Assembly (NCBI RefSeq): GCF_008843145.1
Contig: NZ_CP030265.1
Location: 2,466,001-2,530,000 of the forward strand
Reading direction: 5' to 3'
From: Skermanella pratensis
GTDB taxonomy: Bacteria > Pseudomonadota > Alphaproteobacteria > Azospirillales > Azospirillaceae
DNA: 64,000 bases
In this document: positions 1 to 64,000 of the stretch, in pieces
How the letters are laid out: each line of letters begins with the position of its first letter
How positions within the stretch are numbered: position 1 is the stretch's first letter
The notes under the pieces: model-generated
What the model was told of the DNA's origin: nothing
Database searches by the model: none
What the model saw: the letters and a program-made list of their open reading frames with translations, nothing else
Made by a program: the position numbers and the translations under genes

Positions 1-242
1 CCCGCACTTCGGACGTTATTGGCATGACATCACACTCTCGTCGGCAATTGAAGGTCGCGGGTCACGCCCGCGCTGCCTTACAACCAGCAAGGATGCGACT
101 AGTTCCCTCGCAAGGTCGGGGAGAGTTCGAACGGGTATAGACTGACTTTGCATATCGCCAGGGCCACGATCGGGTGCGATCCTACGGAGGTCAACCAAAG
201 AATGCAGCGTGTAAATCGGCTGCCCACACGGGAGGGAACACC
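1..242. other. Upstream region of the SMP-30 gene, no gene seen
   Basis: No reading frame here has a plausible start, ribosome binding site or recognisable product. The stretch presumably holds the promoter and leader of the gene starting at 243. A GGAGGG run just before that ATG is the likely ribosome binding site. Confidence 0.5.
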
Positions 243-1268
243 ATGAATATGGACAGGCGAACGATTCTGAAAGCGGGTGCGGCATCGGCGGGGGTCCTCG
301 CCGCAGGTCCGGCCCTGGCCCGGGATTGGGGCCATCCACAACCAGTGCGTTATCCCGACCCGGCCATCGAGGTCGTGGACCAAAGCTTCGCCAAGTACCG
401 GATCGGCAACGCCAACGTCGAGCGTTTGGCCACCGGATTGCGCTGGGCGGAAGGGCCGGTTTACTTCCGGGACGGCGGGTACCTGGTGTGGAGCGACATT
501 CCCAACAACCGGCTGATGCGGTGGACGGAGGAGACGGGAGCGGTCAGCGTCTTCCGCCCGGTCTCGAACCACGCCAACGGCAACACCCGCGACCGCCAGG
601 GCCGGCTGATCAGCTGCGAACACGGTTCCAGGCGCGTCACGCGGACCGAGTACGACGGCACCGTCACGGTGCTGATCGACCGGTTCGAGGGGAAACGGCT
701 CAACGCCCCGAACGACGCGGTCGTGCATTCCGACGGCGGCATCTGGTTCACCGATCCCGGGTACGGCATCCTGGGCGACTACGAGGGCGGGAAGGCCGAG
801 TTCGAACTGCCGACCAACGTCTATCGCCTTGACCCCGCCACTGGTCAGGCGACCGTGCCGGTCGGCGACTTCCGGCGGCCGAACGGCCTGTGCTTCTCAC
901 CCGACGAGACGAAGCTCTACATCGCCGACACGGGGGACGACGGGCCGAAGCACATCCGGGTGTTCGACGTGGCGGACGGCACGCGCCTGACCAACGGCCG
1001 TGTCTTCGCCGACATGGGCGCAGGCGCCGCCGACGGCATGCGTACCGATGTGGACGGGAACCTGTGGGCGTCCGCCGGCTGGGGTGGGGAAGGGTATGAC
1101 GGCGTCCACGTCTTCAATCCACAGGGCACGCTGATCGGCAAGATCCACCTTCCGGAGATCTGCTCGAACGTCTGCTTCGGCGGTCCCAGGAGCAACCGCC
1201 TGTTCATGACCGGCAGCACGTCGCTCTACGCGGTCTACGTCAACACCCGCGGCGCCCAGGTCCCCTGA
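243..1268 (+). CDS. SMP-30/gluconolactonase/LRE-family protein, exported
   Basis: Predicted 341-residue beta-propeller of the SMP-30/gluconolactonase family, whose members hydrolyse sugar lactones or related esters with a bound divalent metal. The N-terminus (MDRRTILKAG, then an Ala-rich hydrophobic stretch ending ALA at about residue 26) reads as a twin-arginine-type signal, so the protein is probably periplasmic. Family metal-site elements are visible: WAEGPVYF with Glu70, NAPNDAVV, WFTDPGYG, and PNGLCFSPDE followed by IADTG. The start at 243 is preferred over the in-frame GTG/ATG-like position at 174 because it gives a clean signal peptide and follows a GGAGGG run. It stands alone and converges on the ArsC-like gene downstream. 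The substrate cannot be read from the sequence. Confidence 0.85.
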   Translation: MNMDRRTILKAGAASAGVLAAGPALARDWGHPQPVRYPDPAIEVVDQSFAKYRIGNANVERLATGLRWAEGPVYFRDGGYLVWSDIPNNRLMRWTEETGAVSVFRPVSNHANGNTRDRQGRLISCEHGSRRVTRTEYDGTVTVLIDRFEGKRLNAPNDAVVHSDGGIWFTDPGYGILGDYEGGKAEFELPTNVYRLDPATGQATVPVGDFRRPNGLCFSPDETKLYIADTGDDGPKHIRVFDVADGTRLTNGRVFADMGAGAADGMRTDVDGNLWASAGWGGEGYDGVHVFNPQGTLIGKIHLPEICSNVCFGGPRSNRLFMTGSTSLYAVYVNTRGAQVP

Positions 1269-1315
1269 GCACCGGCGCTCCAACGTCTCCAACCGATTGA
1301 AATCGTTGAAACCGT

Positions 1316-1390
1316 AGGTCGGGTAGAGCGAAGCGGCACCCGACGAAGCCGGCCCGATGGTGTCGGCTGCCGCTTCGCTCTACCCGACCT
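1316..1390. repeat. Long inverted repeat (REP-like hairpin), probable bidirectional terminator
   Basis: Two perfect 23-base arms, 1316-1338 and 1368-1390 (AGGTCGGGTAGAGCGAAGCG..., then its complement), are extended inward after one mismatch by CCGAC/GTCGG. It lies between two convergent genes, so a transcript from either side would fold at its end. Its GTAGGTCGGGT... edge resembles intergenic palindromic repeats found in many copies in proteobacterial genomes (family knowledge; copy number is not visible here). Confidence 0.85.
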
Positions 1391-1406
1391 GCAAGGCTTG
1401 GCGATT

Positions 1407-1838
1407 TCAATGATGATGATGCCCGTGGCCGTGGTCGCAGCGGCCCTGGGCGTGCTTCTCGTCGCAGGAGAGGCCGTCGGAGACCGGGATCAGGCTGATC
1501 CAGGCGTTCAGGGTGGTCGGATCGTAGCCGACTTCGCGGCGGTCGCCGACCTGGATGAGCGGGCGGCGGATCAGCTCGGGGTCCTTGATCAGGGCTTCGA
1601 GCGCCGCCGCCTCGTCCAGGTCGGCCGGCACGACTTCCTTGCTGCGGACCGCCGGGGCGAAGCGATTGAACCATTCCTCTACGGGGCGGTCGTTGAAATA
1701 GGGACGCAGCGTCTCCGGCGTCCAGGGTTCGGACAGCAGGTCCCGGGCGACGACCGTGTGACCGGCGGCTTCGAGCTGGGTCTTCTGCTTGGCGTTGGCG
1801 GGGCAGCCGGGCTTGGCGTAGAACAGGACTTCGGCCAT
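1407..1838 (-). CDS. ArsC/Spx-fold nitrogenase-associated (NifO-like) protein with His-rich tail
   Basis: 143-residue thioredoxin-fold protein of the ArsC/Spx family, closest in pattern to the nitrogenase-associated NifO-like branch. The start MAEVLFYAKPGCPANAKQ places a single Cys11 in the redox position, followed by Pro and Ala rather than a second cysteine. The body (LLSEPWTPETLRPYF, RRPLIQVGDRREVGYD) fits the family. The C-terminus CDHGHGHHHH is a probable metal-binding tail. A GGAG lies nine bases before the chosen ATG; the longer upstream frame lacks such a signal. It is the last gene of the minus-strand run and no nif genes are nearby, so a nitrogen-fixation role is not shown. Arsenate reductase activity is unlikely to be provable from this sequence. 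Confidence 0.8.
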   Translation of the reverse strand: MAEVLFYAKPGCPANAKQKTQLEAAGHTVVARDLLSEPWTPETLRPYFNDRPVEEWFNRFAPAVRSKEVVPADLDEAAALEALIKDPELIRRPLIQVGDRREVGYDPTTLNAWISLIPVSDGLSCDEKHAQGRCDHGHGHHHH

Positions 1839-1941
1839 GGGGCGGTTCTCCGGATGAGATGTGCGGTATGCGGCGGGCATTGTGCACCGCCGCATACCGC
1901 GCCGCCCCCTGGGCGATGCGTCGCACCTCGCCTCCAGGCCG

Positions 1942-3180
1942 TCAGGCGTTCGCGAGCGTGACCAGGGCTTCGGCCAGGACCCGCGCGCCGGCCGCCAAGT
2001 CGGAGGGTTGGGCGTTCTCCGCCTCGTTATGGCTGATGCCGCGCTCGCAGGGCACGAAGAGCATTCCGCTGGGGCAGACGTCCTGGAGGAACTTGGCGTC
2101 GTGCAGCGCGCCGGACGAGAGGTCCAGCGTCCGGATACCCAGGCGTTCGGCGGCGCCGCGCATGGCGGCGACCACGGTCGGGTCGAATTCGGTCGGCAGG
2201 CTGTGGAAGGTTTCCTCGATGGTCACCGCGCAGGGACCGGCATGGGCCCGGCAGACCGCGTCCACCTGGTCGCCGAGGCGCTTCAGGGTCGATGCCTCGG
2301 GGTGGCGGAAATCGATCGTGAAGAAGACGCGGCCGGGGATGGTGTTGGGCGAGCCGGGCTGGACCTCGAACCGGCCGACCGTGAAGCGGACCCGGTCCTC
2401 CTCGTCGTGCATCAGCCGCTCCAGCGCCGAGACCATGCCGATGGCCGCCACCAGCGCGTCGCGGCGGTTGCGCCGGGGCGTGGTTCCCGCATGGGCCTCT
2501 TCGCCCAGCACTTCCACCGCGAACCAGCGGGAGCCCTGGATGCCCGTGACGATGCCGACCGGCAATCCCGCCTCCTCCAGCCGCGGGCCCTGTTCGATGT
2601 GGCACTCCAGGAATGCCGCCACCGGGAAGCCGAGGGGACGCACCGCCATGCCGCGCTCGCTTGCCAGGACGGCGGCCAAGGCATCTCGCGCCGAGATGCC
2701 GTCGCGGTCGACCGCCGTCAGGATACGGTCGAGCGGCACCGCGCCGGTGAAGGCGGACGAGCCGGAGCAGCCGGGCTGGAAACGGGAGCCTTCCTCGTTG
2801 GTCCAGGACACCACCTCGATTGGGCGCTTGGTGACGATGCCCGCCTCGTGGATCGCCTGAAGCGCCTCGAACGCCGCAAGTACGCCGAATGCTCCGTCGA
2901 ACTTGCCGCCGGTCGGCTGGGTGTCGAGGTGGGAACCGCTCATCACGGGCGGCAAAGTGTCGTCCGTGCCCGGGCGGCGGACGAACAGGTTGCCGATGGG
3001 GTCGGTCGCGACGGAGAATCCGAGTTCTCCGGCCCACCGGGCCAGCAGGCTGCGCGACTGCGCGTCGCCGGGCGAGAGTGCCGGGCGGTTGACGCCGCCG
3101 CCCGGAAGCGCGCCGATCCTGGCCATCGCCATGTGGCGTTTCCAGAGGCGGGCTTCGTCGATGTAGGGAATGCTGGTCAT
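1942..3180 (-). CDS. M20-family Zn-dependent amidohydrolase (carbamoylase/allantoate amidohydrolase type)
   Basis: 412-residue member of the M20 peptidase clan branch that includes N-carbamoyl-L-amino-acid hydrolase, beta-ureidopropionase and allantoate amidohydrolase. These hydrolyse a C-N amide bond with a dinuclear metal centre. Visible signatures: GSHLDTQPTGGKFDGAFG (His84, Asp95), WTNEEGSRF (Glu129/130), ECHIEQGP, and near the end SGALHDAKFL and SHNEAE. It lies 48 bases after the ankyrin gene on the same strand, at the distal end of the cox-like operon. A clear paralogue begins at 63825 on the same strand. The exact substrate (ureido acid, hydantoin product or allantoate) cannot be assigned. 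Probably cytoplasmic, since no signal peptide is seen. Confidence 0.88.
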   Translation of the reverse strand: MTSIPYIDEARLWKRHMAMARIGALPGGGVNRPALSPGDAQSRSLLARWAGELGFSVATDPIGNLFVRRPGTDDTLPPVMSGSHLDTQPTGGKFDGAFGVLAAFEALQAIHEAGIVTKRPIEVVSWTNEEGSRFQPGCSGSSAFTGAVPLDRILTAVDRDGISARDALAAVLASERGMAVRPLGFPVAAFLECHIEQGPRLEEAGLPVGIVTGIQGSRWFAVEVLGEEAHAGTTPRRNRRDALVAAIGMVSALERLMHDEEDRVRFTVGRFEVQPGSPNTIPGRVFFTIDFRHPEASTLKRLGDQVDAVCRAHAGPCAVTIEETFHSLPTEFDPTVVAAMRGAAERLGIRTLDLSSGALHDAKFLQDVCPSGMLFVPCERGISHNEAENAQPSDLAAGARVLAEALVTLANA

Positions 3181-3228
3181 GGGTCGGGCCTGCGCGCGAG
3201 AAGATGTAGGAAAAATCGGGACGGTCGT

Positions 3229-3750
3229 CTAGCCACGCGCCGCGGCGCGGGCAAGCTGTCCGGGCGTGTCGGGTGCGTTCATGGCCTCGGCGGCGGCCTG
3301 TGCCGTGTGACCGCCGGCGTCGACCCGGTCGATGGTGGCGCCGCGCTCCAGCAGCAGGTCGACGATCTCGGTCCGGTTGAACATCGCCGCGGTCATCAGC
3401 GCCGTCCTGCCGCTGTTGCCACAACCGTCCACGTCGGCGCCGGCTTCCAGCAGCATGCGCACGATGTCGATGTCACCCTTGAAGGCGGCCGCGGCCAGCG
3501 GGGTCTGCCCGCGGTCGTTCGCCATCTCCATGTCGGCGCCATGGTCGAGAAGTTCCCTCACCACATCGGCATGTCCGTGATAGCTGGCGATCATCAGGAG
3601 GCTGTCGCCCTTCTCGTTGCGCAGGTTGGGCGGCAAGCCGCGGACGAGATATTCGTGCAGTTCCGCCGCCTGGCCCGCCCTGACCGTCTGGAAGACCTGG
3701 AGGAGGAAGGCGAGGGTCTCTTCGTCCATTTGGGGGGGCTGGTTCTGCAT
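3229..3750 (-). CDS. Ankyrin-repeat protein
   Basis: 173-residue protein with four to five ankyrin repeats of about 33 residues; examples are NEKGDSLLMIASYHGHADVV, NDRGQTPLAAAAFKGDIDIV and GNSGRTALMTAAMFNRTEIV. Ankyrin repeats bind other proteins, and no catalytic domain is attached. A short alpha-helical N-terminus (MDEETLAFLLQVFQTVRAGQ) precedes them. AGGGAG lies about eight bases before the ATG. It sits 76 bases downstream of the MoeA/MocA fusion and upstream of the amidohydrolase, so it is probably cotranscribed. Role unknown; an accessory or chaperone-like part in cofactor insertion is only a guess from position. Confidence 0.85.
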   Translation of the reverse strand: MQNQPPQMDEETLAFLLQVFQTVRAGQAAELHEYLVRGLPPNLRNEKGDSLLMIASYHGHADVVRELLDHGADMEMANDRGQTPLAAAAFKGDIDIVRMLLEAGADVDGCGNSGRTALMTAAMFNRTEIVDLLLERGATIDRVDAGGHTAQAAAEAMNAPDTPGQLARAAARG

Positions 3751-3826
3751 CTGGGTTCTCCCTGCTCTGCCTGTCCCGGATGGAACGGCCGGGGACGGTT
3801 TTCCGCCCCACCGACCTTCATGACCC

Positions 3827-5449
3827 TCAAGAATTCAGGGCATGGAGCGCTTCCGGCGTATCGATGTCGACAAGGACGCCGTCGCCGTCCATGGCGACCT
3901 CGCAGACCTGTTCCGCATGGAGGCCGATCAGGTGCTTGGCGCCCACGTCGCCGGCGAGGTCGCGCATCTCGGCGAAGAAGCGGCGGTCCCAGAGGACGGG
4001 GTTGCCGCGCTTGCCGCCGACGGTCGGAACGCAGATGGCGCGGCCTTCCAGCGGACTGTAGGCGGCGATCAGGCGGTTCAGGGTCTCCGGGCCGACGCGC
4101 GGCATGTCGCCCAGGCAGACCAGCACGCCGTCGATGTCGTCGGGCAGGGCCGCGATGCCGGCGCGCAGCGAGGTGCTGAGCCCCTCGGCGTAGCGGGGAT
4201 TGTGGGCGAAGCGGATCTCGTGGCCGGCCAGCGCGGCCCGGACCGCGTCCGGGTCGTGGCCCGTCACGACGGTGATGGGGCCGGCCTGGGAGGCGGTGAC
4301 GGCATCCAGCACATGGGCCACCATCGGCTTGCCGTCGACCTGGGCGATCATCTTGTTGAGGGCTCCCATCCGGCGCGACTGGCCGCCCGCCAGGATCAGT
4401 GCCGCAATGCGCGGCGCGCGGGCCGCCTGCGGCTCGGCCGCGGGAGTCGAGGCGCGGGGCAGGGGGCGGGTCGGAATTTCGGTCAGCAGGCCGCCGGCTC
4501 CCATCATCATGATGTCCCGCCGGGTCACCGGGATGCCGGCCGCCATCCGCTGGAGCACCCAGTCGAAGCCGTTGAGCTTGGGCGATCGGGCGCAGCCGGG
4601 AAGGCCCAGGACGGGCATCCCGCCGACGCGCGCCAGAAGCAGCAGGTTGCCGGGGTCCACGGGCATGCCGAAATGCTCGACGGTGCCGCCGGCCCGCTCG
4701 ATGCCGGCGGGCAGGACGTCGCGCCGGTCGGTGATGGCGGAAGCGCCGGCGATCAGCAGCAGGTCGATGCCGGAGGACGCCGCAGCGGCGACGGCGGCGG
4801 CGACCGCGGTCTCGGCATGGTCCACGCGGATATCGCCCGCCAGATCGGAGCCGATCGCGGTCAGCCGGCCGCGGGTGACGCCGACGGTCTTGTCCAGGAC
4901 GGACTCCTTCATGCCGGCCAGGCGGGTCTGGATCAGGGCGGCGCGCAGGGGGCGGAACGCGGCGACGCGGATCAGCGGCCCACCCTCGGCGGCGACGGCT
5001 TCGGCCTGGGCGACGACGGCTTCGGGGGCCGCGAAAGGGATGATCTTGATGGTCGCGACCATCTGGGCCGCCTCGACCGGCGCCGACGCGGGCAGGGTGG
5101 CGACGGTGACCGATTCGTCCAGGAGGTTCAGCCGGTTCAGCCGGTCCACGTCGATGACGCAGATCCCCGGGGCCGTGGCGAACAGGTTGACCCGTCCGGT
5201 GAAGGCGGCGGCCACGTCCAGGCCGGGACCGGCCGCAGCCCGGGCGATGCGGGACGCCGCGGCGTCCTCGCCGATGTCGCCGTCCTCCAGGCGGGCCGCC
5301 GTCACCCGGTGGATGCCGGCGCGGTCGAGCGCCGCGGCGTCCTCGGCGGTGAGCAATCGTCCCTTCTTGAAGGCGATGCCGCCGGTCCGGACGGAATGCA
5401 CCAGGATGGCGCCGACGGCATCCGCGGGGGAGACCTGACCGAAGCGCAT
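3827..5449 (-). CDS. Molybdopterin-binding (MoeA-like) / molybdenum cofactor cytidylyltransferase (MocA-like) fusion
   Basis: 540-residue two-part protein. Roughly residues 1-335 resemble the molybdopterin-binding domain found with XdhC/CoxI genes (FKKGRLLTAEDAAAL at the start, later LLLIAGASAITDRRDV). Roughly residues 345-540 are an NTP-transferase of the MocA/MobA type: LILAGGQSRRMG nucleotide loop, VVTGHDPDAV, CLGDMPRV with the metal-binding Asp, and PTVGGKRGNPVLW. Such enzymes attach CMP to molybdopterin to make the cytosine dinucleotide cofactor used by CO dehydrogenase-like and other xanthine-oxidase-family enzymes. It follows the XdhC gene by six bases, so it is cotranscribed and dedicated to the cox-like enzyme. 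The activities are family inference. Confidence 0.88.
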   Translation of the reverse strand: MRFGQVSPADAVGAILVHSVRTGGIAFKKGRLLTAEDAAALDRAGIHRVTAARLEDGDIGEDAAASRIARAAAGPGLDVAAAFTGRVNLFATAPGICVIDVDRLNRLNLLDESVTVATLPASAPVEAAQMVATIKIIPFAAPEAVVAQAEAVAAEGGPLIRVAAFRPLRAALIQTRLAGMKESVLDKTVGVTRGRLTAIGSDLAGDIRVDHAETAVAAAVAAAASSGIDLLLIAGASAITDRRDVLPAGIERAGGTVEHFGMPVDPGNLLLLARVGGMPVLGLPGCARSPKLNGFDWVLQRMAAGIPVTRRDIMMMGAGGLLTEIPTRPLPRASTPAAEPQAARAPRIAALILAGGQSRRMGALNKMIAQVDGKPMVAHVLDAVTASQAGPITVVTGHDPDAVRAALAGHEIRFAHNPRYAEGLSTSLRAGIAALPDDIDGVLVCLGDMPRVGPETLNRLIAAYSPLEGRAICVPTVGGKRGNPVLWDRRFFAEMRDLAGDVGAKHLIGLHAEQVCEVAMDGDGVLVDIDTPEALHALNS

Positions 5450-5455
5450 GCCCGG

Positions 5456-6172
5456 TCAGGCCGCCGCCGCGGCGGAGGACGGTTCCCGGCGCAGCACCTG
5501 GGTGATCTGGGCCATGATCGCCAGGGCGATCTCGGCCGGCGTGACGGCGTCGATGGCGAGTCCCACGGGGGCGTGGATGCGGGCGATCTCGGCTTCGGTG
5601 TAGCCGGCTTCACGCAGGCGGTCCACCCGCTTGCCGTGGGTCTTGCGGCTGCCCAGCGACCCGACATAGAAGGCCGGGGAGCGCAGCGCCACATGGAGCG
5701 CCGGGTCGTCCAGCTTGGGATCGTGGGTCAGGGTGACGATGGCGGTACGGCTGTCGACCGCAAGCTGCTTCAGCGCGTCGTCCGGCCATTCGCCGTTCAT
5801 GGCGATGCCGGGAAAACGCGCGTCGGTCGCGAAGGCCCGGCGGGGATCGACCACGACCACGTCGTAGCCGGCCAGCGAGGCCATGGGCGCCAGTGCCTGC
5901 GCGATGTGGACGGCGCCGATGATGATGATCCGGAGCGGCGGGTTGTACGAGTGGATGAACAGCCGGGCGTCGCCGATCTCCACGATGCCGCTGCGGTCCT
6001 CGCGGAGGAAGCGGCGGACTTCGGCCAGTTCCTCCCGGTCGAGGCCGAAGCCGCCGTGGGCGACGTCCTCGTGGACCAGCGTCTGGAGGCCGGAGCCCAG
6101 GTCCGTGACCAGGGCCACCGGGCATTTCTCCGCGCGCGCTCGGACCAGGCGCTGAAGGATCTCGGTCTTCAT
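5456..6172 (-). CDS. XdhC/CoxI-family Mo-enzyme maturation protein (C-terminal Rossmann part)
   Basis: 238-residue XdhC/CoxI-family protein. XdhC proteins bind molybdenum cofactor and help sulfurate and insert it into xanthine-dehydrogenase or CO-dehydrogenase-like enzymes. The N-terminal piece (LVTDLGSGLQTLVHED) is a short XdhC domain remnant. The Rossmann domain is seen at IIIIGAVHIAQALAPMA, VVDPRRAFATDARFPG, TLTHDPKLDDPAL and YVGSLGSRKTHGKR. The N-terminal XdhC domain proper is carried by the small gene immediately upstream, whose stop codon overlaps this start (ATGA). Two coupled half-proteins are therefore made, a split also known in other cox clusters. Confidence 0.9.
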   Translation of the reverse strand: MKTEILQRLVRARAEKCPVALVTDLGSGLQTLVHEDVAHGGFGLDREELAEVRRFLREDRSGIVEIGDARLFIHSYNPPLRIIIIGAVHIAQALAPMASLAGYDVVVVDPRRAFATDARFPGIAMNGEWPDDALKQLAVDSRTAIVTLTHDPKLDDPALHVALRSPAFYVGSLGSRKTHGKRVDRLREAGYTEAEIARIHAPVGLAIDAVTPAEIALAIMAQITQVLRREPSSAAAAA

Positions 6173-6489
6173 TCCACCGCCTCGACATAGACCTGGACCT
6201 TGCCGCCGCAGGCCAGCCCGACTTCCCAGGCCTGCTCGTCGGCGATGCCGAAGCTCAGCATGCGCGGCTCGCCGTCCTGCATGGCCTGCATGGCCTCGTG
6301 GACCACGGCCCCCTCGATGCAGCCGCCCGACACGGAGCCCTGCATGGCGCCGGTCTCGTCCACCACGAGTTGGCTGCCGACCGGCCGGGGAGAGGAGCCC
6401 CAGGTCGAGACGACGGTCGCCAGCGCGACGCGCTTGCCCTCGGCCCGCAGCGCGGCCGCGATCTCGGGGATGTTGTTCTCGTACGTCAT
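6169..6489 (-). CDS. XdhC/CoxI-family small protein (N-terminal domain only)
   Basis: 106-residue protein equal to the N-terminal XdhC/CoxI domain: VALATVVSTWGSSPRPVGSQ, then GSVSGGCIEGAVV with the conserved Gly-Cys, and WEVGLACGGKVQVYVE with a second Cys near the C-terminus. In the family these Cys-containing loops act in Mo-cofactor handling. The start at 6489 is chosen because its ATG overlaps the stop of the upstream CoxE gene as ATGA. The stop likewise overlaps the start of the larger XdhC gene by four bases, so three proteins are translationally chained. The longer frame starting at 6513 lies inside coxE and is rejected. Confidence 0.9.
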   Translation of the reverse strand: MTYENNIPEIAAALRAEGKRVALATVVSTWGSSPRPVGSQLVVDETGAMQGSVSGGCIEGAVVHEAMQAMQDGEPRMLSFGIADEQAWEVGLACGGKVQVYVEAVE

Positions 6490-7745
6490 GCTGAAGCCAC
6501 CTCCGCTAGCCATCGCGCCATGCCGCCGTGGCGCCGGGGTCCGACATGGTCGAGCACCTTCGCCAGATCTGCGAGGCTGGCCAGATTGTGAACAGGTCGA
6601 AAATCGTCGACATGGGGCATGATGGCCCTGATGCCACTGGATTTCGGCTCGAACCCGTCATAGCGCAAGAGGGGGTTCAGCCAGATGAGCCGCCGACAGC
6701 TCTTGTGGAGCCGCTCGATCTCCTCGCCCAGCCCTTCCGCCGCGTCGCGGTCGAGGCCGTCGGTGATCAGGATGACGACGGCGCCCTGGCCGAGGACCCG
6801 GCGCGACCAGACCCGGTTGAACTCGTGCAGGCTCCGCCCGATGCGGGTGCCGCCGGACCAGTCCTGCACCGCGCCGGAGACCTTCTCCAGCGACACGTCG
6901 ATGTCCTTGTAGCGCAGGTAGCGCGTGACGTTGGTCAGCCGGGTGCCGAACAGGAAGGTGTGGACCCGGTCGCGGTCATTGGTCACCGCATGCAGGAAGT
7001 GGAGCAGCATGCGCGAATAGCGGCTCATGGAGCCGGAGATGTCGCACAGGACGACCAGCGGCGGATGACGTTCCCGCCGCCGCTTGGTCGCCAGGTCGAT
7101 CACATCCCCGCCGGAGCGCAGGGTCTGGCGCAGAGTCGCGCGCAGGTCGGCGCGGTGGCCCAGGTGGCTGAGCTGGAACCGGCGGGTCGGGACCGTCATG
7201 ATCGGCAGCGACATGCGCTTGATGACCGACTTCGCCATGGCGATCTCGGCCGCCGACATCTTCTCGAAATCCATGGTCTGGATCAGCTCGCGGTCGGACC
7301 AGGTCAGCGAGGCGTCGATTTCGATCTCCTGGTCCTCCTCGCCCCCCTGGCTTTCGCCGGGCTTCGGCTTGCCGGTCTGGAGCGCCTCGGCGAGGCGGCG
7401 CGACATCTCGGGCCCTTCCTGCTTCAGGTCCGCCTTCAGGGCGGGCAGGAGCAGGGCCATCATGCGCTTGAGGATGTCCGGGTTGCGCCAGAAGACGTGG
7501 AACGCCTGGTCGAACAGCTCGCGCTGGTCGCGGCGGTTGACGAAGACGGCGTGCAGCGTCCAATAGAAGTCGCGGCGATTGCCGATGCCGACGGCCTCGA
7601 CCGCCTCCAGCGCCTGGAGCACCTTGCCCGGGCCGATCGGCAGCCCGGCGGCGCGCAGGCAGCGGGCGAAATGCATGATGTTGGCGGAGAGGCGTCCGCC
7701 GTCGATCTGGATGTCTGGCCGACTATGCGGAGTGTCCTGGACCAT
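6486..7745 (-). CDS. coxE: CoxE-like von Willebrand factor A domain protein
   Basis: 419-residue CoxE-family protein. The C-terminal half is a VWA domain with the MIDAS motif DISGS at residues 235-239 and a later ITDGLDRD. The N-terminal half is the helical CoxE region with an acidic linker around residues 130-145. In carboxydotrophs CoxE works with the MoxR-type ATPase CoxD in maturing the bimetallic active site of aerobic CO dehydrogenase. Here it follows coxD by 11 bases and overlaps the small XdhC gene by four. MoxR/VWA pairs also serve other enzymes, but the surrounding 2Fe-2S, FAD and XdhC genes make a cox-like role most likely. Confidence 0.9.
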   Translation of the reverse strand: MVQDTPHSRPDIQIDGGRLSANIMHFARCLRAAGLPIGPGKVLQALEAVEAVGIGNRRDFYWTLHAVFVNRRDQRELFDQAFHVFWRNPDILKRMMALLLPALKADLKQEGPEMSRRLAEALQTGKPKPGESQGGEEDQEIEIDASLTWSDRELIQTMDFEKMSAAEIAMAKSVIKRMSLPIMTVPTRRFQLSHLGHRADLRATLRQTLRSGGDVIDLATKRRRERHPPLVVLCDISGSMSRYSRMLLHFLHAVTNDRDRVHTFLFGTRLTNVTRYLRYKDIDVSLEKVSGAVQDWSGGTRIGRSLHEFNRVWSRRVLGQGAVVILITDGLDRDAAEGLGEEIERLHKSCRRLIWLNPLLRYDGFEPKSSGIRAIMPHVDDFRPVHNLASLADLAKVLDHVGPRRHGGMARWLAEVASA

Positions 7746-7756
7746 TGCCGACGGCC

Positions 7757-8680
7757 TCAGGCCGAGTGGGCGGCGGACAGCTCGGCCTTGACCTGCGTCA
7801 GGATACGGTTGGCCTCGCTGCCCTGGATCTTGGCGATATCGTCCTGGTACTTCAGCAGGGTGCCCAGCGTGTCGTTGATCGTCTCCGGATCAAGTTCGAG
7901 GCGGTCGAGCTGGGTCAGGGCCTGCGCCCAGTCCAGGGTCTCGGCGACGCCGGGCAGCTTGAACAGGTCCATGCCCCGGAGCCGCTGGACGAAGCCCACG
8001 ACCTGGCGGGACAGGTGCTCGGGCACGTTCGGGGCCTTGACCCGCAGGATATCCTGCTCGCGCGCCGCGTCGGGGTAATCGACCCAATGGTAGAAGCAGC
8101 GGCGCTTCAGCGCGTCGTGGATCTCGCGCGTGCGGTTCGAGGTGATGATGACGGTCGGCGGCTGCTCCGCCTTGATGGTTCCGATCTCCGGGATGGTGAT
8201 CTGGAAGTCGGACAGGACTTCGAGGAGGTAGGCCTCGAAGGGCTCGTCGGTACGATCCAGCTCGTCGATCAGCAGGACGGGCGGGCCGGCGGCATCGGAC
8301 TCCAGCGCCTGGAGCAGCGGACGCTTGATCAGGAATTCGGGAGAGAAGATGTCGCCGCCCAGGTTCTCGCGGCTCTTCTCGCCGGTCGCCTCGGCGAGGC
8401 GGATCTCGATCATCTGGCGCGCGTAGTTCCACTCGTATACCGCGGAGGCGACGTCCAGGCCCTCGTAGCATTGCAGCCGGACCAGCCGGCGGCCGAGCGT
8501 GGCGCTCAGCACCTTGGCGATCTCGGTCTTGCCGGTGCCGGCCTCCCCTTCGAGGAACAGCGGGCGGTTCAGCTTGAGGGCGAGATAGAGGGCCGTCGCC
8601 AGCGACCGCTCGGCGATATAGTCGCCACGCTGAAGCAGCTCCAGTGTTTCGTCGACGGAGGCGGGCAGGGGATTTGTCAT
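7757..8680 (-). CDS. coxD: CoxD-like MoxR-family AAA+ ATPase
   Basis: 307-residue MoxR-family AAA+ ATPase. Walker A is GEAGTGKT at residues 45-52 (LFLEGEAGTGKTEIA), Walker B is VLLIDELDRTDE, and sensor 1 is VIITSNRTRE. These ATPases act as chaperones that remodel metalloenzymes together with a VWA protein, which is encoded directly downstream. CoxD is needed for sulfuration or copper insertion at the CO dehydrogenase active site in studied carboxydotrophs. It starts after a 178-base gap holding a long inverted repeat, so the coxS-coxM pair and coxD onwards may be separately expressed or differently stable in the mRNA. Confidence 0.92.
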   Translation of the reverse strand: MTNPLPASVDETLELLQRGDYIAERSLATALYLALKLNRPLFLEGEAGTGKTEIAKVLSATLGRRLVRLQCYEGLDVASAVYEWNYARQMIEIRLAEATGEKSRENLGGDIFSPEFLIKRPLLQALESDAAGPPVLLIDELDRTDEPFEAYLLEVLSDFQITIPEIGTIKAEQPPTVIITSNRTREIHDALKRRCFYHWVDYPDAAREQDILRVKAPNVPEHLSRQVVGFVQRLRGMDLFKLPGVAETLDWAQALTQLDRLELDPETINDTLGTLLKYQDDIAKIQGSEANRILTQVKAELSAAHSA

Positions 8681-8725
8681 GATCTCGGTGATTTCAATGG
8701 AATGTCGGGTCCGACGGACGTCTGC

Positions 8726-8834
8726 GGATCACGGATGAACACGGATAGGCACGGATGGACACGGATCCTGCCGGCAGGAGTTCCGCACGAAACATCCGTG
8801 CTGATCCGTGCCTATCCGTGTTCATCCGTGATCC
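8726..8834. repeat. Long inverted repeat built from CACGGAT heptamers
   Basis: Perfect 31-base arms at 8726-8756 and 8804-8834. Each holds three spaced heptamers (CACGGAT in one arm, ATCCGTG in the other). After three unpaired bases a fourth heptamer pair continues at 8760-8766/8794-8800, and the loop contains the palindrome CCTGCCGGCAGG. The RNA would form a hairpin of about 40 base pairs. It lies between the FAD-subunit gene and coxD on the minus strand, so it probably tempers transcription or protects the mRNA end. Sequence type resembles dispersed intergenic repeats; copy number is unknown. Confidence 0.88.
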
Positions 8835-8858
8835 TTTCCGCTTTGCATCGCGTCGAGT

Positions 8859-9653
8859 TCAGACGCAGGCAGCGACCGCCCGCTTTGCCATGACCTTGAC
8901 CAGGCTGGCCCGGTACTCGCCGCTGGCGTGGATATCGGCGTTCAGCCCATCGGGATCGACCGTCAGCCCGTCCAGCGCCGCCGGGTCGAGGCCGCCGGCC
9001 AGGGCCTGCTCGGCTTCGGTCCAGCGGTACACGGACGGCGCGGCGCCGGTGACCGCCACCCGGACCTGCCCGCCGACCTCCGCGACGAACACGCCGACCG
9101 TGGCGTAGCGGCTGGCCGGGTTGGGGAACTTGACGTAGGCCGCCTTGCCCGGCTTCGGGAAGGCCACCGCCGTCACGATCTCGTCGGGCTCCAGCGCCGT
9201 CTCGAACATGCCGGTGAAGAAGTCCTCCGCGGCGATCTTCCGCGTCGTGGTGTGGACGGTGGCGCCGAGCACGACCAGCGCCGCGGGGTAGTCGGCCGAC
9301 GGGTCGTTGTTGCAGATCGACCCGCCGAGGGTGCCGCGGTTGCGCACCTGGGCGTCGCCGATCCCCTCCGCCAGCTTCGCCAGCGCCGGGATCAGCCGCT
9401 GGACCACCGCGCTCGCCGCGACCTCGGCGTGCGGCGTCGTGGCGCCGATCACCAGGGTGTCGCCGTCCTCGCAGATGCCGCGCAGCTCGGCCACGGCCCC
9501 CAGGTCGACCACGTCGCTCGGCTGGGCCAGGCGCTGCTTCAGCGTCGGGATCAGCGTCTGGCCGCCCGCCAGGATCTTGGCGTCCTCGTTGCCGGAAGCG
9601 AGCCGGGCGGCTTCGGCCAGGGTCGTCGGGCGGTGATACTCGAATGCGTACAT
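8859..9653 (-). CDS. coxM: CoxM-like FAD-binding subunit of a molybdenum hydroxylase
   Basis: 264-residue FAD-binding subunit of the xanthine dehydrogenase/CO dehydrogenase family. The start [15 protein letters not shown] is typical. The two FAD-contact motifs are AGGQTLIP at residues 29-36 and [12 protein letters not shown] at about 107-118. It passes electrons from the 2Fe-2S subunit to the final acceptor. The start at 9653 lies 20 bases after the stop of the coxS-like gene, and GGAGG is present a few bases upstream. The usual neighbour coxL, encoding the catalytic molybdenum subunit, is not here. Form I and form II enzymes cannot be distinguished without it, so the true substrate may not be CO. 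Confidence 0.92.
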
Positions 9654-9673
9654 GCTGCTTTCCTCCCCGCCGC

Positions 9674-10165
<492 letters not shown>

Positions 10166-10498
10166 GTGTTCTCTCCCCCTTATTACCCGGTCCGACGATC
10201 GCTCCGCCTGCCGGGCGGCAGCTTGTCCCACTGCCTTGTTCCACCGGCAACAATCATGCACGACAGGCTATGAGAGGGGCTTGGGCAGGTCAAGCGATCC
10301 CGGCGGCAGTTCCGCGGTGGGTGCCTAGGCGGGGGCGGCTTCCGGGGTGGTCTCGGTATGATTTGGACAACCTTAGGCTGGGTATGCGACTTTCTCGGGC
10401 AATGGTTTTGAGTGCAGCTCAACAGGGTTGAGGCGGCACGTTCATGCGGCCTGATGCTTTTCCCGCCGCGATGCGTCGGGCCTTTGGGTGGGCGCGGA
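10166..10498. other. Intergenic gap where coxL is absent
   Basis: 333 bases between coxG and coxS, both on the minus strand. No reading frame here resembles any protein family I know. The stretch presumably carries the promoter of coxS. It is too short for a large subunit, and no fragment of one (for example the Mo-site loop of CoxL) is seen in any frame. Confidence 0.6.
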
Positions 10499-11230
10499 TC
10501 AGGTGAAAACCCAGAGAAGCGCGCCGACCAGGACGATGACCAGCGGGATCCAGATCATCGGCTGCAACCCGCGGCTCTGCTCGGTCGAGACGGGCGGCGT
10601 CGCCTCCGTCCGGGCGGGTGCCGGCGGCGGGACGGCTGCCGTCTCGCTGCTCAGTGCGGCGGCCGGCTGCACCAGGGTGTCCTCGACCGCAGGGGAAGCA
10701 GAAGCCGCCGGGGACTCGACGGCCGGTGCGGCCTCGGCCCTGGCGGCGTCGATCACGGCGGGTTCCTGGACCGGGGCGGGCGCGTCGGCCGGGCGGCCGA
10801 CCACTTCGGTGAACTTGGCGAAGAAGTCGTCGGCCATCTTGCGCGCCGTCCCGTCGATCAGCCGCGAGCCGATCTGGGCCAGCTTGCCGCCGACCTGGGC
10901 GTGGGCGGTGTAGTTGAGGACCGTGTCCGGACCGTCGTCGGCGAGGCTGACCTTGGCGCCGCCTTTGCCGAAGCCGGCGGCGCCGCCGCTGCCCTCGCCG
11001 GTGATGGTGTAGCCGTTGGGCGGATCGATGTCGCTGAGCGTCACCTTGCCCGAGAACTTGGCTTTGACCGGGCCGACCTTGGCGGTCACCTTCGCAGTCA
11101 TTTCGGTGTCGGACTGCTTCTGGATCTCCTCGCAGCCTGGGATGCACTGCTTCAGGATCTCGGGATCGTTGAGCGCTTCCCATACCCGCGAACGGGGCGC
11201 GGAGATTCTGTACTCTCCGGTCATGTCCAT
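10499..11230 (-). CDS. coxG: CoxG-like SRPBCC protein with C-terminal membrane anchor
   Basis: 243-residue CoxG-family protein. Residues 1 to about 150 are an SRPBCC (START-like) domain (SAPRSRVWEALNDPEILKQC, then GPVKAKFSGKVTL, and GGKLAQIGSRLIDGTARKMA). A low-complexity Ala/Pro/Glu linker follows, and the last 17 residues (IPLVIVLVGALLWVFT) form a membrane anchor. In Oligotropha-type bacteria CoxG recruits CO dehydrogenase to the cytoplasmic membrane. The start at 11230 has GAGG upstream; MDM gives a second possible start at 11224. It heads the minus-strand cluster and is divergent from the TAXI-TRAP genes. Confidence 0.9.
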   Translation of the reverse strand: MDMTGEYRISAPRSRVWEALNDPEILKQCIPGCEEIQKQSDTEMTAKVTAKVGPVKAKFSGKVTLSDIDPPNGYTITGEGSGGAAGFGKGGAKVSLADDGPDTVLNYTAHAQVGGKLAQIGSRLIDGTARKMADDFFAKFTEVVGRPADAPAPVQEPAVIDAARAEAAPAVESPAASASPAVEDTLVQPAAALSSETAAVPPPAPARTEATPPVSTEQSRGLQPMIWIPLVIVLVGALLWVFT

Positions 11231-11398
11231 GATGTCGTTCCTCGCGTCGCGCAAAAAGCTGGGCCGAGGGACGGTAATCCGAGGGCGCGCGGCGGACAAG
11301 CACCGTTGCGCGCTGTTGTTCTATGTGGCAAATCGCCGGTGCGACGATTAACCTCGCAATTGCGCGCGAGAAAAATTCAAAAGACCGGGAGGTTGATG

Positions 11399-12364
11399 AT
11401 GAAGAGGATGCTCCTTGCCGCCGCGACGGCAGCATTCATGGCGGTCGGCGTGGCCGCTCCGGGGACAGGCGGAGCGAGAGCCGCCGAGTTCGTCAATGTC
11501 CTGACGGGCGGCACCAGCGGCGTCTATTACCCGCTCGGCGTGGCACTCTCCAAGATCTATGCCGACAATATCACCGAGGCGCGCACGTCCGTCCAGTCGA
11601 CCAAGGCGTCGGTGGAGAACCTGAACCTGCTCCAGCAGGGCCGCGGCGAGGTGGGCTTCTCGCTGGGCGATTCGGTCGCCGCTGCCTGGGAAGGCGACGA
11701 GGAGGCCGGCTTCAAGAGCAAGCTTTCCAAGATCCGCGGCATGGCCGCCATCTATCCGAACTACATCCAGATCGTCGCCCGCGGCGACAGCGGGATCAAG
11801 ACCCTGGCCGACCTGAAGGGCAAGCGGGTTTCGGTCGGGGCGCCGCGCTCCGGCACCGAGCTGAACGCCCGCGCCATCTTCAAGGCCGCCGGGATGACCT
11901 ACGAGGATTTCGGCAAGGTCGAGTACCTGCCGTTCGCGGAATCGGTCGAGCTGGTCAAGAACCGGCAAATCGACGCCACGCTCCAGTCCGCCGGCCTCGG
12001 CGTCGCCTCGATCCGCGACCTGGCCGCGACCAATCCGATCACCATCGTTCCCATCCCGGCCGACGTGGTTTCCGGCGTGGGCAACCCAGTCTACGTGGCG
12101 GAGATCATCCCGGCCGGCACCTATGACGGCCAGACCGAGGACGTACCGACGGCGGCCGTGGTCAATTTCCTGGTGACCCACTCCGGCGTCAGCGACGACT
12201 TGGTCTACCAGATGACGAAGTCGATGTACGACAACCTGGGTGCGCTGGCCTCGGCCCATGCGACGGCCACGGACATCAAGGCCGAGGAGGGCGTCACGGG
12301 CATGCCGATCCCGCTCCATCCCGGTGCCGAGAAGTACTTCCGTGAAGCCGGCATCCTGAAGTGA
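11399..12364 (+). CDS. TAXI-type TRAP transporter substrate-binding protein
   Basis: 321-residue periplasmic receptor of the TAXI family, which feeds TRAP-type secondary transporters driven by ion gradients. Signal peptide about residues 1-29 (KRMLLAAATAAFMAVGVAA ... ARAA). The mature start FVNVLTGGTSGVYYPLG is the family hallmark, and LADLKGKRVSVGAPRSGTE is also typical. GGGAGG lies six bases before the chosen ATG; an overlapping ATG at 11396 is closer than ideal. The fused permease gene follows after 88 bases. TAXI substrates are poorly known, with glutamate or other dicarboxylates reported in a few cases; none can be inferred here. Confidence 0.92.
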   Translation: MKRMLLAAATAAFMAVGVAAPGTGGARAAEFVNVLTGGTSGVYYPLGVALSKIYADNITEARTSVQSTKASVENLNLLQQGRGEVGFSLGDSVAAAWEGDEEAGFKSKLSKIRGMAAIYPNYIQIVARGDSGIKTLADLKGKRVSVGAPRSGTELNARAIFKAAGMTYEDFGKVEYLPFAESVELVKNRQIDATLQSAGLGVASIRDLAATNPITIVPIPADVVSGVGNPVYVAEIIPAGTYDGQTEDVPTAAVVNFLVTHSGVSDDLVYQMTKSMYDNLGALASAHATATDIKAEEGVTGMPIPLHPGAEKYFREAGILK

Positions 12365-12452
12365 CGATGCCGAAGTGGAGCGCCGTTCCCGGAGGAAATC
12401 CGGGGCGGCGTCCGTCCTGTTGTTTTCCGACGCCTTCCGGAGGTAAAGCCGC

Positions 12453-14555
12453 ATGGCGGCCAATACCGAAGCCGAGATCCTTCAGCCTGGCCAGGGGCCG
12501 GCGGAGACCTCCAGCCCGCTGCATGCCGGGCCGACAGACAGGTCCACGTCCACCGGCAAGGTGATCTTCGCCATCGCGGTGGTCTTCTCGCTGTTCCAGG
12601 TCTACACCGCATCCTATACGCCGCTGTCCAGCCTGGTGGTGCGGTCGCTCCATGTGGGCTTCCTGCTGCTGCTGACCTTCGCCCTGTGCGCCTCGCTCCG
12701 TCGGGGACGCGGCGGCGCGTTCTGGTCGGACTGGGCGATCGGAATCCTGGGTTTCGTCATCGGGCTCTACCACTGGTATTACGAGAACGACCTACTGCTG
12801 CGGGCCGGCGATCCCAGTACCACCGACATCGTGATCGGGTTCATCGGCATAGCGCTGGTGTTCGAGGCGGCGCGGCGGATCATGGGCATCGCCCTGCCGA
12901 TCGTCTGCGCCGTCTTTCTGGGCTATGCGCTGTTCGGCGAGTACCTGCCGGCGCCGCTCGACCATCGCGGCTTCGGCTTCGACCAGGTGATCGACCAGAT
13001 GTTCCTGGGCACCGAGGGCATCTACGGCACGCCGATCTTCGTGTCCTCGACCTACATCTTCCTGTTCATCCTGTTCGGCAGCTTCCTGGAACGCGCCGGG
13101 ATGATCAGGCTGTTCACCGACGTCGCCATGGGCACGGTGGGGCACCAGCGGGGCGGTCCCGCGAAGGTGGCCGTGGTGTCGTCGGCGCTGATGGGGACGA
13201 TCAACGGGTCCGGCGTCGCCAACGTGGTGACGACGGGGCAGTTCACCATTCCGCTGATGAAGCGTTTCGGCTACCGCCCGGCCTTCGCCGGAGCGGTCGA
13301 GGCGACCGCCAGCATGGGCGGCCAGATCATGCCGCCGGTCATGGGCGCCGTCGCCTTCATCATGGCCGAGACGATCAACGTCCCTTATGTGGAGGTCGTC
13401 AAGGCGGCGATCATCCCGGCGATCCTGTACTTCGCGACCGTGCTGTGGATGGTCCACCTGGAGGCCGGGCGCCTGAGCCTGATGGGGCTGCCGAAGGAGG
13501 ATTGCCCCAGCCCCCTGGCGGCGATCCGCGAGAAATGGTACCTGATCCTGCCGCTGGCCGTGCTGGTCTACCTGCTGTTCTCCGGGTATACGCCGCTGTT
13601 CGCCGGCACCGTCGGGCTGGGCTTGACCGTGCTGATCATCCTAGGGACCTCGATCGCCACGCTGCTCGGACCGATAGCCCTGCGCCTGGTGTTCTGGGTC
13701 GTGCTCGGCTTCGCGGCATCGGCCTTCTTCCAGTACGGAATCACGGCCGTCTACCTGCTGATCCTGGCGCTGATCGCGGTCAACCTGGCGACCAGGGGCG
13801 GGCGGGAAACCTTGAACCTCGCGGTGGAAAGCCTGGCCGAGGGTGCCCGCAACGCGCTGAGCGTGGGCGTCGCCTGCGCGCTGGTCGGCGTGATCATCGG
13901 GACCATGACCCTGACCGGCCTGGGATCGAACTTCGTCCGCGTGATCGTGTCGGTCGGCGAAGGCAGCCTGTTCCTCAGCCTCGTGCTGACCATGCTGACC
14001 TGCCTGGTGCTGGGAATGGGCATCCCGACCATCCCCAACTACATCATCACCAGTTCGCTGGTGGGACCGGCCCTGCTCGATCTCGGGGTTCCGCTGATCG
14101 TCAGCCACATGTTCGTGTTCTATTTCGGCATCATGGCCGACCTGACCCCGCCGGTGGCGCTGGCGGCCTTCGCCGCCGCCCCGATCGCGCGGGCCGGCGG
14201 ATTGCAGATCGGCCTGCAATGCATGCGGATCGCGGTCGCCGGCTTCGTCGTGCCGTTCATGGCGGTCTATGCCCCGGCCCTGATGCTTCAGACCGACGAT
14301 CCGTTCGCCACGGTCTATATCGTCGTGAAGGCATTCGTTTCGGTCGGGTTGTGGGGCGCCGCGTCGATCGGCTATCTGCGGGCGCGGCTCAACGTGCTCG
14401 AACGGATCTGGGCAACGGCGGCCGCGTTCCTGCTCGTGGTGGCCCTGCCGATCACCGACGAGCTGGGGCTCGCCCTGTCCGCCGGCTTCGTCGCGTTCCA
14501 TTGGTGGCGGACGCGCAAGGTCGCGGAGGCGCCGCAGGTCGACCGCGCCGTCTGA
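12453..14555 (+). CDS. TAXI-TRAP fused permease (DctQ-DctM type)
   Basis: 700-residue polytopic membrane protein in which the small 4-TM (DctQ-like) and large 12-TM (DctM-like) TRAP subunits are fused, the usual arrangement for TAXI systems. Recognisable stretches are GFIGIALVFEAARRIMG, SSALMGTINGSGVANVVTTG, GGQIMPPVMGAVAF, LGMGIPTIPNYIITSSLVGP and FGIMADLTPPVALAAFAAAP. GGAGG lies about nine bases before the start. Three bases separate its stop from the DUF1850 gene, so the two are coupled. It works with the receptor encoded upstream, in the inner membrane. Confidence 0.95.
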   Translation: MAANTEAEILQPGQGPAETSSPLHAGPTDRSTSTGKVIFAIAVVFSLFQVYTASYTPLSSLVVRSLHVGFLLLLTFALCASLRRGRGGAFWSDWAIGILGFVIGLYHWYYENDLLLRAGDPSTTDIVIGFIGIALVFEAARRIMGIALPIVCAVFLGYALFGEYLPAPLDHRGFGFDQVIDQMFLGTEGIYGTPIFVSSTYIFLFILFGSFLERAGMIRLFTDVAMGTVGHQRGGPAKVAVVSSALMGTINGSGVANVVTTGQFTIPLMKRFGYRPAFAGAVEATASMGGQIMPPVMGAVAFIMAETINVPYVEVVKAAIIPAILYFATVLWMVHLEAGRLSLMGLPKEDCPSPLAAIREKWYLILPLAVLVYLLFSGYTPLFAGTVGLGLTVLIILGTSIATLLGPIALRLVFWVVLGFAASAFFQYGITAVYLLILALIAVNLATRGGRETLNLAVESLAEGARNALSVGVACALVGVIIGTMTLTGLGSNFVRVIVSVGEGSLFLSLVLTMLTCLVLGMGIPTIPNYIITSSLVGPALLDLGVPLIVSHMFVFYFGIMADLTPPVALAAFAAAPIARAGGLQIGLQCMRIAVAGFVVPFMAVYAPALMLQTDDPFATVYIVVKAFVSVGLWGAASIGYLRARLNVLERIWATAAAFLLVVALPITDELGLALSAGFVAFHWWRTRKVAEAPQVDRAV

Positions 14556-14558
14556 GCG

Positions 14559-14963
14559 ATGGCGGCTTCGGCGGCGGCCCTGTGCATCGCGCTGGCCGGC
14601 GCTTCGGCCGTGGAGGCGCCGCTGGCGCGTCTTCCGGTCGAAGCGTTCTCCCTGAGTTGGACCCATTCGGTCGAGAAGATCGAGTGGCGGGAGGACTGGC
14701 GGATCACGGATGGGCGTCTCCTGATCGAGGAGGCGCACGTGCGCGGCAGCGGCGCCGGGATGGAGGTGCCGGACGGGGCGAGGCTGATGGACGGTTCGTG
14801 GGTCTATCGGCCCGGGGTTCCGCCGCTCGACCGTCTGGACCTCGCCAACTCCGGCTTCACCGCCGACTACCGGATCTGCTCCGCAGACGGCTGCCGCGAT
14901 CTGGCAGCCGTCACGGGGGTCGCGGACCGGCCCTTGACGCTTTTCGCCTGCCCGGCCCGGTGA
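14559..14963 (+). CDS. DUF1850 domain protein, TAXI-TRAP accessory
   Basis: 134-residue DUF1850 protein. The N-terminus is hydrophobic (AASAAALCIALAGAS), probably a signal or anchor. The core SWTHSVEKIEWREDW is the DUF1850 signature, and a Cys pair near the end (CSADGCRDL) may be oxidised in the periplasm. DUF1850 genes occur almost always beside TAXI-TRAP permeases, and the spacing here (three bases from the permease stop) fits. Biochemical function is not established. Confidence 0.85.
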   Translation: MAASAAALCIALAGASAVEAPLARLPVEAFSLSWTHSVEKIEWREDWRITDGRLLIEEAHVRGSGAGMEVPDGARLMDGSWVYRPGVPPLDRLDLANSGFTADYRICSADGCRDLAAVTGVADRPLTLFACPAR

Positions 14964-15050
14964 GGGCGGGCTTTCAGCTTGGCTTGTACCTTATCCGGCG
15001 GCATACTCCGCCGCCTTGACCGAATGGCTTATCGAAAATTGCCGAGATTC

Positions 15051-16531
15051 ATGGAAAGCGACGTGACAGCACCCCTTCGCCGCATCGTGGGTGCGCCCGG
15101 CGCCCTCGCTGCGCTGTTCATCTCCTGCCTCGTGCTCACTTTCCCCGTGCTGGCGGCAGCGGCCGAAGCGGCGGGGGAGCATGGCGGCGCGCCCCATCTG
15201 GACGGAGCCTCGCTGGGGCTGCTCTGGGTCCTGCCGTTCGCGGGGATCCTGCTCTCCATCGCGCTGTTCCCGCTGCTGGCGCCAAATATCTGGCACCATC
15301 ATTTCGGCAAGATATCGGCCTTCTGGGCGCTCTCCTTCCTGGTTCCGTTCGCCCTGACATATGGATTTGACCTCGCCCTTTACGAGGTCCTTCATACGGT
15401 CCTGCTGGAATACATCCCCTTCATCGTGCTGCTGCTGGCCCTGTTCACGGTGGCCGGCGGCGTCAGGGTGACGGGGAGCCTGACCGGCACGCCGATCGTA
15501 AATACCGGCATGCTGCTGCTCGGCACCGTGATCGCGAGCTGGATGGGCACGACCGGGGCCGCCATGCTGCTGATCCGCCCCTTGCTGAAGGCCAACGACG
15601 GGCGGCGCCACAAAGTCCACGTGGTCGTCTTCTTCATCTTCCTGGTCGCCAACATCGGCGGATCGCTGACGCCCCTGGGGACCCGCCGCTGTTCCTGGGC
15701 TTCCTGAAGGGCGTCGACTTCTTCTGGACGACGCGGCAAATGCTGCTGCCCATGGCGCTGATCTCCGCGATCCTGCTGGTGATCTTCTTCGCGATGGACA
15801 GCTTCCTCTATACCAAGGAGCCGCCCCGGAAGGAGAAACCCCGGGATGCCGAGAAGCTGGGGATCGAGGGCGGGATCAACATCCTGCTGCTGGGAGGCGT
15901 GATCGCCGCGGTGCTGCTCAGCGGCGTGTGGAAGCCGGGTATCGGCCTCGACGTGTTCCATGTGCGCGTGGACATCCAGAACGTCGCGCGGGACGTCCTG
16001 CTGATCGGGATCGCGCTGCTGTCGCTGAAGCTGACCAGCAACGAGAGCCGGCGCCTGAACGCCTTCAGCTGGTTCCCGATCCTGGAGGTCGCCAAGCTGT
16101 TCGCCGGCATCTTCCTGACGATCATCCCGGCCATCGCGATCCTCCGCGCAGGAACCGACGGCGCGCTCAGCGGCATCGTCACCGCCGTCACGACGCCGGA
16201 CGGGCAGCCGGTCAACTACATGTATTTCTGGGCGACCGGCATCCTGTCGAGCTTCCTGGACAATGCGCCGACATACCTGGTGTTCTTCAACACGGCGGGC
16301 GGCGACCCGATGCACCTGATGCACGACCTGCCCAACACGCTGCTGGCGATCTCGGCCGGTGCGGTGTTCATGGGCGCCAACACCTATATCGGCAACGCGC
16401 CGAACTTCATGGTCAAGGCGATCGCCGAGGAGCGCGGCGTCAAAATGCCCAGCTTCTTCGGCTACATGGCCTGGTCGGGGCTGATCCTGGTCCCGCTGTT
16501 CGCGCTGACGACGGTGGTGTTCTTCCTGTAG
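15051..16531 (+). pseudogene. nhaD: NhaD-type sodium:proton antiporter, interrupted by one-base frameshift
   Basis: Ion transporter of the NhaD family (Na+/H+ exchange at the inner membrane), 493 residues if one base is restored. Frame one ends ...VANIGGSLTPLG then runs into a stop at 15707. From 15681 the +1 frame continues the family sequence (DPPLFLGFLKGVDFFW ... NAPTYLVFFNTAGGDP ... MGANTYIGNAPNFMVKAIAEE). Restoring a fifth G in GGGG at 15677-15680 rejoins the two halves perfectly, with no other damage in about 1.48 kb. This favours a sequence error or a very recent lesion. Start: MESDVTAPLRR at 15051 precedes a signal-like segment; 15024 is an alternative. Confidence 0.88.
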
Positions 16532-16628
16532 GGGTGTGACAGGGACCGCCGGGACCTGTTGGGAATCGTGCCGCCCCGCCGTGACGGCGAGGATCGGCAG
16601 TCCCATCAAACCAAGCCGGAGAAATGCC

Positions 16629-16805
16629 ATGACGAAGGGCACGCATAACGAAGAGACAGATCCCTTGGGCAAGCCGACCCATGGGAACGAGCAGCCGATC
16701 GGAACCGGTCCGCACGCACGCAACAGGATCGAGGCCGAACGGAAGGGCCAGGACAACAAGTCGAAGGGCGCCGAAGGGCGCAAGGCCGGACCCGGGCAGT
16801 CCTGA
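16629..16805 (+). CDS. Small hydrophilic protein, unknown
   Basis: 58-residue, highly charged, Gly/Asn/Lys-rich protein without hydrophobic segments (MTKGTHNEETDPLGKPTHGN at the start). It looks intrinsically disordered, of the kind seen for stress-related small proteins, but I do not recognise a family. A GGAGAA purine run sits just upstream of the ATG. It lies 97 bases after the antiporter gene and converges on the universal stress protein gene. Confidence 0.55.
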   Translation: MTKGTHNEETDPLGKPTHGNEQPIGTGPHARNRIEAERKGQDNKSKGAEGRKAGPGQS

Positions 16806-16832
16806 CCGGCTTCCGGCCCGGGCGCCCCGGGG

Positions 16833-17657
16833 TCAGTGCGACATCAGGACGGGTAGGTCCATGTGGCCCAGGATGTGCCGGGTCACCCCGCCGATGATCA
16901 GTTCCCGAAGGCGGGAGTGCCCGTAGGCACCCATCACCAGGGCGTCGCAGTCCAACTCCTCGGCGACCTGCAGGATGATCTCGCCGACGCTCGAGTCGTT
17001 GTCGTTGATGTTGTTGCGCAAGGTGACGTTGATGTCGTGCTTGGTCAGGTATTCGCAGATCTCTGCGCCCGACGGGTCCGGCTTGCCGGGCCGCTCGATG
17101 GTCAGGACGGTCACGGCTTCGGCATCCGACAGGAAGGGGATCGCGTCGCGAACGGCGCGCCCCGCCTCGCGCGTGTTCTTCCAGGCGATCAGCGTGTGCT
17201 TGCCGGACGTCGGGGTCCGCCGTTCCCACGGCAGGATTATCGTCGGGCAGACCGCCTGCATCGGCAGCTGGTCGGGAATCTGCAGGCGGACGCGGTCTTC
17301 CAGGTTCGCCGGGTGTGACTGGCTGACCACGGCCAGATCGACGAACGGGGTTCGCCGGGCCAGCAAGGCCACGTGGTCCCCTTCCTCGACCCTGAAGGAA
17401 TAGGTCACGTCGGCGCAGTGCCTCCTGACCTCGTGCTCGACCTCTTCCGCTTTCTCGTGAGCGATGGCGGTCGCCTCGGCCAGATAGGCGTAGGAGGCGC
17501 CCCGGCCGGTGATCCCGGCGGGCATCGTGACGGGCGTCGCGATGTACAGGATCTCCAGATAGGCGTCGAAGCGCTTGGCCAGCTCGATTCCCCGGTGGAG
17601 GCGATCGGCGTGCTGCTCGTCATTGGCCATGTGGAGCAGGATGGATTTGATCGGCAT
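16833..17657 (-). CDS. Universal stress protein, tandem UspA domains
   Basis: 274-residue protein with two UspA-like domains. Domain one is about residues 1-140 (MPIKSILLHMANDEQHADRL, VDLAVVSQSHP). Domain two is about 150-274 (KHTLIAWKNTREAGRAVRDA, then DALVMGAYGHSRLRELIIGG and TRHILGHMDLPVLMSH). The second domain keeps the ATP-binding motif pattern G-x2-G-x(9)-G-(S/T) in relaxed form (GAYGHSRLRELIIGGVT). Such proteins bind nucleotides and support survival under stress. It is a single gene, 77 bases downstream of the plsY stop side. Confidence 0.9.
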   Translation of the reverse strand: MPIKSILLHMANDEQHADRLHRGIELAKRFDAYLEILYIATPVTMPAGITGRGASYAYLAEATAIAHEKAEEVEHEVRRHCADVTYSFRVEEGDHVALLARRTPFVDLAVVSQSHPANLEDRVRLQIPDQLPMQAVCPTIILPWERRTPTSGKHTLIAWKNTREAGRAVRDAIPFLSDAEAVTVLTIERPGKPDPSGAEICEYLTKHDINVTLRNNINDNDSSVGEIILQVAEELDCDALVMGAYGHSRLRELIIGGVTRHILGHMDLPVLMSH

Positions 17658-17734
17658 GGCTGGACGCTTCTCCCCGGAGTCATTTTCGACGGCAACGATA
17701 GCCCCCCGTGCCGAGGGGTGGCAACTCCCGCCTG

Positions 17735-18367
17735 TCAGGAAGGGGATTCCGCCTTCTTCTTCGACCCGATCCTGGGCTCCTCGCCCTTGAGCAGGCGGCG
17801 TATGTTGGCGTGATGGCGGATATAGACCAGCAGCGCGATGAAGGCGCAGAGCTGGCCGACCTGCGGCCCGGCGAAGTACCAGCCGGTCAGCGGGCTGATG
17901 CCGAGCGCCACCAGGGCCGACAGGGACGAGTAGCGGAGGCCGAAAGCGACCAGCAGCCAGGTGAGGCAGGCGATCACCCCGACCGGCCAGGAGATGGCCA
18001 GCAGAACGCCCAGCGCCGTGGCGACTCCCTTGCCGCCGTTGAAGCCGAGCCAGACCGGAAACGTGTGCCCGAGCATCGATCCGGCTCCCGCCAGCACGGC
18101 GGCGTCGGGACCGAACTGCTTCGCGATCAGCACGGCGAATGCGCCCTTGCCGCTGTCTAGGACCAGCGTAAGCGCGGCGAGCGGCTTGTTGCCGGTGCGC
18201 AGGACGTTGGTTGCGCCGATATTGCCGGAGCCGATCTTCCGGATGTCGCCGTAGCCGGCGATCCGGGACAGCACCAGGCCGAACGGGATCGAACCCAGGA
18301 GATATCCCGCGACGGCGGCGGCGAGCAGGTAGGGCCAGGAGAAACCCCAGCTTATCGGGTCGGGCAT
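17735..18367 (-). CDS. plsY: Glycerol-3-phosphate acyltransferase PlsY
   Basis: 210-residue integral membrane acyltransferase that uses acyl-phosphate to acylate glycerol-3-phosphate, the first step of phospholipid synthesis. All three PlsY signatures are present: AGYLLGSIPFGLVLSR, IGSGNIGATNVLRTGN and HTFPVWLGFNGGKGVATALG. The C-terminus is short and charged. The start at 18367 is chosen from homologue length; an upstream frame running into pyrC is rejected. It lies 28 bases after the PyrC-like gene in a pyrB-pyrC-plsY order that is common in alphaproteobacteria. Confidence 0.95.
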   Translation of the reverse strand: MPDPISWGFSWPYLLAAAVAGYLLGSIPFGLVLSRIAGYGDIRKIGSGNIGATNVLRTGNKPLAALTLVLDSGKGAFAVLIAKQFGPDAAVLAGAGSMLGHTFPVWLGFNGGKGVATALGVLLAISWPVGVIACLTWLLVAFGLRYSSLSALVALGISPLTGWYFAGPQVGQLCAFIALLVYIRHHANIRRLLKGEEPRIGSKKKAESPS

Positions 18368-18395
18368 GCTGCTGAATTCCGGTGGATCGAGGGGA

Positions 18396-19619
18396 TCATG
18401 CGTCCAGGTTGAAGACGGTGTTACCACTGACGACGGTGCGGGTCGCGCGGCCGGTGACGGGGCGGCGGTCGAACGGCGAGTTGCGGGCGCGGCTTCGGAA
18501 GCGGGCGACATCCACCCGCCACAGCCGGTCGGGATCGAAGACGGTGAGGTCGGCCGCGTTCCCCGGGGCGAGGCGCCCGAGCGGCAGGCCCACCAGGTCG
18601 GCCGGGTTGCAGGTCAGGGCCGCCAACGCCCGCAGCAGCGGCAGCTTGCCGTTGTGGACCAGTTCCAGCACCAGCGGCAGCAGGGTTTCCAGGCCGACGA
18701 TGCCGCAGGCGGCGTCCGCGAACGGCACGTCCTTGCGGTCGTCCGGTTGGGGGCGGTGATCGCTGGCGACGGCGTCGATCGTGCCGTCCGCCAAGCCTTC
18801 CACGATGGCGCGCCGGTCCATCTCCCCGCGCAGCGGCGGCGACAGCTTGGCGACGGTGCGGTAGCCGATGACGTCGGTCTCGGTCAGGGCGAAATAGGCC
18901 GGCGCGGTGTCGCAGCTGACCGGCAGCCCGCGCCGCTTGGCGTCGCGGATCACCTCCACGGAGGCGCCGGTCGAAACGTGGGCGACGTGGTAGCGGGCAC
19001 CCGTCAGTTCGACCAGTCGCAGGTCGCGTTCGATCAGGATGACCTCGGCCTGGGCCGGGATGCCCGGCAGACCCATGCGGGTCGCCACTTCGCCGGCGTT
19101 CACCTGGCCGCCCGCCGCGAGGCTGGGTTCTTCCGGGTGCTGAATCACGGGGCGTCCGAGACCGGTTGCGTAGCGCAGCACGCGGAGCATCACGGCCGCG
19201 TCGGCGATCGCGACTTCGCCGTCGGTGAAGGCCAAGGCGCCGGACCGGGCGGCCAGCGCCATCTCAGCAAGCCCGCCCGCCCCGTCGGTGGCGCGGCCAT
19301 AGTGGAGGACGCGGACGGGGTGGCCAAATTCGTCGGCACCCGGCGGCAGGCAGACCATGGCGGTGACGCCGCCGGCGGCAGCGGCCTCGCGAGTCGCCTC
19401 CTCCCGGCTTCCGGCGGTGACCCGCATGTCGATCAGGCCCGGCGCCAGGCATTGGCCGCCGAGGTCGATCACCTCGATCCCGTCCGGCACGCCGTCGGCG
19501 AACAGCCCCGGGCCGAGATCGGCGATCGCTTCGCCGTCGGTCAGCAATGTCCCTGTCGCGTCGAGGCCGGTGGCGGGGTCCAGCAGCCTTGCATTCCGGT
19601 ACGCTATGCGCCGCGCCAT
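18396..19619 (-). CDS. Dihydroorotase-like protein lacking the metal-binding HxH (pseudo-DHOase)
   Basis: 407-residue amidohydrolase-fold protein of the PyrC family. The conserved GLIDxHxH motif reads GLIDMRVTAG (residues 61-70), so both metal-ligand histidines are gone. The following His-Cys-Glu-Asp region reads HPEE. Other family features stay (VAHVSTGASVEVI, KLSPPLR, AVASDHRPQ, GIVGLETLLPLVLELV). Catalytically silent PyrC-like proteins are known in Pseudomonas, where they hold aspartate carbamoyltransferase together. Its start overlaps the stop of the upstream ATCase-like gene (TAATG), matching such a partner role. Here the partner also looks inactive. Catalytic dihydroorotase must be encoded elsewhere. 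Confidence 0.85.
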   Translation of the reverse strand: MARRIAYRNARLLDPATGLDATGTLLTDGEAIADLGPGLFADGVPDGIEVIDLGGQCLAPGLIDMRVTAGSREEATREAAAAGGVTAMVCLPPGADEFGHPVRVLHYGRATDGAGGLAEMALAARSGALAFTDGEVAIADAAVMLRVLRYATGLGRPVIQHPEEPSLAAGGQVNAGEVATRMGLPGIPAQAEVILIERDLRLVELTGARYHVAHVSTGASVEVIRDAKRRGLPVSCDTAPAYFALTETDVIGYRTVAKLSPPLRGEMDRRAIVEGLADGTIDAVASDHRPQPDDRKDVPFADAACGIVGLETLLPLVLELVHNGKLPLLRALAALTCNPADLVGLPLGRLAPGNAADLTVFDPDRLWRVDVARFRSRARNSPFDRRPVTGRATRTVVSGNTVFNLDA

Positions 19620-20380
19620 TAATCAGCCTCGCGGGTGACATGGTCGAGGCAGGCGGCGATCGCCGACGCCAGGGTGGCCTGGTCGGTCCGGACGAGGGGC
19701 GCGATGCCGCCGATCTCGAAGACCTCGTCGAATTCCCGCTGCGACGGGACGAGGGCGCCCAGCGATCGCCCGGCGTCGAGCGGATAGCGGATCACCGCGT
19801 CGGCCCCGCGCAGACCGTCTGCCGGGGAATGGTAAACCTCCGCGCCCAGCCGGTCGATTTCGGGCGGAAGCAGGGTCGGCGGAGCGATCACGCGGACGAA
19901 AGCGCCCAGCGCGTTCAGCATGTGGATCGACGAGAAGGCCGCGCCGTGGTGCAGGATGTCGCCCGCGAGCGCCACCACGCGGCCCCGCAGGTCGCCCAGG
20001 CGGCGACGCATCTCCACGGCGTCGGCGAGCGCCCGGACGGGATCCTCGTGGCCGCCGTCCCCGGCATTGACGATCGCGCAGGGGGCGCCGCTCGCCACCC
20101 ACGAGACTCCGCCGGCCCGGGCATGCCGCACGAGTGCCGCGGCGCAGCCCGGCAGGTCCTCGGCAGGGTCGCCGCCGAGCCGGCGCACAGCCGTCTCGAA
20201 GGCCGCGCGCAGGGGTTCGGCACCGGCGGGGAAAAGGCCGCCGACGCGGCGCCCGGCGAGCGGCCGATCCGTGGGCGGATCGTCGGCACGGTCGAGCAGG
20301 ATTGTCAGCTCCGCAGCCGGCATGCCTTGCAGAGCCAGCAGGTGACGGGGGCGACCGGGAGCGCGCGGCGGGATGGTCAT
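19619..20380 (-). CDS. Aspartate carbamoyltransferase-like pseudoenzyme (degenerate PyrB)
   Basis: 253-residue protein clearly related to the ATCase catalytic chain but about 50-60 residues short and lacking its catalytic residues. The STRT phosphate-binding loop (normally before SFE) reads AEPL at residues 54-57. The HPTQ motif reads DPVR inside GDGGHEDPVRALAD. The HSRVARS arginine motif reads HHGAAFS. The RxQxER and HPGP(x)NR motifs are missing. Structural phrases remain (FETAVRRLGGD, IVNAGDGGHE, LLPPEIDRLGAEVY). The start at 20380 is used as the first methionine near the conserved LALQGM. The open frame has no stop or indel and is coupled to the pseudo-DHOase, so it may be retained for a structural or regulatory job. 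Confidence 0.8.
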   Translation of the reverse strand: MTIPPRAPGRPRHLLALQGMPAAELTILLDRADDPPTDRPLAGRRVGGLFPAGAEPLRAAFETAVRRLGGDPAEDLPGCAAALVRHARAGGVSWVASGAPCAIVNAGDGGHEDPVRALADAVEMRRRLGDLRGRVVALAGDILHHGAAFSSIHMLNALGAFVRVIAPPTLLPPEIDRLGAEVYHSPADGLRGADAVIRYPLDAGRSLGALVPSQREFDEVFEIGGIAPLVRTDQATLASAIAACLDHVTREAD

Positions 20381-20423
20381 GATGGGCGGGACTATAAGGA
20401 CGTGGTTCCCGCCCCGCAATCAC

Positions 20424-20921
20424 CTAGAAATAGGCGATCAGCCGCCCCAGGGTCGCTGTGGCCGTCCAGACCCCGGCCGATACGAAAGCCCCCGCCACCG
20501 CGGGAGCGGGCGACGGCACGTCCGCGTCCCAACGTGCCACCCTGCGCCAGGGTATCAGGTGGAAGACGACGATGTTGGCCAGACCCAGGCCGATCAGCAC
20601 CAGCTTGTAGACGAAGACCGGGTTGTTCCAGACGGCCGTGGCGTCCGCGGTGAACAGCAGCGCGCCGGTCACGACCGCGACCGCGAATCCGCCCGCGGCG
20701 ATCGGCAGCAGGAGCCGCGCCAGGGCCGCCACGGGCAGCGATCGCGCGACCCCCATGATCCGCAGGTCGAAAGCGAAGATGCTGCCGACCATGGCGACGA
20801 CCGCCAGCACGTGCAGGACGTTGGCGGCGGGATAGAGCCAGAGGGCCTGGCGCAACGTCTCGCCCAGCGCGGAATGCTCCAGGGCGAGCGCCCAGGCCGG
20901 CCCGGCGCCGGCGTGCTCCAT
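20424..20921 (-). CDS. Four-helix membrane protein, DUF6644/CopD-like
   Basis: 165-residue membrane protein with about four transmembrane segments (ANVLHVLAVVAMVGSIFAFD, LLLPIAAGGFAVAVVTGALL, FVYKLVLIGLGLANIVVFH, and a C-terminal one). A helix-borne histidine (NVLHVL) is reminiscent of haem-binding or CopD-like proteins. Its ATG overlaps the stop of the upstream secreted-protein gene by one base, so the two are cotranslated. Function unknown. The pairing of a DUF6152-type secreted protein with this membrane protein recurs in proteobacteria (from memory). Confidence 0.7.
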   Translation of the reverse strand: MEHAGAGPAWALALEHSALGETLRQALWLYPAANVLHVLAVVAMVGSIFAFDLRIMGVARSLPVAALARLLLPIAAGGFAVAVVTGALLFTADATAVWNNPVFVYKLVLIGLGLANIVVFHLIPWRRVARWDADVPSPAPAVAGAFVSAGVWTATATLGRLIAYF

Positions 20922-21289
20922 CAGCGTAGCTCGACCGACTTGCCGTCGACCCGGATCCGCTCCGCCCGCAGCTCCGCCGGATCGTTCTTATGGACATAAC
21001 CGTCGAGGCTGATGGTCTGTCCCTGGCGGAACGTGCCGTCGGGCAGTCCCCGGGTGGTCATGCGCGACGGTGGCGCCAGCACGATGTACCAGGTCTTGCC
21101 CTGCGCCTCCAGCTGGATGGAGGCGTGGGGATTGCTGAACGACACGGACTGGACGGTGCCGTCCAGGGTCGTCAGCGCCGTGCTGTCGTAACTGCCCCAG
21201 CCATGGTGCGCCAGGGCCGCCGGGGCAGCGGCCAGGACGCCTAGGGCCGCGACCGCCCCCAGCGTCATGCATGATCTTGATAGGGTCAT
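20921..21289 (-). CDS. Secreted DUF6152-like protein
   Basis: 122-residue exported protein. The signal peptide ends at about residue 27 (MTLSRSCMTLGAVAALGVLA ... ALA), and the mature N-terminus HHGWGSYD carries a His pair that could bind metal. The rest is a small beta-rich domain (GTVQSVSFSNPHASIQLEA, GLPDGTFRQGQTISLDGYVH). This matches small periplasmic proteins of the DUF6152 type. The start at 21289 is favoured over 21316 because it opens directly into the signal peptide. Cotranscribed with the membrane protein gene downstream. Confidence 0.75.
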   Translation of the reverse strand: MTLSRSCMTLGAVAALGVLAAAPAALAHHGWGSYDSTALTTLDGTVQSVSFSNPHASIQLEAQGKTWYIVLAPPSRMTTRGLPDGTFRQGQTISLDGYVHKNDPAELRAERIRVDGKSVELR

Positions 21290-21414
21290 CGGGACCTCCC
21301 GGTGCAGGACTGCCAATTCGTTTCATATAGGGCTGGCGGACGGCGGTGAGCGGATTTTTCCGGGTTTCGGGCCGGCACCGCCCTGCTGAAATACCTCCTC
21401 CGATATGGTCAATA

Positions 21415-21432
21415 CTCGCATATATATGTGAG
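21415..21432. promoter_or_regulatory. AT-rich 18-bp near-palindrome in divergent intergenic region
   Basis: CTCGCATATATATGTGAG, a near-perfect inverted repeat with one mismatched pair, lies in an AT-rich island between two divergently transcribed genes (starts 21289 and 21544). The surrounding DNA is far richer in GC. Form and place suit a dimeric repressor site or a promoter-proximal operator. No regulator is identified. Confidence 0.45.
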
Positions 21433-21543
21433 AAGAGTTAAAGTTGATATCATCAGGTACTGTAGACTAGCGTGAAGTGCTTCACTGAATCTACCTCGTT
21501 TATTGTGCTTTGGTGCGCTCCTCAAGACAGAGGAGGCACTGAA

Positions 21544-22506
21544 ATGCGAGGCATCATCGTAAGACTCAAGGGAGTTTCGCTGCTGACGCTTGCCTTGGCG
21601 CCACCCGCCGTCATCCTGGGCGGGATGCTGTTCGCCGGCAAGCTGGTGCTCGATGCGGGCCAGGCAACGCGGGAGAAGATCGATGCGGTCGTCCGGACGG
21701 TCAACGGGGAGATCGTCCCGCGGCTGGAGACGATCGGGCGGACCTATGGCGGGGTGGCCGATACCCTGGAGCGGCTCAACGGTCAGATCGACGGCGTCTT
21801 CTTGAAGCTCGGCAACATCCAGGACCTGCGGATCGACGCCGGGCAGCTTGGCTTCGCCGGCGCGCGCCAGATCCAGGTGCCGTCACGGACCGTTTCGTTC
21901 GGCTCCGGCTTCGCTAAGATCGACGTGGAAACGGGAAAGCTGCTGAACGAGACGCTTCCGGCAATCCGCATCCCCGACCGGCCAGTGACGATTCCGATCG
22001 GTCCGCTGCGCGAGGCGTTCGCCCCTCTGGGGCCGGGCGGGCCGATCGGACGTGCCGTCCAGGCGGCCCAGGGCGAGATCGGCAAGGCGCTCGGCGAGGT
22101 GAAGAAGCTCGGCGAGCCGGTGGGCGTCCTGGTCGATACCGCGACCGGCTGGTTCGGTCCGCTCAAGCAGACCCTGGCGACGCTCGGATTCGTGGTCGCG
22201 GCGATGGTCTTCGCCGTGGTGCTGCTCACGGCATTGTATGTCGGTGCCGGCATCTGGCTGGCGGTGCGCCGCCGCTCCGAGGCTTCGGCGGCATACCGGA
22301 CCGGCGGTGAGCTGGGCTACGTGCTGTACGTCCACCGAACGCTGATCCTCGACGGATTGGCTCAACTCCGCGGGCGCGACGTGTCGGTGCGGCCGGCAGT
22401 CGCGAACGACGACCTGAGCAGGACGGTCGAGCAGCTCCGCGCCGAACTGGCCGACCTGCGTGCCCAATTGGGCCGATCCCGCATGGCCGCCTGCGCTGCG
22501 GAGTGA
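21544..22506 (+). CDS. Membrane-anchored protein with C-terminal coiled coil, unknown
   Basis: 320-residue protein without a family I recognise. An N-terminal membrane segment (about residues 12-34) is followed by a roughly 180-residue region, rich in amphipathic helix and valine/isoleucine repeats, that probably faces the periplasm. A second membrane segment lies near residues 217-242 (FVVAAMVFAVVLLTALYVGA). A cytoplasmic tail ends in a short coiled coil (SRTVEQLRAELADLRAQLGR). GGAGGC lies seven bases before the ATG at 21544. The layout recalls MCP-like or motor-anchoring proteins but no signalling motif is seen. It has its own AT-rich promoter region. Confidence 0.65.
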   Translation: MRGIIVRLKGVSLLTLALAPPAVILGGMLFAGKLVLDAGQATREKIDAVVRTVNGEIVPRLETIGRTYGGVADTLERLNGQIDGVFLKLGNIQDLRIDAGQLGFAGARQIQVPSRTVSFGSGFAKIDVETGKLLNETLPAIRIPDRPVTIPIGPLREAFAPLGPGGPIGRAVQAAQGEIGKALGEVKKLGEPVGVLVDTATGWFGPLKQTLATLGFVVAAMVFAVVLLTALYVGAGIWLAVRRRSEASAAYRTGGELGYVLYVHRTLILDGLAQLRGRDVSVRPAVANDDLSRTVEQLRAELADLRAQLGRSRMAACAAE

Positions 22507-22597
22507 CGCCGGCTGGCTTTGACTTCCGCCGGTGACGATCGGGCGCCCGCGAAACGCGGCGCCCGGCCCACCGGCCATCGAACCGGAGGAAGCAGCG

Positions 22598-23997
22598 ATG
22601 CCCAGGTTCCATAACCTCACCTGCACTACCGTTCGCCATGATGGTCCCGGCCGCGACGCGCGGCATCTCGCCCCGATGCTGTCCGCCTGCATGACGGCGA
22701 TGTTCCTGACCGGATGCGTGACCGGACTGGCCGGCGATGGAAGCGGTCCGGCGCGTCCGGAGGTCGCCGTCGCCACGCGCGTCGTTCCGGCCGCCCAGGT
22801 GGTTTATCCGATCACCGCGACGGCGCCCCGACTCCCATCGGGGTGGCCGCGGCCGAGCGGCACGCGATGATGGCGCTGGCCGACGCGGTAGCCGAGACGA
22901 ACCATGATCTGATGGAGAAATGCGCAGTCTTCTGGGGCTTCGAGAACGCGTTGCTCCCGACCCGCAAGGAATGGGTCTTCTACGAGGACGACTGGCACAG
23001 CCGCGGTGTCGCGGACTTCGAGCACGCGGAGTTCACGGCCCAGGTCCTTGTAGACGCGCAGGACGACGGGCAAGACGAGACTGCCGGCATGGGCCGTCTG
23101 CATGCCATCGTGGAGACGGCCCTCGCCGACACGCCGGCCGACCTGGCGGGCCGCGACCGGGTCATGAAGGAAGCCGTTGGCAGGATGGCGGAGCAGGGCA
23201 TGCCCTTGCCCCCCGACTGGTCGGCGGGCGAACCGGAAGCCAGCGACACCCGGCCCGTCCTGGCCGAGATCCTGCCTGCCGACGCCGTCGAGCGCCTGTC
23301 GCCTGAAACGGTGACGAAGGCTCCGATCGTCGGCGAGGACGGCCGGCAGCGTACGATGCTGAGCTACCGCGTCCCCTTCACGGAAGGAGCCTATGCCAAG
23401 CTGGCCGAGCGTTACGCGGAGGCGGTGTTCAGGGAGTCCGGCGAGTTCGACATTCCACCGTCCCTCGTCCTTGCGGTCATGGAAACCGAAAGCGCCTTCA
23501 ATCCCCGGGCCCGGTCGCCGGTCCCGGCCTTCGGCCTGATGCAGCTGGTGCCGACCAGCGGCGGGCTGGACGCCCACCGGTTCGTCAACGGCGAATCCGC
23601 CCCCATGCTGAGCCCGGAATCGCTGTACGACCCGGATACCAACATCAAGCTCGGCACCGCCTACCTGAAGCTGCTGGATACGCGCTATCTGAGGGCCGTC
23701 GACCATCCGGAAAGCCGGCTCTACAGTTCCATCGCCGCCTACAACACCGGAGCAGGCAATGTGGCGCGGGCATTCAACAGCACGACGAACATCAGCAGTG
23801 CGGCTTCCCTGATCAACCGCCTCCCGCCGGAGAAAGTGTTCGATCATCTGAGCGAGCAACTGCCTTATGAGGAAACCCGGCGCTACCTGGTCAAGGTGAC
23901 AGGAGCCCGCGAACGCTACCGAGACTGGGACCTGGTCGCGGGCCACACCGACCAGGTGGCCCGCGCAATCCAGGACACGGGCGTGCAGACGCAGTGA
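22598..23997 (+). pseudogene. MltC-like lytic transglycosylase lipoprotein, interrupted by one-base frameshift
   Basis: Murein lytic transglycosylase, 466 residues if corrected. GGAGGAAG precedes the start at 22598. A lipobox LTGC ends the signal at Cys40. After YPITATAP the frame ends at 22870, while another frame carries on TPIGVAAAERHAMMALADAV. Restoring a fifth C at CCCC 22826-22829 joins them. The rest is intact: a MltC-type N-terminal domain (KEWVFYEDDWHSRGVADFE) and a C-terminal SLT domain with catalytic Glu in ETESAFNPRARSPVPAFGLM, plus SIAAYNTGAGNVARAF. It would cleave peptidoglycan strands from the outer membrane. The lack of other damage argues for a sequence error. Confidence 0.85.
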
Positions 23998-24030
23998 CCC
24001 GGCGGACGTGGATGCGGCGAATCCGGACGC

Positions 24031-25269
24031 TCAGACGATGCCGGACTCCCGCATCCGCCGGACTTCGGCTTCGTCCAGTCCGAGCCAGTCGCGGAAAACC
24101 TCGTCGGTGTGCTGGCCCAGCGTCGGCGGGGCATGCCTGTAGTCGACCGGCGTGTCCGAGAACCGCATCGGGCTGGCGAGCAAATGGACCGGTTCGGGTG
24201 CCAGCGGATGGGGCAGGGCGATCTCCATGCCCCTGGCCTTCACCTGCGGGTCGCCGAAGACCTGGTCGATCCGGTTGATCGGGCTGCATGGAACTCCCAG
24301 GGGTTCCAGGCCCTTCAGCCAGTGGTCCCGCGGCTTGCACGAGATCACCTGGCGCAGGGTCGGGATCAGGTCATGCCGGTTGCGCACCCGCTGCTCGTTG
24401 GTGGTGAAGCGCGGGTCGGTCGCCAGTTCGGGATGGCCGGCGAACTGGCAGAACCTGGCATACTGCCCGTCGTTGCCGACACCCAGGATGATGTAGCCGT
24501 CGGAGGCCGGGAAGGCTTCGTAGGGAACGATCGTCGGGTGGGCGTTGCCCATGCGTGGGGGCGCCTCCCCGCTGGTCAGGAAGTACTGGCCGGCATAGGA
24601 CAGCCAAGCCACCTGGGTGTCCAGCAGCGCCATGTCGATATGCTGGCCCTTGCCGGTCCGGGTGCGATGGTGCAGCGCCGCCAGGATCGCGACGAGGCCG
24701 TACATCCCGGTCATCAGGTCCGCGATGCCGACGCCCAGCTTCTGCGGGTCGCCGTCCGGCTCGCCGGTCACGCTCATGATCCCGCCCATGGCCTGGACCA
24801 GGAAATCGTAGCCCGCCCGCGGGGCATAGGGGCCGGTCTGGCCGAATCCCGTGACGGAGCAATAGATCAGCCCCGGAAACTCGTCCTTCAGCTGGTCGTA
24901 GCCGAGATTGTACCGGCTCAGCGTCCCAACCTTGTAGTTCTCCATCAGGATGTCGCTTCGGGCGATCATGCGGCGGGCCAGGGCCTGCCCCTCCGGCTTG
25001 GTGAAGTCGAGGGTGATCGACCGCTTGTTCCGGTTGGCCGACAGGTAATAGGCGCTCTCCGTCGTGTCGTTGCCGTCGGCGTCGCGCACATAGGGAGGTC
25101 CCCATTTCCGCGTGTCGTCGCCCTGGCCCGGCCGTTCGACCTTGACCACGTCGGCGCCCAGGTCTCCCAGCACCTGGGTGGCGCTGGGGCCCGCCAGGAC
25201 GCGGCTCATGTCGAAGACCTTCAGTCCGGCAAGCGGACCGGAGGGGGCGGGACGTGTGGTCGATGTCAT
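24031..25269 (-). CDS. CaiB/BaiF-family (class III) CoA transferase
   Basis: 412-residue class III CoA transferase, the family including formyl-CoA and succinyl-CoA-dependent transferases. Motifs: GLKVFDMSRVLAGPSATQVLGDLGADVVKVE at the start, including the catalytic-region Asp on NYKVGTLSRYNLGYDQL/GYDFLVQAMGG, HIDMALLDTQVAWL, and the C-terminal RFSDTPVDYRHAPPTLGQHT. The start at 25269 gives the standard length. It is divergent from no gene but lies 65 bases downstream of the LysR gene on the same strand, so the two may be one transcript. The acyl substrate is not determinable. Confidence 0.9.
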   Translation of the reverse strand: MTSTTRPAPSGPLAGLKVFDMSRVLAGPSATQVLGDLGADVVKVERPGQGDDTRKWGPPYVRDADGNDTTESAYYLSANRNKRSITLDFTKPEGQALARRMIARSDILMENYKVGTLSRYNLGYDQLKDEFPGLIYCSVTGFGQTGPYAPRAGYDFLVQAMGGIMSVTGEPDGDPQKLGVGIADLMTGMYGLVAILAALHHRTRTGKGQHIDMALLDTQVAWLSYAGQYFLTSGEAPPRMGNAHPTIVPYEAFPASDGYIILGVGNDGQYARFCQFAGHPELATDPRFTTNEQRVRNRHDLIPTLRQVISCKPRDHWLKGLEPLGVPCSPINRIDQVFGDPQVKARGMEIALPHPLAPEPVHLLASPMRFSDTPVDYRHAPPTLGQHTDEVFRDWLGLDEAEVRRMRESGIV

Positions 25270-25334
25270 GGACGATGCATCCGGCAGCGGAAAGGAAAAT
25301 TGTCGGGGCTGGGAAACGGCGGGTCGCCGTCCGG

Positions 25335-26285
25335 TTATAGGGACTGGCCGGCAGCGTTGACAAGCGCGGCCGGCACGCCCGCCCGCTCCTCCGCCTTCCT
25401 GTATTCCTTGGCTTCGCCGCACACCCATTCATAGAACGCCGCCACCTTGGGGCGGTCGAAGTAGCGGGGCGGCGCCACGAAGTAATAGGCCAGCTCGGTC
25501 GGTAGGGTGATGCCGAAGGGGGCCACCAGTCGGCCGGCATCCAGGTCGTCGGCCGCCAGCACGCGCCGCGCCAGGGCAATGCCCTGGCCGGCCACCGCCG
25601 CCTGGAGCACAAGCGCCGAATCCGTGAAGCGGGGACCGCGGGCCGCGTCCACGCCGCGCACGCCGGCCGACTGGAGCCACATGGTCCAGCCGATCAGGAA
25701 ATCGTCGTGCAGCAGGATGAACCCGGCCAGATCCTCCGGCGTGCGAAGGGGTTTGAGGCCTTCGAGCAGGGAGGGCGAGCAGACCGGGAAAATGTCCTCG
25801 GTCAGCAGCTTTTCGGCCCGCACCCCGTCCCAGCCGCCGCGCCCGAACCGGATCGCCGCGTCGACGTCCTGCTGGGTGAAGTCGACCATCTGCGGCGTGG
25901 TCGACAGCAGGACGTCCAGGTGGGGATGCCGTTCCTGGAAGTGCGGCAGCCGGGGCACGAGCCATTTGGCGGCGAAGGAGGCGATGGTGCTGACGGTGAG
26001 CGAACCGCCGCCGTCGGCGGCCTTGAGCTTCGCCGTCGCGTCGGCGATCTGGTCCAGGGCGTCCCGCAGCGGCGGCAGGTAGCCCTGTCCGGCTTCGGTC
26101 AGCACCAGCGCCCGGTTGAGCCGCCGGAACAGCGGCACGCCCAGGACCTCCTCGAGCCCCTTGATCTGGTGGCTGATGGCGGCCTGGGTCACACTAAGCT
26201 CCTCCGCCGCGCGGGTGAAGCTGAGATGGCGCGCGGCGGCCTCGAAGGCGCGTATGGCGTTCAGAGGTGGCAAGCGGCGTCCCAT
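25335..26285 (-). CDS. LysR-family transcriptional regulator, GcvA-like
   Basis: 316-residue LysR-type regulator of the GcvA group. The N-terminal winged helix-turn-helix covers residues 1-65 (RLPPLNAIRAFEAAARHLSF, ELSVTQAAISHQIKGLEEVL). The effector-binding domain spans about 90-300 (STIASFAAKWLVPRLPHFQE, DVDAAIRFGRGGWDG). It is divergently transcribed from the small DUF1127 gene at 26449 and lies upstream of the CoA-transferase gene on its own strand, so it may control either. The effector is unknown. Confidence 0.92.
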   Translation of the reverse strand: MGRRLPPLNAIRAFEAAARHLSFTRAAEELSVTQAAISHQIKGLEEVLGVPLFRRLNRALVLTEAGQGYLPPLRDALDQIADATAKLKAADGGGSLTVSTIASFAAKWLVPRLPHFQERHPHLDVLLSTTPQMVDFTQQDVDAAIRFGRGGWDGVRAEKLLTEDIFPVCSPSLLEGLKPLRTPEDLAGFILLHDDFLIGWTMWLQSAGVRGVDAARGPRFTDSALVLQAAVAGQGIALARRVLAADDLDAGRLVAPFGITLPTELAYYFVAPPRYFDRPKVAAFYEWVCGEAKEYRKAEERAGVPAALVNAAGQSL

Positions 26286-26448
26286 GATCGCCTCATCGAT
26301 TAGTTTTGCTAATGGAGTTTATGAGAAAGCGTCGTTTGCGCGCAAGAACCGGGTCGCGCAAGTATCGGCTCATCACGATGATGTTTTTCGATGATGACCG
26401 CCGAAGCCGGAACAGCTTCGGCTCCGGCTTCGCATAAGGAGAGCTAAG

Positions 26449-26670
26449 ATGACTGTCGGCATCAGGAAGTCCGCGCAGTTCGGTCCGGACCTCAGCCTGA
26501 AGGGCCTCAACCGCCTCCTGGTGAGCGCCTTCGACGCCCTGCTGGATTGGCAGGACCGGGCGCGCCAGCGCCATCGCCTGGGCGAGATGGACGATCACCT
26601 GCTGCGCGACATCGGCCTGTCCCGCGCCGACCTGGAGCACGAAGCGGCCAAGCCGTTCTGGCGCGCCTGA
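26449..26670 (+). CDS. DUF1127 small protein
   Basis: 73-residue protein with the C-terminal DUF1127 motif (HRLGEMDDHLLRDIGLSRAD, then an Arg/Trp-bearing tail). DUF1127 proteins are small, basic, often stress- or nutrient-responsive; some bind RNA and affect phosphate or carbon metabolism in alphaproteobacteria. AAGGAGA precedes the ATG. Divergent from the GcvA-like gene. Confidence 0.88.
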   Translation: MTVGIRKSAQFGPDLSLKGLNRLLVSAFDALLDWQDRARQRHRLGEMDDHLLRDIGLSRADLEHEAAKPFWRA

Positions 26671-26697
26671 CGGCTGTCCGTCCAGCTTCGGGCCGGC

Positions 26698-27015
26698 TCA
26701 GTCGCGGTCGGCCCGTTCGCCCATCAGATCGTCGGTGACCGAGGCGATCTCGTCCAGCGCGCTGGTCAGGCGCGGCAGATAGCGGCGCCCGTCGTCGGTC
26801 AGTTCCAGGCCCCGGGCAAAGCGCCGGAACAGGACGACCCCAAGCCAGCTTTCGAGCATCTTGACGTGATGGCTGATCGCCGCCGGGGTCACCCCCAGTT
26901 CCTGGGCCGCGCCTGTGAAGCTGCCATGCCGTCCGGCCGCCTCGAACGCCCGTACGGCGCTGAGCGGCGGCAGCTGCCGACTCTGTTGCGTTTCGCAGTC
27001 CAACCTCTGTACCAC
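26698..27015 (-). pseudogene. Truncated LysR-family regulator (DNA-binding domain only)
   Basis: Only the N-terminal LysR DNA-binding domain and the start of the linker helix remain (RQLPPLSAVRAFEAAGRHGS, ELGVTPAAISHHVKMLESWL, then a stop after GERADRD). The effector domain is absent and downstream sequence does not contain it. The start is uncertain: a GTG at 27015 gives about 105 residues, and the open frame extends further up without homology. It is paralogous to the complete GcvA-like regulator 400 bases away, suggesting a decayed duplicate. A truncated but DNA-binding product cannot be excluded. Confidence 0.7.
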
Positions 27016-27079
27016 CCCCGACCCATTCCGCTCCAGATGATCCGTCCAGCTGTGAAACAGTCGGGAGCCGATTGAGGTT

Positions 27080-28002
27080 TCATCCGAACAACAGCAATGC
27101 GAGCGGAATCGACGGCAGGGCAAGAACCGTCTGAAGGGTGATCGTTCCGGCCATCAGCCGCGAGTCGCCCCCCATCTGGCGCGCCAGGACGTAGGCCGAC
27201 GCGGCGGCCGGCAGGCTGTTGAACAGCACTGCGACGGTCAAGGTCAGCCCGTGGACCCGAAGACGGCGCCGTACAGAGCGGTCAGCCCGGGCACGACCAT
27301 CAGCTTCATCAGCGACGACTGGAGCACCGCGCCCCCCGCCGCGCGCGCGGCCGCGACGTCCAGGCCCGCGCCGACCGCCAGCAGGCCCAGCGGAAGTGCG
27401 GCGTCCCCCAGGATCTCGAAGACGGGCCCGACCAGGGGCGGGCGGCCGATCCCGCTGAGGTTGAGGGCGGCTCCGCCCGCCACGCCGATGATGATCGGGT
27501 TGCGCAGGATGCCCGAGACGATCGCCCGCACCGAGGTTCCGTTGCCGGAGCCGTACCGGGACAGCACGACCACGCACAGCACGTTGACCAGCGGCACGAC
27601 CGTCGCCAGGCCGATCGCGAACAGCGTGACGCCCGGACGGCCGAACAGGGCCGCGGCGGCCGCCAGGCCCACGAACGTGTTCGGCCTGACCGATCCCTGG
27701 AAGACGGAGGTGAAGGCCGGACCGTCGGGATTGATCCGCCTGCGCAGCAGCAGAAGGACGAGGGTGGCCGTCAGGATCGCCGATACCAGGGCGAGCCCCA
27801 TGGGCACGACGGCGAGGTCGCCGAGGCTGGCCTTGGACAGGTTGTCCAGCAGCAGGAGCGGGAAGAAGAGGTAATAGGTGAGCTTCTCCACCGGAATCCA
27901 GAAATCGTCCGGGACGATCCGGCGCCGGCGCAGCACGTATCCCAGCAGGATCAGGATGAAGATCGGCGTGAGGGCGGTGAAGACGATGAAGAGCTGGGAC
28001 AT
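27080..28002 (-). pseudogene. AEC-family (auxin efflux carrier type) permease, interrupted by one-base frameshift
   Basis: AEC-family inner-membrane transporter with about ten TM segments, 307 residues if corrected. Frame one runs MSQLFIVFTALTPIFILILL ... GLTALYGAVFG then stops. The other frame continues VHGLTLTVAVLFNSLPAAAS and ends ALPSIPLALLLFG, exactly as family members do. Adding one base to the CCC run at 27256-27258 (GGG in the gene strand) restores the frame. The gene start is directly after the ruvX stop (TGAATG), so they form one transcript. No other lesion is seen. Confidence 0.85.
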
Positions 28003-28563
28003 TCAGGAATTGCCGTCTTCGGTCCCTTCCTTCTCGTCCTGTTCCTGTTCCCGGCGCTCCTCCTCGGCCAGCCGCGCCGCCGCGCGTATTCCCGCCAGAG
28101 CGTCGAGCGCTCCCTGGAGGATGTAGGCGGCGGCCATCTTGTCCACGACCTCGGCGCGGCGCTTCCGGGTCATATCGGCGTCGATCATCATGCGCTGGAC
28201 CGCGCTGGTGGACAGCCGCTCGTCCCAGAACGCGATCTCCTGCTCCCCGCCGAGGATGTCCCTGTGCTCCAGCATGCTGGCGCCGAACTGCCGGGCGCGC
28301 TCGGCCGAGGGTCCCTCGCTGCCGTCCATGTTGACCGGCAGCCCGATCACCACCGCGCCCACCTCCCGGTCCTTGATGATCCGGGCCAGCTCGCGCGCAT
28401 CCACCGTGAACTTGGTGCGCTTGATCGTGCCGATCGGCGACGCCACGGAGAATCCGGGGTCGGAGATCGCCATGCCGACGGTCTTGGTGCCCAGGTCGAG
28501 CCCCAGCAGCCGCTTGCCGCGGGGTACGATGTCGAGAAGGTCCGTGAGCTTGCGGATCGCCAT
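28003..28563 (-). CDS. ruvX: Putative pre-16S rRNA nuclease YqgF/RuvX
   Basis: 186-residue RNase H-fold protein of the YqgF/RuvX family, implicated in 16S rRNA 5' end maturation. Motifs: LLGLDLGTKTVGMAISDPG with the first catalytic Asp, GAVVIGLPVNMDGSEGP, FWDERLSTSAVQRMMI and EVVDKMAAAYILQGALD with the last Asp. The C-terminal tail is unusually long and acidic (EERREQEQDEKEGTEDGNS). It diverges from gatC with about 118 bases between starts. Start at 28563 (MAIRKLTDLL); an upstream in-frame start at 28602 is less likely. Confidence 0.93.
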   Translation of the reverse strand: MAIRKLTDLLDIVPRGKRLLGLDLGTKTVGMAISDPGFSVASPIGTIKRTKFTVDARELARIIKDREVGAVVIGLPVNMDGSEGPSAERARQFGASMLEHRDILGGEQEIAFWDERLSTSAVQRMMIDADMTRKRRAEVVDKMAAAYILQGALDALAGIRAAARLAEEERREQEQDEKEGTEDGNS

Positions 28564-28681
28564 ATCGGGTGTTACTTTCGGCACACAGTCATAAAGGCAC
28601 ACAGCCGGAAAATTTCCATTTCTGCCGTCGGCCGGGGCAGTGCTCCGGCACGAGGCGTTCGCGGACGGAGAGACTTACCCC

Positions 28682-28969
28682 ATGTCGCTCGATAAGGCCA
28701 CCGTGGCGAAGATCGCCCACTTGGCCCGCATCAAGGTGCCCGAGGCCGACCAGGACCACCTGGCCGGCGAACTCAGCAACATCCTGAACTTCGTCGAGCA
28801 ATTGAACGAGGTCGATACCGTCGGCGTGCAACCGATGACCAGCGTGGCACCCCACAAGCTGCGCCGCCGTCCCGACGCCGTCACCGATGGCGGCGTCCGC
28901 GACGCCGTGCTGCTCAACGCCCCGGACAGTGCCGAGGGCTTCTTCGTCGTGCCGAAGGTTGTCGAGTGA
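28682..28969 (+). CDS. gatC: Aspartyl/glutamyl-tRNA amidotransferase subunit C
   Basis: 95-residue GatC, the small subunit that wraps and stabilises GatA and GatB in the complex converting Glu-tRNA(Gln) and Asp-tRNA(Asn) to the amides. Family motifs: [47 protein letters not shown] and [10 protein letters not shown] at the end. Its TGA overlaps the ATG of gatA by one base, giving translational coupling in a gatCAB operon. Confidence 0.96.
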
Positions 28970-30540
28970 TGACGGATCTGACAAAGCTGACCATGACCGA
29001 AGCCCTGGCCGGGATGGCCAAGGGCGAATTCACCAGCGTCGAGCTGACCGAGGCGCATGTCCGCGCGGTCGAGGCGTCGCGCGCCCTGAACGCCTTCATC
29101 ACCGAGACGCCGGACCAGGCGATCGCCATGGCCGAACGGGCCGACGCGCGGCGGGCCAAAGGCGAGGCCGGGCCGATGAACGGTCTGCCGATCGCGGTCA
29201 AGGACCTGTTCTGCACGGCGGGATTCCAGACCACCGCCGGCAGCCATATCCTGGAAGGCTTCAAGCCGCCTTATGAGTCCACCGTCACGTCCAACCTGTG
29301 GCGGGACGGCGCGGTGATGCTCGGCAAGGTCAACCTGGACGAGTTCGCCATGGGCTCCTCCAACGTGACCAGCCATTACGGCCCCGTCGTCAGCCCCTGG
29401 AGCGAGGGCACCCTGGTGCAGCGAGACATGGCGGAGGAGGGCGGCTTCCTGTCCGAGCTGACCGCCGCCGTGCGCCAGCCGCGCCCGGTGCAGGAATGGC
29501 AGTGGACCCGCAAGCTGGTGCCCGGCGGATCGTCGGGCGGCTCGGCCGCCGCCGTGGCGGCGCGCTGCGCCATGGCCGCGACCGGAACCGACACGGGCGG
29601 ATCGATCCGCCAGCCGGCCTCGTTCGTCGGCATCGTCGGCATCAAGCCGACCTATGGCCGCTGCTCGCGCTGGGGCATCGTCGCCTTCGCCTCGTCGCTC
29701 GACCAGGCCGGTCCGATGACCCGCACGGTCGGGGACGCGGCCCTGATGCTGGGTTCCATGTGCGGGTTCGATCCCAAGGATTCGACCAGCGTGGACATGC
29801 CCGTGCCGGACTTCCGTGCCGCGCTGACCGGCGATATCCGGGGACTCAAGGTCGGCATCCCCAAGGAATACCGCGTCGACGGAATGCCCGCCGAGATCGA
29901 GAAGCTGTGGCAGCAGGGCATCGACTGGCTGAAGGCGGCCGGCGCCGAGCCGGTCGAGATCAGCCTGCCGCACACCAAATACGCCCTGGCGACCTATTAC
30001 ATCGTGGCGCCGGCGGAGTGCTCGTCCAACCTGGCGCGCTACGACGGCGTCCGCTTCGGCTTGCGGGTCGAGGGCAAGGATCTGAAGGACATGTACGAGA
30101 ACACCCGCGCCGAGGGTTTCGGGGCAGAGGTCAAGCGCCGCATCATGATCGGCACCTATGTGCTGTCGGCGGGCTACTACGAAGCTTATTACCGCAAGGC
30201 GCAGCAGGTCCGGACCCGGATCGCGGAGGACTTCGAGCAGGCCTACAGGCAGTGCGACGTGATCCTGACGCCGACGGCGCCCAGCACCGCGTTCGCTATC
30301 GGCGAGAAGATGGACGATCCGATCGCCATGTACCTGAACGACGTGTTCACGGTGCCGGCGTCGCTGGCGGGACTGCCCGGCATCTCGGTGCCGGCGGGGC
30401 TGGCGTCCGACGGGCTGCCGCTGGGACTGCAGATCCTCGGCCGGCCGTTCGACGAGTCGACCGTGCTGCGGGTGGCCGGCGTGCTGGAGAATGCCGCCGG
30501 CTTCGACGCCCTGCCGCCCTTCGTCGCCGCCCGCGGCTGA
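28969..30540 (+). CDS. gatA: Aspartyl/glutamyl-tRNA amidotransferase subunit A
   Basis: 523-residue amidase-signature subunit that frees ammonia from glutamine. The catalytic Lys-cisSer-Ser triad is visible as Lys78 (PIAVKDLF), Ser189 (PGGSSGGS) and Ser212 ([10 protein letters not shown]). Between [10 protein letters not shown] and the catalytic PGGSSGGS there are about 36 residues (145-181, starting [16 protein letters not shown]), where homologues I recall have about 10. This is an in-frame insertion close to the active site. The ATG at 28969 overlaps gatC; a GTG codon just before it (28966) is less likely. Cotranscribed with gatB. Confidence 0.96.
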
Positions 30541-30570
30541 GGCCGACCCTGATCTTGAGGAAGTTGGACA

Positions 30571-32043
30571 ATGACTAGTGTGATCAACGGGACTGGTTTG
30601 ATCAAGGGCGAGACCGGCGACTGGGAAGTTGTAATCGGGCTGGAAGTCCATGCCCAGGTCATTTCGAACGCGAAACTGTTCTCGGGAGCCTCGACCCTTT
30701 TCGGTGCCGAACCGAACACGCAGGTCAGCTTCGTCGATGCCGCGTTCCCCGGCATGCTGCCCGTCATCAACGAGCACTGCGTCGAGCAGGCGGTCCGCAC
30801 GGGGCTGGGACTGAAGGCGCAGATCAACCTGTTCTCGGTGTTCGACCGCAAGAACTACTTCTACGCCGACCTGCCGTCGGGCTACCAGATCAGCCAGTTC
30901 CAGCAGCCGATCGTGGGCAAGGGCGAGATCGTGCTGGACATGCCGGACGGGACCAGCCGCACCGTCGGCGTCACCCGCCTGCACCTGGAGATGGACGCCG
31001 GCAAGAGCGTCCACGACCTGCATCCGAGCCGCACCTATGTCGACCTGAACCGGTCCGGCGTGGCCCTGATGGAGATCGTTTCGGAGCCGGACATGCGCAC
31101 CTCGGAGGAGGCCGCGGCCTATGTCCGGAAGCTGCGGGCGATCCTGCGCTATCTCGGCACCTGCGACGGCAACATGGAGGAGGGCTCCATGCGCTGCGAC
31201 GTCAACGTGTCGGTGCGCCGGCCGGGCGAGCCCTACGGCACGCGGACCGAGACGAAGAACGTCAACTCGATCCGCTACGTCCAGATGGCGATAGACTACG
31301 AGGTGCAGCGCCAGATCGAGGTGATCGAGGGCGGCGGGACGATCGTGCAGGAGACGCGGCTGTGGGACACGACCAAGTTCGTGACCCGGTCGATGCGCAG
31401 CAAGGAGGAGGCGCACGACTACCGCTACTTCCCCGATCCCGACCTGCTGCCGCTGGAACTGGAGCAGTCCTGGGTGGACGCGATCAAGGCGACCCTGCCG
31501 GAACTGCCCGACGACAAGAAGGCGCGCTTCATCAGCGACTACAAGCTGTCGAACTATGACGCCGGCGTGCTGGTCGCGGAACGGGCGAGCGCCGATTTCT
31601 ACGAGACGGTCGCCAAGGGCCGCGACCCGAAGCTGGCCGCCAACTGGACCATGGGCGAGCTGTTCGGCGCGCTGAACAAGCAGGGCAAGGGGATCGAGCA
31701 GTCGCCGGTCTCCGCCGAGAACCTGGGCGGGCTGATCGACCTGATCTCCGACAACACGATCAGCGGCCGCATCGCCAAGGACGTGTTCGCCGAGATGGTC
31801 GCGACCGGCAAGCCGGCGGCCCTGATCGTCGAGGAGAAGGGGCTGCGCCAGGTGACCGACACGGGCGCCATCGACAGCGCGATCGAAGGCGTGCTGGCGG
31901 CCAACCCGGACAAGGTCGCCGAGTACAAGGGCGGCAAGGAAAAGCTGTTCGGCTTCTTCGTCGGCCAGGTCATGAAGCAGACCCAGGGCAAGGCCAACCC
32001 GGCCCTGGTCAACGAGATCCTGACCGGGAAGCTGAACGGCTGA
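30571..32043 (+). CDS. gatB: Aspartyl/glutamyl-tRNA amidotransferase subunit B
   Basis: 490-residue GatB, the kinase/tRNA-binding subunit that activates the misacylated tRNA and amidates it. Signatures: [20 protein letters not shown]-like start, [17 protein letters not shown] region, [50 protein letters not shown], and [15 protein letters not shown]. The YqeY-like tail ends with [19 protein letters not shown]. It follows gatA by 30 bases and is followed by a strong terminator hairpin. Confidence 0.97.
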
Positions 32044-32056
32044 CGCGGCACGGCGC

Positions 32057-32088
32057 GGATGCCGGGCCTTCGGTTCCGGCATCCTTTC
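32057..32088 (+). terminator. Rho-independent terminator of the gatCAB operon
   Basis: A perfect nine-pair stem, GGATGCCGG at 32057-32065 and CCGGCATCC at 32076-32084, with a ten-base loop and a TTTCT run after it. It lies 13 bases past the gatB stop. The next gene starts at 32126 and so needs its own promoter or readthrough. Confidence 0.85.
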
Positions 32089-32125
32089 TCATCCATGAAG
32101 AAAAACAGTTCCAGGAGACAGCGCG

Positions 32126-33292
32126 ATGGCCGGCAAGCCCGACAGCCTGAAGCCCGAAACCCTTGCCGCCAACGCCCTGGGCTGGATCGATCCAAACACC
32201 GGCGCGATCGTTCCGCCGATCCATCCCAGCACGACATATCTCCGGGACGCCGACAACAGCTACGGCACCCACGGGCGCGTCTACAGCCGGGCCGACAACC
32301 CGACCTACGACCAGGTCGAGGCGCTGCTGAACCGGCTGGAAGGCGGGCAGGGGGCGCTGGTGTTCTCCTCCGGCATGGCGGCGGCGACCGCGCTGTTCAT
32401 GGCGCTGAAGCCGGGCGACCACGTCGTGGCGCCCAGCGTCATGTATTGGTCCCTGCGCAATTGGCTGATCGACTTCGCCAAGCCCTGGGGACTGGACGTC
32501 GAGTTCGTGCCCAGTGCCGACATGGAGGCTCTCGGGCGCGCGGTGCGGCCGGGCCGGACGGCGCTGGTCTGGGTCGAGTCGCCGAGCAATCCCATGTGGG
32601 ACGTGACCGACATCCAGGCCGCCTCCGACATCGCCCATGCCGCCGGGGCGCGGCTTGCCGTGGACAGCACCTCGGCCAGCCCGGTGATCACCCGCCCGCT
32701 GGCGTTCGGCGCCGACTATGTGATGCATGCCGGCACCAAGTATCTTAACGGGCACAGCGACGTGATCGCCGGCGCGCTGGTCACCGCCGCCGCCGACGAT
32801 CACTGGAACCGGATCAAGGGTGTTCGCAAGGGATTGGGAGCGGTGCTGGGACCGTTCGAGAGCTGGCTGCTGCTGCGCGGCATGCGCACGCTCTATCCGC
32901 GGGTGCGGACCGCCTCGGCCAACGCGCTGGACATCGCCCGGTACTTCGAGGGGCATCCCGGCGTCACGGAGGTGCTGTATCCCGGCCTCCAGAGCCATCC
33001 CCAGCACGACATCGCCCGCCGCCAGATGACCGACGGGTTCGGCGGGATGCTGTCGATCCGCATGAGCGGCGGTGCCGCCGCGGCGATCGCGGTGGCCGCC
33101 AATACCGAAGTGTTCACCCGCGCCACCTCGCTGGGCGGGGTCGAGAGCCTGATCGAACACCGCGCCAGCATCGAGGGCGCGGACACGCCGGTTCCGGACG
33201 ACTTGCTGCGCCTGTCGGTCGGCATCGAGGATGCCGAGGACTTGATCCGCGACCTGATCCAGGCGATCGAGAAGAGCCGTTCGGCGGTCTGA
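32126..33292 (+). CDS. metC: PLP-dependent cystathionine beta-lyase/trans-sulfuration enzyme
   Basis: 388-residue enzyme of the Cys/Met-metabolism PLP family. Motifs: YSRADNPTYDQVEALLNRLE, GALVFSSGMAAATALFMAL, SPSNPMWDVTDI, VDSTSASPVITRPLAFGADY and the PLP-binding Lys205 in HAGTKYLNGHSD. These enzymes cleave or form C-S bonds at the gamma or beta carbon; beta-lyase (MetC-like) is the best fit from overall pattern, but gamma-synthase/lyase activities cannot be separated by eye. CAGGAG lies eight bases upstream of the ATG. tRNA-Ser follows. Confidence 0.85.
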   Translation: MAGKPDSLKPETLAANALGWIDPNTGAIVPPIHPSTTYLRDADNSYGTHGRVYSRADNPTYDQVEALLNRLEGGQGALVFSSGMAAATALFMALKPGDHVVAPSVMYWSLRNWLIDFAKPWGLDVEFVPSADMEALGRAVRPGRTALVWVESPSNPMWDVTDIQAASDIAHAAGARLAVDSTSASPVITRPLAFGADYVMHAGTKYLNGHSDVIAGALVTAAADDHWNRIKGVRKGLGAVLGPFESWLLLRGMRTLYPRVRTASANALDIARYFEGHPGVTEVLYPGLQSHPQHDIARRQMTDGFGGMLSIRMSGGAAAAIAVAANTEVFTRATSLGGVESLIEHRASIEGADTPVPDDLLRLSVGIEDAEDLIRDLIQAIEKSRSAV

Positions 33293-33375
33293 GGCGTCGC
33301 GGTAAAAAGGTAGCGGAACGCGCACGATAGGGGCTTGCCGAACAAGGTCCCGCTCGCTATACAGAGCGCCGCGCC

Positions 33376-33465
33376 GGATAGGTGGCCGAGAGGCTGAAGG
33401 CACAGCTTTGCTAAAGCTGCGTGGGGGAAACCTCACCGTGGGTTCGAATCCCACCCTATCCGCCA
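33376..33465 (+). tRNA. tRNA-Ser (anticodon GCT)
   Basis: Class II tRNA of 90 bases with encoded CCA. The acceptor stem GGATAGG pairs with CCTATCC. The anticodon stem-loop CAGCTTTGCTAAAGCTG carries GCT. A long variable arm (GTGGGGGAAACCTCACC) is typical of tRNA-Ser, and the T loop reads GGTTCGAATCC. Confidence 0.97.
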
Positions 33466-33555
33466 CTCTCCCCGTTTATGGGTGGTGGAATTCATCGGCG
33501 TACTGCACTCCCTTCCATATTTAAAGCATATTGCGTCAGTTCAGGGCGCCCAGGC

Positions 33556-34077
33556 TCATGAACTGACTGCGCAAGCCGTGTTGAGAAGGGCGGGCGGGGC
33601 ATCAGCCGCCCAGATCAGGCCATCGGGCAGCCCCTCCGATGTGAAGGTGACGTTGGGCGGAAACGTCGCCTCGCGGCGACCGGCGCAATCGACCAGATGG
33701 CGCGTGAACAGGGTATCGCGGGCACGTCCTACGACCAGCACGTTGATGAGGACAAGGTCGGCATGGGCGGGATTGGTTCGCAAGGTGCCTCTGTCGGCTA
33801 CGACCAGCGTGGTTGTGACCGGTTTCAGGTAGGACCAAGGCTCGAATGGCGACCGGGTGCCGAGACGCTCGATGACCACCATCTCCGGCGGCAGCATCGC
33901 TTCCACGCGGTAGGCCCACTGGTAACGCAACGTCGCGGTGACCGCGACGACCGCCACGGCGGCGACCACCGGGCCGAGCCAGCGCGGCGGCACGGTACGC
34001 AACAGCTTGAAGCCGATCAGCATCACGCCAAGGGCGGCGAGTGCTGCACAAGCCGCGATCAGCACATCAAGAAGCAT
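33556..34077 (-). CDS. Membrane-anchored protein, unknown
   Basis: 173-residue protein. Two N-terminal hydrophobic segments (VLIAACAALAALGVMLIGF and WLGPVVAAVAVVAVTATLRY) are followed by a globular region with no motif I recognise (VEAMLPPEMVVIERLG, TLVVADRGTLRTNPAHADLV, LPDGLIWAADAPPALL). It probably faces the periplasm. It lies 41 bases downstream of the DUF294 regulator on the same strand, possibly as the last gene of the actP operon. Not essential to any assignment here. Confidence 0.65.
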   Translation of the reverse strand: MLLDVLIAACAALAALGVMLIGFKLLRTVPPRWLGPVVAAVAVVAVTATLRYQWAYRVEAMLPPEMVVIERLGTRSPFEPWSYLKPVTTTLVVADRGTLRTNPAHADLVLINVLVVGRARDTLFTRHLVDCAGRREATFPPNVTFTSEGLPDGLIWAADAPPALLNTACAVSS

Positions 34078-34117
34078 CTATGATATCCATGGTCCGTCCC
34101 CGTCCGGAGCATGCCAT

Positions 34118-36004
34118 TCAGGCCATGCCGCCGCGGTAGGCGGCGACAGCCGCCGATTGCATCAGCTTCACCACGGCGAAGGCATCCTTGAGGTGGCCGC
34201 GCTCGAACGGCGAGAGTTCCTGGGGAGAAAGGTAATTGTCCGGCGTCTTGCCTGCCTTCAACAGCCGGACTTGGTGCCGCACCCTGACCAGGCTCAGGAA
34301 GTCCAGGGCGTCCACCAGATCGCGGGCGCCGTCCCGACTCACCTTGCCGGTCTCGCCGGCGGCGATCAGCCGGTCATGGGTATTGACCAGGGGCGATCCG
34401 GCATCCAGGGCATAGACCCGCGCCAGATCAACGATGGGCGCCAGGACGGAGTGCTTGAGGTCCAGTGAGCGATGATGCTCCCCGCCGGAAATCAGGACGA
34501 AGTTCCGGAAAAATCCCAGCGGTGGCTGGTGGGTCAGCGCGTTGCGGACGAGATGACCGAGAAACAGTCCGTTGCTCCGGGTCAGCTTCAGGACCTCCTG
34601 CTGGAGATCATGGAACAGCGACGACTGGCCGGCGACCGGGCGCATGTCGAAGAAGACGCTGGCGTTCATCAGCGCCTCCGGCAAAGGCTCTCCCACCCAG
34701 CGGGCGAAGGTGCGGCTCCAACCTGAAATCGGCATCCGCCAGCGCGGATTGCGGGCCATTATGTCGCCCGGGCAGAGAGTATATCCGGCATGGTCCAGTC
34801 CCTCGCAGACGAACTCCGCCAATGCTTTGAAATAGTCGCCGTTGGCCGCATCCTCATAGTCGTCGGAGAGGATGAGCGCGTTGTCCTGGTCCGAACAGGC
34901 GGTCTGCTCGTTGCGTGCCTGGGAGCCGAGCGCCATCCAGAGATAAGCCACCGGCGGCGGCCCCAACCGGTGCTCCGCCAACTGCAGCAGCCGTTCCGTT
35001 GCCGCGTCGGTGATGGCCGAGACGGCATGGCCGATGCCATATGCGCTGCTGCCGCCCTCCACCAAGTCGTGAACCATGTCGCGTAGCGGCTTCACGGCCT
35101 CGGCGACTCCTGCGGCGTCGCTCCGCCCGGCGATGTCGCCCGCCATGAACACGACCGACCGCACATGGGTCCGCAGCATGTCGGTGCTGGTCACCACCCC
35201 GGCCAGCGCCGTTCCACGCATGACGGGCAGATGATTGATGCCGTGGCGGGCCATCAGGATCTCCGCCTGGAAGATCAGGGCCGTATCTTCGATGCGATGC
35301 GGGTCCGGAGTCATCACCGACGCCACCGGTTCGGCGGGATCCCGGTCCGCCGCCAGGACACGGTTGCGCAGGTCGCGGTCGGTCACGATGCCCAGAAGAT
35401 GGCCGTTCTCGACCACTGGCAGGCAGGAGACACCGGCCTGGCGCATCCGCCGGGCGGCGTCTCCGATGCTGGCCCCGGGAGAGATCAACTCCGGCGGGCG
35501 CCGGATCAGATCTCCCACCAACCGCCGGCTCGCCGGGGCCATCCGGTCACGGACGCCGCGCAGCCGTTGGCCCGCCTGCGGATCGACGAGGCGGTCGAAT
35601 TCGGGATGGCTTTCCCGAAGCCGGAGGATCAGCTCCGCCGGCATCTGGTAGAGAACAGTATCCTCCAGGGCGGTGACCTGGCAGAGGGCGGTTCCATCCG
35701 CCATCGAGGACCACGCCCCCGCCAGATCGCCTTCCGCCAGATGGGCGATCAGATCGCCGGCACCGGTCCGGGCCTCGAGCACGCCGCTCCTTACCATGCT
35801 GACCCTGGTGACAGGGTCGCCCGGGCGCATCAGAACCTCACCCCTGCCCAGGTCGACCGGAGTCACCAGAGCGGCGAGGGCATCCAGCTCGTCCTTCGGC
35901 AGAAGGTTGAAGGCCGGCTGGGCAGCGACGAATTCCCGGACTCCCGCAAGCTCGACCGGCATGTTCAGGGCCCCCTCCGATGGACCTGTAGGCGCAATGC
36001 TCAA
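34118..36004 (-). CDS. cNMP-binding/CBS/DUF294 nucleotidyltransferase regulatory protein
   Basis: 628-residue cytoplasmic signalling protein. The N-terminal cyclic-nucleotide-binding-like domain is at about 20-140 (GEVLMRPGDPVTRVSMVRSG). A CBS pair follows at about 165-290 (GVSCLPVVENGHLLGIVTDRDLRN; HGINHLPVMRGTALAGVVTS). A DUF294-type nucleotidyltransferase domain is at about 350-460 (ALGSQARNEQTACSDQDNAL), then its C-terminal helical domain. The family occurs next to ActP-type symporters and is thought to sense nucleotides or control carbon flux. It follows the symporter gene after 10 bases. A possible start 45 bases further in (MPVELAGVRE) is close in quality. Confidence 0.88.
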   Translation of the reverse strand: MSIAPTGPSEGALNMPVELAGVREFVAAQPAFNLLPKDELDALAALVTPVDLGRGEVLMRPGDPVTRVSMVRSGVLEARTGAGDLIAHLAEGDLAGAWSSMADGTALCQVTALEDTVLYQMPAELILRLRESHPEFDRLVDPQAGQRLRGVRDRMAPASRRLVGDLIRRPPELISPGASIGDAARRMRQAGVSCLPVVENGHLLGIVTDRDLRNRVLAADRDPAEPVASVMTPDPHRIEDTALIFQAEILMARHGINHLPVMRGTALAGVVTSTDMLRTHVRSVVFMAGDIAGRSDAAGVAEAVKPLRDMVHDLVEGGSSAYGIGHAVSAITDAATERLLQLAEHRLGPPPVAYLWMALGSQARNEQTACSDQDNALILSDDYEDAANGDYFKALAEFVCEGLDHAGYTLCPGDIMARNPRWRMPISGWSRTFARWVGEPLPEALMNASVFFDMRPVAGQSSLFHDLQQEVLKLTRSNGLFLGHLVRNALTHQPPLGFFRNFVLISGGEHHRSLDLKHSVLAPIVDLARVYALDAGSPLVNTHDRLIAAGETGKVSRDGARDLVDALDFLSLVRVRHQVRLLKAGKTPDNYLSPQELSPFERGHLKDAFAVVKLMQSAAVAAYRGGMA

Positions 36005-36014
36005 TCACCAGGGC

Positions 36015-37796
36015 TCAGTGGTCGACCGCGGCCTTGGCGCCACGCGGCGACCGGATATAGTCGACGAGTTCCTGGATTTCGCGCGGCGGCGCGGCCGTCA
36101 TCTTGCTGATCGCGAAAGCGAGCGCGAAGTTGAGGAGCATGCCCACGAAGCCGATTCCTTCCGGCGAAATTCCCAACAGCCAGTTCTCAGGCGTGTTGAC
36201 GCCGATGGGATCGATGAAGATACCCTTGAAGTAGACGATGTAGCCCATGGTGAAGATCAGCCCGGCAAGCATGCCGGCGATCGCCCCTTCACGGTTCACC
36301 CTCTTCGCGAAAATGCCCATCATGATCGCAGGGAAAAGCGAACTGGCCGCGAGGCCGAAGGCGAAAGCGACCACCTCCGCCACGAAACCGGGTGGATTGT
36401 ATCCCAGGTACCCGGCGATCAGGATGGCGAAGCCGGCGGCGATGCGGCCCGCCAACAGTTCTTGTTTCTCCGTGATGTTCCTGGCGAAGGTGCTCTTCAT
36501 CAAGTCGTGGGAAATCGACGACGAGATCACCAGCAACAGGCCCGCGGCGGTGGACAGGGCCGCCGCGATGCCGCCCGCCGCGACCAGTGCTATGACCCAG
36601 TTGGGCAGTCCCGCGATCTCGGGATTGGCGAGCACCATGATGTCGCGATCCACGGTCAGCTCGTTGCCGGCCCAGCCATACTGCTGCTCCAACGCGTCGC
36701 TCATTCCCGTCGGGTTGTAGTACTGGATACGACCGTCGCCGTTCTTGTCCTCGAACTTCAGAAGGCCCGTCTGTTCCCACCGCTGCATCCAGGCCGGACG
36801 CTCCTCGTAAAGCAGGTTGCCGTCCGGTGCACCGACCGCACCGACCTGCAGAGTGTCCATAAGATTGTAGCGGGCCATGGCGCCGACGGCCGGTGCGCAG
36901 AGATACAGCAGGGCGATGAAGAACAACGCCCAGCCGGCCGACGAGCGGGCGTCGCGCACGCGCGGTACGGTGAAGAAACGGACGATCACGTGCGGCAGGC
37001 CCGCGGTACCGACCATGAGGGCAGCAGTGATGGCGAACAGGTCGATGACACTCTTCTGCCCGTCGGTGTAGGCAGCGAAGCCAAGCTCGGTGACAACGGC
37101 GTTCAACCGTTCCAGAAGATACACTCCGTCCGCGCTGACGCCCGGGGTGTCCACGAGGCTGCTGCCAAGGCCAAGCGGCGGGACCGGATTGCCGGTCAGT
37201 TGGAGGGAAATGAAGATCGCCGGCACGATGTAGGCGGTGATCAGGACGACGTATTGGGCGACTTGGGTGTAAGTGATCCCTTTCATCCCGCCCAGCACGG
37301 CATAGATGAAAACGATGCCCATGCCGACGACCAGCCCAACCTCGATGCTGACCTCAAGGAAGCGGGAGAAGACGATGCCGACGCCGCGCATCTGCCCCGC
37401 GACATAAACGAATGAAATGAAGATCAGGCAGACCACCGCCACGACCCGCGCGGAGTCGCTGTAATAGCGGTCGCCGATGAACTCGGGCACGGTGAACTTG
37501 CCGTATTTCCGCAAGTACGGCGCAAGAAGCATGGCCAGCAGAACATAGCCGCCGGTCCATCCCATCAGGTAGACTGAGCCGCCGTAGCCCAGAAACGCGA
37601 TCAACCCCGCCATGGAGATGAACGAGGCCGCCGACATCCAGTCGGCGCCGGTCGCCATGCCGTTGGCGATGGGGTGGACGCCCTTGCCGGCGACATAGAA
37701 GTCACCCGTCGTCGCCGCCCGCGTCCAGATGGCGATCCCGATATACAGGGCGAACGTGGCTCCGACGACGAGATAGGTCAGGGTCTGGAGTTCCAT
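36015..37796 (-). CDS. actP: Cation:acetate (VC_2705-type) sodium/solute symporter ActP
   Basis: 593-residue sodium:solute symporter with about 13 TM helices, of the acetate-permease type that is paired with a small DUF4212 subunit. Family phrases: FYVAGKGVHPIANGMATGAD, ASFISMAGLIAFLGYGGSVY, FGLAASSLFPAIMMGIFAKR and GTAGLPHVIVRFFTVPRVRD. It takes up short organic acids with sodium. The long insert near residues 330-390 (NLLYEERPAWMQRWEQTG; FEDKNGDGRIQYYNPTGM) is an EF-hand-like segment also seen in relatives. The DUF4212 gene is 24 bases upstream and the cNMP/CBS protein downstream. Confidence 0.92.
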   Translation of the reverse strand: MELQTLTYLVVGATFALYIGIAIWTRAATTGDFYVAGKGVHPIANGMATGADWMSAASFISMAGLIAFLGYGGSVYLMGWTGGYVLLAMLLAPYLRKYGKFTVPEFIGDRYYSDSARVVAVVCLIFISFVYVAGQMRGVGIVFSRFLEVSIEVGLVVGMGIVFIYAVLGGMKGITYTQVAQYVVLITAYIVPAIFISLQLTGNPVPPLGLGSSLVDTPGVSADGVYLLERLNAVVTELGFAAYTDGQKSVIDLFAITAALMVGTAGLPHVIVRFFTVPRVRDARSSAGWALFFIALLYLCAPAVGAMARYNLMDTLQVGAVGAPDGNLLYEERPAWMQRWEQTGLLKFEDKNGDGRIQYYNPTGMSDALEQQYGWAGNELTVDRDIMVLANPEIAGLPNWVIALVAAGGIAAALSTAAGLLLVISSSISHDLMKSTFARNITEKQELLAGRIAAGFAILIAGYLGYNPPGFVAEVVAFAFGLAASSLFPAIMMGIFAKRVNREGAIAGMLAGLIFTMGYIVYFKGIFIDPIGVNTPENWLLGISPEGIGFVGMLLNFALAFAISKMTAAPPREIQELVDYIRSPRGAKAAVDH

Positions 37797-37820
37797 TATT
37801 TCAACCTTCCGTACAGCCGC

Positions 37821-38087
37821 CTAGATCTCGTCGACGTTGAACTGCCGGTCGAGCCGGTTCATCCGCCAAGCGTAGAAAATGATGAGAAGCAGGAAGACGA
37901 CGATCGAGCCCTGTTGGGCGAACCAGAATCCTAGAGGAAAACCGCCGACCATGATGCCGTTGAGGGCTTCGGCGAATATTATTCCGGCGCCGAAGGATAC
38001 CAGGAACCATACAAGCAGGCATCCCAGGACTGTTCGGATATTGGCGCGCCAGTATTGCTGCGCCTGAGTGTCAAGATTGTTCCTCAT
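37821..38087 (-). CDS. DUF4212 small symporter subunit
   Basis: 88-residue protein with two TM helices (TVLGCLLVWFLVSFGAGIIF and GSIVVFLLLIIFYAWRMNRL) joined by GGFPLGFWFAQQ. This is the DUF4212 pattern of the small subunit partnering VC_2705-type sodium:solute symporters. AGGGAGG lies six bases before the ATG at 38087, which decides the start over the upstream TTG. First gene of the actP operon. Confidence 0.92.
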   Translation of the reverse strand: MRNNLDTQAQQYWRANIRTVLGCLLVWFLVSFGAGIIFAEALNGIMVGGFPLGFWFAQQGSIVVFLLLIIFYAWRMNRLDRQFNVDEI

Positions 38088-38695
38088 CAGCAACCTCCCT
38101 CATCAGTTTTATTGAACCGCCAACCGGACGCCAAGGCAGCCTTGTTCCATAAACTTATCCATAAAATGATCGCGCTGACAATGGAGTTGCTGGAAATTCG
38201 TGGTGCTGGAGGCTGCTTTTTCGTCGAAGGCGGAAAGCCCGTTCAAGTGTCGAAGACGCCCGACCCTGCCCCCGGGATTGCCGGAGCCTCCGACTCCTGA
38301 AAGAGTGCAGCCATGTGATAGGGTGCGGGAGTTTCTGCAGAAGGGCTCAGCTCAGGCGAGCGGCCACGGTATGCGGGTGATGTCTGACGTCATCCCAACC
38401 CCGAGTATCTCCGGACGATGGTCCAGTCGATGATCCAGTCAATGGTTCAGACGACGCTCCTACCTGATCCCGGGTGCGCGCCATGAAGGTGCGCGAGGGC
38501 GGCAGCGTCGGCACCCAGGCGGTTTTGGTGGCGGTGGCGGTCGATTGGGGCGGCCGCGATGCTATGTTCATTTCACGAGATCACGGCTCGCTTACGTGCC
38601 TGAAAGCCAGCAGACAGTCGTCTCAACCGCCGCCCGGCAGGTCTTCGTCCAGCCTGATCGCAAGGCCACCGGACGTTTGCGTCGCTTCGTCGGAT
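38088..38695. other. Non-coding stretch upstream of the actP operon
   Basis: About 608 bases with no recognisable gene on either strand. Frames present do not resemble proteins I know. The first 100 bases next to the DUF4212 gene carry an AT-rich, promoter-like patch; the rest looks like worn former coding or spacer sequence. Confidence 0.5.
38152..38181 (-). promoter_or_regulatory. Possible sigma-70-type promoter of the actP operon
   Basis: On the minus strand TTGTCA (38181-38176), 18 bases and TAAGTT (38157-38152) form a -35/-10-like pair about 64 bases before the DUF4212 start. Two overlapping copies of TTTATGGA sit at and just upstream of the -10 and might be a regulator site. Read by eye only. 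Confidence 0.35.
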
Positions 38696-39265
38696 TCAGG
38701 CGACCGGAAAGACGCGCACCTCTGCCAGGAGTTCGTCAAACAACGCGGCGTGCGGCTCCGGCAGGGTACCCGCCGCCCAATAGGCGAAGGCGTCACAGTA
38801 CCACTCCTCGGCAATGGAGTTGTGGTTGGACAGGAGCTTCCGCAACACCGGATCGGCGAGCCAGCCGAGGCGCTGCATGCGGCGCAGGAAGTCGGTGTGT
38901 TCTGCCTCGATACGATGGCGCACGACGCCGGCGCCAGCCTCCCGGACCTCGAGAAGATGAAGGACGAAGTGGGCGTATTCGTGCAGGACGACAAAGGCGA
39001 CCTCCCACTCGGGGTCGGTGCCGCACTGCGCCAGATGGGCGAGCCAAGCCAGGTTCAGCCGGATGTTGGCTGTGCCCTCGGTGTGCAGGCCGATTGCGGC
39101 GTCCGGCCGGTGAAGCTCCTCGATGAAGTAGGAGACGTTGCACGGCGGCAGGCGGCCCAGGCCCTTGTCAGCCAACAAGCGGTTGGCCAGCGCCGCCGAG
39201 GGCGCAATGAACTCGTCGGCCACCCGGGACCGCTCGATGAACTGAGCCGACGACAAGAACCGCAT
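38696..39265 (-). CDS. HEXXH zincin-like protein, possibly ImmA/IrrE-related
   Basis: 189-residue cytoplasmic-looking protein with the zinc-metallopeptidase motif HEYAH at residues 95-99 (WEVAFVVLHEYAHFVLHLLE). A later acidic helix (SIAEEWYCDAFAYWAAGTL) could give the third ligand, as in gluzincin or ImmA/IrrE-type proteins. Other segments do not match a family I can name. No signal peptide, TM helix or toxin/antitoxin partner is seen beside it. It is flanked on both sides by stretches without genes, a typical setting for accessory genes. Confidence 0.65.
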   Translation of the reverse strand: MRFLSSAQFIERSRVADEFIAPSAALANRLLADKGLGRLPPCNVSYFIEELHRPDAAIGLHTEGTANIRLNLAWLAHLAQCGTDPEWEVAFVVLHEYAHFVLHLLEVREAGAGVVRHRIEAEHTDFLRRMQRLGWLADPVLRKLLSNHNSIAEEWYCDAFAYWAAGTLPEPHAALFDELLAEVRVFPVA

Positions 39266-39559
39266 GCTGCCTCTCCGCTTCCTCTGGAACCCACTTCCCC
39301 TGGGAATAGATGGGGCGAGCAGCGACCCGTCACATGGGCCCTCTCCGTTCGTGCGTTCACGCGACGTGGGACCGGCTCCGCTGGCAGCTGTGGATCGCGT
39401 CCGCCCTGTCCCATCTTGGCGCCGCGGGACGGGCCAGAGCAGTGCCTCTATTTCACGGACCGTCGAAATCTCCCGCCCAAGCTGCGCGCGCCGCTCGATC
39501 CCGTACGATGCCGCGACGCTGGAAGGCAGGATCCCGTTCCCACGGGCTCCGATATCTCA

Positions 39560-39828
39560 TCACGGTACTCGGCACCGCAGGTTGGCGTCGATCAAACGCT
39601 TCATGGTGTCGATGAATGCCTGCCGCTCCTGAGGCTGCAGGGCATCGATGGTGCGCAAATGAGCCCGGCCCACCCCTCTGCCAGCCGTTCCAATGTCAGC
39701 CGGCCGGCGTCGGTGAGCGTCGCCAGCTTCATGCGCCGATCGTCGGGAGCGATCCGGCGATCGATCAGGTCGCGCTTGCTGAGGGGTGTGATCCCGTATG
39801 TCAGGATCGCCGCGACCTGCGTCCGGAA
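39560..39828 (-). pseudogene. MarR-family regulator fragment, frameshifted
   Basis: Only the C-terminal part of a MarR-like regulator remains: the wing (RDLIDRRIAPDDRRMKLATL, TDAGRLTLERLAEGWA) in one frame, then AHLRTIDALQPQERQAFIDT in the next. A single added base around 39664-39672 would join them. The N-terminal helices before FRTQVAAIL are missing and the upstream side runs into the IclR gene. Truncation plus frameshift mean this is a remnant whatever the fate of the indel. The 294 bases between it and the metallopeptidase gene hold nothing recognisable. Confidence 0.65.
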
Positions 39829-39883
39829 AGCGCTGTGAGCCCGCCGGATCTCGGTGCTGCCATCGCTTGGGCAAGTCGAGGTG

Positions 39884-40669
39884 TCAGCCCGCACTGCCCA
39901 GACGGGTCGAGATCCGCTCCGCGCAAGTCTTCAGCGCGCCAACCGCTTCGACCTGGCTGACCTTGTTGCCCTTCATATGCAGGAAAGGAATGGTCAGGGC
40001 GGCGAGGGCGGTCCGGGAATGGCTGAGGATGGGGCAGGAAAGATCGACCACGCCCATGACCGCATCGCTGCCGCTTTCCTCGTAGCCGTTCCGCCCTATC
40101 CCGTCCAGGCGGCGCTCCAGTTCCGCCGCGGCCTTCGTTTCCCCGGTATGGGCGAGGGCACACTCGATCCGGGCGGCACGCTCGCCGGGACTCTGGAACG
40201 CCATGAGGACCCGGCCCGACGCCGTTTCGATGGCGGAGAAGGTTGCACCGGCCTTGACCGAGAAGGTGCGGGCGGTCGATCCCTCGTCCTTCGCCACGAT
40301 CATGATGCGGTCCAAGTCCCAGACCGAGAGGTGACACGACTGCCCGGTCTGCTCCGCGAGCACCCGCATGTCCGCCCTCGCGGCGGAGAGCAGGCGCTCC
40401 AGGGCCGGGTGCCGGGTGGACAGATCGAAAAGCTTGAGCGTCAGGACATAGCCTCCATCGGCGCCGTACCGGCGGACATAGCCACGCCGCTCCAGGGCCA
40501 CGAGCATCCTGAAGATCTCGCCGATCGACCGGTCCAGGCGGGAGGCGATATTGCTTTGGGACAGCGGTTCGCACTCGCCGGCCAGGAGTTCGAGAATGTC
40601 CAGCCCCTTTTCCAGCGCCGGTGCGCTGTAGCCGGCCCCGCGCTCGAACTGGATCTGTGCGTCACTCAT
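39884..40669 (-). CDS. IclR-family transcriptional regulator
   Basis: 261-residue IclR-type regulator. An N-terminal helix-turn-helix covers about residues 15-75 (KGLDILELLAGECEPLSQSN, SIGEIFRMLVALERRGYV). The effector-binding domain has typical phrases (ADMRVLAEQTGQSCHLSVWD, FSAIETASGRVLMAFQSPGE, GYEESGSDAVMGVVDLSCPI). It diverges from the PhyH/TRAP genes with 147 bases between starts, the usual place for a local regulator that senses the substrate or product of that operon. Confidence 0.92.
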   Translation of the reverse strand: MSDAQIQFERGAGYSAPALEKGLDILELLAGECEPLSQSNIASRLDRSIGEIFRMLVALERRGYVRRYGADGGYVLTLKLFDLSTRHPALERLLSAARADMRVLAEQTGQSCHLSVWDLDRIMIVAKDEGSTARTFSVKAGATFSAIETASGRVLMAFQSPGERAARIECALAHTGETKAAAELERRLDGIGRNGYEESGSDAVMGVVDLSCPILSHSRTALAALTIPFLHMKGNKVSQVEAVGALKTCAERISTRLGSAG

Positions 40670-40816
40670 CGCAAACCATTTTTTCAGGCATCGGAGTTTT
40701 ACCCTTGCTCGATCACTATCGAATATGAAAACCTCTTAGGCAAGGCTGCGACAACACGACGCATCAGGTCACCTCAAAGACCCGATGCCGAAAAGATCAG
40801 GCCAGGAGGAAATGCC

Positions 40817-41671
40817 ATGACCACGACCCTGTCGAGCGACTCCGTCGATCTTCTCAGGAACGAGGGCATTCTTTTTCCCATCCCCGTCTTCGGCGAGGAG
40901 GAAATCGCCGGATACCGCGCGAAGCTCGAGGATCTCGCGAAGCGGGAAGGGGGCAAGCTGTCCCGCTCGACCAACCAGAAGCCGCACCTGCTCCTGCCGT
41001 GGCTGAACCGCATGATCCGGGATCCGCGTATCCTCGATCCCGTTTCCGCGGTGCTCGGTCCCGACATCCTGTGCTGGGGATCCGGATTCTTCTGGAAGCC
41101 GCCCAAGGATCCCGCGTTCATCTCCTGGCACCAGGATTCCACCTACTGGGGGCTCTCGGCTCCGGATATCGTGACGGCCTGGATCGCCTTCACGCCCAGT
41201 ACGGCCGAGAGCGGCTGCATGCGCGTCGTGCCCGGAAGCCACCACAAGGACCAGCTCCCGCACAAGGACACCTTCGCCGAAACCAACCTGCTGTCGCGCG
41301 GCCAGGAAGTCGCCGTCGAGGTGGACGAGCGCGACGCGGTCGACGTGGTCCTCCGGCCGGGCGAGATGTCCATCCACCACGTCCGCCTGATCCACGGGTC
41401 GGAGCCGAACCGTTCCGACCAGCCGCGCATCGGGTTCGCCATCCGGTACATCCCCACCTACATCCGCCAGACCGCCGGGATCCGCGACAGCGCCACCCTT
41501 GTCTGCGGCACGGACCAGTACGGGAACTTCGATCCGGAGCCGGTGCCGGAAAGCGATTTCGATCCGGCGGCGGTTGCATTCCACGCGGCCATGCTCGAAC
41601 GATCGGAACAGATCCTGTACGCCGGCGCGTCCGAGGTCAGGCACTTCGAGCAGCCGTCCGTCCGCGGCTGA
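40817..41671 (+). CDS. Phytanoyl-CoA dioxygenase (PhyH)-family oxygenase
   Basis: 284-residue Fe(II)/2-oxoglutarate-dependent dioxygenase of the PhyH family. The iron ligands are seen as the HxD of WHQDSTYWGL and the distal His of IHGSEPNRSDQPRIGFAIRY, with Arg for 2-oxoglutarate. Such enzymes hydroxylate small molecules, fatty acyl groups or natural products. AGGAGG lies seven bases before the ATG. It is the first gene of an operon with a DctPQM TRAP transporter, so it probably oxidises the imported compound. Substrate not determinable. Confidence 0.9.
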   Translation: MTTTLSSDSVDLLRNEGILFPIPVFGEEEIAGYRAKLEDLAKREGGKLSRSTNQKPHLLLPWLNRMIRDPRILDPVSAVLGPDILCWGSGFFWKPPKDPAFISWHQDSTYWGLSAPDIVTAWIAFTPSTAESGCMRVVPGSHHKDQLPHKDTFAETNLLSRGQEVAVEVDERDAVDVVLRPGEMSIHHVRLIHGSEPNRSDQPRIGFAIRYIPTYIRQTAGIRDSATLVCGTDQYGNFDPEPVPESDFDPAAVAFHAAMLERSEQILYAGASEVRHFEQPSVRG

Positions 41672-41753
41672 GCACCGAGGGGCCGATCCATAACAAGACG
41701 CATAAAACAAGACGCATAACAAGAAGCAGGAAAGCCTGAAGGAGGGAGGAAAC

Positions 41754-42731
41754 ATGAAACGGTTGTTCGCCGCCGCCGCGCTGGCGGCCTTCTGGGCCGG
41801 TGCTGCTCCGGCCATGGCGCAGAGCTACGTGATCAAGTTCGCCCATTCGCTCTCGAACACGGAGCCGGCTCACCTCGCGGCGGAGTATTTCGCCAAGAAT
41901 GTCGGGGAGCGCACCGGCGGGCAGGTTTCGATCAGCGTCTTCCCGAGCGAGCAGCTGGGATCGGGAAAGGATGTCAACGAGATGATCCGGCAGGGCGCGC
42001 CGGTCATGAACATCACCGATCCCGGCTACCTTTCCGACTTCGTGCCGGACGTCGGGGTGTTGAACGGACCCTACCTGCTGAAGGAGCCCGAGGACTTCAA
42101 GAAGATCCTGGCCAGCGACTGGTACGACGGGATCGACGCGAGCCTGCAGGAGGCGGGGTTCCGCGTCGTTTCCTTCAACGGGCTGTTCGGCCCCCGGCAT
42201 ATCCTGTCGGACAAGCCGGTCCGCTCACCGGCCGACATGCAGGGCGTGACGATCCGTGTCCCGCCCAACCAGATGTGGATCGAAACCTTCAGGGCCATGG
42301 GCGCGCGGCCGACCACGGTGAACTGGTCGGAAGTCTATACGGCGCTTCAGCAGAACGTCGTCTCCGCCGTAGAGGCGCCGCTGGGATCCCTCTACGGATC
42401 GAAACTGCACGAGACCCGCAAGACGCTGTCGCTGGACAGCCATTTCATCTCGTGGATCACGTTCGTGATGAGCGAGCAGTACTTCAAAATGTTGCCCAAG
42501 GATATCCAGCAGGTCCTGCTCGAGGAGGGAGAGAAGGCCGGCGAGTACATGACCAGACTCACCCTGGAGCGGGAGGCGGACTACATCGCCAAGTTCAAGG
42601 AGGCCGGCGTGACCGTGGTGGACGACGTCGATCTCGATGCCTTCGCCAAAGCGACGGAGAGTGTCTATTCCGCTTTCCCGAAGTGGACACCCGGGCTTCA
42701 TGAGCAGGTTCAGGAGATCCTCAACTACTGA
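41754..42731 (+). CDS. dctP: TRAP transporter solute receptor DctP-type
   Basis: 325-residue periplasmic TRAP receptor. Signal peptide residues 1 to about 22 (KRLFAAAALAAFWAGAAPAM). DctP features: IKFAHSLSNTEPAHLAAEYF, RTGGQVSISVFPSEQLGSGK, and the substrate-binding Arg region (PADMQGVTIRVPPNQMWIE; GARPTTVNWSEVYTALQQNV). A strong AAGGAGGGAGG precedes the ATG. It supplies the small and large permeases encoded next. Confidence 0.93.
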   Translation: MKRLFAAAALAAFWAGAAPAMAQSYVIKFAHSLSNTEPAHLAAEYFAKNVGERTGGQVSISVFPSEQLGSGKDVNEMIRQGAPVMNITDPGYLSDFVPDVGVLNGPYLLKEPEDFKKILASDWYDGIDASLQEAGFRVVSFNGLFGPRHILSDKPVRSPADMQGVTIRVPPNQMWIETFRAMGARPTTVNWSEVYTALQQNVVSAVEAPLGSLYGSKLHETRKTLSLDSHFISWITFVMSEQYFKMLPKDIQQVLLEEGEKAGEYMTRLTLEREADYIAKFKEAGVTVVDDVDLDAFAKATESVYSAFPKWTPGLHEQVQEILNY

Positions 42732-42784
42732 AGCGGACGATCGCCGAGTGCGATCCGAACATGGAACGGACCAGGGGAGAGGCC

Positions 42785-43318
42785 ATGGTTGAACTGGTCG
42801 GGGCGGCCGATGGCCGCACGGTCGGGCAGGCGCAGGCTGGCTGGCTGCGTCGCGCGATCGCCAATCTGGAGGAAACCGCCGCAAGCGCAGCCCTCGTCAT
42901 CGTCGTGTTGTCGGTCTGCTGGGGAGTGCTCAGCCGGTACGTGACCCAGCAACCGGCGGCATGGTCGGGAGAGGTCGCCGCCATAGCCTTCGCCTGGGTG
43001 GTCTTCCTGGGCGCCGCCGCCGGCTTCAAGCGGGGATTGCACGTCTCCATCGACATGGTCGTGTCATTGCTTCCCGCACGGGCGCGCCGTATCCTCGACC
43101 TGGGTGTTGAAATCCTGCTCGTGGCGTTCTGCCTTTACATGGTCTGGTTGGGCATCACCTTCGTCATCGCCAACTGGGAGAACCCGACCTCGGTGTTGCG
43201 GCTGTCCTCGTCGATCGTCTACGCGGCGGTGCCGGTCGGCTTCGGCCTGATGGCGATGCGCATCGTGCAACGCGCGATCGGCGCCTTGCGCGGCCCGCTT
43301 CCGGAGCAGGCGCCATGA
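42785..43318 (+). CDS. dctQ: TRAP transporter small permease DctQ-type
   Basis: 177-residue four-helix membrane protein (AALVIVVLSVCWGVLSRYV, WSGEVAAIAFAWVVFLGAAA, ILLVAFCLYMVWLGITFV, YAAVPVGFGLMAMRIVQRA). WSGEVAAIAFAWVVFLGAAAGF is the DctQ core. The start at 42785 has GGGGAGAGG upstream; 42761 is an alternative. Its TGA overlaps the ATG of the large permease as ATGA. Confidence 0.92.
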   Translation: MVELVGAADGRTVGQAQAGWLRRAIANLEETAASAALVIVVLSVCWGVLSRYVTQQPAAWSGEVAAIAFAWVVFLGAAAGFKRGLHVSIDMVVSLLPARARRILDLGVEILLVAFCLYMVWLGITFVIANWENPTSVLRLSSSIVYAAVPVGFGLMAMRIVQRAIGALRGPLPEQAP

Positions 43319-44597
43319 ATCTTCTCCCGGTTTCCATCATGTTCGGAATGCTGGCCCTCAACGTGCCGGTGGCGTTCGCCATCGCCATGGCGGCGCTCAG
43401 CTTCTTCCTGTTCGCCGGCGGCCTTCCCATCAACATCTTCGTGCAGCGCCTGGTGAGCGCCACCGAGTCCTTCCCTTTGCTCGCGGTCCCGTTCTTCATC
43501 CTTGCGGGCTCGATCATGAACCATGCCGGTATCACCCGGCGGCTGATGGGATTGGCCGATGCGCTCGTCGGCCACTGGGTCGGCGGGTTGGCGCAGGCGA
43601 ACATCATCCTGGCGGCGATGATGGGCGGCCTCTCGGCTTCGGCCAACGCCGACGCGGCCATGCAGGCCAAGATGCTCGGGCCGGAGATGATCCGCCGCGG
43701 CTACGCACCCGGTTTCGTGGCGGCCCTGACCGCCTGCGCCGCGGTGATCACGCCGATCATCCCGCCGGGCATCGGACTGATCATCTACGGTTTCCTGGCC
43801 GACGTCTCGATCGGCCGCCTGTTCATCGGCGGCGTGGTCCCGGGCCTGCTGCTGTGCGGCGCGCTGATGCTCGTCACGGCGGCGATCTCGAAGCGCCGGG
43901 GCTATCGGCCGAGCCGGCAGCGCTTCGTCTCCGGGGCGGAGCTGTGGAGCGCCTTCACCCAGGCGATCTGGGCGCTGACCATCCCCCTTTTCATCCTGGT
44001 CGGCATCCGGTACGGGATCTTCACGCCGACCGAAGCCGGAGCGATGACCGTGCTGTACGCGACGATCATCGGTTTCGCGGTGCATCGCGAGCTTCGGATC
44101 GCCGACCTGCCGTCGATCCTGACGGAGGCGGTGCTCGCGACGAGCACCGTCATGCTGATCATCTGCGCCGCCTCGGCCTTCGGCTTCTACATGGCGTGGG
44201 AGAGGATCCCGTTCACGGTGGCGGCGCAGCTGGTGGCCCTGACCCAGGATCCTTACCTGCTGCTCCTGCTGATCAACGTGATGCTGCTCGCCGTCGGGAT
44301 GCTGATCGAAGGGACGGCCGCGCTGATCCTGCTGGCCCCGATCCTGGTGCCGGTGATCACCAAGGTGGGCATCGACCCGGTGCATTTCGGCCTGGTGATG
44401 GTGGTGAACCTGACGATCGGGGCGTCACGCCGCCGGTCGGAACCTTGATGTACACGACCTGCTCGATACTCAATGTCCGCTTGCAGCGTTTCACCGTCGA
44501 GGGAATGCCTCTCATCCTCACCTTGATCGCCGTGCTGTTGCTGATCAGCTTTTTCCCCCAGATCGTCCTGTTCCTGCCCAACGCACTGATGGGATAG
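43315..44597 (+). pseudogene. dctM: TRAP transporter large permease DctM-type, interrupted by one-base frameshift
   Basis: Twelve-helix DctM permease, 427 residues if one base is restored, exactly the usual length. Frame one ends ...GLVMVVNLTIG then SRRRSEP stop; the other frame continues VTPPVGTLMYTTCSILNV and ends LFLPNALMG. Adding a fifth G in GGGG at 44419-44422 restores the family motif G-x-TPPVG. Everything before is intact (MNLLPVSIMFGMLALNVPVA, MMGGLSASANADAAMQAKML, IIPPGIGLIIYGFLADVSIG). Missing the last helix would inactivate the transporter, so an assembly error is the more economical reading. Confidence 0.9.
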
Positions 44598-44659
44598 GAA
44601 CCCGTATCGGATAGCCTCCACAAGACCGAAGTAATCCCCGCCGCGGGCCATGACGCAAC

Positions 44660-44842
44660 CGGGATGCCGTCGAGTTCGCCGCCCTGGAATGGGTGGACTG
44701 GTTCAACAACCAGCCCGTGCTCGAACCCATCGGCAACATTCCGCCCGCCGAGGCCGAAGCACGCTACCATGCTCAAACCGACGATGTCGCCTTGGCGGCG
44801 TGACTCAACCAAACCAGCCTCCGGAAAACTCGGCGAGGTTCA
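44660..44842 (+). mobile_element. IS3-family transposase 3' remnant with IS terminus
   Basis: Last 47 codons of an IS3-family OrfB transposase: AALEWVDWFNNQPVLEPIGN, PPAEAEARYHAQ, stop at 44801-44803. The non-coding IS end follows (ACTCAACCAAACCAGCCTCC ... GAGGTTCA), resembling the right inverted repeat of that family and ending at 44842. The catalytic DDE part and the left end are absent. The remnant touches the stop codon of the methyltransferase gene on the other strand. Confidence 0.8.
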
Positions 44843-46234
44843 CTTTCCGGCAGAAACTCCAATGATCCCGCTCTCCAGATTGCCAGAGCCAACTCTCTCA
44901 AGCGCGTTTGGCAAAAGCCCCTTGAATGACATGGCCCAATCCAGTTGCGTGGCTACAACTCGGAAGCCATTGAACCATGCCATTCGTTCATATGCTCCTT
45001 GCGGAAACGTCTGTTCGTTGATGCCTTGTTCGATCAATCGCTTCGTAAATTCGTCGTATCCAGTGCCAACAGGTTCGCAAATCAGGAACAAAATACCGTC
45101 TTTTCTAAGTACACGTTGACATTCGTTCAACTGCGTGTGCAGGTCGGGAAAATGATGAAGAGACCGGCAAAAGACAATTGCATCTGCGCTGTTGTCTTCG
45201 AACGGCATCGCTTCGGCGTTGACACGAATCATCCACGAGGACCACGTCTTGTCCCATCGTCGAATGAACCTGCCCAGGCGGAGCAGGCGGAGAGATGCGT
45301 CTAGATTTACTAAAAGCCCTGGTGGCGTCGGGAACGCGTCGAGAAAAGATGGTCTGAGACCGCTGCCGACTTCTATTATCAGATTCGCCCGCTCGGGCAT
45401 GTGACGGCGTATGAATGCGGCGCCTAGTTTGCCGTCAAGATCTTCAGTGAAAGGTTGGCTTTCCGACATATCATCCGGCAGGCAGCCAAGCTCCCGCGTT
45501 ATGTCCATCGGCACGTCGATGTGCCTCAGCCATGCAACGCCTTCTTGAACCGCAGCCAATCTTAATGTGTACCGACCCGGCAGTTTGGGGGGGCGTACTT
45601 CAACGTGAGCCGTTGCGGCGCGTCCCGGCGGCAGGGCCACTGGCAGAGCGGAGCGAAGGCCTTCGAACTCCACGATTTCCCCTTCTTCATCAAGCCAGTG
45701 ATAGCTCAATGTCACAGGGTTCAAACCGGCTGTAACGATGCGGAACGGCCCATCGTTGCGAATTCGTAAAGCTACATAGAAGTGCTTTTCTATTGTAGCG
45801 GAAGCAGGTGCATAAGCAGGTCCGACTTCAATGTCCGGACGAAAATTGTCCAGTCCGAAGCGATCAAAGAGAACCTCCTCCTCCGCATCGAAAAATGCAT
45901 TGCCGCTGGGTGCCACCGGACGGATTGCCTGGCGCACCAGTTCACGTGTATCAGGATCGTCGGGAAGGCCGAGAGAGGAGATGATTCCGCATTCAGCCGT
46001 CTCGCCCTTAACAGAAACTGGAGGTGGTGTTTCCGGAGTCGTAAGATCGAGAATCCAGTCCTCTTCTTCTCTTGTAAACCCGCATGAGGTGCAGAGTAAG
46101 CGACAACTGGATGCAGCTTGCATTTCAGGCTTCCGGCAGGCAGGGCACCGAAGGCCCGATGCAATCAACCGGGCGAGTCGAGTTCCTATGGCATTGCCAT
46201 TGTCGCCATTGTCGATCTGCACTGAAATCCTCAT
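44840..46234 (-). CDS. Zinc-ribbon plus class I SAM-dependent methyltransferase
   Basis: 464-residue protein. N-terminal zinc ribbon at about 29-52 (CPACRKPEM ... CTSCGF), as in Trm112/UbiE-related fusions. Middle beta-rich domain (about 130-260), perhaps carbohydrate-binding, with VGPAYAPASATIEKHFYVAL and PPKLPGRYTLRLAAV. C-terminal methyltransferase (about 275-400): NLIIEVGSGLRPSFLDAFP, NAEAMPFEDNSADAIVFCRS and CQRVLRKDGILFLICEPVG. Base composition is clearly lower in GC than the neighbours, suggesting transfer. Its stop codon lies in the terminal bases of an IS3 remnant, so the C-terminus may have been cut or replaced. Position next to exporter genes suggests modification of a surface polysaccharide. 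Confidence 0.8.
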   Translation of the reverse strand: MRISVQIDNGDNGNAIGTRLARLIASGLRCPACRKPEMQAASSCRLLCTSCGFTREEEDWILDLTTPETPPPVSVKGETAECGIISSLGLPDDPDTRELVRQAIRPVAPSGNAFFDAEEEVLFDRFGLDNFRPDIEVGPAYAPASATIEKHFYVALRIRNDGPFRIVTAGLNPVTLSYHWLDEEGEIVEFEGLRSALPVALPPGRAATAHVEVRPPKLPGRYTLRLAAVQEGVAWLRHIDVPMDITRELGCLPDDMSESQPFTEDLDGKLGAAFIRRHMPERANLIIEVGSGLRPSFLDAFPTPPGLLVNLDASLRLLRLGRFIRRWDKTWSSWMIRVNAEAMPFEDNSADAIVFCRSLHHFPDLHTQLNECQRVLRKDGILFLICEPVGTGYDEFTKRLIEQGINEQTFPQGAYERMAWFNGFRVVATQLDWAMSFKGLLPNALERVGSGNLESGIIGVSAGK

Positions 46235-46445
46235 TGTTGTCAGTCAACTTCTCATCATCGTTCCTCATAACACACCCGGTGCCTCCGGACTTCTTCCGAA
46301 AGTTGGGTACCGTAACGACTTTTGACCTCACGGATCGCTTGAGCGACACATTCCAAGGACGAAGTCCGCCCTACAGACGAATTCTGCATCAATGTCGGCG
46401 CATGATGTCCTCTGGTGGGAGTATGCGGGGAGCATGGGTTTTCCG

Positions 46446-47249
46446 CTACCGGCCGACTGCGGTCTGCCGTAGCGAGAAGACCTCGCCCTGGGGGATGCCC
46501 AGGGAAGTCTCATAGGCCCGGATCACCTCTTCGATGGGACCTTCGGCCCTGACGGAGCCGTGCTCCATCCAGACGGCGCGGTTGCAGACGCGGCGCGTAA
46601 GTGCCAGCGAGTGAGTGGCCAGCACCAGGATGCCCGAATTCCCGACAAGGTGGTCGAGCCGCTCCTCCGCTTTGCTGAGGAAAGTCGCGTCGCCGGCTCC
46701 GATCCACTCGTCGAGCAACAGGATATCGGGAACCACGCTCGTCGACACCGCGAAGGCCAGTCTCAGGATCATGCCGCTAGAGTAGGTGCGGACCGGTATG
46801 TCCAGATAATCCCCGAGGCCGGAGAACTCCGCGATCTCCGGCCGCAACCGCTCGATCTGCCTGTGGTCGAGGCCGAGCAAGCGCCCGCGGATCGAGATGT
46901 TTTCATGGCCGGTGGATTCCGCGTCTATGCCGAGCATGATGTCGGACAGGGCGGCGATCCTGCCGCTCGAGACGATCTGTCCGGCTGTCGGCTCATAAGC
47001 TCCGGCCAGAACGCGCAGCATCGTTGTCTTTCCGGCGCCGTTGTGTCCGATCAGGGCGACGCGGTCGCCGTGCTCGAAGCTGAGCGTGATGTTCTGCAGG
47101 GCCCGGACGACGATCCGGTCGTTCTTGCCGAGGCCCAGGTGGCCGCCGGTGGTCATGTTCATCAGCGATCGCTTCAGCGACCGGCCGTGAGCGTTATAGA
47201 CCGGGAATTCGACCGAGACGTTGTTGAGGTCGATATGAACGTCAGACAT
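46446..47249 (-). CDS. ABC transporter ATP-binding protein, polysaccharide exporter (Wzt/KpsT type)
   Basis: 267-residue ATPase of the O-antigen/capsule export family. Walker A GHNGAGKT at residues 68-75, signature YSSGM, Walker B DILLLDEWIGAGD and the switch His in VLATHSLALTRRVC. The N-terminal region (FPVYNAHGRSLKRSLMNMTT) is typical of Wzt/KpsT. No C-terminal carbohydrate-binding domain is present, as in short Wzt and KpsT forms. The start at 47249 has AAGGA at good distance. The permease gene lies just upstream on the same strand. Confidence 0.93.
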   Translation of the reverse strand: MSDVHIDLNNVSVEFPVYNAHGRSLKRSLMNMTTGGHLGLGKNDRIVVRALQNITLSFEHGDRVALIGHNGAGKTTMLRVLAGAYEPTAGQIVSSGRIAALSDIMLGIDAESTGHENISIRGRLLGLDHRQIERLRPEIAEFSGLGDYLDIPVRTYSSGMILRLAFAVSTSVVPDILLLDEWIGAGDATFLSKAEERLDHLVGNSGILVLATHSLALTRRVCNRAVWMEHGSVRAEGPIEEVIRAYETSLGIPQGEVFSLRQTAVGR

Positions 47250-47295
47250 TACCATTCCTTCGCATGATCCGCTCCGCCGACGAGGGGCGGGGTCC

Positions 47296-48146
47296 TTACA
47301 GCCAGTAGGCGATGCGGCTGCGGAACCGCCTGAAGAACATCCAGGAGACCGTGCCGCCGACCAGCAGCATGCCGGCGAGGACGTAGTAGCTCAGTGTCTC
47401 TGGAAGCTGTCCCAGCAGGGGGGCCCGGACGACTTCTATCAGGTGGTGGAACGGGTTCCAGTCTAGGAAAAATCCAAATCTTTCGGCGAGAAGCTCCGGC
47501 TTGTAAATGATCGGGCTCAGAAAGAAGAAAATCTGCAGCGCGTTCTGGACGACCGGTGGCAGGTCCCTGAACCGGGTGCACAGCGGGCCGACGATTAGCG
47601 TTATCCAGAACAGGTTCGCGATCACCAGGATCATTCCGGGGACGATCAGAAGGAGATGCCAGGTTGGCACGATGCCAAACCACAGATACACCAGCGGGAT
47701 GACGGTCAAGTTGTGCGCCAGGATGATGATGTTGCGCCAGATGACTCTCAGGATATGGACAGTCAGGGGAATGCCCCCGCCCTTTATGATCCCATCGGCT
47801 GAGATAAAGACCGTCGTCGAGTCACTGATCGTCGTTGACAGGAAGGCCCAGACGATCAGGCCCCCGCGATGAACGGGATAAAGTCGGACGTATCCATCCT
47901 GAACAGCGAAGCATACAGGGTGCCGAGCGCCATCACCATGATACCCATGCTGATCGTGAGCCAGAAGGCGCCCAGCACGGATCGCCGGTACCGCTGCCGG
48001 ATATCCAGCCAGCCGAGCATTGACCAAAGGCGCCAGGAGGAAAGGCCTCCCAGGATGTCTCGGGCTGCGAGCGTGGTAAGGCTGGTCTCCGCGCGCCTCT
48101 GCGGGTTCGTGAGGCGGTCCTGTCGCGAGGGATGGGTTGCAGTCAT
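47296..48146 (-). pseudogene. ABC-2 polysaccharide export permease (Wzm/KpsM type), interrupted by one-base frameshift
   Basis: Six-helix ABC-2 permease of the polysaccharide exporter, 283 residues if corrected. Frame one: DIRQRYRRSVLGAFWLTISM ... ASLFRMDTSDFIPFIAG then a stop. The next frame: LIVWAFLSTTISDSTTVFIS ... RFRSRIAYWL to the end. A sixth base in CCCCC at 47861-47865 (GGGGGG in the gene) restores AGGLIVWAF as in homologues. No other damage is seen. Start MTATHPSRQD at 48146; longer starts up to 48230 are possible. Works with the ATPase directly downstream. Confidence 0.88.
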
Positions 48147-48606
48147 GTCTGCTTCAATCAATCGTTGCATCAAGGCGGCCGAAGGGCTTCTGAGTACGGC
48201 AATGTAATCGACCGTCTTTCGACGAAGCAACCCCGAGCATTCCGTTTTGCTATTGAACGCGTCTCGTTTTGCCGAGAGAACGGCAGACGCATACTTCCGT
48301 TCAAAAGGTCATACCTAAAAATTGCTATGACTCTATGCGTAACAGATTAAATATCCAAAAGAGGTGCCCAATTCATCGAGAAATCCACATAAGATAGGAT
48401 TACATCATCAAAGCTCCCTAGTTCAGAGAACTCCACCTATCGAAGTAGAGGGTTCCTTTGCGTAACACCTCTGGATATCGAAAAATCTTGCGAAAGCCGC
48501 GCCGGGACGACTACGGTGTGCCGCAACTTGGGACCTGTTTCAAAGCGATTTTCTTCTTTCAAGGCAACTTCCCCGATATGACATGCCAAGAACATAGTGG
48601 TGCTGC
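48147..48606. other. AT-rich divergent intergenic region of the polysaccharide locus
   Basis: 460 bases between the exporter permease (minus strand) and the coiled-coil methyltransferase (plus strand). It is strikingly richer in A and T than the rest of the window and has no convincing open frame. It probably contains the two divergent promoters, possibly with a long leader. No terminator or riboswitch is recognised. Confidence 0.6.
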
Positions 48607-50415
48607 ATGACCTCGAAATCAAACGCTCGGAATGAGCAGATTTGCGTTGACAGCCTCATGGAGCAGATCCGCAAGGAGGTGCAGCGGCAGTCACCCAGAA
48701 TGGCCCGGCCGGCATCGAGCGCGTTCAGTGTTCCTGTCACGCCTCCTGCTCCTGCTCCCTCTGTCAGCCTACCTCCGATTGCGCGGGATGACCGGGGACA
48801 CTCCGCGCTGCTTGGCGTTGATGTGGGGCGCAGCTCTTACCACTACGGCGAGCTGTTGGGATACGACGGCCCCCGGTTCGTCCAGATGGCATATCGCGTA
48901 TTCCTCGGCCGCGAGCCCGATCCGGAAGGTGAAAGCACCTGGCTCGAAGGGCTTGGCTCCGGTCGTGTCACCAAGCCGGAAATGCTGTGGCTGCTCAGCA
49001 GGAGTGCCGAAGGCAGGCACCGGGGGGTCCGGTTATCCGGTCTCGGCTGGCGAACCGCGTACTACCGGGCGCTCAAGGCCCCGGTGGTCGGCCGGCTGTT
49101 CCGGGCCGCGCGCAAGGTCAATCAGCTGCCCCACCTGACCCAGAGCTTCGGGCGTATGGAAGACGGCCTGCGGTCGCTGCAGGACAGGCTCGCCAGGATC
49201 GAGGGAACGAGCTCCGGTACGCCGCACGTCACCGCGAAGCTTCTCGACAGCAGCCGGGCGATGGCTGCCGAAGTGACTCAGCTGAGGGAGCGGGTATCCA
49301 ACCTCGAGTCCCTGAAAGGTCTCTCCTCCGAAATCGCGACTGTGCGCACATCCTTCCTGGCCAGGGAGACCGAAATGGTGCATCGCCTGGCCGTGCTGGA
49401 TCAGTACGCCAGCCGCCTGGGTGTCCTGGAAAGCGAAACCGTCAGGCGCCCTGACCTGGCAGAACTGCACGAGCAACTCGAAGTCCGCTTCAATGCCCTG
49501 AGCGAGGGGCTGGTCCGCCGCACCGAAGTCGAGGAACTGAACAGGCAGTTGAGGGAGCTGGTCGACGGCTCCGCGACACTGTCGGACACGGCCGTTGGCG
49601 AAGTGCGGGAGAAGGTCTTGCAGATCCAGATGAAGATGGCGCAGCTGCGCAACATCGTTCTGGATCAGGAGCGGCGCGTCAACCGCTTCCTGGCCGAGGC
49701 CCGGGCGCGGCTGCCGGGCGAGCCGCTCGGCGCCGACCAGATCGAGCGCATGGTCCGGGACAAGGACGATGCCGACGATACCGCCTATCTCGAATTCGAG
49801 GATCAGTTCCGCGGCACCCGGGCGGAAATCAAGGAGCGTCAGCGCTTCTATCTCCCCTTCGTCCGCCAAACCGTCGACTCGCACGGCGGCGGCGTCCTGG
49901 ATATCGGGTGCGGACGCGGCGAGTGGCTGGAACTGCTGAAGGAGCACGATATCAAGGCCTGCGGCATCGACATGAACCGGGCCATGGTGCGGCGGAGCGT
50001 CGAGGCCGGCCTGTCCGTGACCGAAGGCATGGCGGTCGAGCATCTCCAGACCCTCCCGGATTCCAGCCTGGAAGTGGTCACGGCCTTCCATGTCATCGAG
50101 CATCTCGGGATGAGGGAACTCGCCGACTTTATGCAGGAGGTCCGGCGCGTCCTGCGGCCGAACGGGATCGCCATCTTCGAGACCCCGAACCCGGAGAACC
50201 TGATCACCGGGGCGTGCAATTTCTACCTCGATCCAACCCACCGCAACCCGCTTCCTCCGGCTACGACCAAGTTCCTGATGGAAAATGCCGGGTTCACATC
50301 GGTGGAGATACATCCTCTGCACGCCCAGGAATTTGATCACGGCATCACGAACCTATTCCTTAAAAATCTTCTGTTCGGTCCGCAGGACTACGGGGCGATC
50401 GGGCGCAAGCCCTGA
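48607..50415 (+). CDS. DUF4214/coiled-coil/SAM-dependent methyltransferase fusion
   Basis: 602-residue three-part protein. A disordered Pro-rich N-terminus is followed by a DUF4214-like segment at about residues 90-135 (FVQMAYRVFLGREPDPEGES). A long predicted coiled coil runs from about 175 to 375 (FGRMEDGLRSLQDRLARIEG; LRERVSNLESL; LRELVDGSATLSD; QERRVNRFLAEARARL). The C-terminal class I methyltransferase is at about 425-560 (GGGVLDIGCGRGEWLELLKE, VVTAFHVIEHLG, VLRPNGIAIFETPNPENLI). This layout resembles chain-terminating enzymes in ABC-exported polysaccharide systems, where a coiled coil measures chain length. That role is inference. First gene of the plus-strand operon. Confidence 0.82.
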   Translation: MTSKSNARNEQICVDSLMEQIRKEVQRQSPRMARPASSAFSVPVTPPAPAPSVSLPPIARDDRGHSALLGVDVGRSSYHYGELLGYDGPRFVQMAYRVFLGREPDPEGESTWLEGLGSGRVTKPEMLWLLSRSAEGRHRGVRLSGLGWRTAYYRALKAPVVGRLFRAARKVNQLPHLTQSFGRMEDGLRSLQDRLARIEGTSSGTPHVTAKLLDSSRAMAAEVTQLRERVSNLESLKGLSSEIATVRTSFLARETEMVHRLAVLDQYASRLGVLESETVRRPDLAELHEQLEVRFNALSEGLVRRTEVEELNRQLRELVDGSATLSDTAVGEVREKVLQIQMKMAQLRNIVLDQERRVNRFLAEARARLPGEPLGADQIERMVRDKDDADDTAYLEFEDQFRGTRAEIKERQRFYLPFVRQTVDSHGGGVLDIGCGRGEWLELLKEHDIKACGIDMNRAMVRRSVEAGLSVTEGMAVEHLQTLPDSSLEVVTAFHVIEHLGMRELADFMQEVRRVLRPNGIAIFETPNPENLITGACNFYLDPTHRNPLPPATTKFLMENAGFTSVEIHPLHAQEFDHGITNLFLKNLLFGPQDYGAIGRKP

Positions 50416-50441
50416 ACCGTCGGCAATTGTCGAGGACCATC

Positions 50442-53400
50442 ATGAACATCTGCATCTGCAACGAACGTTTCCTGTTCCGCTTCGGCCTGGACCGGGTTCT
50501 CATCCTGATGGCCAAGGGGCTGGCCGACCGCGGGCACCAGGTGACCCTGCTCGGCACCCGGGCCGACAAGGCCATCGTCGACACCATCGCCCACCGGTTC
50601 GTCCAGGTTCCGGAAGCCCCCGACGATTACGCCCGCTCGGACTCCTTCACCGCCGAGTGGCTCGCCGCCAACTTCGCGAAGATCTTCCCGCCCGGTGAGG
50701 AGCCGGATGCCGTGGTGATCGGCGGTTGGCCGTTCTTCGAGGCCATCGATCTGTTCGCCGCCCGCACCGGGGCGGTGGCGTTCCTGGATCCCGGCGCCGT
50801 GCCGCTCGACGGGATGTCGGGTGGAGCGCTGTTCATCCAGGAAAAACTCCGGACACTGCGGCGTCAGCATCTGCCAAACGCCACGGCCATCCTGCCCATC
50901 AGCGACTTCATCTCGCGCACCCAGAGCATTTCGGACAGAGGCACCCCGGAAGGTATCACGACGATCCGCCTGGGCGCCGACCACATGGAGATGAACCTCT
51001 GGCAGTCCGAACACGTGAGCGGCTCGGGGCGGGGGGAAACCCTGGCGGCCGTCGAGCGCCTCAAGGCCGGGGGCCGGCGGGTCATCTTGAATCTGGGGCG
51101 CTGGGAGACCGGAAACTACAAGAACTCCGCCGCCTGTCTCCAGATCATGCGCGAGGTGCGGCGCACGGTGCCGGACGCAGTCCTGCTGGTGCTTTCACCG
51201 CCCGGCAGCATCGATCTCCCGCCTGACCTGGCCGGCGCCATCCACTGCATCGGCTTTCCCGACGACGCCGAGCTGCAGGCGATCATGGCTGCATCCGACC
51301 TAGGAATCTCGGTTTCCCTGTGGGAGGGCTTCAACCTGCCATTGGCCGAGATGCAATGGCAAGGTCAGCCCGCGGTGGCCTTCGACATCGGGGCTCACCC
51401 TGAGGTTATCGCGCATCCCTGGTTCCTGTGTCGCGACGAAGCCGACATGGTGGCCCGGATAACAGACGTCCTATCGGGTGCCACCCCGGCCGAGGCCGCA
51501 TCGAGCGCCAACCTGGACAGGTGGCGGCAGGATTTCCGCTGGTCCAATGTGCTCGATCGCTACTGCCGCTTTCTGGAAGATCTGGGCAAGCGGCTTCCGG
51601 CGGACCCGGTGGTGCCGCCCCTGCTCATCGTCGACGTCACGAACTCGTGCAGGGATACCGCCAACAGCGGCGTGATCCGGGTGACCAGGCGGCTGTGCCA
51701 CAGTCTGCAGGACTGGCTCGATCCCGTGTTCGTCGTCTGGAACGAGGAACTCCGGACCTACACGCTTCCGTCCGTGGCCGGTTACGAGCTGCTCTCGCAG
51801 TACAACGGGCCTCGGATGCCGGACCAGGCCATTCCTTACCTGAACCGCGCCACCCCTGTCACGCTCAACGAGTTCCTCGAAAGACTGCCCGGGAACGGCG
51901 GCGTCGATCCCGTATTCTTCCTGCCGGAGACGGTACTAGGCGACCGCGTCGATGGCATCCAGCAATTCATCAGGTCCCGTGGCTGGAAGAGCGTCGCCAT
52001 ACTGTATGACCTGATTCCGCTCCTCTATCCCGAATTCTGCAGCCACAACGTCCGGACACCTTTCAAAGCCTACCTGGGGCTCGTCGCCTCGTGCGACGTC
52101 ATCATTCCGATATCGCAGTTCTCCGCGGACAGCTTCACCGAGCACTGCCGTCTGCACGGAATGCGACACGGAACCGTTTCGGCGGTGCAGCTTCCCGGCG
52201 AGTTCGGTGGGCACCCGCGGGGTGCAGCACCGCCGGCGAACACGGCCGGCCCGGTGCGTATCCTGTGCGTGTCGACGCTGGAAAAGCGCAAGAACCACAG
52301 GAACCTGCTCAAGGCGGTCCGGATCATGGCCGAGCGGCACCCGGAGATCGATTGGGAGCTTACCCTCGTCGGCAATCTTTACGCGGAAGAGCACGAGATC
52401 GCCGATGCGGTTCGCGACGCAACAGCCCGGGATGCGCGGATCCGATGGCTTGGCGTGGTCGACGACGCGACTTTGAGCCGTCTCTATGACCAGTCGAGCT
52501 TCACGATCTATCCCTCGATCGTCGAGGGCTTCGGCATGCCCGTGCTGGAGAGCATCTGGCACTGCCGCCCGTGCTTGTGCAACGAAACGGGTGTCATGGC
52601 TGAACTGGCGGCCGAAGGCGGCTGTCTCACCGTCGATGTAGAAGATCCCGATGCTTTCGCCGACGCGATCGCCCGCCTGTGCCAGGACCAGAGCTTGAGG
52701 GAGCGACTGACGCGGGAAGCCGTCTCCCGGCCGGTCAAGAACTGGGACGATTATGCACGCGAATTCCTCGGATCCCTGTCCCCTCCGCGGGGAACACAGG
52801 GGGCTGTGTTGACTGTCGGTTTCGGCTCGGCACCCGGACACGCAGCACCGGTCCCCGCCAATGAAGCACCTGCTCCGAGCAAGGTAGGTCCCATGAGTTT
52901 CCAAGATATGCTGTACCCGAGCTGCCTGATGGATAACTGGCAGATGCATGATTCCGAACGCATGGCCCTGACAGGTCTGCTGGCACGCCACAAGCCGGCC
53001 TGCAGCCTGGAGATCGGCACCTATTTCGGCGGCAGCCTTTCCCTGATCGCCCAGTACTCGAAGGTCGTCTTCTCCGTCGACATCGATGCCGCGGTGCTCG
53101 ACAGGGTTCCGGATTATGACAATGTCAGCTTCCTGATCGGCCCCTCGACGGAGGTGGTGCCTCGTCTGTTCAGGGCCCTGGAGGATGAGGGTATCGATGT
53201 CGACTTCATCCTGATCGATGCCGACCATTCGGCTGAGGGAGTTCGCCGGGACATCGAAATCGTTCTGAAATACGTACCTCGGAAACCTCTGCTGATCGCC
53301 ATGCACGACTCTTTCAATCCGGACTGCCGGGCCGGCATCGTATCGGCTGATTGGGAGTCATCTCCCTATGCCCATTGGGTGGACGTGGATTTCGTTCCCG

Positions 53401-53564
53401 GCCGTATCGTGGAGGGGGAGGGCAATGCGGCAGCTGGGCAGATGTGGGGCGGTCTTGCCGTGGCCATGCTTCAGCCGACGCCGCGCCAAGGACGCGTCGA
53501 CGTACACCAGACAGCCAGACAGTTCTTCGAGAAATCGCGGGCTGCATCCTTCCACACCACCTGA
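50442..53564 (+). CDS. Giant fusion: two GT4-type glycosyltransferases plus SAM-dependent methyltransferase
   Basis: 1040-residue protein. Unit 1 (about 1-390) is GT-B: ICNERFLFRFGLDRVLILMA, NLGRWETGNYKNSAACLQIM, SVSLWEGFNLPLAEMQWQGQ. Unit 2 (about 395-790) is a second GT4 glycosyltransferase: DTANSGVIRVTRRLCHSLQD, VSTLEKRKNHRNLLKAVRIM, YPSIVEGFGMPVLESIWHCR with the family E-x7-E type motif. After a Pro/Ala linker, unit 3 (about 818-1020) is a class I methyltransferase (SLEIGTYFGGSLSLIAQYSK, DFILIDADHSAEGVRRDIE). The start at 50442 has GAGGA upstream. An internal ATG at 52893 with a purine-rich leader could yield the methyltransferase alone. Cytoplasmic polysaccharide synthesis. Confidence 0.88.
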   Translation: MNICICNERFLFRFGLDRVLILMAKGLADRGHQVTLLGTRADKAIVDTIAHRFVQVPEAPDDYARSDSFTAEWLAANFAKIFPPGEEPDAVVIGGWPFFEAIDLFAARTGAVAFLDPGAVPLDGMSGGALFIQEKLRTLRRQHLPNATAILPISDFISRTQSISDRGTPEGITTIRLGADHMEMNLWQSEHVSGSGRGETLAAVERLKAGGRRVILNLGRWETGNYKNSAACLQIMREVRRTVPDAVLLVLSPPGSIDLPPDLAGAIHCIGFPDDAELQAIMAASDLGISVSLWEGFNLPLAEMQWQGQPAVAFDIGAHPEVIAHPWFLCRDEADMVARITDVLSGATPAEAASSANLDRWRQDFRWSNVLDRYCRFLEDLGKRLPADPVVPPLLIVDVTNSCRDTANSGVIRVTRRLCHSLQDWLDPVFVVWNEELRTYTLPSVAGYELLSQYNGPRMPDQAIPYLNRATPVTLNEFLERLPGNGGVDPVFFLPETVLGDRVDGIQQFIRSRGWKSVAILYDLIPLLYPEFCSHNVRTPFKAYLGLVASCDVIIPISQFSADSFTEHCRLHGMRHGTVSAVQLPGEFGGHPRGAAPPANTAGPVRILCVSTLEKRKNHRNLLKAVRIMAERHPEIDWELTLVGNLYAEEHEIADAVRDATARDARIRWLGVVDDATLSRLYDQSSFTIYPSIVEGFGMPVLESIWHCRPCLCNETGVMAELAAEGGCLTVDVEDPDAFADAIARLCQDQSLRERLTREAVSRPVKNWDDYAREFLGSLSPPRGTQGAVLTVGFGSAPGHAAPVPANEAPAPSKVGPMSFQDMLYPSCLMDNWQMHDSERMALTGLLARHKPACSLEIGTYFGGSLSLIAQYSKVVFSVDIDAAVLDRVPDYDNVSFLIGPSTEVVPRLFRALEDEGIDVDFILIDADHSAEGVRRDIEIVLKYVPRKPLLIAMHDSFNPDCRAGIVSADWESSPYAHWVDVDFVPGRIVEGEGNAAAGQMWGGLAVAMLQPTPRQGRVDVHQTARQFFEKSRAASFHTT

Positions 53565-53595
53565 CCGCATGAACGGCAAGAGGCTTTAGGTACGA

Positions 53596-55245
53596 ATGGC
53601 AAGACGTGTCCTGTTCTGCTCCAACGTGTATCCGCCGTTTTTCATCGGTGGAGCAGAACTGATAGCCCATTACCAAGCCCGCCTTCTGAAGAAGGCGGGC
53701 TACGAGGTTACGGTATTCTGCGGCATCCAGGCTCCGGACCGGCCGCGCTACCATATGGAGCGGGAGGTTTACGACGGCCTGGAGGTCTACCGGGTGGCCC
53801 TGCACGATGCGGATTTCCATACCGGCAGCAACTTCTCCCATCCCGAGATCGACCGTCTGTTCGAGTCCGTCTGCGACGTCGTCAGGCCGGAAGTGGCGCA
53901 TTTCCACAACATAAACGGCCTGTCCCTGGGCATCATCGGGTGCGCGAAGAGCAGAGGGATGCGGACTGTCCTGACGGTCCACGACCACTGGGGCTTCTGC
54001 ACACGCAACACGCTGCTTCTGGACGACGAGACGGTGTGCCGGGACACCGTAACCTGCGGGACCTGCCTCGGCACGGCCCGCGATGAGCACGGACGTCCTC
54101 TCTCGCTCAGGATGCGCAGGGACTTCATCCTGTACCGGTTCTCCGAGCTTGATGCCGTGGTCTCGCCGAGCCGTTATCTCGCGGATGCTTATGAGCGGAT
54201 CGGGATTCCGCCGGCCAAGATGCACGTGATTTCGAACGGCGTCGATGTCGGCCGCTTCTCCCAAGTGCGCAGGGAGAAAGGGGACGAGCGAACCCGGTTC
54301 ACGTTCATAGGATATTTTGGCCGTCACAAGGGTGTCCACATCCTGCTGGATGCTCTCCGGATCCTGGCGGAACGACGAATCCTGGGTCAGCGATGCACGG
54401 TCAACCTGGTCGGCGGCGGCCACCTGGAGTCCGAGATCCGCCATTTCATCGTGGATCATGGGCTGGGCAACTCGGTGAAGCTCTGGGGGAAGGTTCCCAA
54501 TGCCGAGATCGAGGATGTCTACTCACAGACCGACGTGCTGGTCACCCCTTCGATATGGCCGGAGAACGAGCCTGTCAGTATCCTGGAGGCGAAGTCGGCC
54601 GGCATCCCAGTCCTCGCATCGCGCCTCGGCGGATCCATTCATCTGGTCACAGATGGGGTTTCGGGGTGGTTCTTCGATCCAGGAAACGCTACCGACCTGG
54701 CCCGGCGGATGACGGAAATAGCGACGCAGCCGGACCAGATCCAGGAGTTCGGGCGCGCCGCGCAGAAGAGCGTCCGGCGCAACACCCTGGACGGTTACGC
54801 GGCGCGGATCAGCGATATTTACGCCGGCGCGCCGGACACCGCTGCCGACATTGAGCGTCTGGTCATCTGCGGCGGCGGGGAGGCGGTCTCGCAGGCCGCC
54901 GCATCCATAGCCTCCCGGACTGCCGTGGGATCAACCGACTTTCTCTACCGCTTCGTGTGCCCCGACTGGATTTCCGAGAGGGACTGGGAGAAGGTTGATG
55001 CCGTCTGGGTCTCCGGCACGGACGATACCCTGCCGCTGCTGTACGAGGCGATGCGGCGCGGCAAACCACTCTTGGTGCCTGAAGGAAACCCGTCTCTGGC
55101 CGGCCTTTGCCGGCGCGCGAACGGAGGACTTTTTTACCGGAGCGACGACGAGGCGGAGCACTGTCTCTCATTCATCTGGAACAATCCTGAAACGGCGATC
55201 TCACTTGGGCGCAACCTGCGCAACATGCTGATCGAAGTACAGTGA
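53596..55245 (+). CDS. GT4-family glycosyltransferase with extra C-terminal domain
   Basis: 549-residue glycosyltransferase. The GT-B core (about 1-410) has SNVYPPFFIGGAELIAHYQA, SPSRYLADAYERIGIPPAKM, FIGYFGRHKGVHILLDALRI, VTPSIWPENEPVSILEAKSA and GIPVLASRLGGSIHLVTDGV. A region rich in Cys (about 135-160; VCRDTVTCGTCLG) is typical of some bacterial GT4 enzymes. After residue 415 an extra domain of about 130 residues (RLVICGGGEAVSQAAASIAS ... PLLVPEGNPSLAGLCRRANG) looks like a partial second GT-B half. It ends the plus-strand polysaccharide operon, 31 bases after the fusion gene. Confidence 0.9.
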   Translation: MARRVLFCSNVYPPFFIGGAELIAHYQARLLKKAGYEVTVFCGIQAPDRPRYHMEREVYDGLEVYRVALHDADFHTGSNFSHPEIDRLFESVCDVVRPEVAHFHNINGLSLGIIGCAKSRGMRTVLTVHDHWGFCTRNTLLLDDETVCRDTVTCGTCLGTARDEHGRPLSLRMRRDFILYRFSELDAVVSPSRYLADAYERIGIPPAKMHVISNGVDVGRFSQVRREKGDERTRFTFIGYFGRHKGVHILLDALRILAERRILGQRCTVNLVGGGHLESEIRHFIVDHGLGNSVKLWGKVPNAEIEDVYSQTDVLVTPSIWPENEPVSILEAKSAGIPVLASRLGGSIHLVTDGVSGWFFDPGNATDLARRMTEIATQPDQIQEFGRAAQKSVRRNTLDGYAARISDIYAGAPDTAADIERLVICGGGEAVSQAAASIASRTAVGSTDFLYRFVCPDWISERDWEKVDAVWVSGTDDTLPLLYEAMRRGKPLLVPEGNPSLAGLCRRANGGLFYRSDDEAEHCLSFIWNNPETAISLGRNLRNMLIEVQ

Positions 55246-55523
55246 GGTGCCTGATGGTGATGAAACGCCTGCGCCGGTACGCAGTGATTGCTGTCGGTCG
55301 TTGCTTTGTATTTCCGCTTTGACCGCGCCCGAATGGCGTTGTCCCGCATCATACTGCGCATCCTTACAGTTGCACCCGGTTTTGCCGACGAGAGGTGTTT
55401 TCAGGAGGTGCGATTGGGCTGTGAGAGTTTCTTCGGCCTAAAGTGTTGCATCGGGAGCGTCGGCGCGTCGGCCATGCCTGGCCGACGCCGGAGCCGGAAT
55501 TTTCAAAGACTTAAGGAACGTTC

Positions 55524-56063
55524 ATGTTTTTTGACGACTGGACCGGCCTGCTGCGGACCCTCGTGGTCGGCGTGCTGGCCTATATCGCCATCATATTGCT
55601 GCTGCGCATCACCGGGAAACGCACCCTGTCGAAGATGAATGCGTTCGACATGATCGTGACGGTGGCCCTGGGCTCGACGCTGGCGACGGTTCTGCTGTCC
55701 CAGAGCGTGGCCTTGGCGGAGGGTATTCTCGGCTTCGCCGTCCTGATCTTCCTTCAGATGATCGTCGCCTGGGCGTCTGCCCGCTGGCAAGGGGTTCGGG
55801 ACCTGGTTAAGGCTGAACCGACATTGCTTCTGCACAAGGGAGCCATCCTTGACAAGGCCCTGCTCGACGCACGGGTGGCGCCCGAGGAGGTCATGGCTGC
55901 CGTCCGCTCGAGCGGGTTCGCGAGCATGGAACAGGTCGAGGCCGTTGTGCTGGAAACCGATGGAAGCTTCAGCGTCGTCGGCCCTTCCTCCGACGGATCC
56001 ACCTCCGCACTGGCCAACGTCCCGAAGCCGGGCCCGGCGGTGCGGTCGTCCGACGCGGCGTGA
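55524..56063 (+). CDS. DUF421 (YetF-like) membrane protein
   Basis: 179-residue DUF421 protein. Three N-terminal TM helices (GLLRTLVVGVLAYIAIILLL, FDMIVTVALGSTLATVLLSQ, LAEGILGFAVLIFLQMIVAW) are followed by the small cytoplasmic alpha/beta domain (PTLLLHKGAILDKALLDARV, VMAAVRSSGFASMEQVEAVV). ITGKRTLSKMNAFDMIVTVA is the family signature. Function is not established; some relatives affect spore or envelope properties. AAGGAA lies shortly before the ATG. Confidence 0.92.
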   Translation: MFFDDWTGLLRTLVVGVLAYIAIILLLRITGKRTLSKMNAFDMIVTVALGSTLATVLLSQSVALAEGILGFAVLIFLQMIVAWASARWQGVRDLVKAEPTLLLHKGAILDKALLDARVAPEEVMAAVRSSGFASMEQVEAVVLETDGSFSVVGPSSDGSTSALANVPKPGPAVRSSDAA

Positions 56064-56104
56064 CGGGATCGAACAGTCGCGTCATCTCAACCGCAGGGGC
56101 CATC

Positions 56105-56604
56105 ATGCAGGATACCGATCTGCAGGCCACCGATCTGCAGGCCACCGATCTGCAGGCCACCGATCTGCAGGCCACCGTGGACGCGGAACTCTCGACGGCC
56201 CGGGCAACGATCGACCAGATGATCGACGGGTCGATCTCCTTCCTGCCAAAGTCGCCATCGGCGGCGTCGTTTTCGTCCTGTTCTGGCTGATCGGCAAAGG
56301 CGTCCCCATGGCCGCGCGGCGGGGAACCGCAGGTGGCGCTGCCCGCAATGTCGGCCTCGTGCTCGGGCGGCCGGCCCAGTGGGGGTTGACCCTGCCGGGC
56401 TTGCTGGTCGCGGTGACCGCAATGTTTCCCTCGGTCCGGCCGGTCGATCTGTTCTCGCTGTTGGGCATCAGCAGCGTGGCCATCGGCTTCGCGTTCAAGG
56501 ACATTCTCCAAAACTTCCTGGCCGGCATCCTGATCCTGCTGCGCCAGCCGCTCCGCCTGGGGGACGCACGGCAATCCGCGGCAGATGGAAAGGATGCGGG
56601 CTGA
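56105..56604 (+). pseudogene. Truncated MscS-family mechanosensitive channel, frameshifted
   Basis: N-terminal half of a small MscS channel. It opens with MQDTDLQATDLQAT, a fourfold five-residue repeat, then TARATIDQMIDGSISFLPK. The next frame continues VAIGGVVFVLFWLIGKGVPM and the pore helix (SLLGISSVAIGFAFKDILQN). One added base near AAA at 56258-56260 would join them. Unlike the other frameshifted genes it also stops early: after LRQPLRLGD the beta domain is missing and a stop comes at 56604. The gene is therefore dead regardless of the indel. Confidence 0.82.
56117..56176 (+). repeat. Tandem 15-bp repeat, four copies
   Basis: GATCTGCAGGCCACC repeated four times without change, encoding DLQAT each time in the first codons of the broken MscS gene. 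The identity of copies suggests recent slippage expansion. Confidence 0.95.
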
Positions 56605-56605
56605 C

Positions 56606-56902
56606 ATGGCGATCCCGACCTTCGTGGTCCTGCTCGTCTTCGTCGTGGTGCATGTTTTCGTCGGGCGTCTCCGTTTCCTGTATGGCGTTCCCCGAAGCCG
56701 CCGGCATTCCAATGCCGACCGAGTGGCTGTCGCCTATGTCTTCCTCCACGTACTCCCGGAACCGGACGCCCATCAGCAGACATTCGGGACGCGGAGCCTG
56801 GATGCCGAGGTCCCTTTTCTGGAGTTCGAGATCCATCTCGTCACCCTCGCGGGTCTGATCGCCTTCCTGTCCGGGGGCGTTCTACCGACGGTCGCCGCCT
56901 GA
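56606..56902 (+). CDS. Small membrane protein, possibly truncated
   Basis: 98-residue protein with an N-terminal TM helix (FVVLLVFVVVHVFVGRL), the phrase LRFLYGVPRSRRH, a second helix (VAVAYVFLHVLPEP) and a third (LVTLAGLIAFLSGGVL). The phrases resemble longer 6-TM membrane proteins of unknown function whose first third has the same pattern (from memory), so this is probably a shortened copy. It starts two bases after the MscS stop and lies in the worn region. Confidence 0.5.
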   Translation: MAIPTFVVLLVFVVVHVFVGRLRFLYGVPRSRRHSNADRVAVAYVFLHVLPEPDAHQQTFGTRSLDAEVPFLEFEIHLVTLAGLIAFLSGGVLPTVAA

Positions 56903-56981
56903 CGGTATCGGCGACCCGCCGGGAAACGAACTCGCAGCCGCGCTGTTGACCGCCAGACAGGAAAGACAGGAGTACCGGCAT

Positions 56982-57341
56982 TTGCATGCGATACCGATCA
57001 TCGTTGGATCAGCCCTACTGGCCGTGGCCGCCGTTCAGGCAGGGGCTCAGGGGACCAAGGAGACACTGACGAACGACCCCGGCGTCGTGCGGAGTCTCGA
57101 GCCGAACCCCACTCCCCAGGGCACGCGCTCGCCTGACACGATCGACGAGACAGACGAGGAGAGCGGGCTTCAGGGAGCCATCGAGCGCCTGAAGGAGGAC
57201 CCGGTCGACGTTCAGGGCCGCGACGTGGAGCGCCGGAGTCGTGACAGCAGCGAGCCGCCGCAGCCTCCTGAATCCGCTGAAAGCATCGAGGACCGCGCCA
57301 AGGTACCGGACGCGAACCAGCCTGGGGAGCAGCCCCGGTAG
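56982..57341 (+). CDS. Small exported hydrophilic protein, unknown
   Basis: About 119 residues from a TTG at 56982, which has AGGAG eight bases before it; the frame is open further to 56946. A short signal peptide (IPIIVGSALLAVAAVQAGAQ) is followed by an acidic, Pro/Glu/Asp-rich tail without motifs (SLEPNPTPQGTRSPDTIDET). It looks disordered and periplasmic. No family recognised; similar small secreted proteins are common in rhizosphere alphaproteobacteria. Confidence 0.5.
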   Translation: MHAIPIIVGSALLAVAAVQAGAQGTKETLTNDPGVVRSLEPNPTPQGTRSPDTIDETDEESGLQGAIERLKEDPVDVQGRDVERRSRDSSEPPQPPESAESIEDRAKVPDANQPGEQPR

Positions 57342-57396
57342 TCGGTCATGATCGCATCGGGAGAGCCGATGCACGCCGGCCGCGACGTTCATCTGA

Positions 57397-57765
57397 TCAA
57401 GCCATTGCGCAGCCCTTCAAGTGTCGGTTCCCTGACCCGCGCAGAAGGAAACATGGCCAACCGGCGGAATTCCGCTTCCGGGTGGAACTGCACGCATCTC
57501 GTTCCCGGTGTGACCGTCGCGGGGCAGGACCGCGGTCCCGCTCCGCCGGATGCACCGTCGAGGCGACGACGAAGCTGCCGGGCAGCAGGATCACCGTGTT
57601 GACCGTCCCGATCACGATCCTGGTATGACGGCCTGCCTCCGCGAAGCCTTCCGGGTAGACTCCGCGATAGGCCGTGTAGGAGAACAGCATAATGCCGAAG
57701 AGCCGCACCTCGGTCGCCAGGAAGTTCCACATGCCGAAAGCGGCGACTTCGGCCTGCTGGTCCAT
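57397..57765 (-). pseudogene. Cytochrome c oxidase subunit III / NorE-like fragment
   Basis: The first 70 residues match the start of the subunit III/NorE family (AAFGMWNFLATEVRLFGIML, GVYPEGFAEAGRHTRIVIGT, NTVILLPGSFVVASTVHPAE): helix one and two of the usual five to seven. After TVHPAERDRG the frame turns into sequence without helices and ends. No other oxidase gene is near, except a tiny TM protein 400 bases upstream on the same strand. It is a 5' remnant of a lost terminal oxidase or NO-reductase-associated gene. Confidence 0.75.
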
Positions 57766-58147
57766 GGTGGCGTATCGATTGCCACAGCTGGCCCTTATGG
57801 GTTTGAGCAGGTCGCTTCTATTGTGAGCGTCAAGCGCGCTGCCGATGGCGTCGTCGCCGGATCGAGATCACAACATGGATAATCGCACCCCATCGGAATT
57901 GACGCCGCCGTTCAGGTCCGCTTTCGGATATCTCAACAGAGCCTCTGAAGAGAACCCGCACCTTAATCGCTGGAATGATATGTTTCGGGCAGCCGGAATG
58001 CGGCGGCTGCCGGCCCAATGAGCACGCTACTAACTTCCGATCCCGCCTGAATTCCCATCAGGCGGGACCGCTTTTCCGACCCGCCGCAGGTCCCGGTGGG
58101 CTGCCGGAACGTGCTGCCGGCACTGACCCTCACACGGGAAGGCCCAA
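57766..58147. other. Non-coding stretch in worn region
   Basis: About 380 bases between the subunit III fragment and the 53-residue gene. Nothing coding is recognised on either strand. It contains the hairpin listed separately at 58041-58067. Confidence 0.5.
58041..58067. terminator. Hairpin, terminator-like
   Basis: TCCCGCCTGA at 58041-58050 pairs perfectly with TCAGGCGGGA at 58058-58067 around a seven-base loop. CCGCTTTTCC follows on the plus side, so a weak U tract exists in that direction only. It lies 80 bases past the stop of the small minus-strand gene at 58148. Confidence 0.55.
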
Positions 58148-58309
58148 TCAGTCATGGTCCTTCATGGTGTCTGGATTGGTTTTCCCGGTCGGCATCTTCG
58201 GGTCCGCCTCGGCTTCCAGAGTCAGCGTGCTGCCGTAGTACAGGGCTCCGCTGAACGCCAGGAATGAGCCGACGACGAGCAAAAGATAAGCGACGTTACC
58301 ACCAGTCAT
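58148..58309 (-). CDS. 53-residue single-TM protein
   Basis: Tiny gene: ATG at 58309 with AGGAGG five bases upstream. It encodes MTGGNVAYLLLVVGSFLAFS and continues with one more turn of helix, then an acidic, Lys-containing tail (EAEADPKMPTGKTNPDTMKD) to a stop at 58148. One TM helix, N-terminus short. Tiny TM proteins of this look accompany cytochrome oxidases and NO reductases. A subunit III fragment lies downstream on the same strand, so it may be a survivor of the same lost cluster. Confidence 0.65.
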   Translation of the reverse strand: MTGGNVAYLLLVVGSFLAFSGALYYGSTLTLEAEADPKMPTGKTNPDTMKDHD

Positions 58310-58571
58310 TGCTTCCTCCTGTTAGTGGTCCATACCATCCCAGATAGCCTGAAGTGTACCATATGCCAGTGGATTTGATCGATGAAGACGCTGATGAACC
58401 GCAGGACGCTGCGACTGCGTCCTCGCATCGGCCACACCAGGAGTCGCATAGCTATTCGGGTCTTCTACAGACTCAACGCTGAGCATTGGACCTCGTTCGG
58501 ACAAGAAATTGCATGAGAAGCGGTCTTGCATCGGTCCGCCGGCAGACAGTTTGACCAAAGGGTCTTCCAGG

Positions 58572-58724
58572 ATGTCAGAGTACCGGCTTCATTTATGGAC
58601 CGAACTGTTCGGTAAAACTGATGAAACCGCAGTCAGATGTTTGAGATTGACCATCGAACGGGCCATGGGTTCCCTGCCAGCGGTCCTGCTCGTTGATCAT
58701 GATGGGTTCGGCCAACCGGTCTGA
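58572..58724 (+). CDS. Possible small protein, unknown
   Basis: A 50-residue open frame (MSEYRLHLWTELFGKTDETA ... LLVDHDGFGQPV) with protein-like composition. Only a weak CCAGG run lies before the ATG, and the frame extends upstream to 58509. I recognise no family, so it may be chance. Confidence 0.3.
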   Translation: MSEYRLHLWTELFGKTDETAVRCLRLTIERAMGSLPAVLLVDHDGFGQPV

Positions 58725-58858
58725 ATCACTGCGCCGCAACGCCAGGTAGTCCGCTGCCAGCCCATGCGGCCCGTGTCATGGACACGGAGCCGCGATCGGC
58801 CGGGGAACAGTCACCTCTTCAAACTGCCAATGGCGCCTCATCCCCAGGCGCATAGGGC

Positions 58859-60160
58859 TCACCGGCGCTCCAGGCCGCACCAGCCCGCCATGAACAGGGC
58901 GAGGACGCGCGTGACGTCGCGCAGGCTGTCGAGCGATACGGATTCGTCGATGCCGTGGATGCTGTCGGCCTCGGGACCGTAGCAGGTGGCCGGCGTGTTT
59001 CCGTAAAGATTGAAGAAGCGGGCGTCGGTGGTGCAGGTCGCGGCCAGATCGGCCGGTTCGCCGCCACGCACCATCCGGTGGCTGTCCGCCAGCATGCGCA
59101 TCATCGGGTGTTGTCGGTCGATGACGCAGCCCTCGGCCTGGAAACCCCGCCACTCCACCTCGATCCGCGACCCGCCGAGGTCCCGCTGCGCATCGCGCAC
59201 GGTTTCCAGGATGGCGTCCCGCACCGCGGCCGCGGTCATGCCGGGATAGAAGCCGATCCTGACGTCGATGGCGCAGCGTGACGGAACCGACGACGTCCAT
59301 TCGCCGCCCTCGATCCTGCCCAGGTTGAAGTTGACCGGATGGCGGTGGTCCGCATAGGCGGGGTGGCGATGTCCCGGCTCGTTCCACCGCTCCTCCAGCC
59401 GGCGCAGCCGGTCCATCAGGGCGAAGGCGCTTTCGATCGCATTGCTTCCGGCCGAAGTATCCAGCACGTGGGCCGGCTTGCCGCTGACGGTCAGGCGCGC
59501 CCACATCACGCCGAGCTGGGCCGTCATGAGGGTGTGGTCGAACGGCTCGGGGATGACTGCGGCATCGGCGCGGTACCCGCGGTGCAGACAGGCCAGTGCG
59601 CCGTTGCCGGTGCATTCCTCCTCCACCACTGACTGGAGATGGACCGGCGCCGCCGGGGCGAACCCCAGTTCGCGAAGCGCCCGGAAGGCGGTGGTGTAGG
59701 CGGCGATGCCGGCCTTCATGTCGCCGGAGCCGCGGCCGAACAGCCGCCCGTCGCGCACAACGGGCTCATAGGGCGGGTTGCTCCAGACCTCTTCCGGGCC
59801 CTCGGGAACCACGTCGATGTGGCCGTTCAGGATGAGCGAACGCCCCGCCGCCTCGCGCGGCCGGTGGTTACCCACGACGTTCTCCCGCCCGTCGTAGGAC
59901 ACGATCGACGGGGAGTAGCCGGGCAGGGCGCGGATCGCGTCCTCATCGATCGCGAAGCGGTCCACCTCCAGGCCCAGATCGGCGAAGGCCGACTCCATCA
60001 CGGCCTGGGCCCCCTGTTCGTTGCCGAGCGTGGACGGCTCCCGCACCAGGGAGGACAGCAGCGCCACGTTGGCGTCCTGGAGCCCGTCCACCGCGTCGAT
60101 GACGGCCTGCCGCAGCCCGCCATCCGGGAGACCACTTTCGGAAACAGTGCCTTTGTCCAT
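58859..60160 (-). CDS. M20-family deacetylase/peptidase (ArgE/DapE-like)
   Basis: 433-residue metallohydrolase of the ArgE/DapE group: LNGHIDVVPEGPEEVWSNPP with first His and Asp ligands, FGRGSGDMKAGIAAY, LQSVVEEECTGNGALACL with the Glu pair, VIPEPFDHTLMTAQLG, and a dimerisation domain in the middle. It removes acyl groups from amino acids or cuts dipeptides. GGAGG lies seven bases before the ATG. It is the last gene of the minus-strand catabolic run, 25 bases after the EamA transporter gene. Confidence 0.9.
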   Translation of the reverse strand: MDKGTVSESGLPDGGLRQAVIDAVDGLQDANVALLSSLVREPSTLGNEQGAQAVMESAFADLGLEVDRFAIDEDAIRALPGYSPSIVSYDGRENVVGNHRPREAAGRSLILNGHIDVVPEGPEEVWSNPPYEPVVRDGRLFGRGSGDMKAGIAAYTTAFRALRELGFAPAAPVHLQSVVEEECTGNGALACLHRGYRADAAVIPEPFDHTLMTAQLGVMWARLTVSGKPAHVLDTSAGSNAIESAFALMDRLRRLEERWNEPGHRHPAYADHRHPVNFNLGRIEGGEWTSSVPSRCAIDVRIGFYPGMTAAAVRDAILETVRDAQRDLGGSRIEVEWRGFQAEGCVIDRQHPMMRMLADSHRMVRGGEPADLAATCTTDARFFNLYGNTPATCYGPEADSIHGIDESVSLDSLRDVTRVLALFMAGWCGLERR

Positions 60161-60185
60161 AGTTTTTCCTCCATTTTCAGTCGTT

Positions 60186-61112
60186 TCAGCGCCGCCGCAC
60201 CATGACGCACGCCATGGCGGAGACCACGAGGGCGAGGGCGATCAGCACGCGCGCCGTCAGCGGATCGCCGAGGACCAGGATGGAGCCGCTGACACCCACC
60301 ACCGGTACCACCAGGGTGGCGATGGTCGATTGCGCCACCGTGAGCCGCTTGACGATGACGAACCACAGGATCTGCGCGACGCAGATGGAGAAGACGAGGT
60401 GATATCCCAGGGCCAGCCACGTGGGCAGGTGCCACGAGCCCGGCGTCGGCGCGGATTCCAGAACGGCCGCCAGGACGATCACCGGCAGGGCCGACAGGGC
60501 GTACTGCCAGCCGGTCACGACGGCCGCATGGTTCTGCCAGATGCCGCGCCGCTTCATCAGAACCGTTCCCAAGGCCCAGGACACGGCCGCCGTGACGACC
60601 AGGAACGGCCCTGCAAGATCGCCGGCACCACCCCGAAAGGCATCCGGCCCGAGCAGCACCAGGAGCCCGCCCAGCCCGAGCGCCAGACCGGCCGCCTGCC
60701 TCGCGCCCGGCCGCTCGCCCAGCAGGGGCATCGCCAGCAGGGCCGCCCAGACCGGCATCGTGAAGGCGATGATGGCGGCGCGCGAGGTCGGCATCATCAA
60801 CTGGGCGAAGGCCGTGCAGAGATTGAAGGCGAGAATGTTGAGCAGGCCCGTCGCCGCCAGCCACGGCATTTCCGCCGCACAGACCTTCAGCGGCAGCCCT
60901 CTTGCCCAAGCCCAGGCCAGCAGCACCAGCGCGCCGGTGGAGAATCCGATGGCGCGAAGCGTGATGGGCGGCAGCTCGAACAGCACCGTCTTCACCGCAG
61001 GCCAGTTGCCGCCCCAGAACAGCCCGATCGCCAGGATCAGCGCGATCTTCGCGACGGTCTGGCGGATGCCGGGGTCGGTGGCGGCGGCCGGCGCGGCGGC
61101 GTGCAGGCTCAT
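60186..61112 (-). CDS. EamA/DMT-superfamily transporter
   Basis: 308-residue protein with ten TM helices in two EamA repeats (AKIALILAIGLFWGGNWPAV, MPTSRAAIIAFTMPVWAALL, GPFLVVTAAVSWALGTVLMK, TIATLVVPVVGVSGSILVLG). Such carriers export or import amino acids and other metabolites. It lies six bases after the cupin gene stop, so it belongs to the same operon. Direction and substrate are not deducible. Confidence 0.9.
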   Translation of the reverse strand: MSLHAAAPAAATDPGIRQTVAKIALILAIGLFWGGNWPAVKTVLFELPPITLRAIGFSTGALVLLAWAWARGLPLKVCAAEMPWLAATGLLNILAFNLCTAFAQLMMPTSRAAIIAFTMPVWAALLAMPLLGERPGARQAAGLALGLGGLLVLLGPDAFRGGAGDLAGPFLVVTAAVSWALGTVLMKRRGIWQNHAAVVTGWQYALSALPVIVLAAVLESAPTPGSWHLPTWLALGYHLVFSICVAQILWFVIVKRLTVAQSTIATLVVPVVGVSGSILVLGDPLTARVLIALALVVSAMACVMVRRR

Positions 61113-61117
61113 GAAAG

Positions 61118-61438
61118 TCAGGCCCGGGCCGCAAGCGGCTCCAGGAACTCGACCTCCACGAAGACGAGATCGCCGTCACCCTCGTTGATCACGTTGTGGG
61201 ACACGCCGGCGGAGCGGAAATAGCTCCGGCCGGGCTCCAGCTCGGCATGGTTCACCGTGCCGTCCGGCATCTCCAGCCGCATGCGGCTGCGGGTGACCGG
61301 GACGATCACATAGTCGTATTCGTGCGTGTGGGCGCCCGTCTCGGCACCCGGTGCGAAGCGCCATTCGGTGACGCGGGTGCGGCCGTTCTCGAGGTGCTGC
61401 TGCGGTGTCGCCTTGGGGCGGGAGGCATTGTCGGTCAT
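61118..61438 (-). CDS. Cupin-domain protein
   Basis: 106-residue single cupin barrel: WRFAPGAETGAHTHEYDYVI with the metal-binding His-x-His-x-Tyr/Glu set, ELEPGRSYFRSAGVSHNVIN with the third His, and VFVEVEFLEPL at the end. Small cupins like this bind metal or ligand and may be isomerases, dioxygenases or ligand sensors. Start MTDNASRPKATPQQH at 61438; an ORF extending further up covers the neighbouring gene and is a shadow. Cotranscribed with the deacetylase-fold gene 17 bases upstream. Confidence 0.9.
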   Translation of the reverse strand: MTDNASRPKATPQQHLENGRTRVTEWRFAPGAETGAHTHEYDYVIVPVTRSRMRLEMPDGTVNHAELEPGRSYFRSAGVSHNVINEGDGDLVFVEVEFLEPLAARA

Positions 61439-61455
61439 GGCGTCGGTTTCCGGTG

Positions 61456-62520
61456 TCAGGGGGTGGAAGATATGCCGTGGACGGCTTCGAACCCGTCCAG
61501 GAAGCTGGCAAGGTTCGCGGCGAGGTGGTCGACCGCGTAGCCGCCTTCCTGGACCAGCACCGTCGGCAGATTCGCCACCGCGATGGTGCGGCCGAGCCGG
61601 CCGAAGCCGGGCGTGGTCACGCCGAATGCCGCCAGGGGATCGTCCTTGAAGGTGTCGAAGCCCAGCGACAGGACCAGCAGCGACGGGGCGAACCGTCCGA
61701 TGGCGGCAAGGCCGTCCTCGACCGAGGCCAGGAACGCGTCCTCGGAGGTGCCGAGCGGCAGGGGCAGGTTGAGGTTGAAGCCCTCGCCGCGGCCGGTCCC
61801 GCGCTCGTGCGCATGGCCGGCCATGAAGGGATAGAATTCCATCGGGTCGGCGTGGACGGACACGAAGAACACGTCGTCCCTGTCCCGGAAGATCGCCTGG
61901 GTGCCGTTGCCATGATGGACGTCCACGTCGAACACCGCCACGCGCGGCGGCAGGCCGCGCGCCGTCAGCAGGCGAAGCGCCTCCTGCGCCGCGATGGCGG
62001 CATGGTTCAGGTAGCAGAAGCCGCCCGCCATGTCGCGGCCGGCATGGTGCCCCGGCGGACGGCAGAGCGCGTAGGCCACCGCCTCCTCGCCCGAGGCGAC
62101 CGTTCTTGCCGCAGCCACGGCGCAATCGGAGGCCGCCTTGGTGGCCGCCCAGGTTCCCTCGGCGATCGGGCAGGCCGTGTCGCTCATGTGGAAGCCCGCC
62201 TGGCCGACCACGCTGGACGGGTAGGAGAGCATGTCCGGCCCGCGATGGACGTTGGGAATGACCGCCGGCGAGGCGTCGGGCAGGGCCGTCCAGCGGGCGT
62301 GGGCGGTTTCGAGGAAGGCCAGGTACTCCGGCGAATGCACGGCGGCCCGGGGTGCCGCGCCCGCGTCCGGGGCCTGTTCCAGACGGTCGCCGCGCCGGCC
62401 GAGGGCGTCGAGCACCGCCTGCACGCGCTCGGGCTTCTCGGGCACCGGTCTGGGCTGGCCGCGCACGAGGAACTGCGGCGGCCGGTGCAGCACGGTGTCG
62501 GGATGGTGGAAGCAGAGCAT
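61456..62520 (-). CDS. Histone-deacetylase-family amidohydrolase (acetylpolyamine amidohydrolase-like)
   Basis: 354-residue arginase/deacetylase-fold enzyme: CRPPGHHAGRDMAGGFCYLN with the His-His charge relay, VFDVDVHHGNGTQAIFRDRD with zinc-binding Asp and His, LSLGFDTFKDDPLAAFGVTT with the third ligand Asp, and the C-terminal QEGGYAVDHLAAN. Bacterial members remove acetyl groups from polyamines and similar amines. It is the second gene of the operon, 12 bases after the carbamoylase-like gene. Confidence 0.92.
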   Translation of the reverse strand: MLCFHHPDTVLHRPPQFLVRGQPRPVPEKPERVQAVLDALGRRGDRLEQAPDAGAAPRAAVHSPEYLAFLETAHARWTALPDASPAVIPNVHRGPDMLSYPSSVVGQAGFHMSDTACPIAEGTWAATKAASDCAVAAARTVASGEEAVAYALCRPPGHHAGRDMAGGFCYLNHAAIAAQEALRLLTARGLPPRVAVFDVDVHHGNGTQAIFRDRDDVFFVSVHADPMEFYPFMAGHAHERGTGRGEGFNLNLPLPLGTSEDAFLASVEDGLAAIGRFAPSLLVLSLGFDTFKDDPLAAFGVTTPGFGRLGRTIAVANLPTVLVQEGGYAVDHLAANLASFLDGFEAVHGISSTP

Positions 62521-62532
62521 CGGAATTCTCCG

Positions 62533-63825
62533 TTATCGTGACGGCCGGCCGGCGACGGCGGCGTTGATGGCGGTGGCGGCGACGGCCTCGAACAGGACCG
62601 CGCAGCCGCGTTCGGCGTCCTCAGGGCTGATGTTCTCCGCCTCGTTGTGACTGATGCCATCCTCGCAGGGGACGAAGATCATGGCCGCCGGGCAGACGTC
62701 GGCGACGTAAACCGCATCATGGCCGGCGCCCGACACGATGTCGCGCCACCGGTAACCGAGCCGGGAGGCCGCATCCCGCACCCGCCCGACCAGTTCCGGG
62801 GCGAAGGGGGTGGAAGGGAATCTCCAGAACTCCCGGACCTCGACGCCGAGGCCGAGCCCCTCGCAGACGGTGGCGGCCTCCTCGCGGAACCGGGCGTCCA
62901 GGCCGGCAAGGATGCCATCGTCGGGGTGCCGCAGGTCGACGGTCAGGAAGGCCCGGCCGGGGATCACGTTTCGGGAATGGGGCTGCACGTCGAGGATGCC
63001 GACGGTGGCGCAGGCCTCGTCTCCGCTTTCCAGGCCGATCCGGCGGACCAGGCCGACGATCTCCGCGGCGCCCACCAGCGCGTCCTTGCGCAGGCGCATG
63101 GGCGTCGGGCCGGCATGGGCCTCCCGCCCGGTGACGGTGACCTCGTACCAGCGCTGACCTTGGGCGCCGGTCACGACGCCGATCTCCATCCCCTCATGCT
63201 CCAGGACCGGGCCCTGCTCGATGTGCAGTTCGAAATAGGCCGCCATGGAATTGGCGCGATGGTCGGCGGGAGCCGTGCCGCGCCAGCCCAGGCGCTCCAG
63301 CTCGTCGCCCAGCCGGGCGCCGTCCTGCGCGATCTTGTCCAGGATCTCCGCCTCGCCGAAGACGCCGGCCCATACGCCGGACCCCATCATCGGCGGCGAG
63401 AAGCGGGCGCCCTCCTCGTTCATCCAGACCGCGACCTCGACCGGATGGTCGGTCCTTATGCCGCGGCCGTTCAGGCTGTTCAGCACCTCCAGGCCAGCCA
63501 ACACGCCGAGGACGCCGTCGAAGCGCCCGCCGGTCGGCTGGGTGTCGAGATGGCTGCCCATCACCACAGGCGGCAGGCCTTGGATGCGGCCCGGCCGCCG
63601 GACGAACAGGTTGCCGATCGCGTCGGTGACGGCCGTGCAGCCCGCGCTCTCGGCCCAGGAGCGGAACAGCTCGCGCCCGGCCCCGTCCTCGTCGGTGAGC
63701 GTCAGCCGGCGGCTGCCGCCCTTGGGGGTGGCGCCCACGGCGGCCATCTCCATCAGCATGCCCCACAGGCGCTCGCCATCGATGGGGCAGGGGCCAGGGC
63801 GTGGTGTGGGGGATCGGTCCGACAT
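62533..63825 (-). CDS. M20-family Zn-dependent amidohydrolase (carbamoylase type), paralogue of the gene at 1942
   Basis: 430-residue amidohydrolase of the N-carbamoyl-amino-acid hydrolase/allantoate amidohydrolase branch. Motifs: GSHLDTQPTGGRFDGVLGVL (His92, Asp103), WMNEEGARFSPPMMGSG, ELHIEQGPVLEHEGMEIG, GAGHDAVYVADVCPAAMIFV, and SHNEAENISPEDAERG. It is closely similar to the product of 1942-3180 throughout, including the shared AIGNLFVRRPG/PIGNLFVRRPG. First complete gene of the catabolic run, starting 15 bases after the reductase-like gene stop. Substrate uncertain. Confidence 0.9.
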   Translation of the reverse strand: MSDRSPTPRPGPCPIDGERLWGMLMEMAAVGATPKGGSRRLTLTDEDGAGRELFRSWAESAGCTAVTDAIGNLFVRRPGRIQGLPPVVMGSHLDTQPTGGRFDGVLGVLAGLEVLNSLNGRGIRTDHPVEVAVWMNEEGARFSPPMMGSGVWAGVFGEAEILDKIAQDGARLGDELERLGWRGTAPADHRANSMAAYFELHIEQGPVLEHEGMEIGVVTGAQGQRWYEVTVTGREAHAGPTPMRLRKDALVGAAEIVGLVRRIGLESGDEACATVGILDVQPHSRNVIPGRAFLTVDLRHPDDGILAGLDARFREEAATVCEGLGLGVEVREFWRFPSTPFAPELVGRVRDAASRLGYRWRDIVSGAGHDAVYVADVCPAAMIFVPCEDGISHNEAENISPEDAERGCAVLFEAVAATAINAAVAGRPSR

Positions 63826-63839
63826 GATGTTTCCCTCGC

Positions 63840-64000
63840 TCAGGCCGCCATGCCGGCGGGACCGTTGCCCCGCTGCCGGGCTCGCATATCCACCAGTGCC
63901 GCGACCGTCTCCACGGTCGGCGTCGGCACCCCGACCAGCGTTCCAAGTTCGGCGACGGCGCGGACGATCGCCTCGATCTCCAACCGCCGGCCGGCTTCCA
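63840..64000 (-). CDS. 2-dehydropantoate 2-reductase (ApbA/PanE)-family protein, C-terminal end only
   Basis: Last 53 residues of a gene that continues beyond the window: LEIEAIVRAVAELGTLVGVP, then TPTVETVAALVDMRARQRGN and a stop at 63840-63842. Helical C-terminal ends of ketopantoate reductase-like dehydrogenases look like this, including the GVPTPT turn. Enzymes of this family reduce 2-oxo acids or oxidise related hydroxy acids with NADPH. Upstream context in the operon is not visible. Confidence 0.75.
   Translation of the reverse strand, partial: EAGRRLEIEAIVRAVAELGTLVGVPTPTVETVAALVDMRARQRGNGPAGMAA

Follow-up and report, generated by a model that had tools for sequence, protein, structure and literature searches.

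The window, the whole stretch of DNA analysed here, comprises 64,000 nucleotides of the Skermanella pratensis genome (contig NZ_CP030265.1, positions 2,466,001 to 2,530,000 of the forward strand), an assembly consisting of a single contig with a completeness of 99.83%. The species is a soil bacterium whose type strain (KCTC 62434) came from a meadow. It contains five genes, encoding an NhaD-type antiporter, an MltC-like transglycosylase, an AEC permease, DctM and an ABC-2 permease, each of which is read as two pieces in different frames, together with remnants of an MscS and a MarR-like gene (Table 1). The first-pass annotation had listed six genes split by a single missing base, counting MscS as the sixth; this description holds for the other five, whose pieces abut in the open reading frame (ORF) of a relative, and fails for MscS. 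Likewise, five of the six homopolymers that it gave read as written, the exception being MscS, where bases 56258-56260 are TCG and not AAA. S. mucosa 8-14-6 and S. rosea M1, both hybrid-assembled, served as reference relatives.

Table 1 Features of the window, with strand and supporting evidence.
Feature	Position	Strand	Evidence
NhaD-type antiporter, frame piece one (CitMHS_2)	15024..15707	+	Pfam PF16980; likely ATG 15024; adjoins the second piece in the ORFs of S. mucosa and S. rosea
NhaD, GGGG run at the frame change	15677..15680	+	Read as annotated; congeners one base longer
NhaD, frame piece two, from first possible start codon	15740..16531	+	Pfam PF16980; abuts piece one in relatives' ORFs
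MltC-like lipoprotein transglycosylase, frame piece one	22532..22870	+	Residues 36-104 align with 5-73 of an S. mucosa ORF
MltC-like transglycosylase, frame piece two (SLT domain)	22714..23997	+	Pfam PF01464; abutment in relative ORF
MltC-like, CCCC run at the frame change	22826..22829	+	Read as annotated; relatives longer
AEC permease, frame piece one (Mem_trans)	27244..28002	-	Pfam PF03547; abutment in relative ORF
AEC permease, frame piece two (C-terminal part)	27080..27577	-	Pfam PF03547, E 0.00016, below cut-off; abutment in relative ORF
AEC, CCC run (plus-strand letters) at the frame change	27256..27258	-	Read as annotated; relatives longer
tRNA-Ser (GCT)	33376..33465	+	End point of collinearity with S. 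mucosa and S. rosea
Left part of a ~70.7 kb block, mosaic of pieces	33466..64000		Absent from the corresponding site of S. mucosa
MarR-like remnant	39581..39797	-	217 bp, 90% to S. mucosa; Pfam MarR only E 0.033
DctM, frame piece one	43315..44448	+	Pfam PF06808; abutment in relative ORF
DctM, frame piece two	43854..44597	+	Last 58 residues match relative ORF
DctM, GGGG run at the frame change	44419..44422	+	Read as annotated; relatives longer
ABC-2 permease, frame piece one	47856..48230	-	No Pfam match; aligns to relatives' ORFs immediately ahead of the second piece
ABC-2 permease, frame piece two	47296..48027	-	Pfam PF01061; abutment in relative ORFs
ABC-2, CCCCC run (plus-strand letters) at the frame change	47861..47865	-	Read as annotated
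MscS remnant	56105..56837 (start approximate)	+	Lacks ~540 bp internally; one base lost between 56251 and 56252; additional 15-bp units

In protein alignments, the two NhaD pieces correspond to residues 13-232 then 232-515 of one S. mucosa ORF, and the same join is found in S. rosea. The MltC-like pieces (5-73 then 69-459) and the AEC pieces (1-252 then 250-307) similarly fall on one S. mucosa ORF each, again with the same join in S. rosea, and the DctM pieces cover residues 119-487 then 488-545 of one S. mucosa ORF. At the DNA level, the aligned relatives carry one additional base at the NhaD site (4/4 congeners), the AEC site (3/3), the DctM site (2/2) and the MltC site (2/2 alignable relatives, a third giving no alignment there). 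Hence the short runs, which would have spoken against a sequence error had close relatives carried them too, are shared by none of the relatives aligned at these four sites. A close copy of the ABC-2 permease was sought in four congeners and none was found, the best matches being 26-29% identical, and this site was therefore examined by protein alignment: its pieces match residues 52-119 then 112-307 in the ORF of a more distant relative (42-60% identity, 3/3 inspected). The ABC-2 gene is also part of the mosaic block, with true remnants as neighbours, which would suit a mixed case in which most of the five genes carry errors and one a true frameshift. We consider this unlikely, since DctM, which belongs to that block too, shares 94% identity over 1.9 kb with an intact copy in S. 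mucosa and shows a single one-base loss, and no other ABC-2 lesion is visible in protein alignments. The further claim that the full-length genes bear no other damage has to be qualified for NhaD, where S. pratensis has at 15018, six bases before the likely ATG, one base more than both relatives.

The MscS and MarR stretches are real decayed fragments in the mosaic block, separate from the error discussed below. The MscS remnant is a partial second copy, an open copy being present elsewhere in the chromosome; its one-base difference sits beside AAG, outside any A run, in a copy that has the large internal loss as well. The MarR remnant had likewise been attributed to a lost base and is instead a short decayed fragment. 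As a sign of an island, a second copy of the tRNA end (up to three errors allowed) was looked for and is absent from the window and the next 80 kb.

Three large regions of the S. pratensis chromosome were sampled for a comparison of frameshifts with the two relatives. Seven stretches, six of them from S. mucosa, were dropped from the counts as non-syntenic. For each genome, the genes that both others carry intact were screened for clean frameshifts, defined by clean flanks and a position away from the gene ends. These affect 27/385 genes in S. pratensis, 3/371 in S. mucosa and 4/359 in S. rosea (Fisher P 6e-6 and 3e-5, respectively, related genes being not fully independent). At least one one-base loss is found in 23/385, 1/371 and 2/359 genes. 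Most of the S. pratensis gaps (30/36) are one-base losses, one spans 32 bases, and losses outnumber gains 30 to 3. Breaks by stop codons (3 in S. pratensis, 0 in S. mucosa, 5 in S. rosea) show no such excess. The filter was tightened after the result of a looser one had been seen, under which S. pratensis (18/250) stood apart from S. mucosa (2/252) and was not separable from S. rosea (15/260), with 8, 4 and 12 stop breaks, respectively. Those listed for S. rosea under the looser filter were often close to the start of a gene or in alignments with several gaps. Applied first to less sequence, the tightened filter gave 15/226, 0/216 and 4/217. In a first 93 kb sample, clean short indels of any kind that change the frame numbered 7 in S. 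pratensis, 8 and 15 in the relatives; the first coding filter was too strict, retaining NhaD and missing MltC and AEC. In a two-genome test, 538 S. pratensis genes showed 33 one-base losses against 4 gains, and 539 S. mucosa genes 4 losses against 23 gains, many of these gains mirroring S. pratensis losses. Ribosomal RNA, tried as a control, gave partial matches only and was left out; a named genome scan (80 loci, best 71% identical) was put to no further use.

The rate is uneven, with 4/54, 7/207 and 16/124 genes by region and 0/19 at 2.57-2.61 Mb. Some of the 27 cases are doubtful gene models, such as 4207236-4208426 (third-position share 0.47, no Pfam match), and one GGDEF-EAL gene carries six losses and zero gains. 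A local hot spot in the window was considered and rejected, 3.6 lesions being expected and 5 seen (P(5 or more) = 0.30, assuming a coding length of 58 kb).

The losses depend on run length. G/C runs are shortened by one in 7/20,129 cases in S. pratensis, 0/18,873 in S. mucosa and 1/21,159 in S. rosea, and in S. pratensis the proportion climbs between lengths 2 and 5, though the counts are small (1/16,761 at length 2; 1/2,872 at 3; 2/432 at 4; 3/60 at 5; 0/4 at 6). The lost letter is G or C in 23/30 S. pratensis losses. All five window sites lie in G/C runs, as the first-pass annotation had it; extended to the genome, "all in runs" is too strong, since 17/30 losses adjoin a G/C run that is still at least three letters long and 13/30 do not. 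Such runs are places where slippage could occur, and the proteins might be made from truly short runs by programmed ribosomal frameshifting or transcription slippage. However, all five are read in one frame in relatives, so that the frame change is not conserved, and many unrelated genes would need such rescue, making this account highly improbable. Its broadest form, in which transcription slippage on G/C runs genome-wide would yield working proteins from a few hundred genes stored out of frame, strikes us as equally far-fetched.

The same kind of lesion strikes genes that the cell probably cannot do without. glmS and ispG, with one locus each in the genome, are each split into two abutting pieces, and rpoN, fumC, uvrB, ALA synthase, ispH and cmk, identified by family match, are likewise frameshifted. 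Genes such as glmS and ispG would be expected to be essential for a living isolate. The ispG break falls at residue 26 of 381, and an internal start could rescue most of the protein. Broken genes are not under relaxed selection, the third-codon-position share of substitutions being 0.707 in 24 broken and 0.720 in 338 intact genes (P 0.99), in a test that is blind to very recent lesions. These results bear on two further explanations. The antiporter, permeases, exporter and murein hydrolase could be true, very recent pseudogenes, lost through slips in runs: the lesions are simple frameshifts that the relatives lack, as recent mutation would give, and true remnants share the window. Yet glmS, ispG, ispH and ALA synthase bear the same type of lesion, losses far exceed gains, stop codons show no excess and selection is not relaxed, and we regard this possibility as very unlikely. 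A real mutator strain, for instance with a mismatch-repair defect, could shed bases in runs genome-wide, and would account for losses that are spread over the sampled regions and climb with run length. Mismatch-repair defects, however, both add and remove bases, chiefly in long runs, whereas the losses here prevail tenfold over gains and in short runs, and the indispensable genes would remain dead; we give this explanation next to no credence.

Taken together, these comparisons argue strongly that the five genes are very probably unbroken in the cell, and that the S. pratensis consensus would lack single bases here and there, mostly within or next to short G/C runs. A base missing from the consensus inside a gene would make it read as two halves, and the shortfall may have arisen in the reads or in consensus calling. 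Assembly error is favoured because similar one-base losses recur in all three sampled regions, are rare in the two relatives and hit probably indispensable genes, in agreement with the systematic error first proposed from the window. By extrapolation from the sample, in which about 7% of genes (27/385) would be called broken or missing, a few hundred genes would be affected, and pathway and gene-loss inferences drawn from this genome would be wrong for them. If it is that of strain W17, the genome represents its species in a one-genome-per-species collection. Its completeness value is a poor guide to base-level accuracy.

Errors of this kind have precedents. In long-read assemblies, according to the Kastor paper (PMC12007338), deletion errors are strongly tied to runs that are two to eight bases long, the majority following four to five bases, a small share removes a non-repeated base, and such errors pseudogenise genes. 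The association with runs, the presence of some losses outside runs and the breakage of genes are thus common to those errors and to S. pratensis. In the example given there, by contrast, A/T runs are struck more than G/C runs, whereas G and C predominate among the letters lost from the GC-rich S. pratensis genome. The frame transitions that the GeneTack study (PMC3711429) catalogued in prokaryotic genomes resemble the present genes in being read in two adjacent frames; that study, however, sought evolutionarily conserved transitions, whereas the relatives of the S. pratensis genes are read in one frame. Finally, ordinary pseudogene decay fits the MscS and MarR remnants but not the five genes, which apart from the frameshift are full length and, where tested, show normal patterns of substitution: the mixed lesions that mark decay (stops, larger deletions) are seen in MscS only and not in the broken genes.

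The frame pieces of all five split window genes (NhaD, MltC-like, AEC permease, DctM and ABC-2 permease) adjoin within one ORF of a relative. The first-pass annotation had described six genes, these five and an MscS gene, as each broken by a single base lost from a homopolymer; five of the six quoted runs match the sequence and five genes rejoin in relatives, whereas the MscS bases read TCG and that gene is a decayed copy. It had also asked whether relatives share the short runs: every aligned relative is one base longer at NhaD (4/4), AEC (3/3), MltC (2/2) and DctM (2/2). For ABC-2, four congeners gave just 26-29% matches, and the join was read solely from protein alignment, in all 3 of the more distant relatives that were inspected; one of these has an extra weak off-frame match, as expected with conserved DNA. 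Three of these genes (NhaD, MltC and AEC) are in the backbone collinear with the relatives and two (DctM and ABC-2) in the block that starts right after tRNA-Ser (see table); the pattern therefore cannot be put down to the block. Judged from sequence comparison, the five genes are very probably artefacts of a consensus that dropped single bases, mostly at G/C runs, with MscS and a MarR stretch being real remnants. Single-base-dropping error of this kind is already well described (PMC12007338).

We sampled the S. pratensis contig at 1.00-1.36, 2.406-2.4995 and 4.00-4.44 Mb, the first and third of which were covered incompletely by S. rosea sequence. Genes qualified when two genomes carried an intact, coding-like ORF, and the remaining genome was then tested; a frameshift required 17 of 20 flanking bases to match and a site distant from the gene ends. 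Since S. mucosa 8-14-6 and S. rosea M1 are described as MinION plus Illumina assemblies made with Unicycler at 820- and 917-fold (PMC11767975), they are fair controls. S. pratensis showed clean frameshifts in 27 of 385 genes. The matching counts were 3 of 371 in S. mucosa, one of which mirrors a loss in S. pratensis, and 4 of 359 in S. rosea. A number of the 27 rest on doubtful gene models, and MltC is absent from them because its linker diverges too far. Of the S. pratensis gaps, 30 were one-base losses and three were gains of one base; the rest were single instances of +2, -2 and -32. Per-region counts of 4/54, 7/207 and 16/124 genes indicate an uneven rate. Under a looser filter, S. pratensis was not set apart from S. 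rosea.

Going by the relative's letter, G or C accounts for 23 of the 30 lost bases, and 17 of the 30 adjoin a remaining G/C run of at least 3; the earlier statement that all lesions sit in runs is therefore too strong when extended to the genome. Counted regardless of genes, G/C runs were shortened in 7 of 20,129 cases in S. pratensis, versus 0 of 18,873 and 1 of 21,159 in the relatives, and shortening in S. pratensis climbs from run length 2 to 5. All short frame-changing indels in the first 93-kb sample, however, numbered 7 in S. pratensis, against 8 and 15 in the relatives, and thus only one-base losses inside genes and runs carry the signal.

The losses also split rpoN, fumC, uvrB and the genes for ALA synthase, IspH (LytB) and cytidylate kinase. 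IspG, IspH and ALA synthase are generally expected to be necessary in such bacteria. The two genes whose copy number was examined, glmS and ispG, were each found once, as two adjoining pieces; an additional glmS match reaches 33% identity across 220 residues. In glmS the break comes about halfway along (residue 340 of 614). In ispG it comes as early as residue 26 of 381, and initiation at an internal codon might preserve most of the protein; the ispG and cytidylate kinase lesions come from two-genome comparison only. The third-codon-position share of substitutions is 0.707 in 24 broken genes versus 0.720 in 338 intact ones, so the pattern is kept, and one GGDEF-EAL gene has six losses yet a share of 0.70. 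The loss cluster there is perhaps a low-coverage spot. That a living cell carries these losses appears unlikely on such sequence grounds. Taken together, longer relatives, losses in all three sampled regions and lesions in genes expected to be needed support the systematic assembly error proposed for the five genes.

By contrast, MscS and MarR, first listed as further cases of the one-base error, look like real remnants. The MscS copy lacks ~540 bp and has one base fewer beside AAG; an open 330-residue frame occurs in another MscS copy of this chromosome. For MarR, 217 bp match S. mucosa, and the Pfam score is weak.

Features of the S. pratensis window and contig
Feature	Coordinates	Observation
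Backbone	window 1 to ~33,467	Collinear with both relatives, inverted; ends at tRNA-Ser
Block	window 33466-64000, on to about 104132	~70.7 kb lacking an S. mucosa counterpart at this position
Recurrent stretch	window 44614-44844	230 bp, 84-88% identity, in many Azospirillaceae genomes
ABC-2 exporter gene set	window 46446-55245	In block; ATPase adjoins methyltransferases and large glycosyltransferases
MscS remnant start	window, about 56105-56170	15-bp unit repeated more often than in S. mucosa or S. rosea, read from alignment
Loss cluster	contig 1222589-1225910	Seven one-base losses and one two-base loss in GGDEF-EAL gene and adjoining NUDIX gene

The S. pratensis genome is one contig of 5,869,433 bp (5.87 Mb), of which the window takes up bases 2466001-2530000. 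Strain W17, the most likely source of this genome, is given as 5.87 Mbp in a report that lists four plasmids for S. mucosa and six for S. rosea (PMC11767975); S. pratensis plasmids may be absent or undeposited. A 23S rRNA family search of the contig returned four partial matches only; six rRNA operons are stated for W17 (PMC11767975).

The block is a mosaic whose pieces occur elsewhere in the relatives, some on non-chromosomal S. rosea and S. mucosa contigs. No att repeat was found for it when the window and the 80 kb that follow were searched for the tRNA end with up to three errors. An IS3 transposase annotation overlies 4 of the 12 plasmid matches listed for its recurrent stretch. The ABC-2 exporter gene set resembles a surface-polysaccharide locus.
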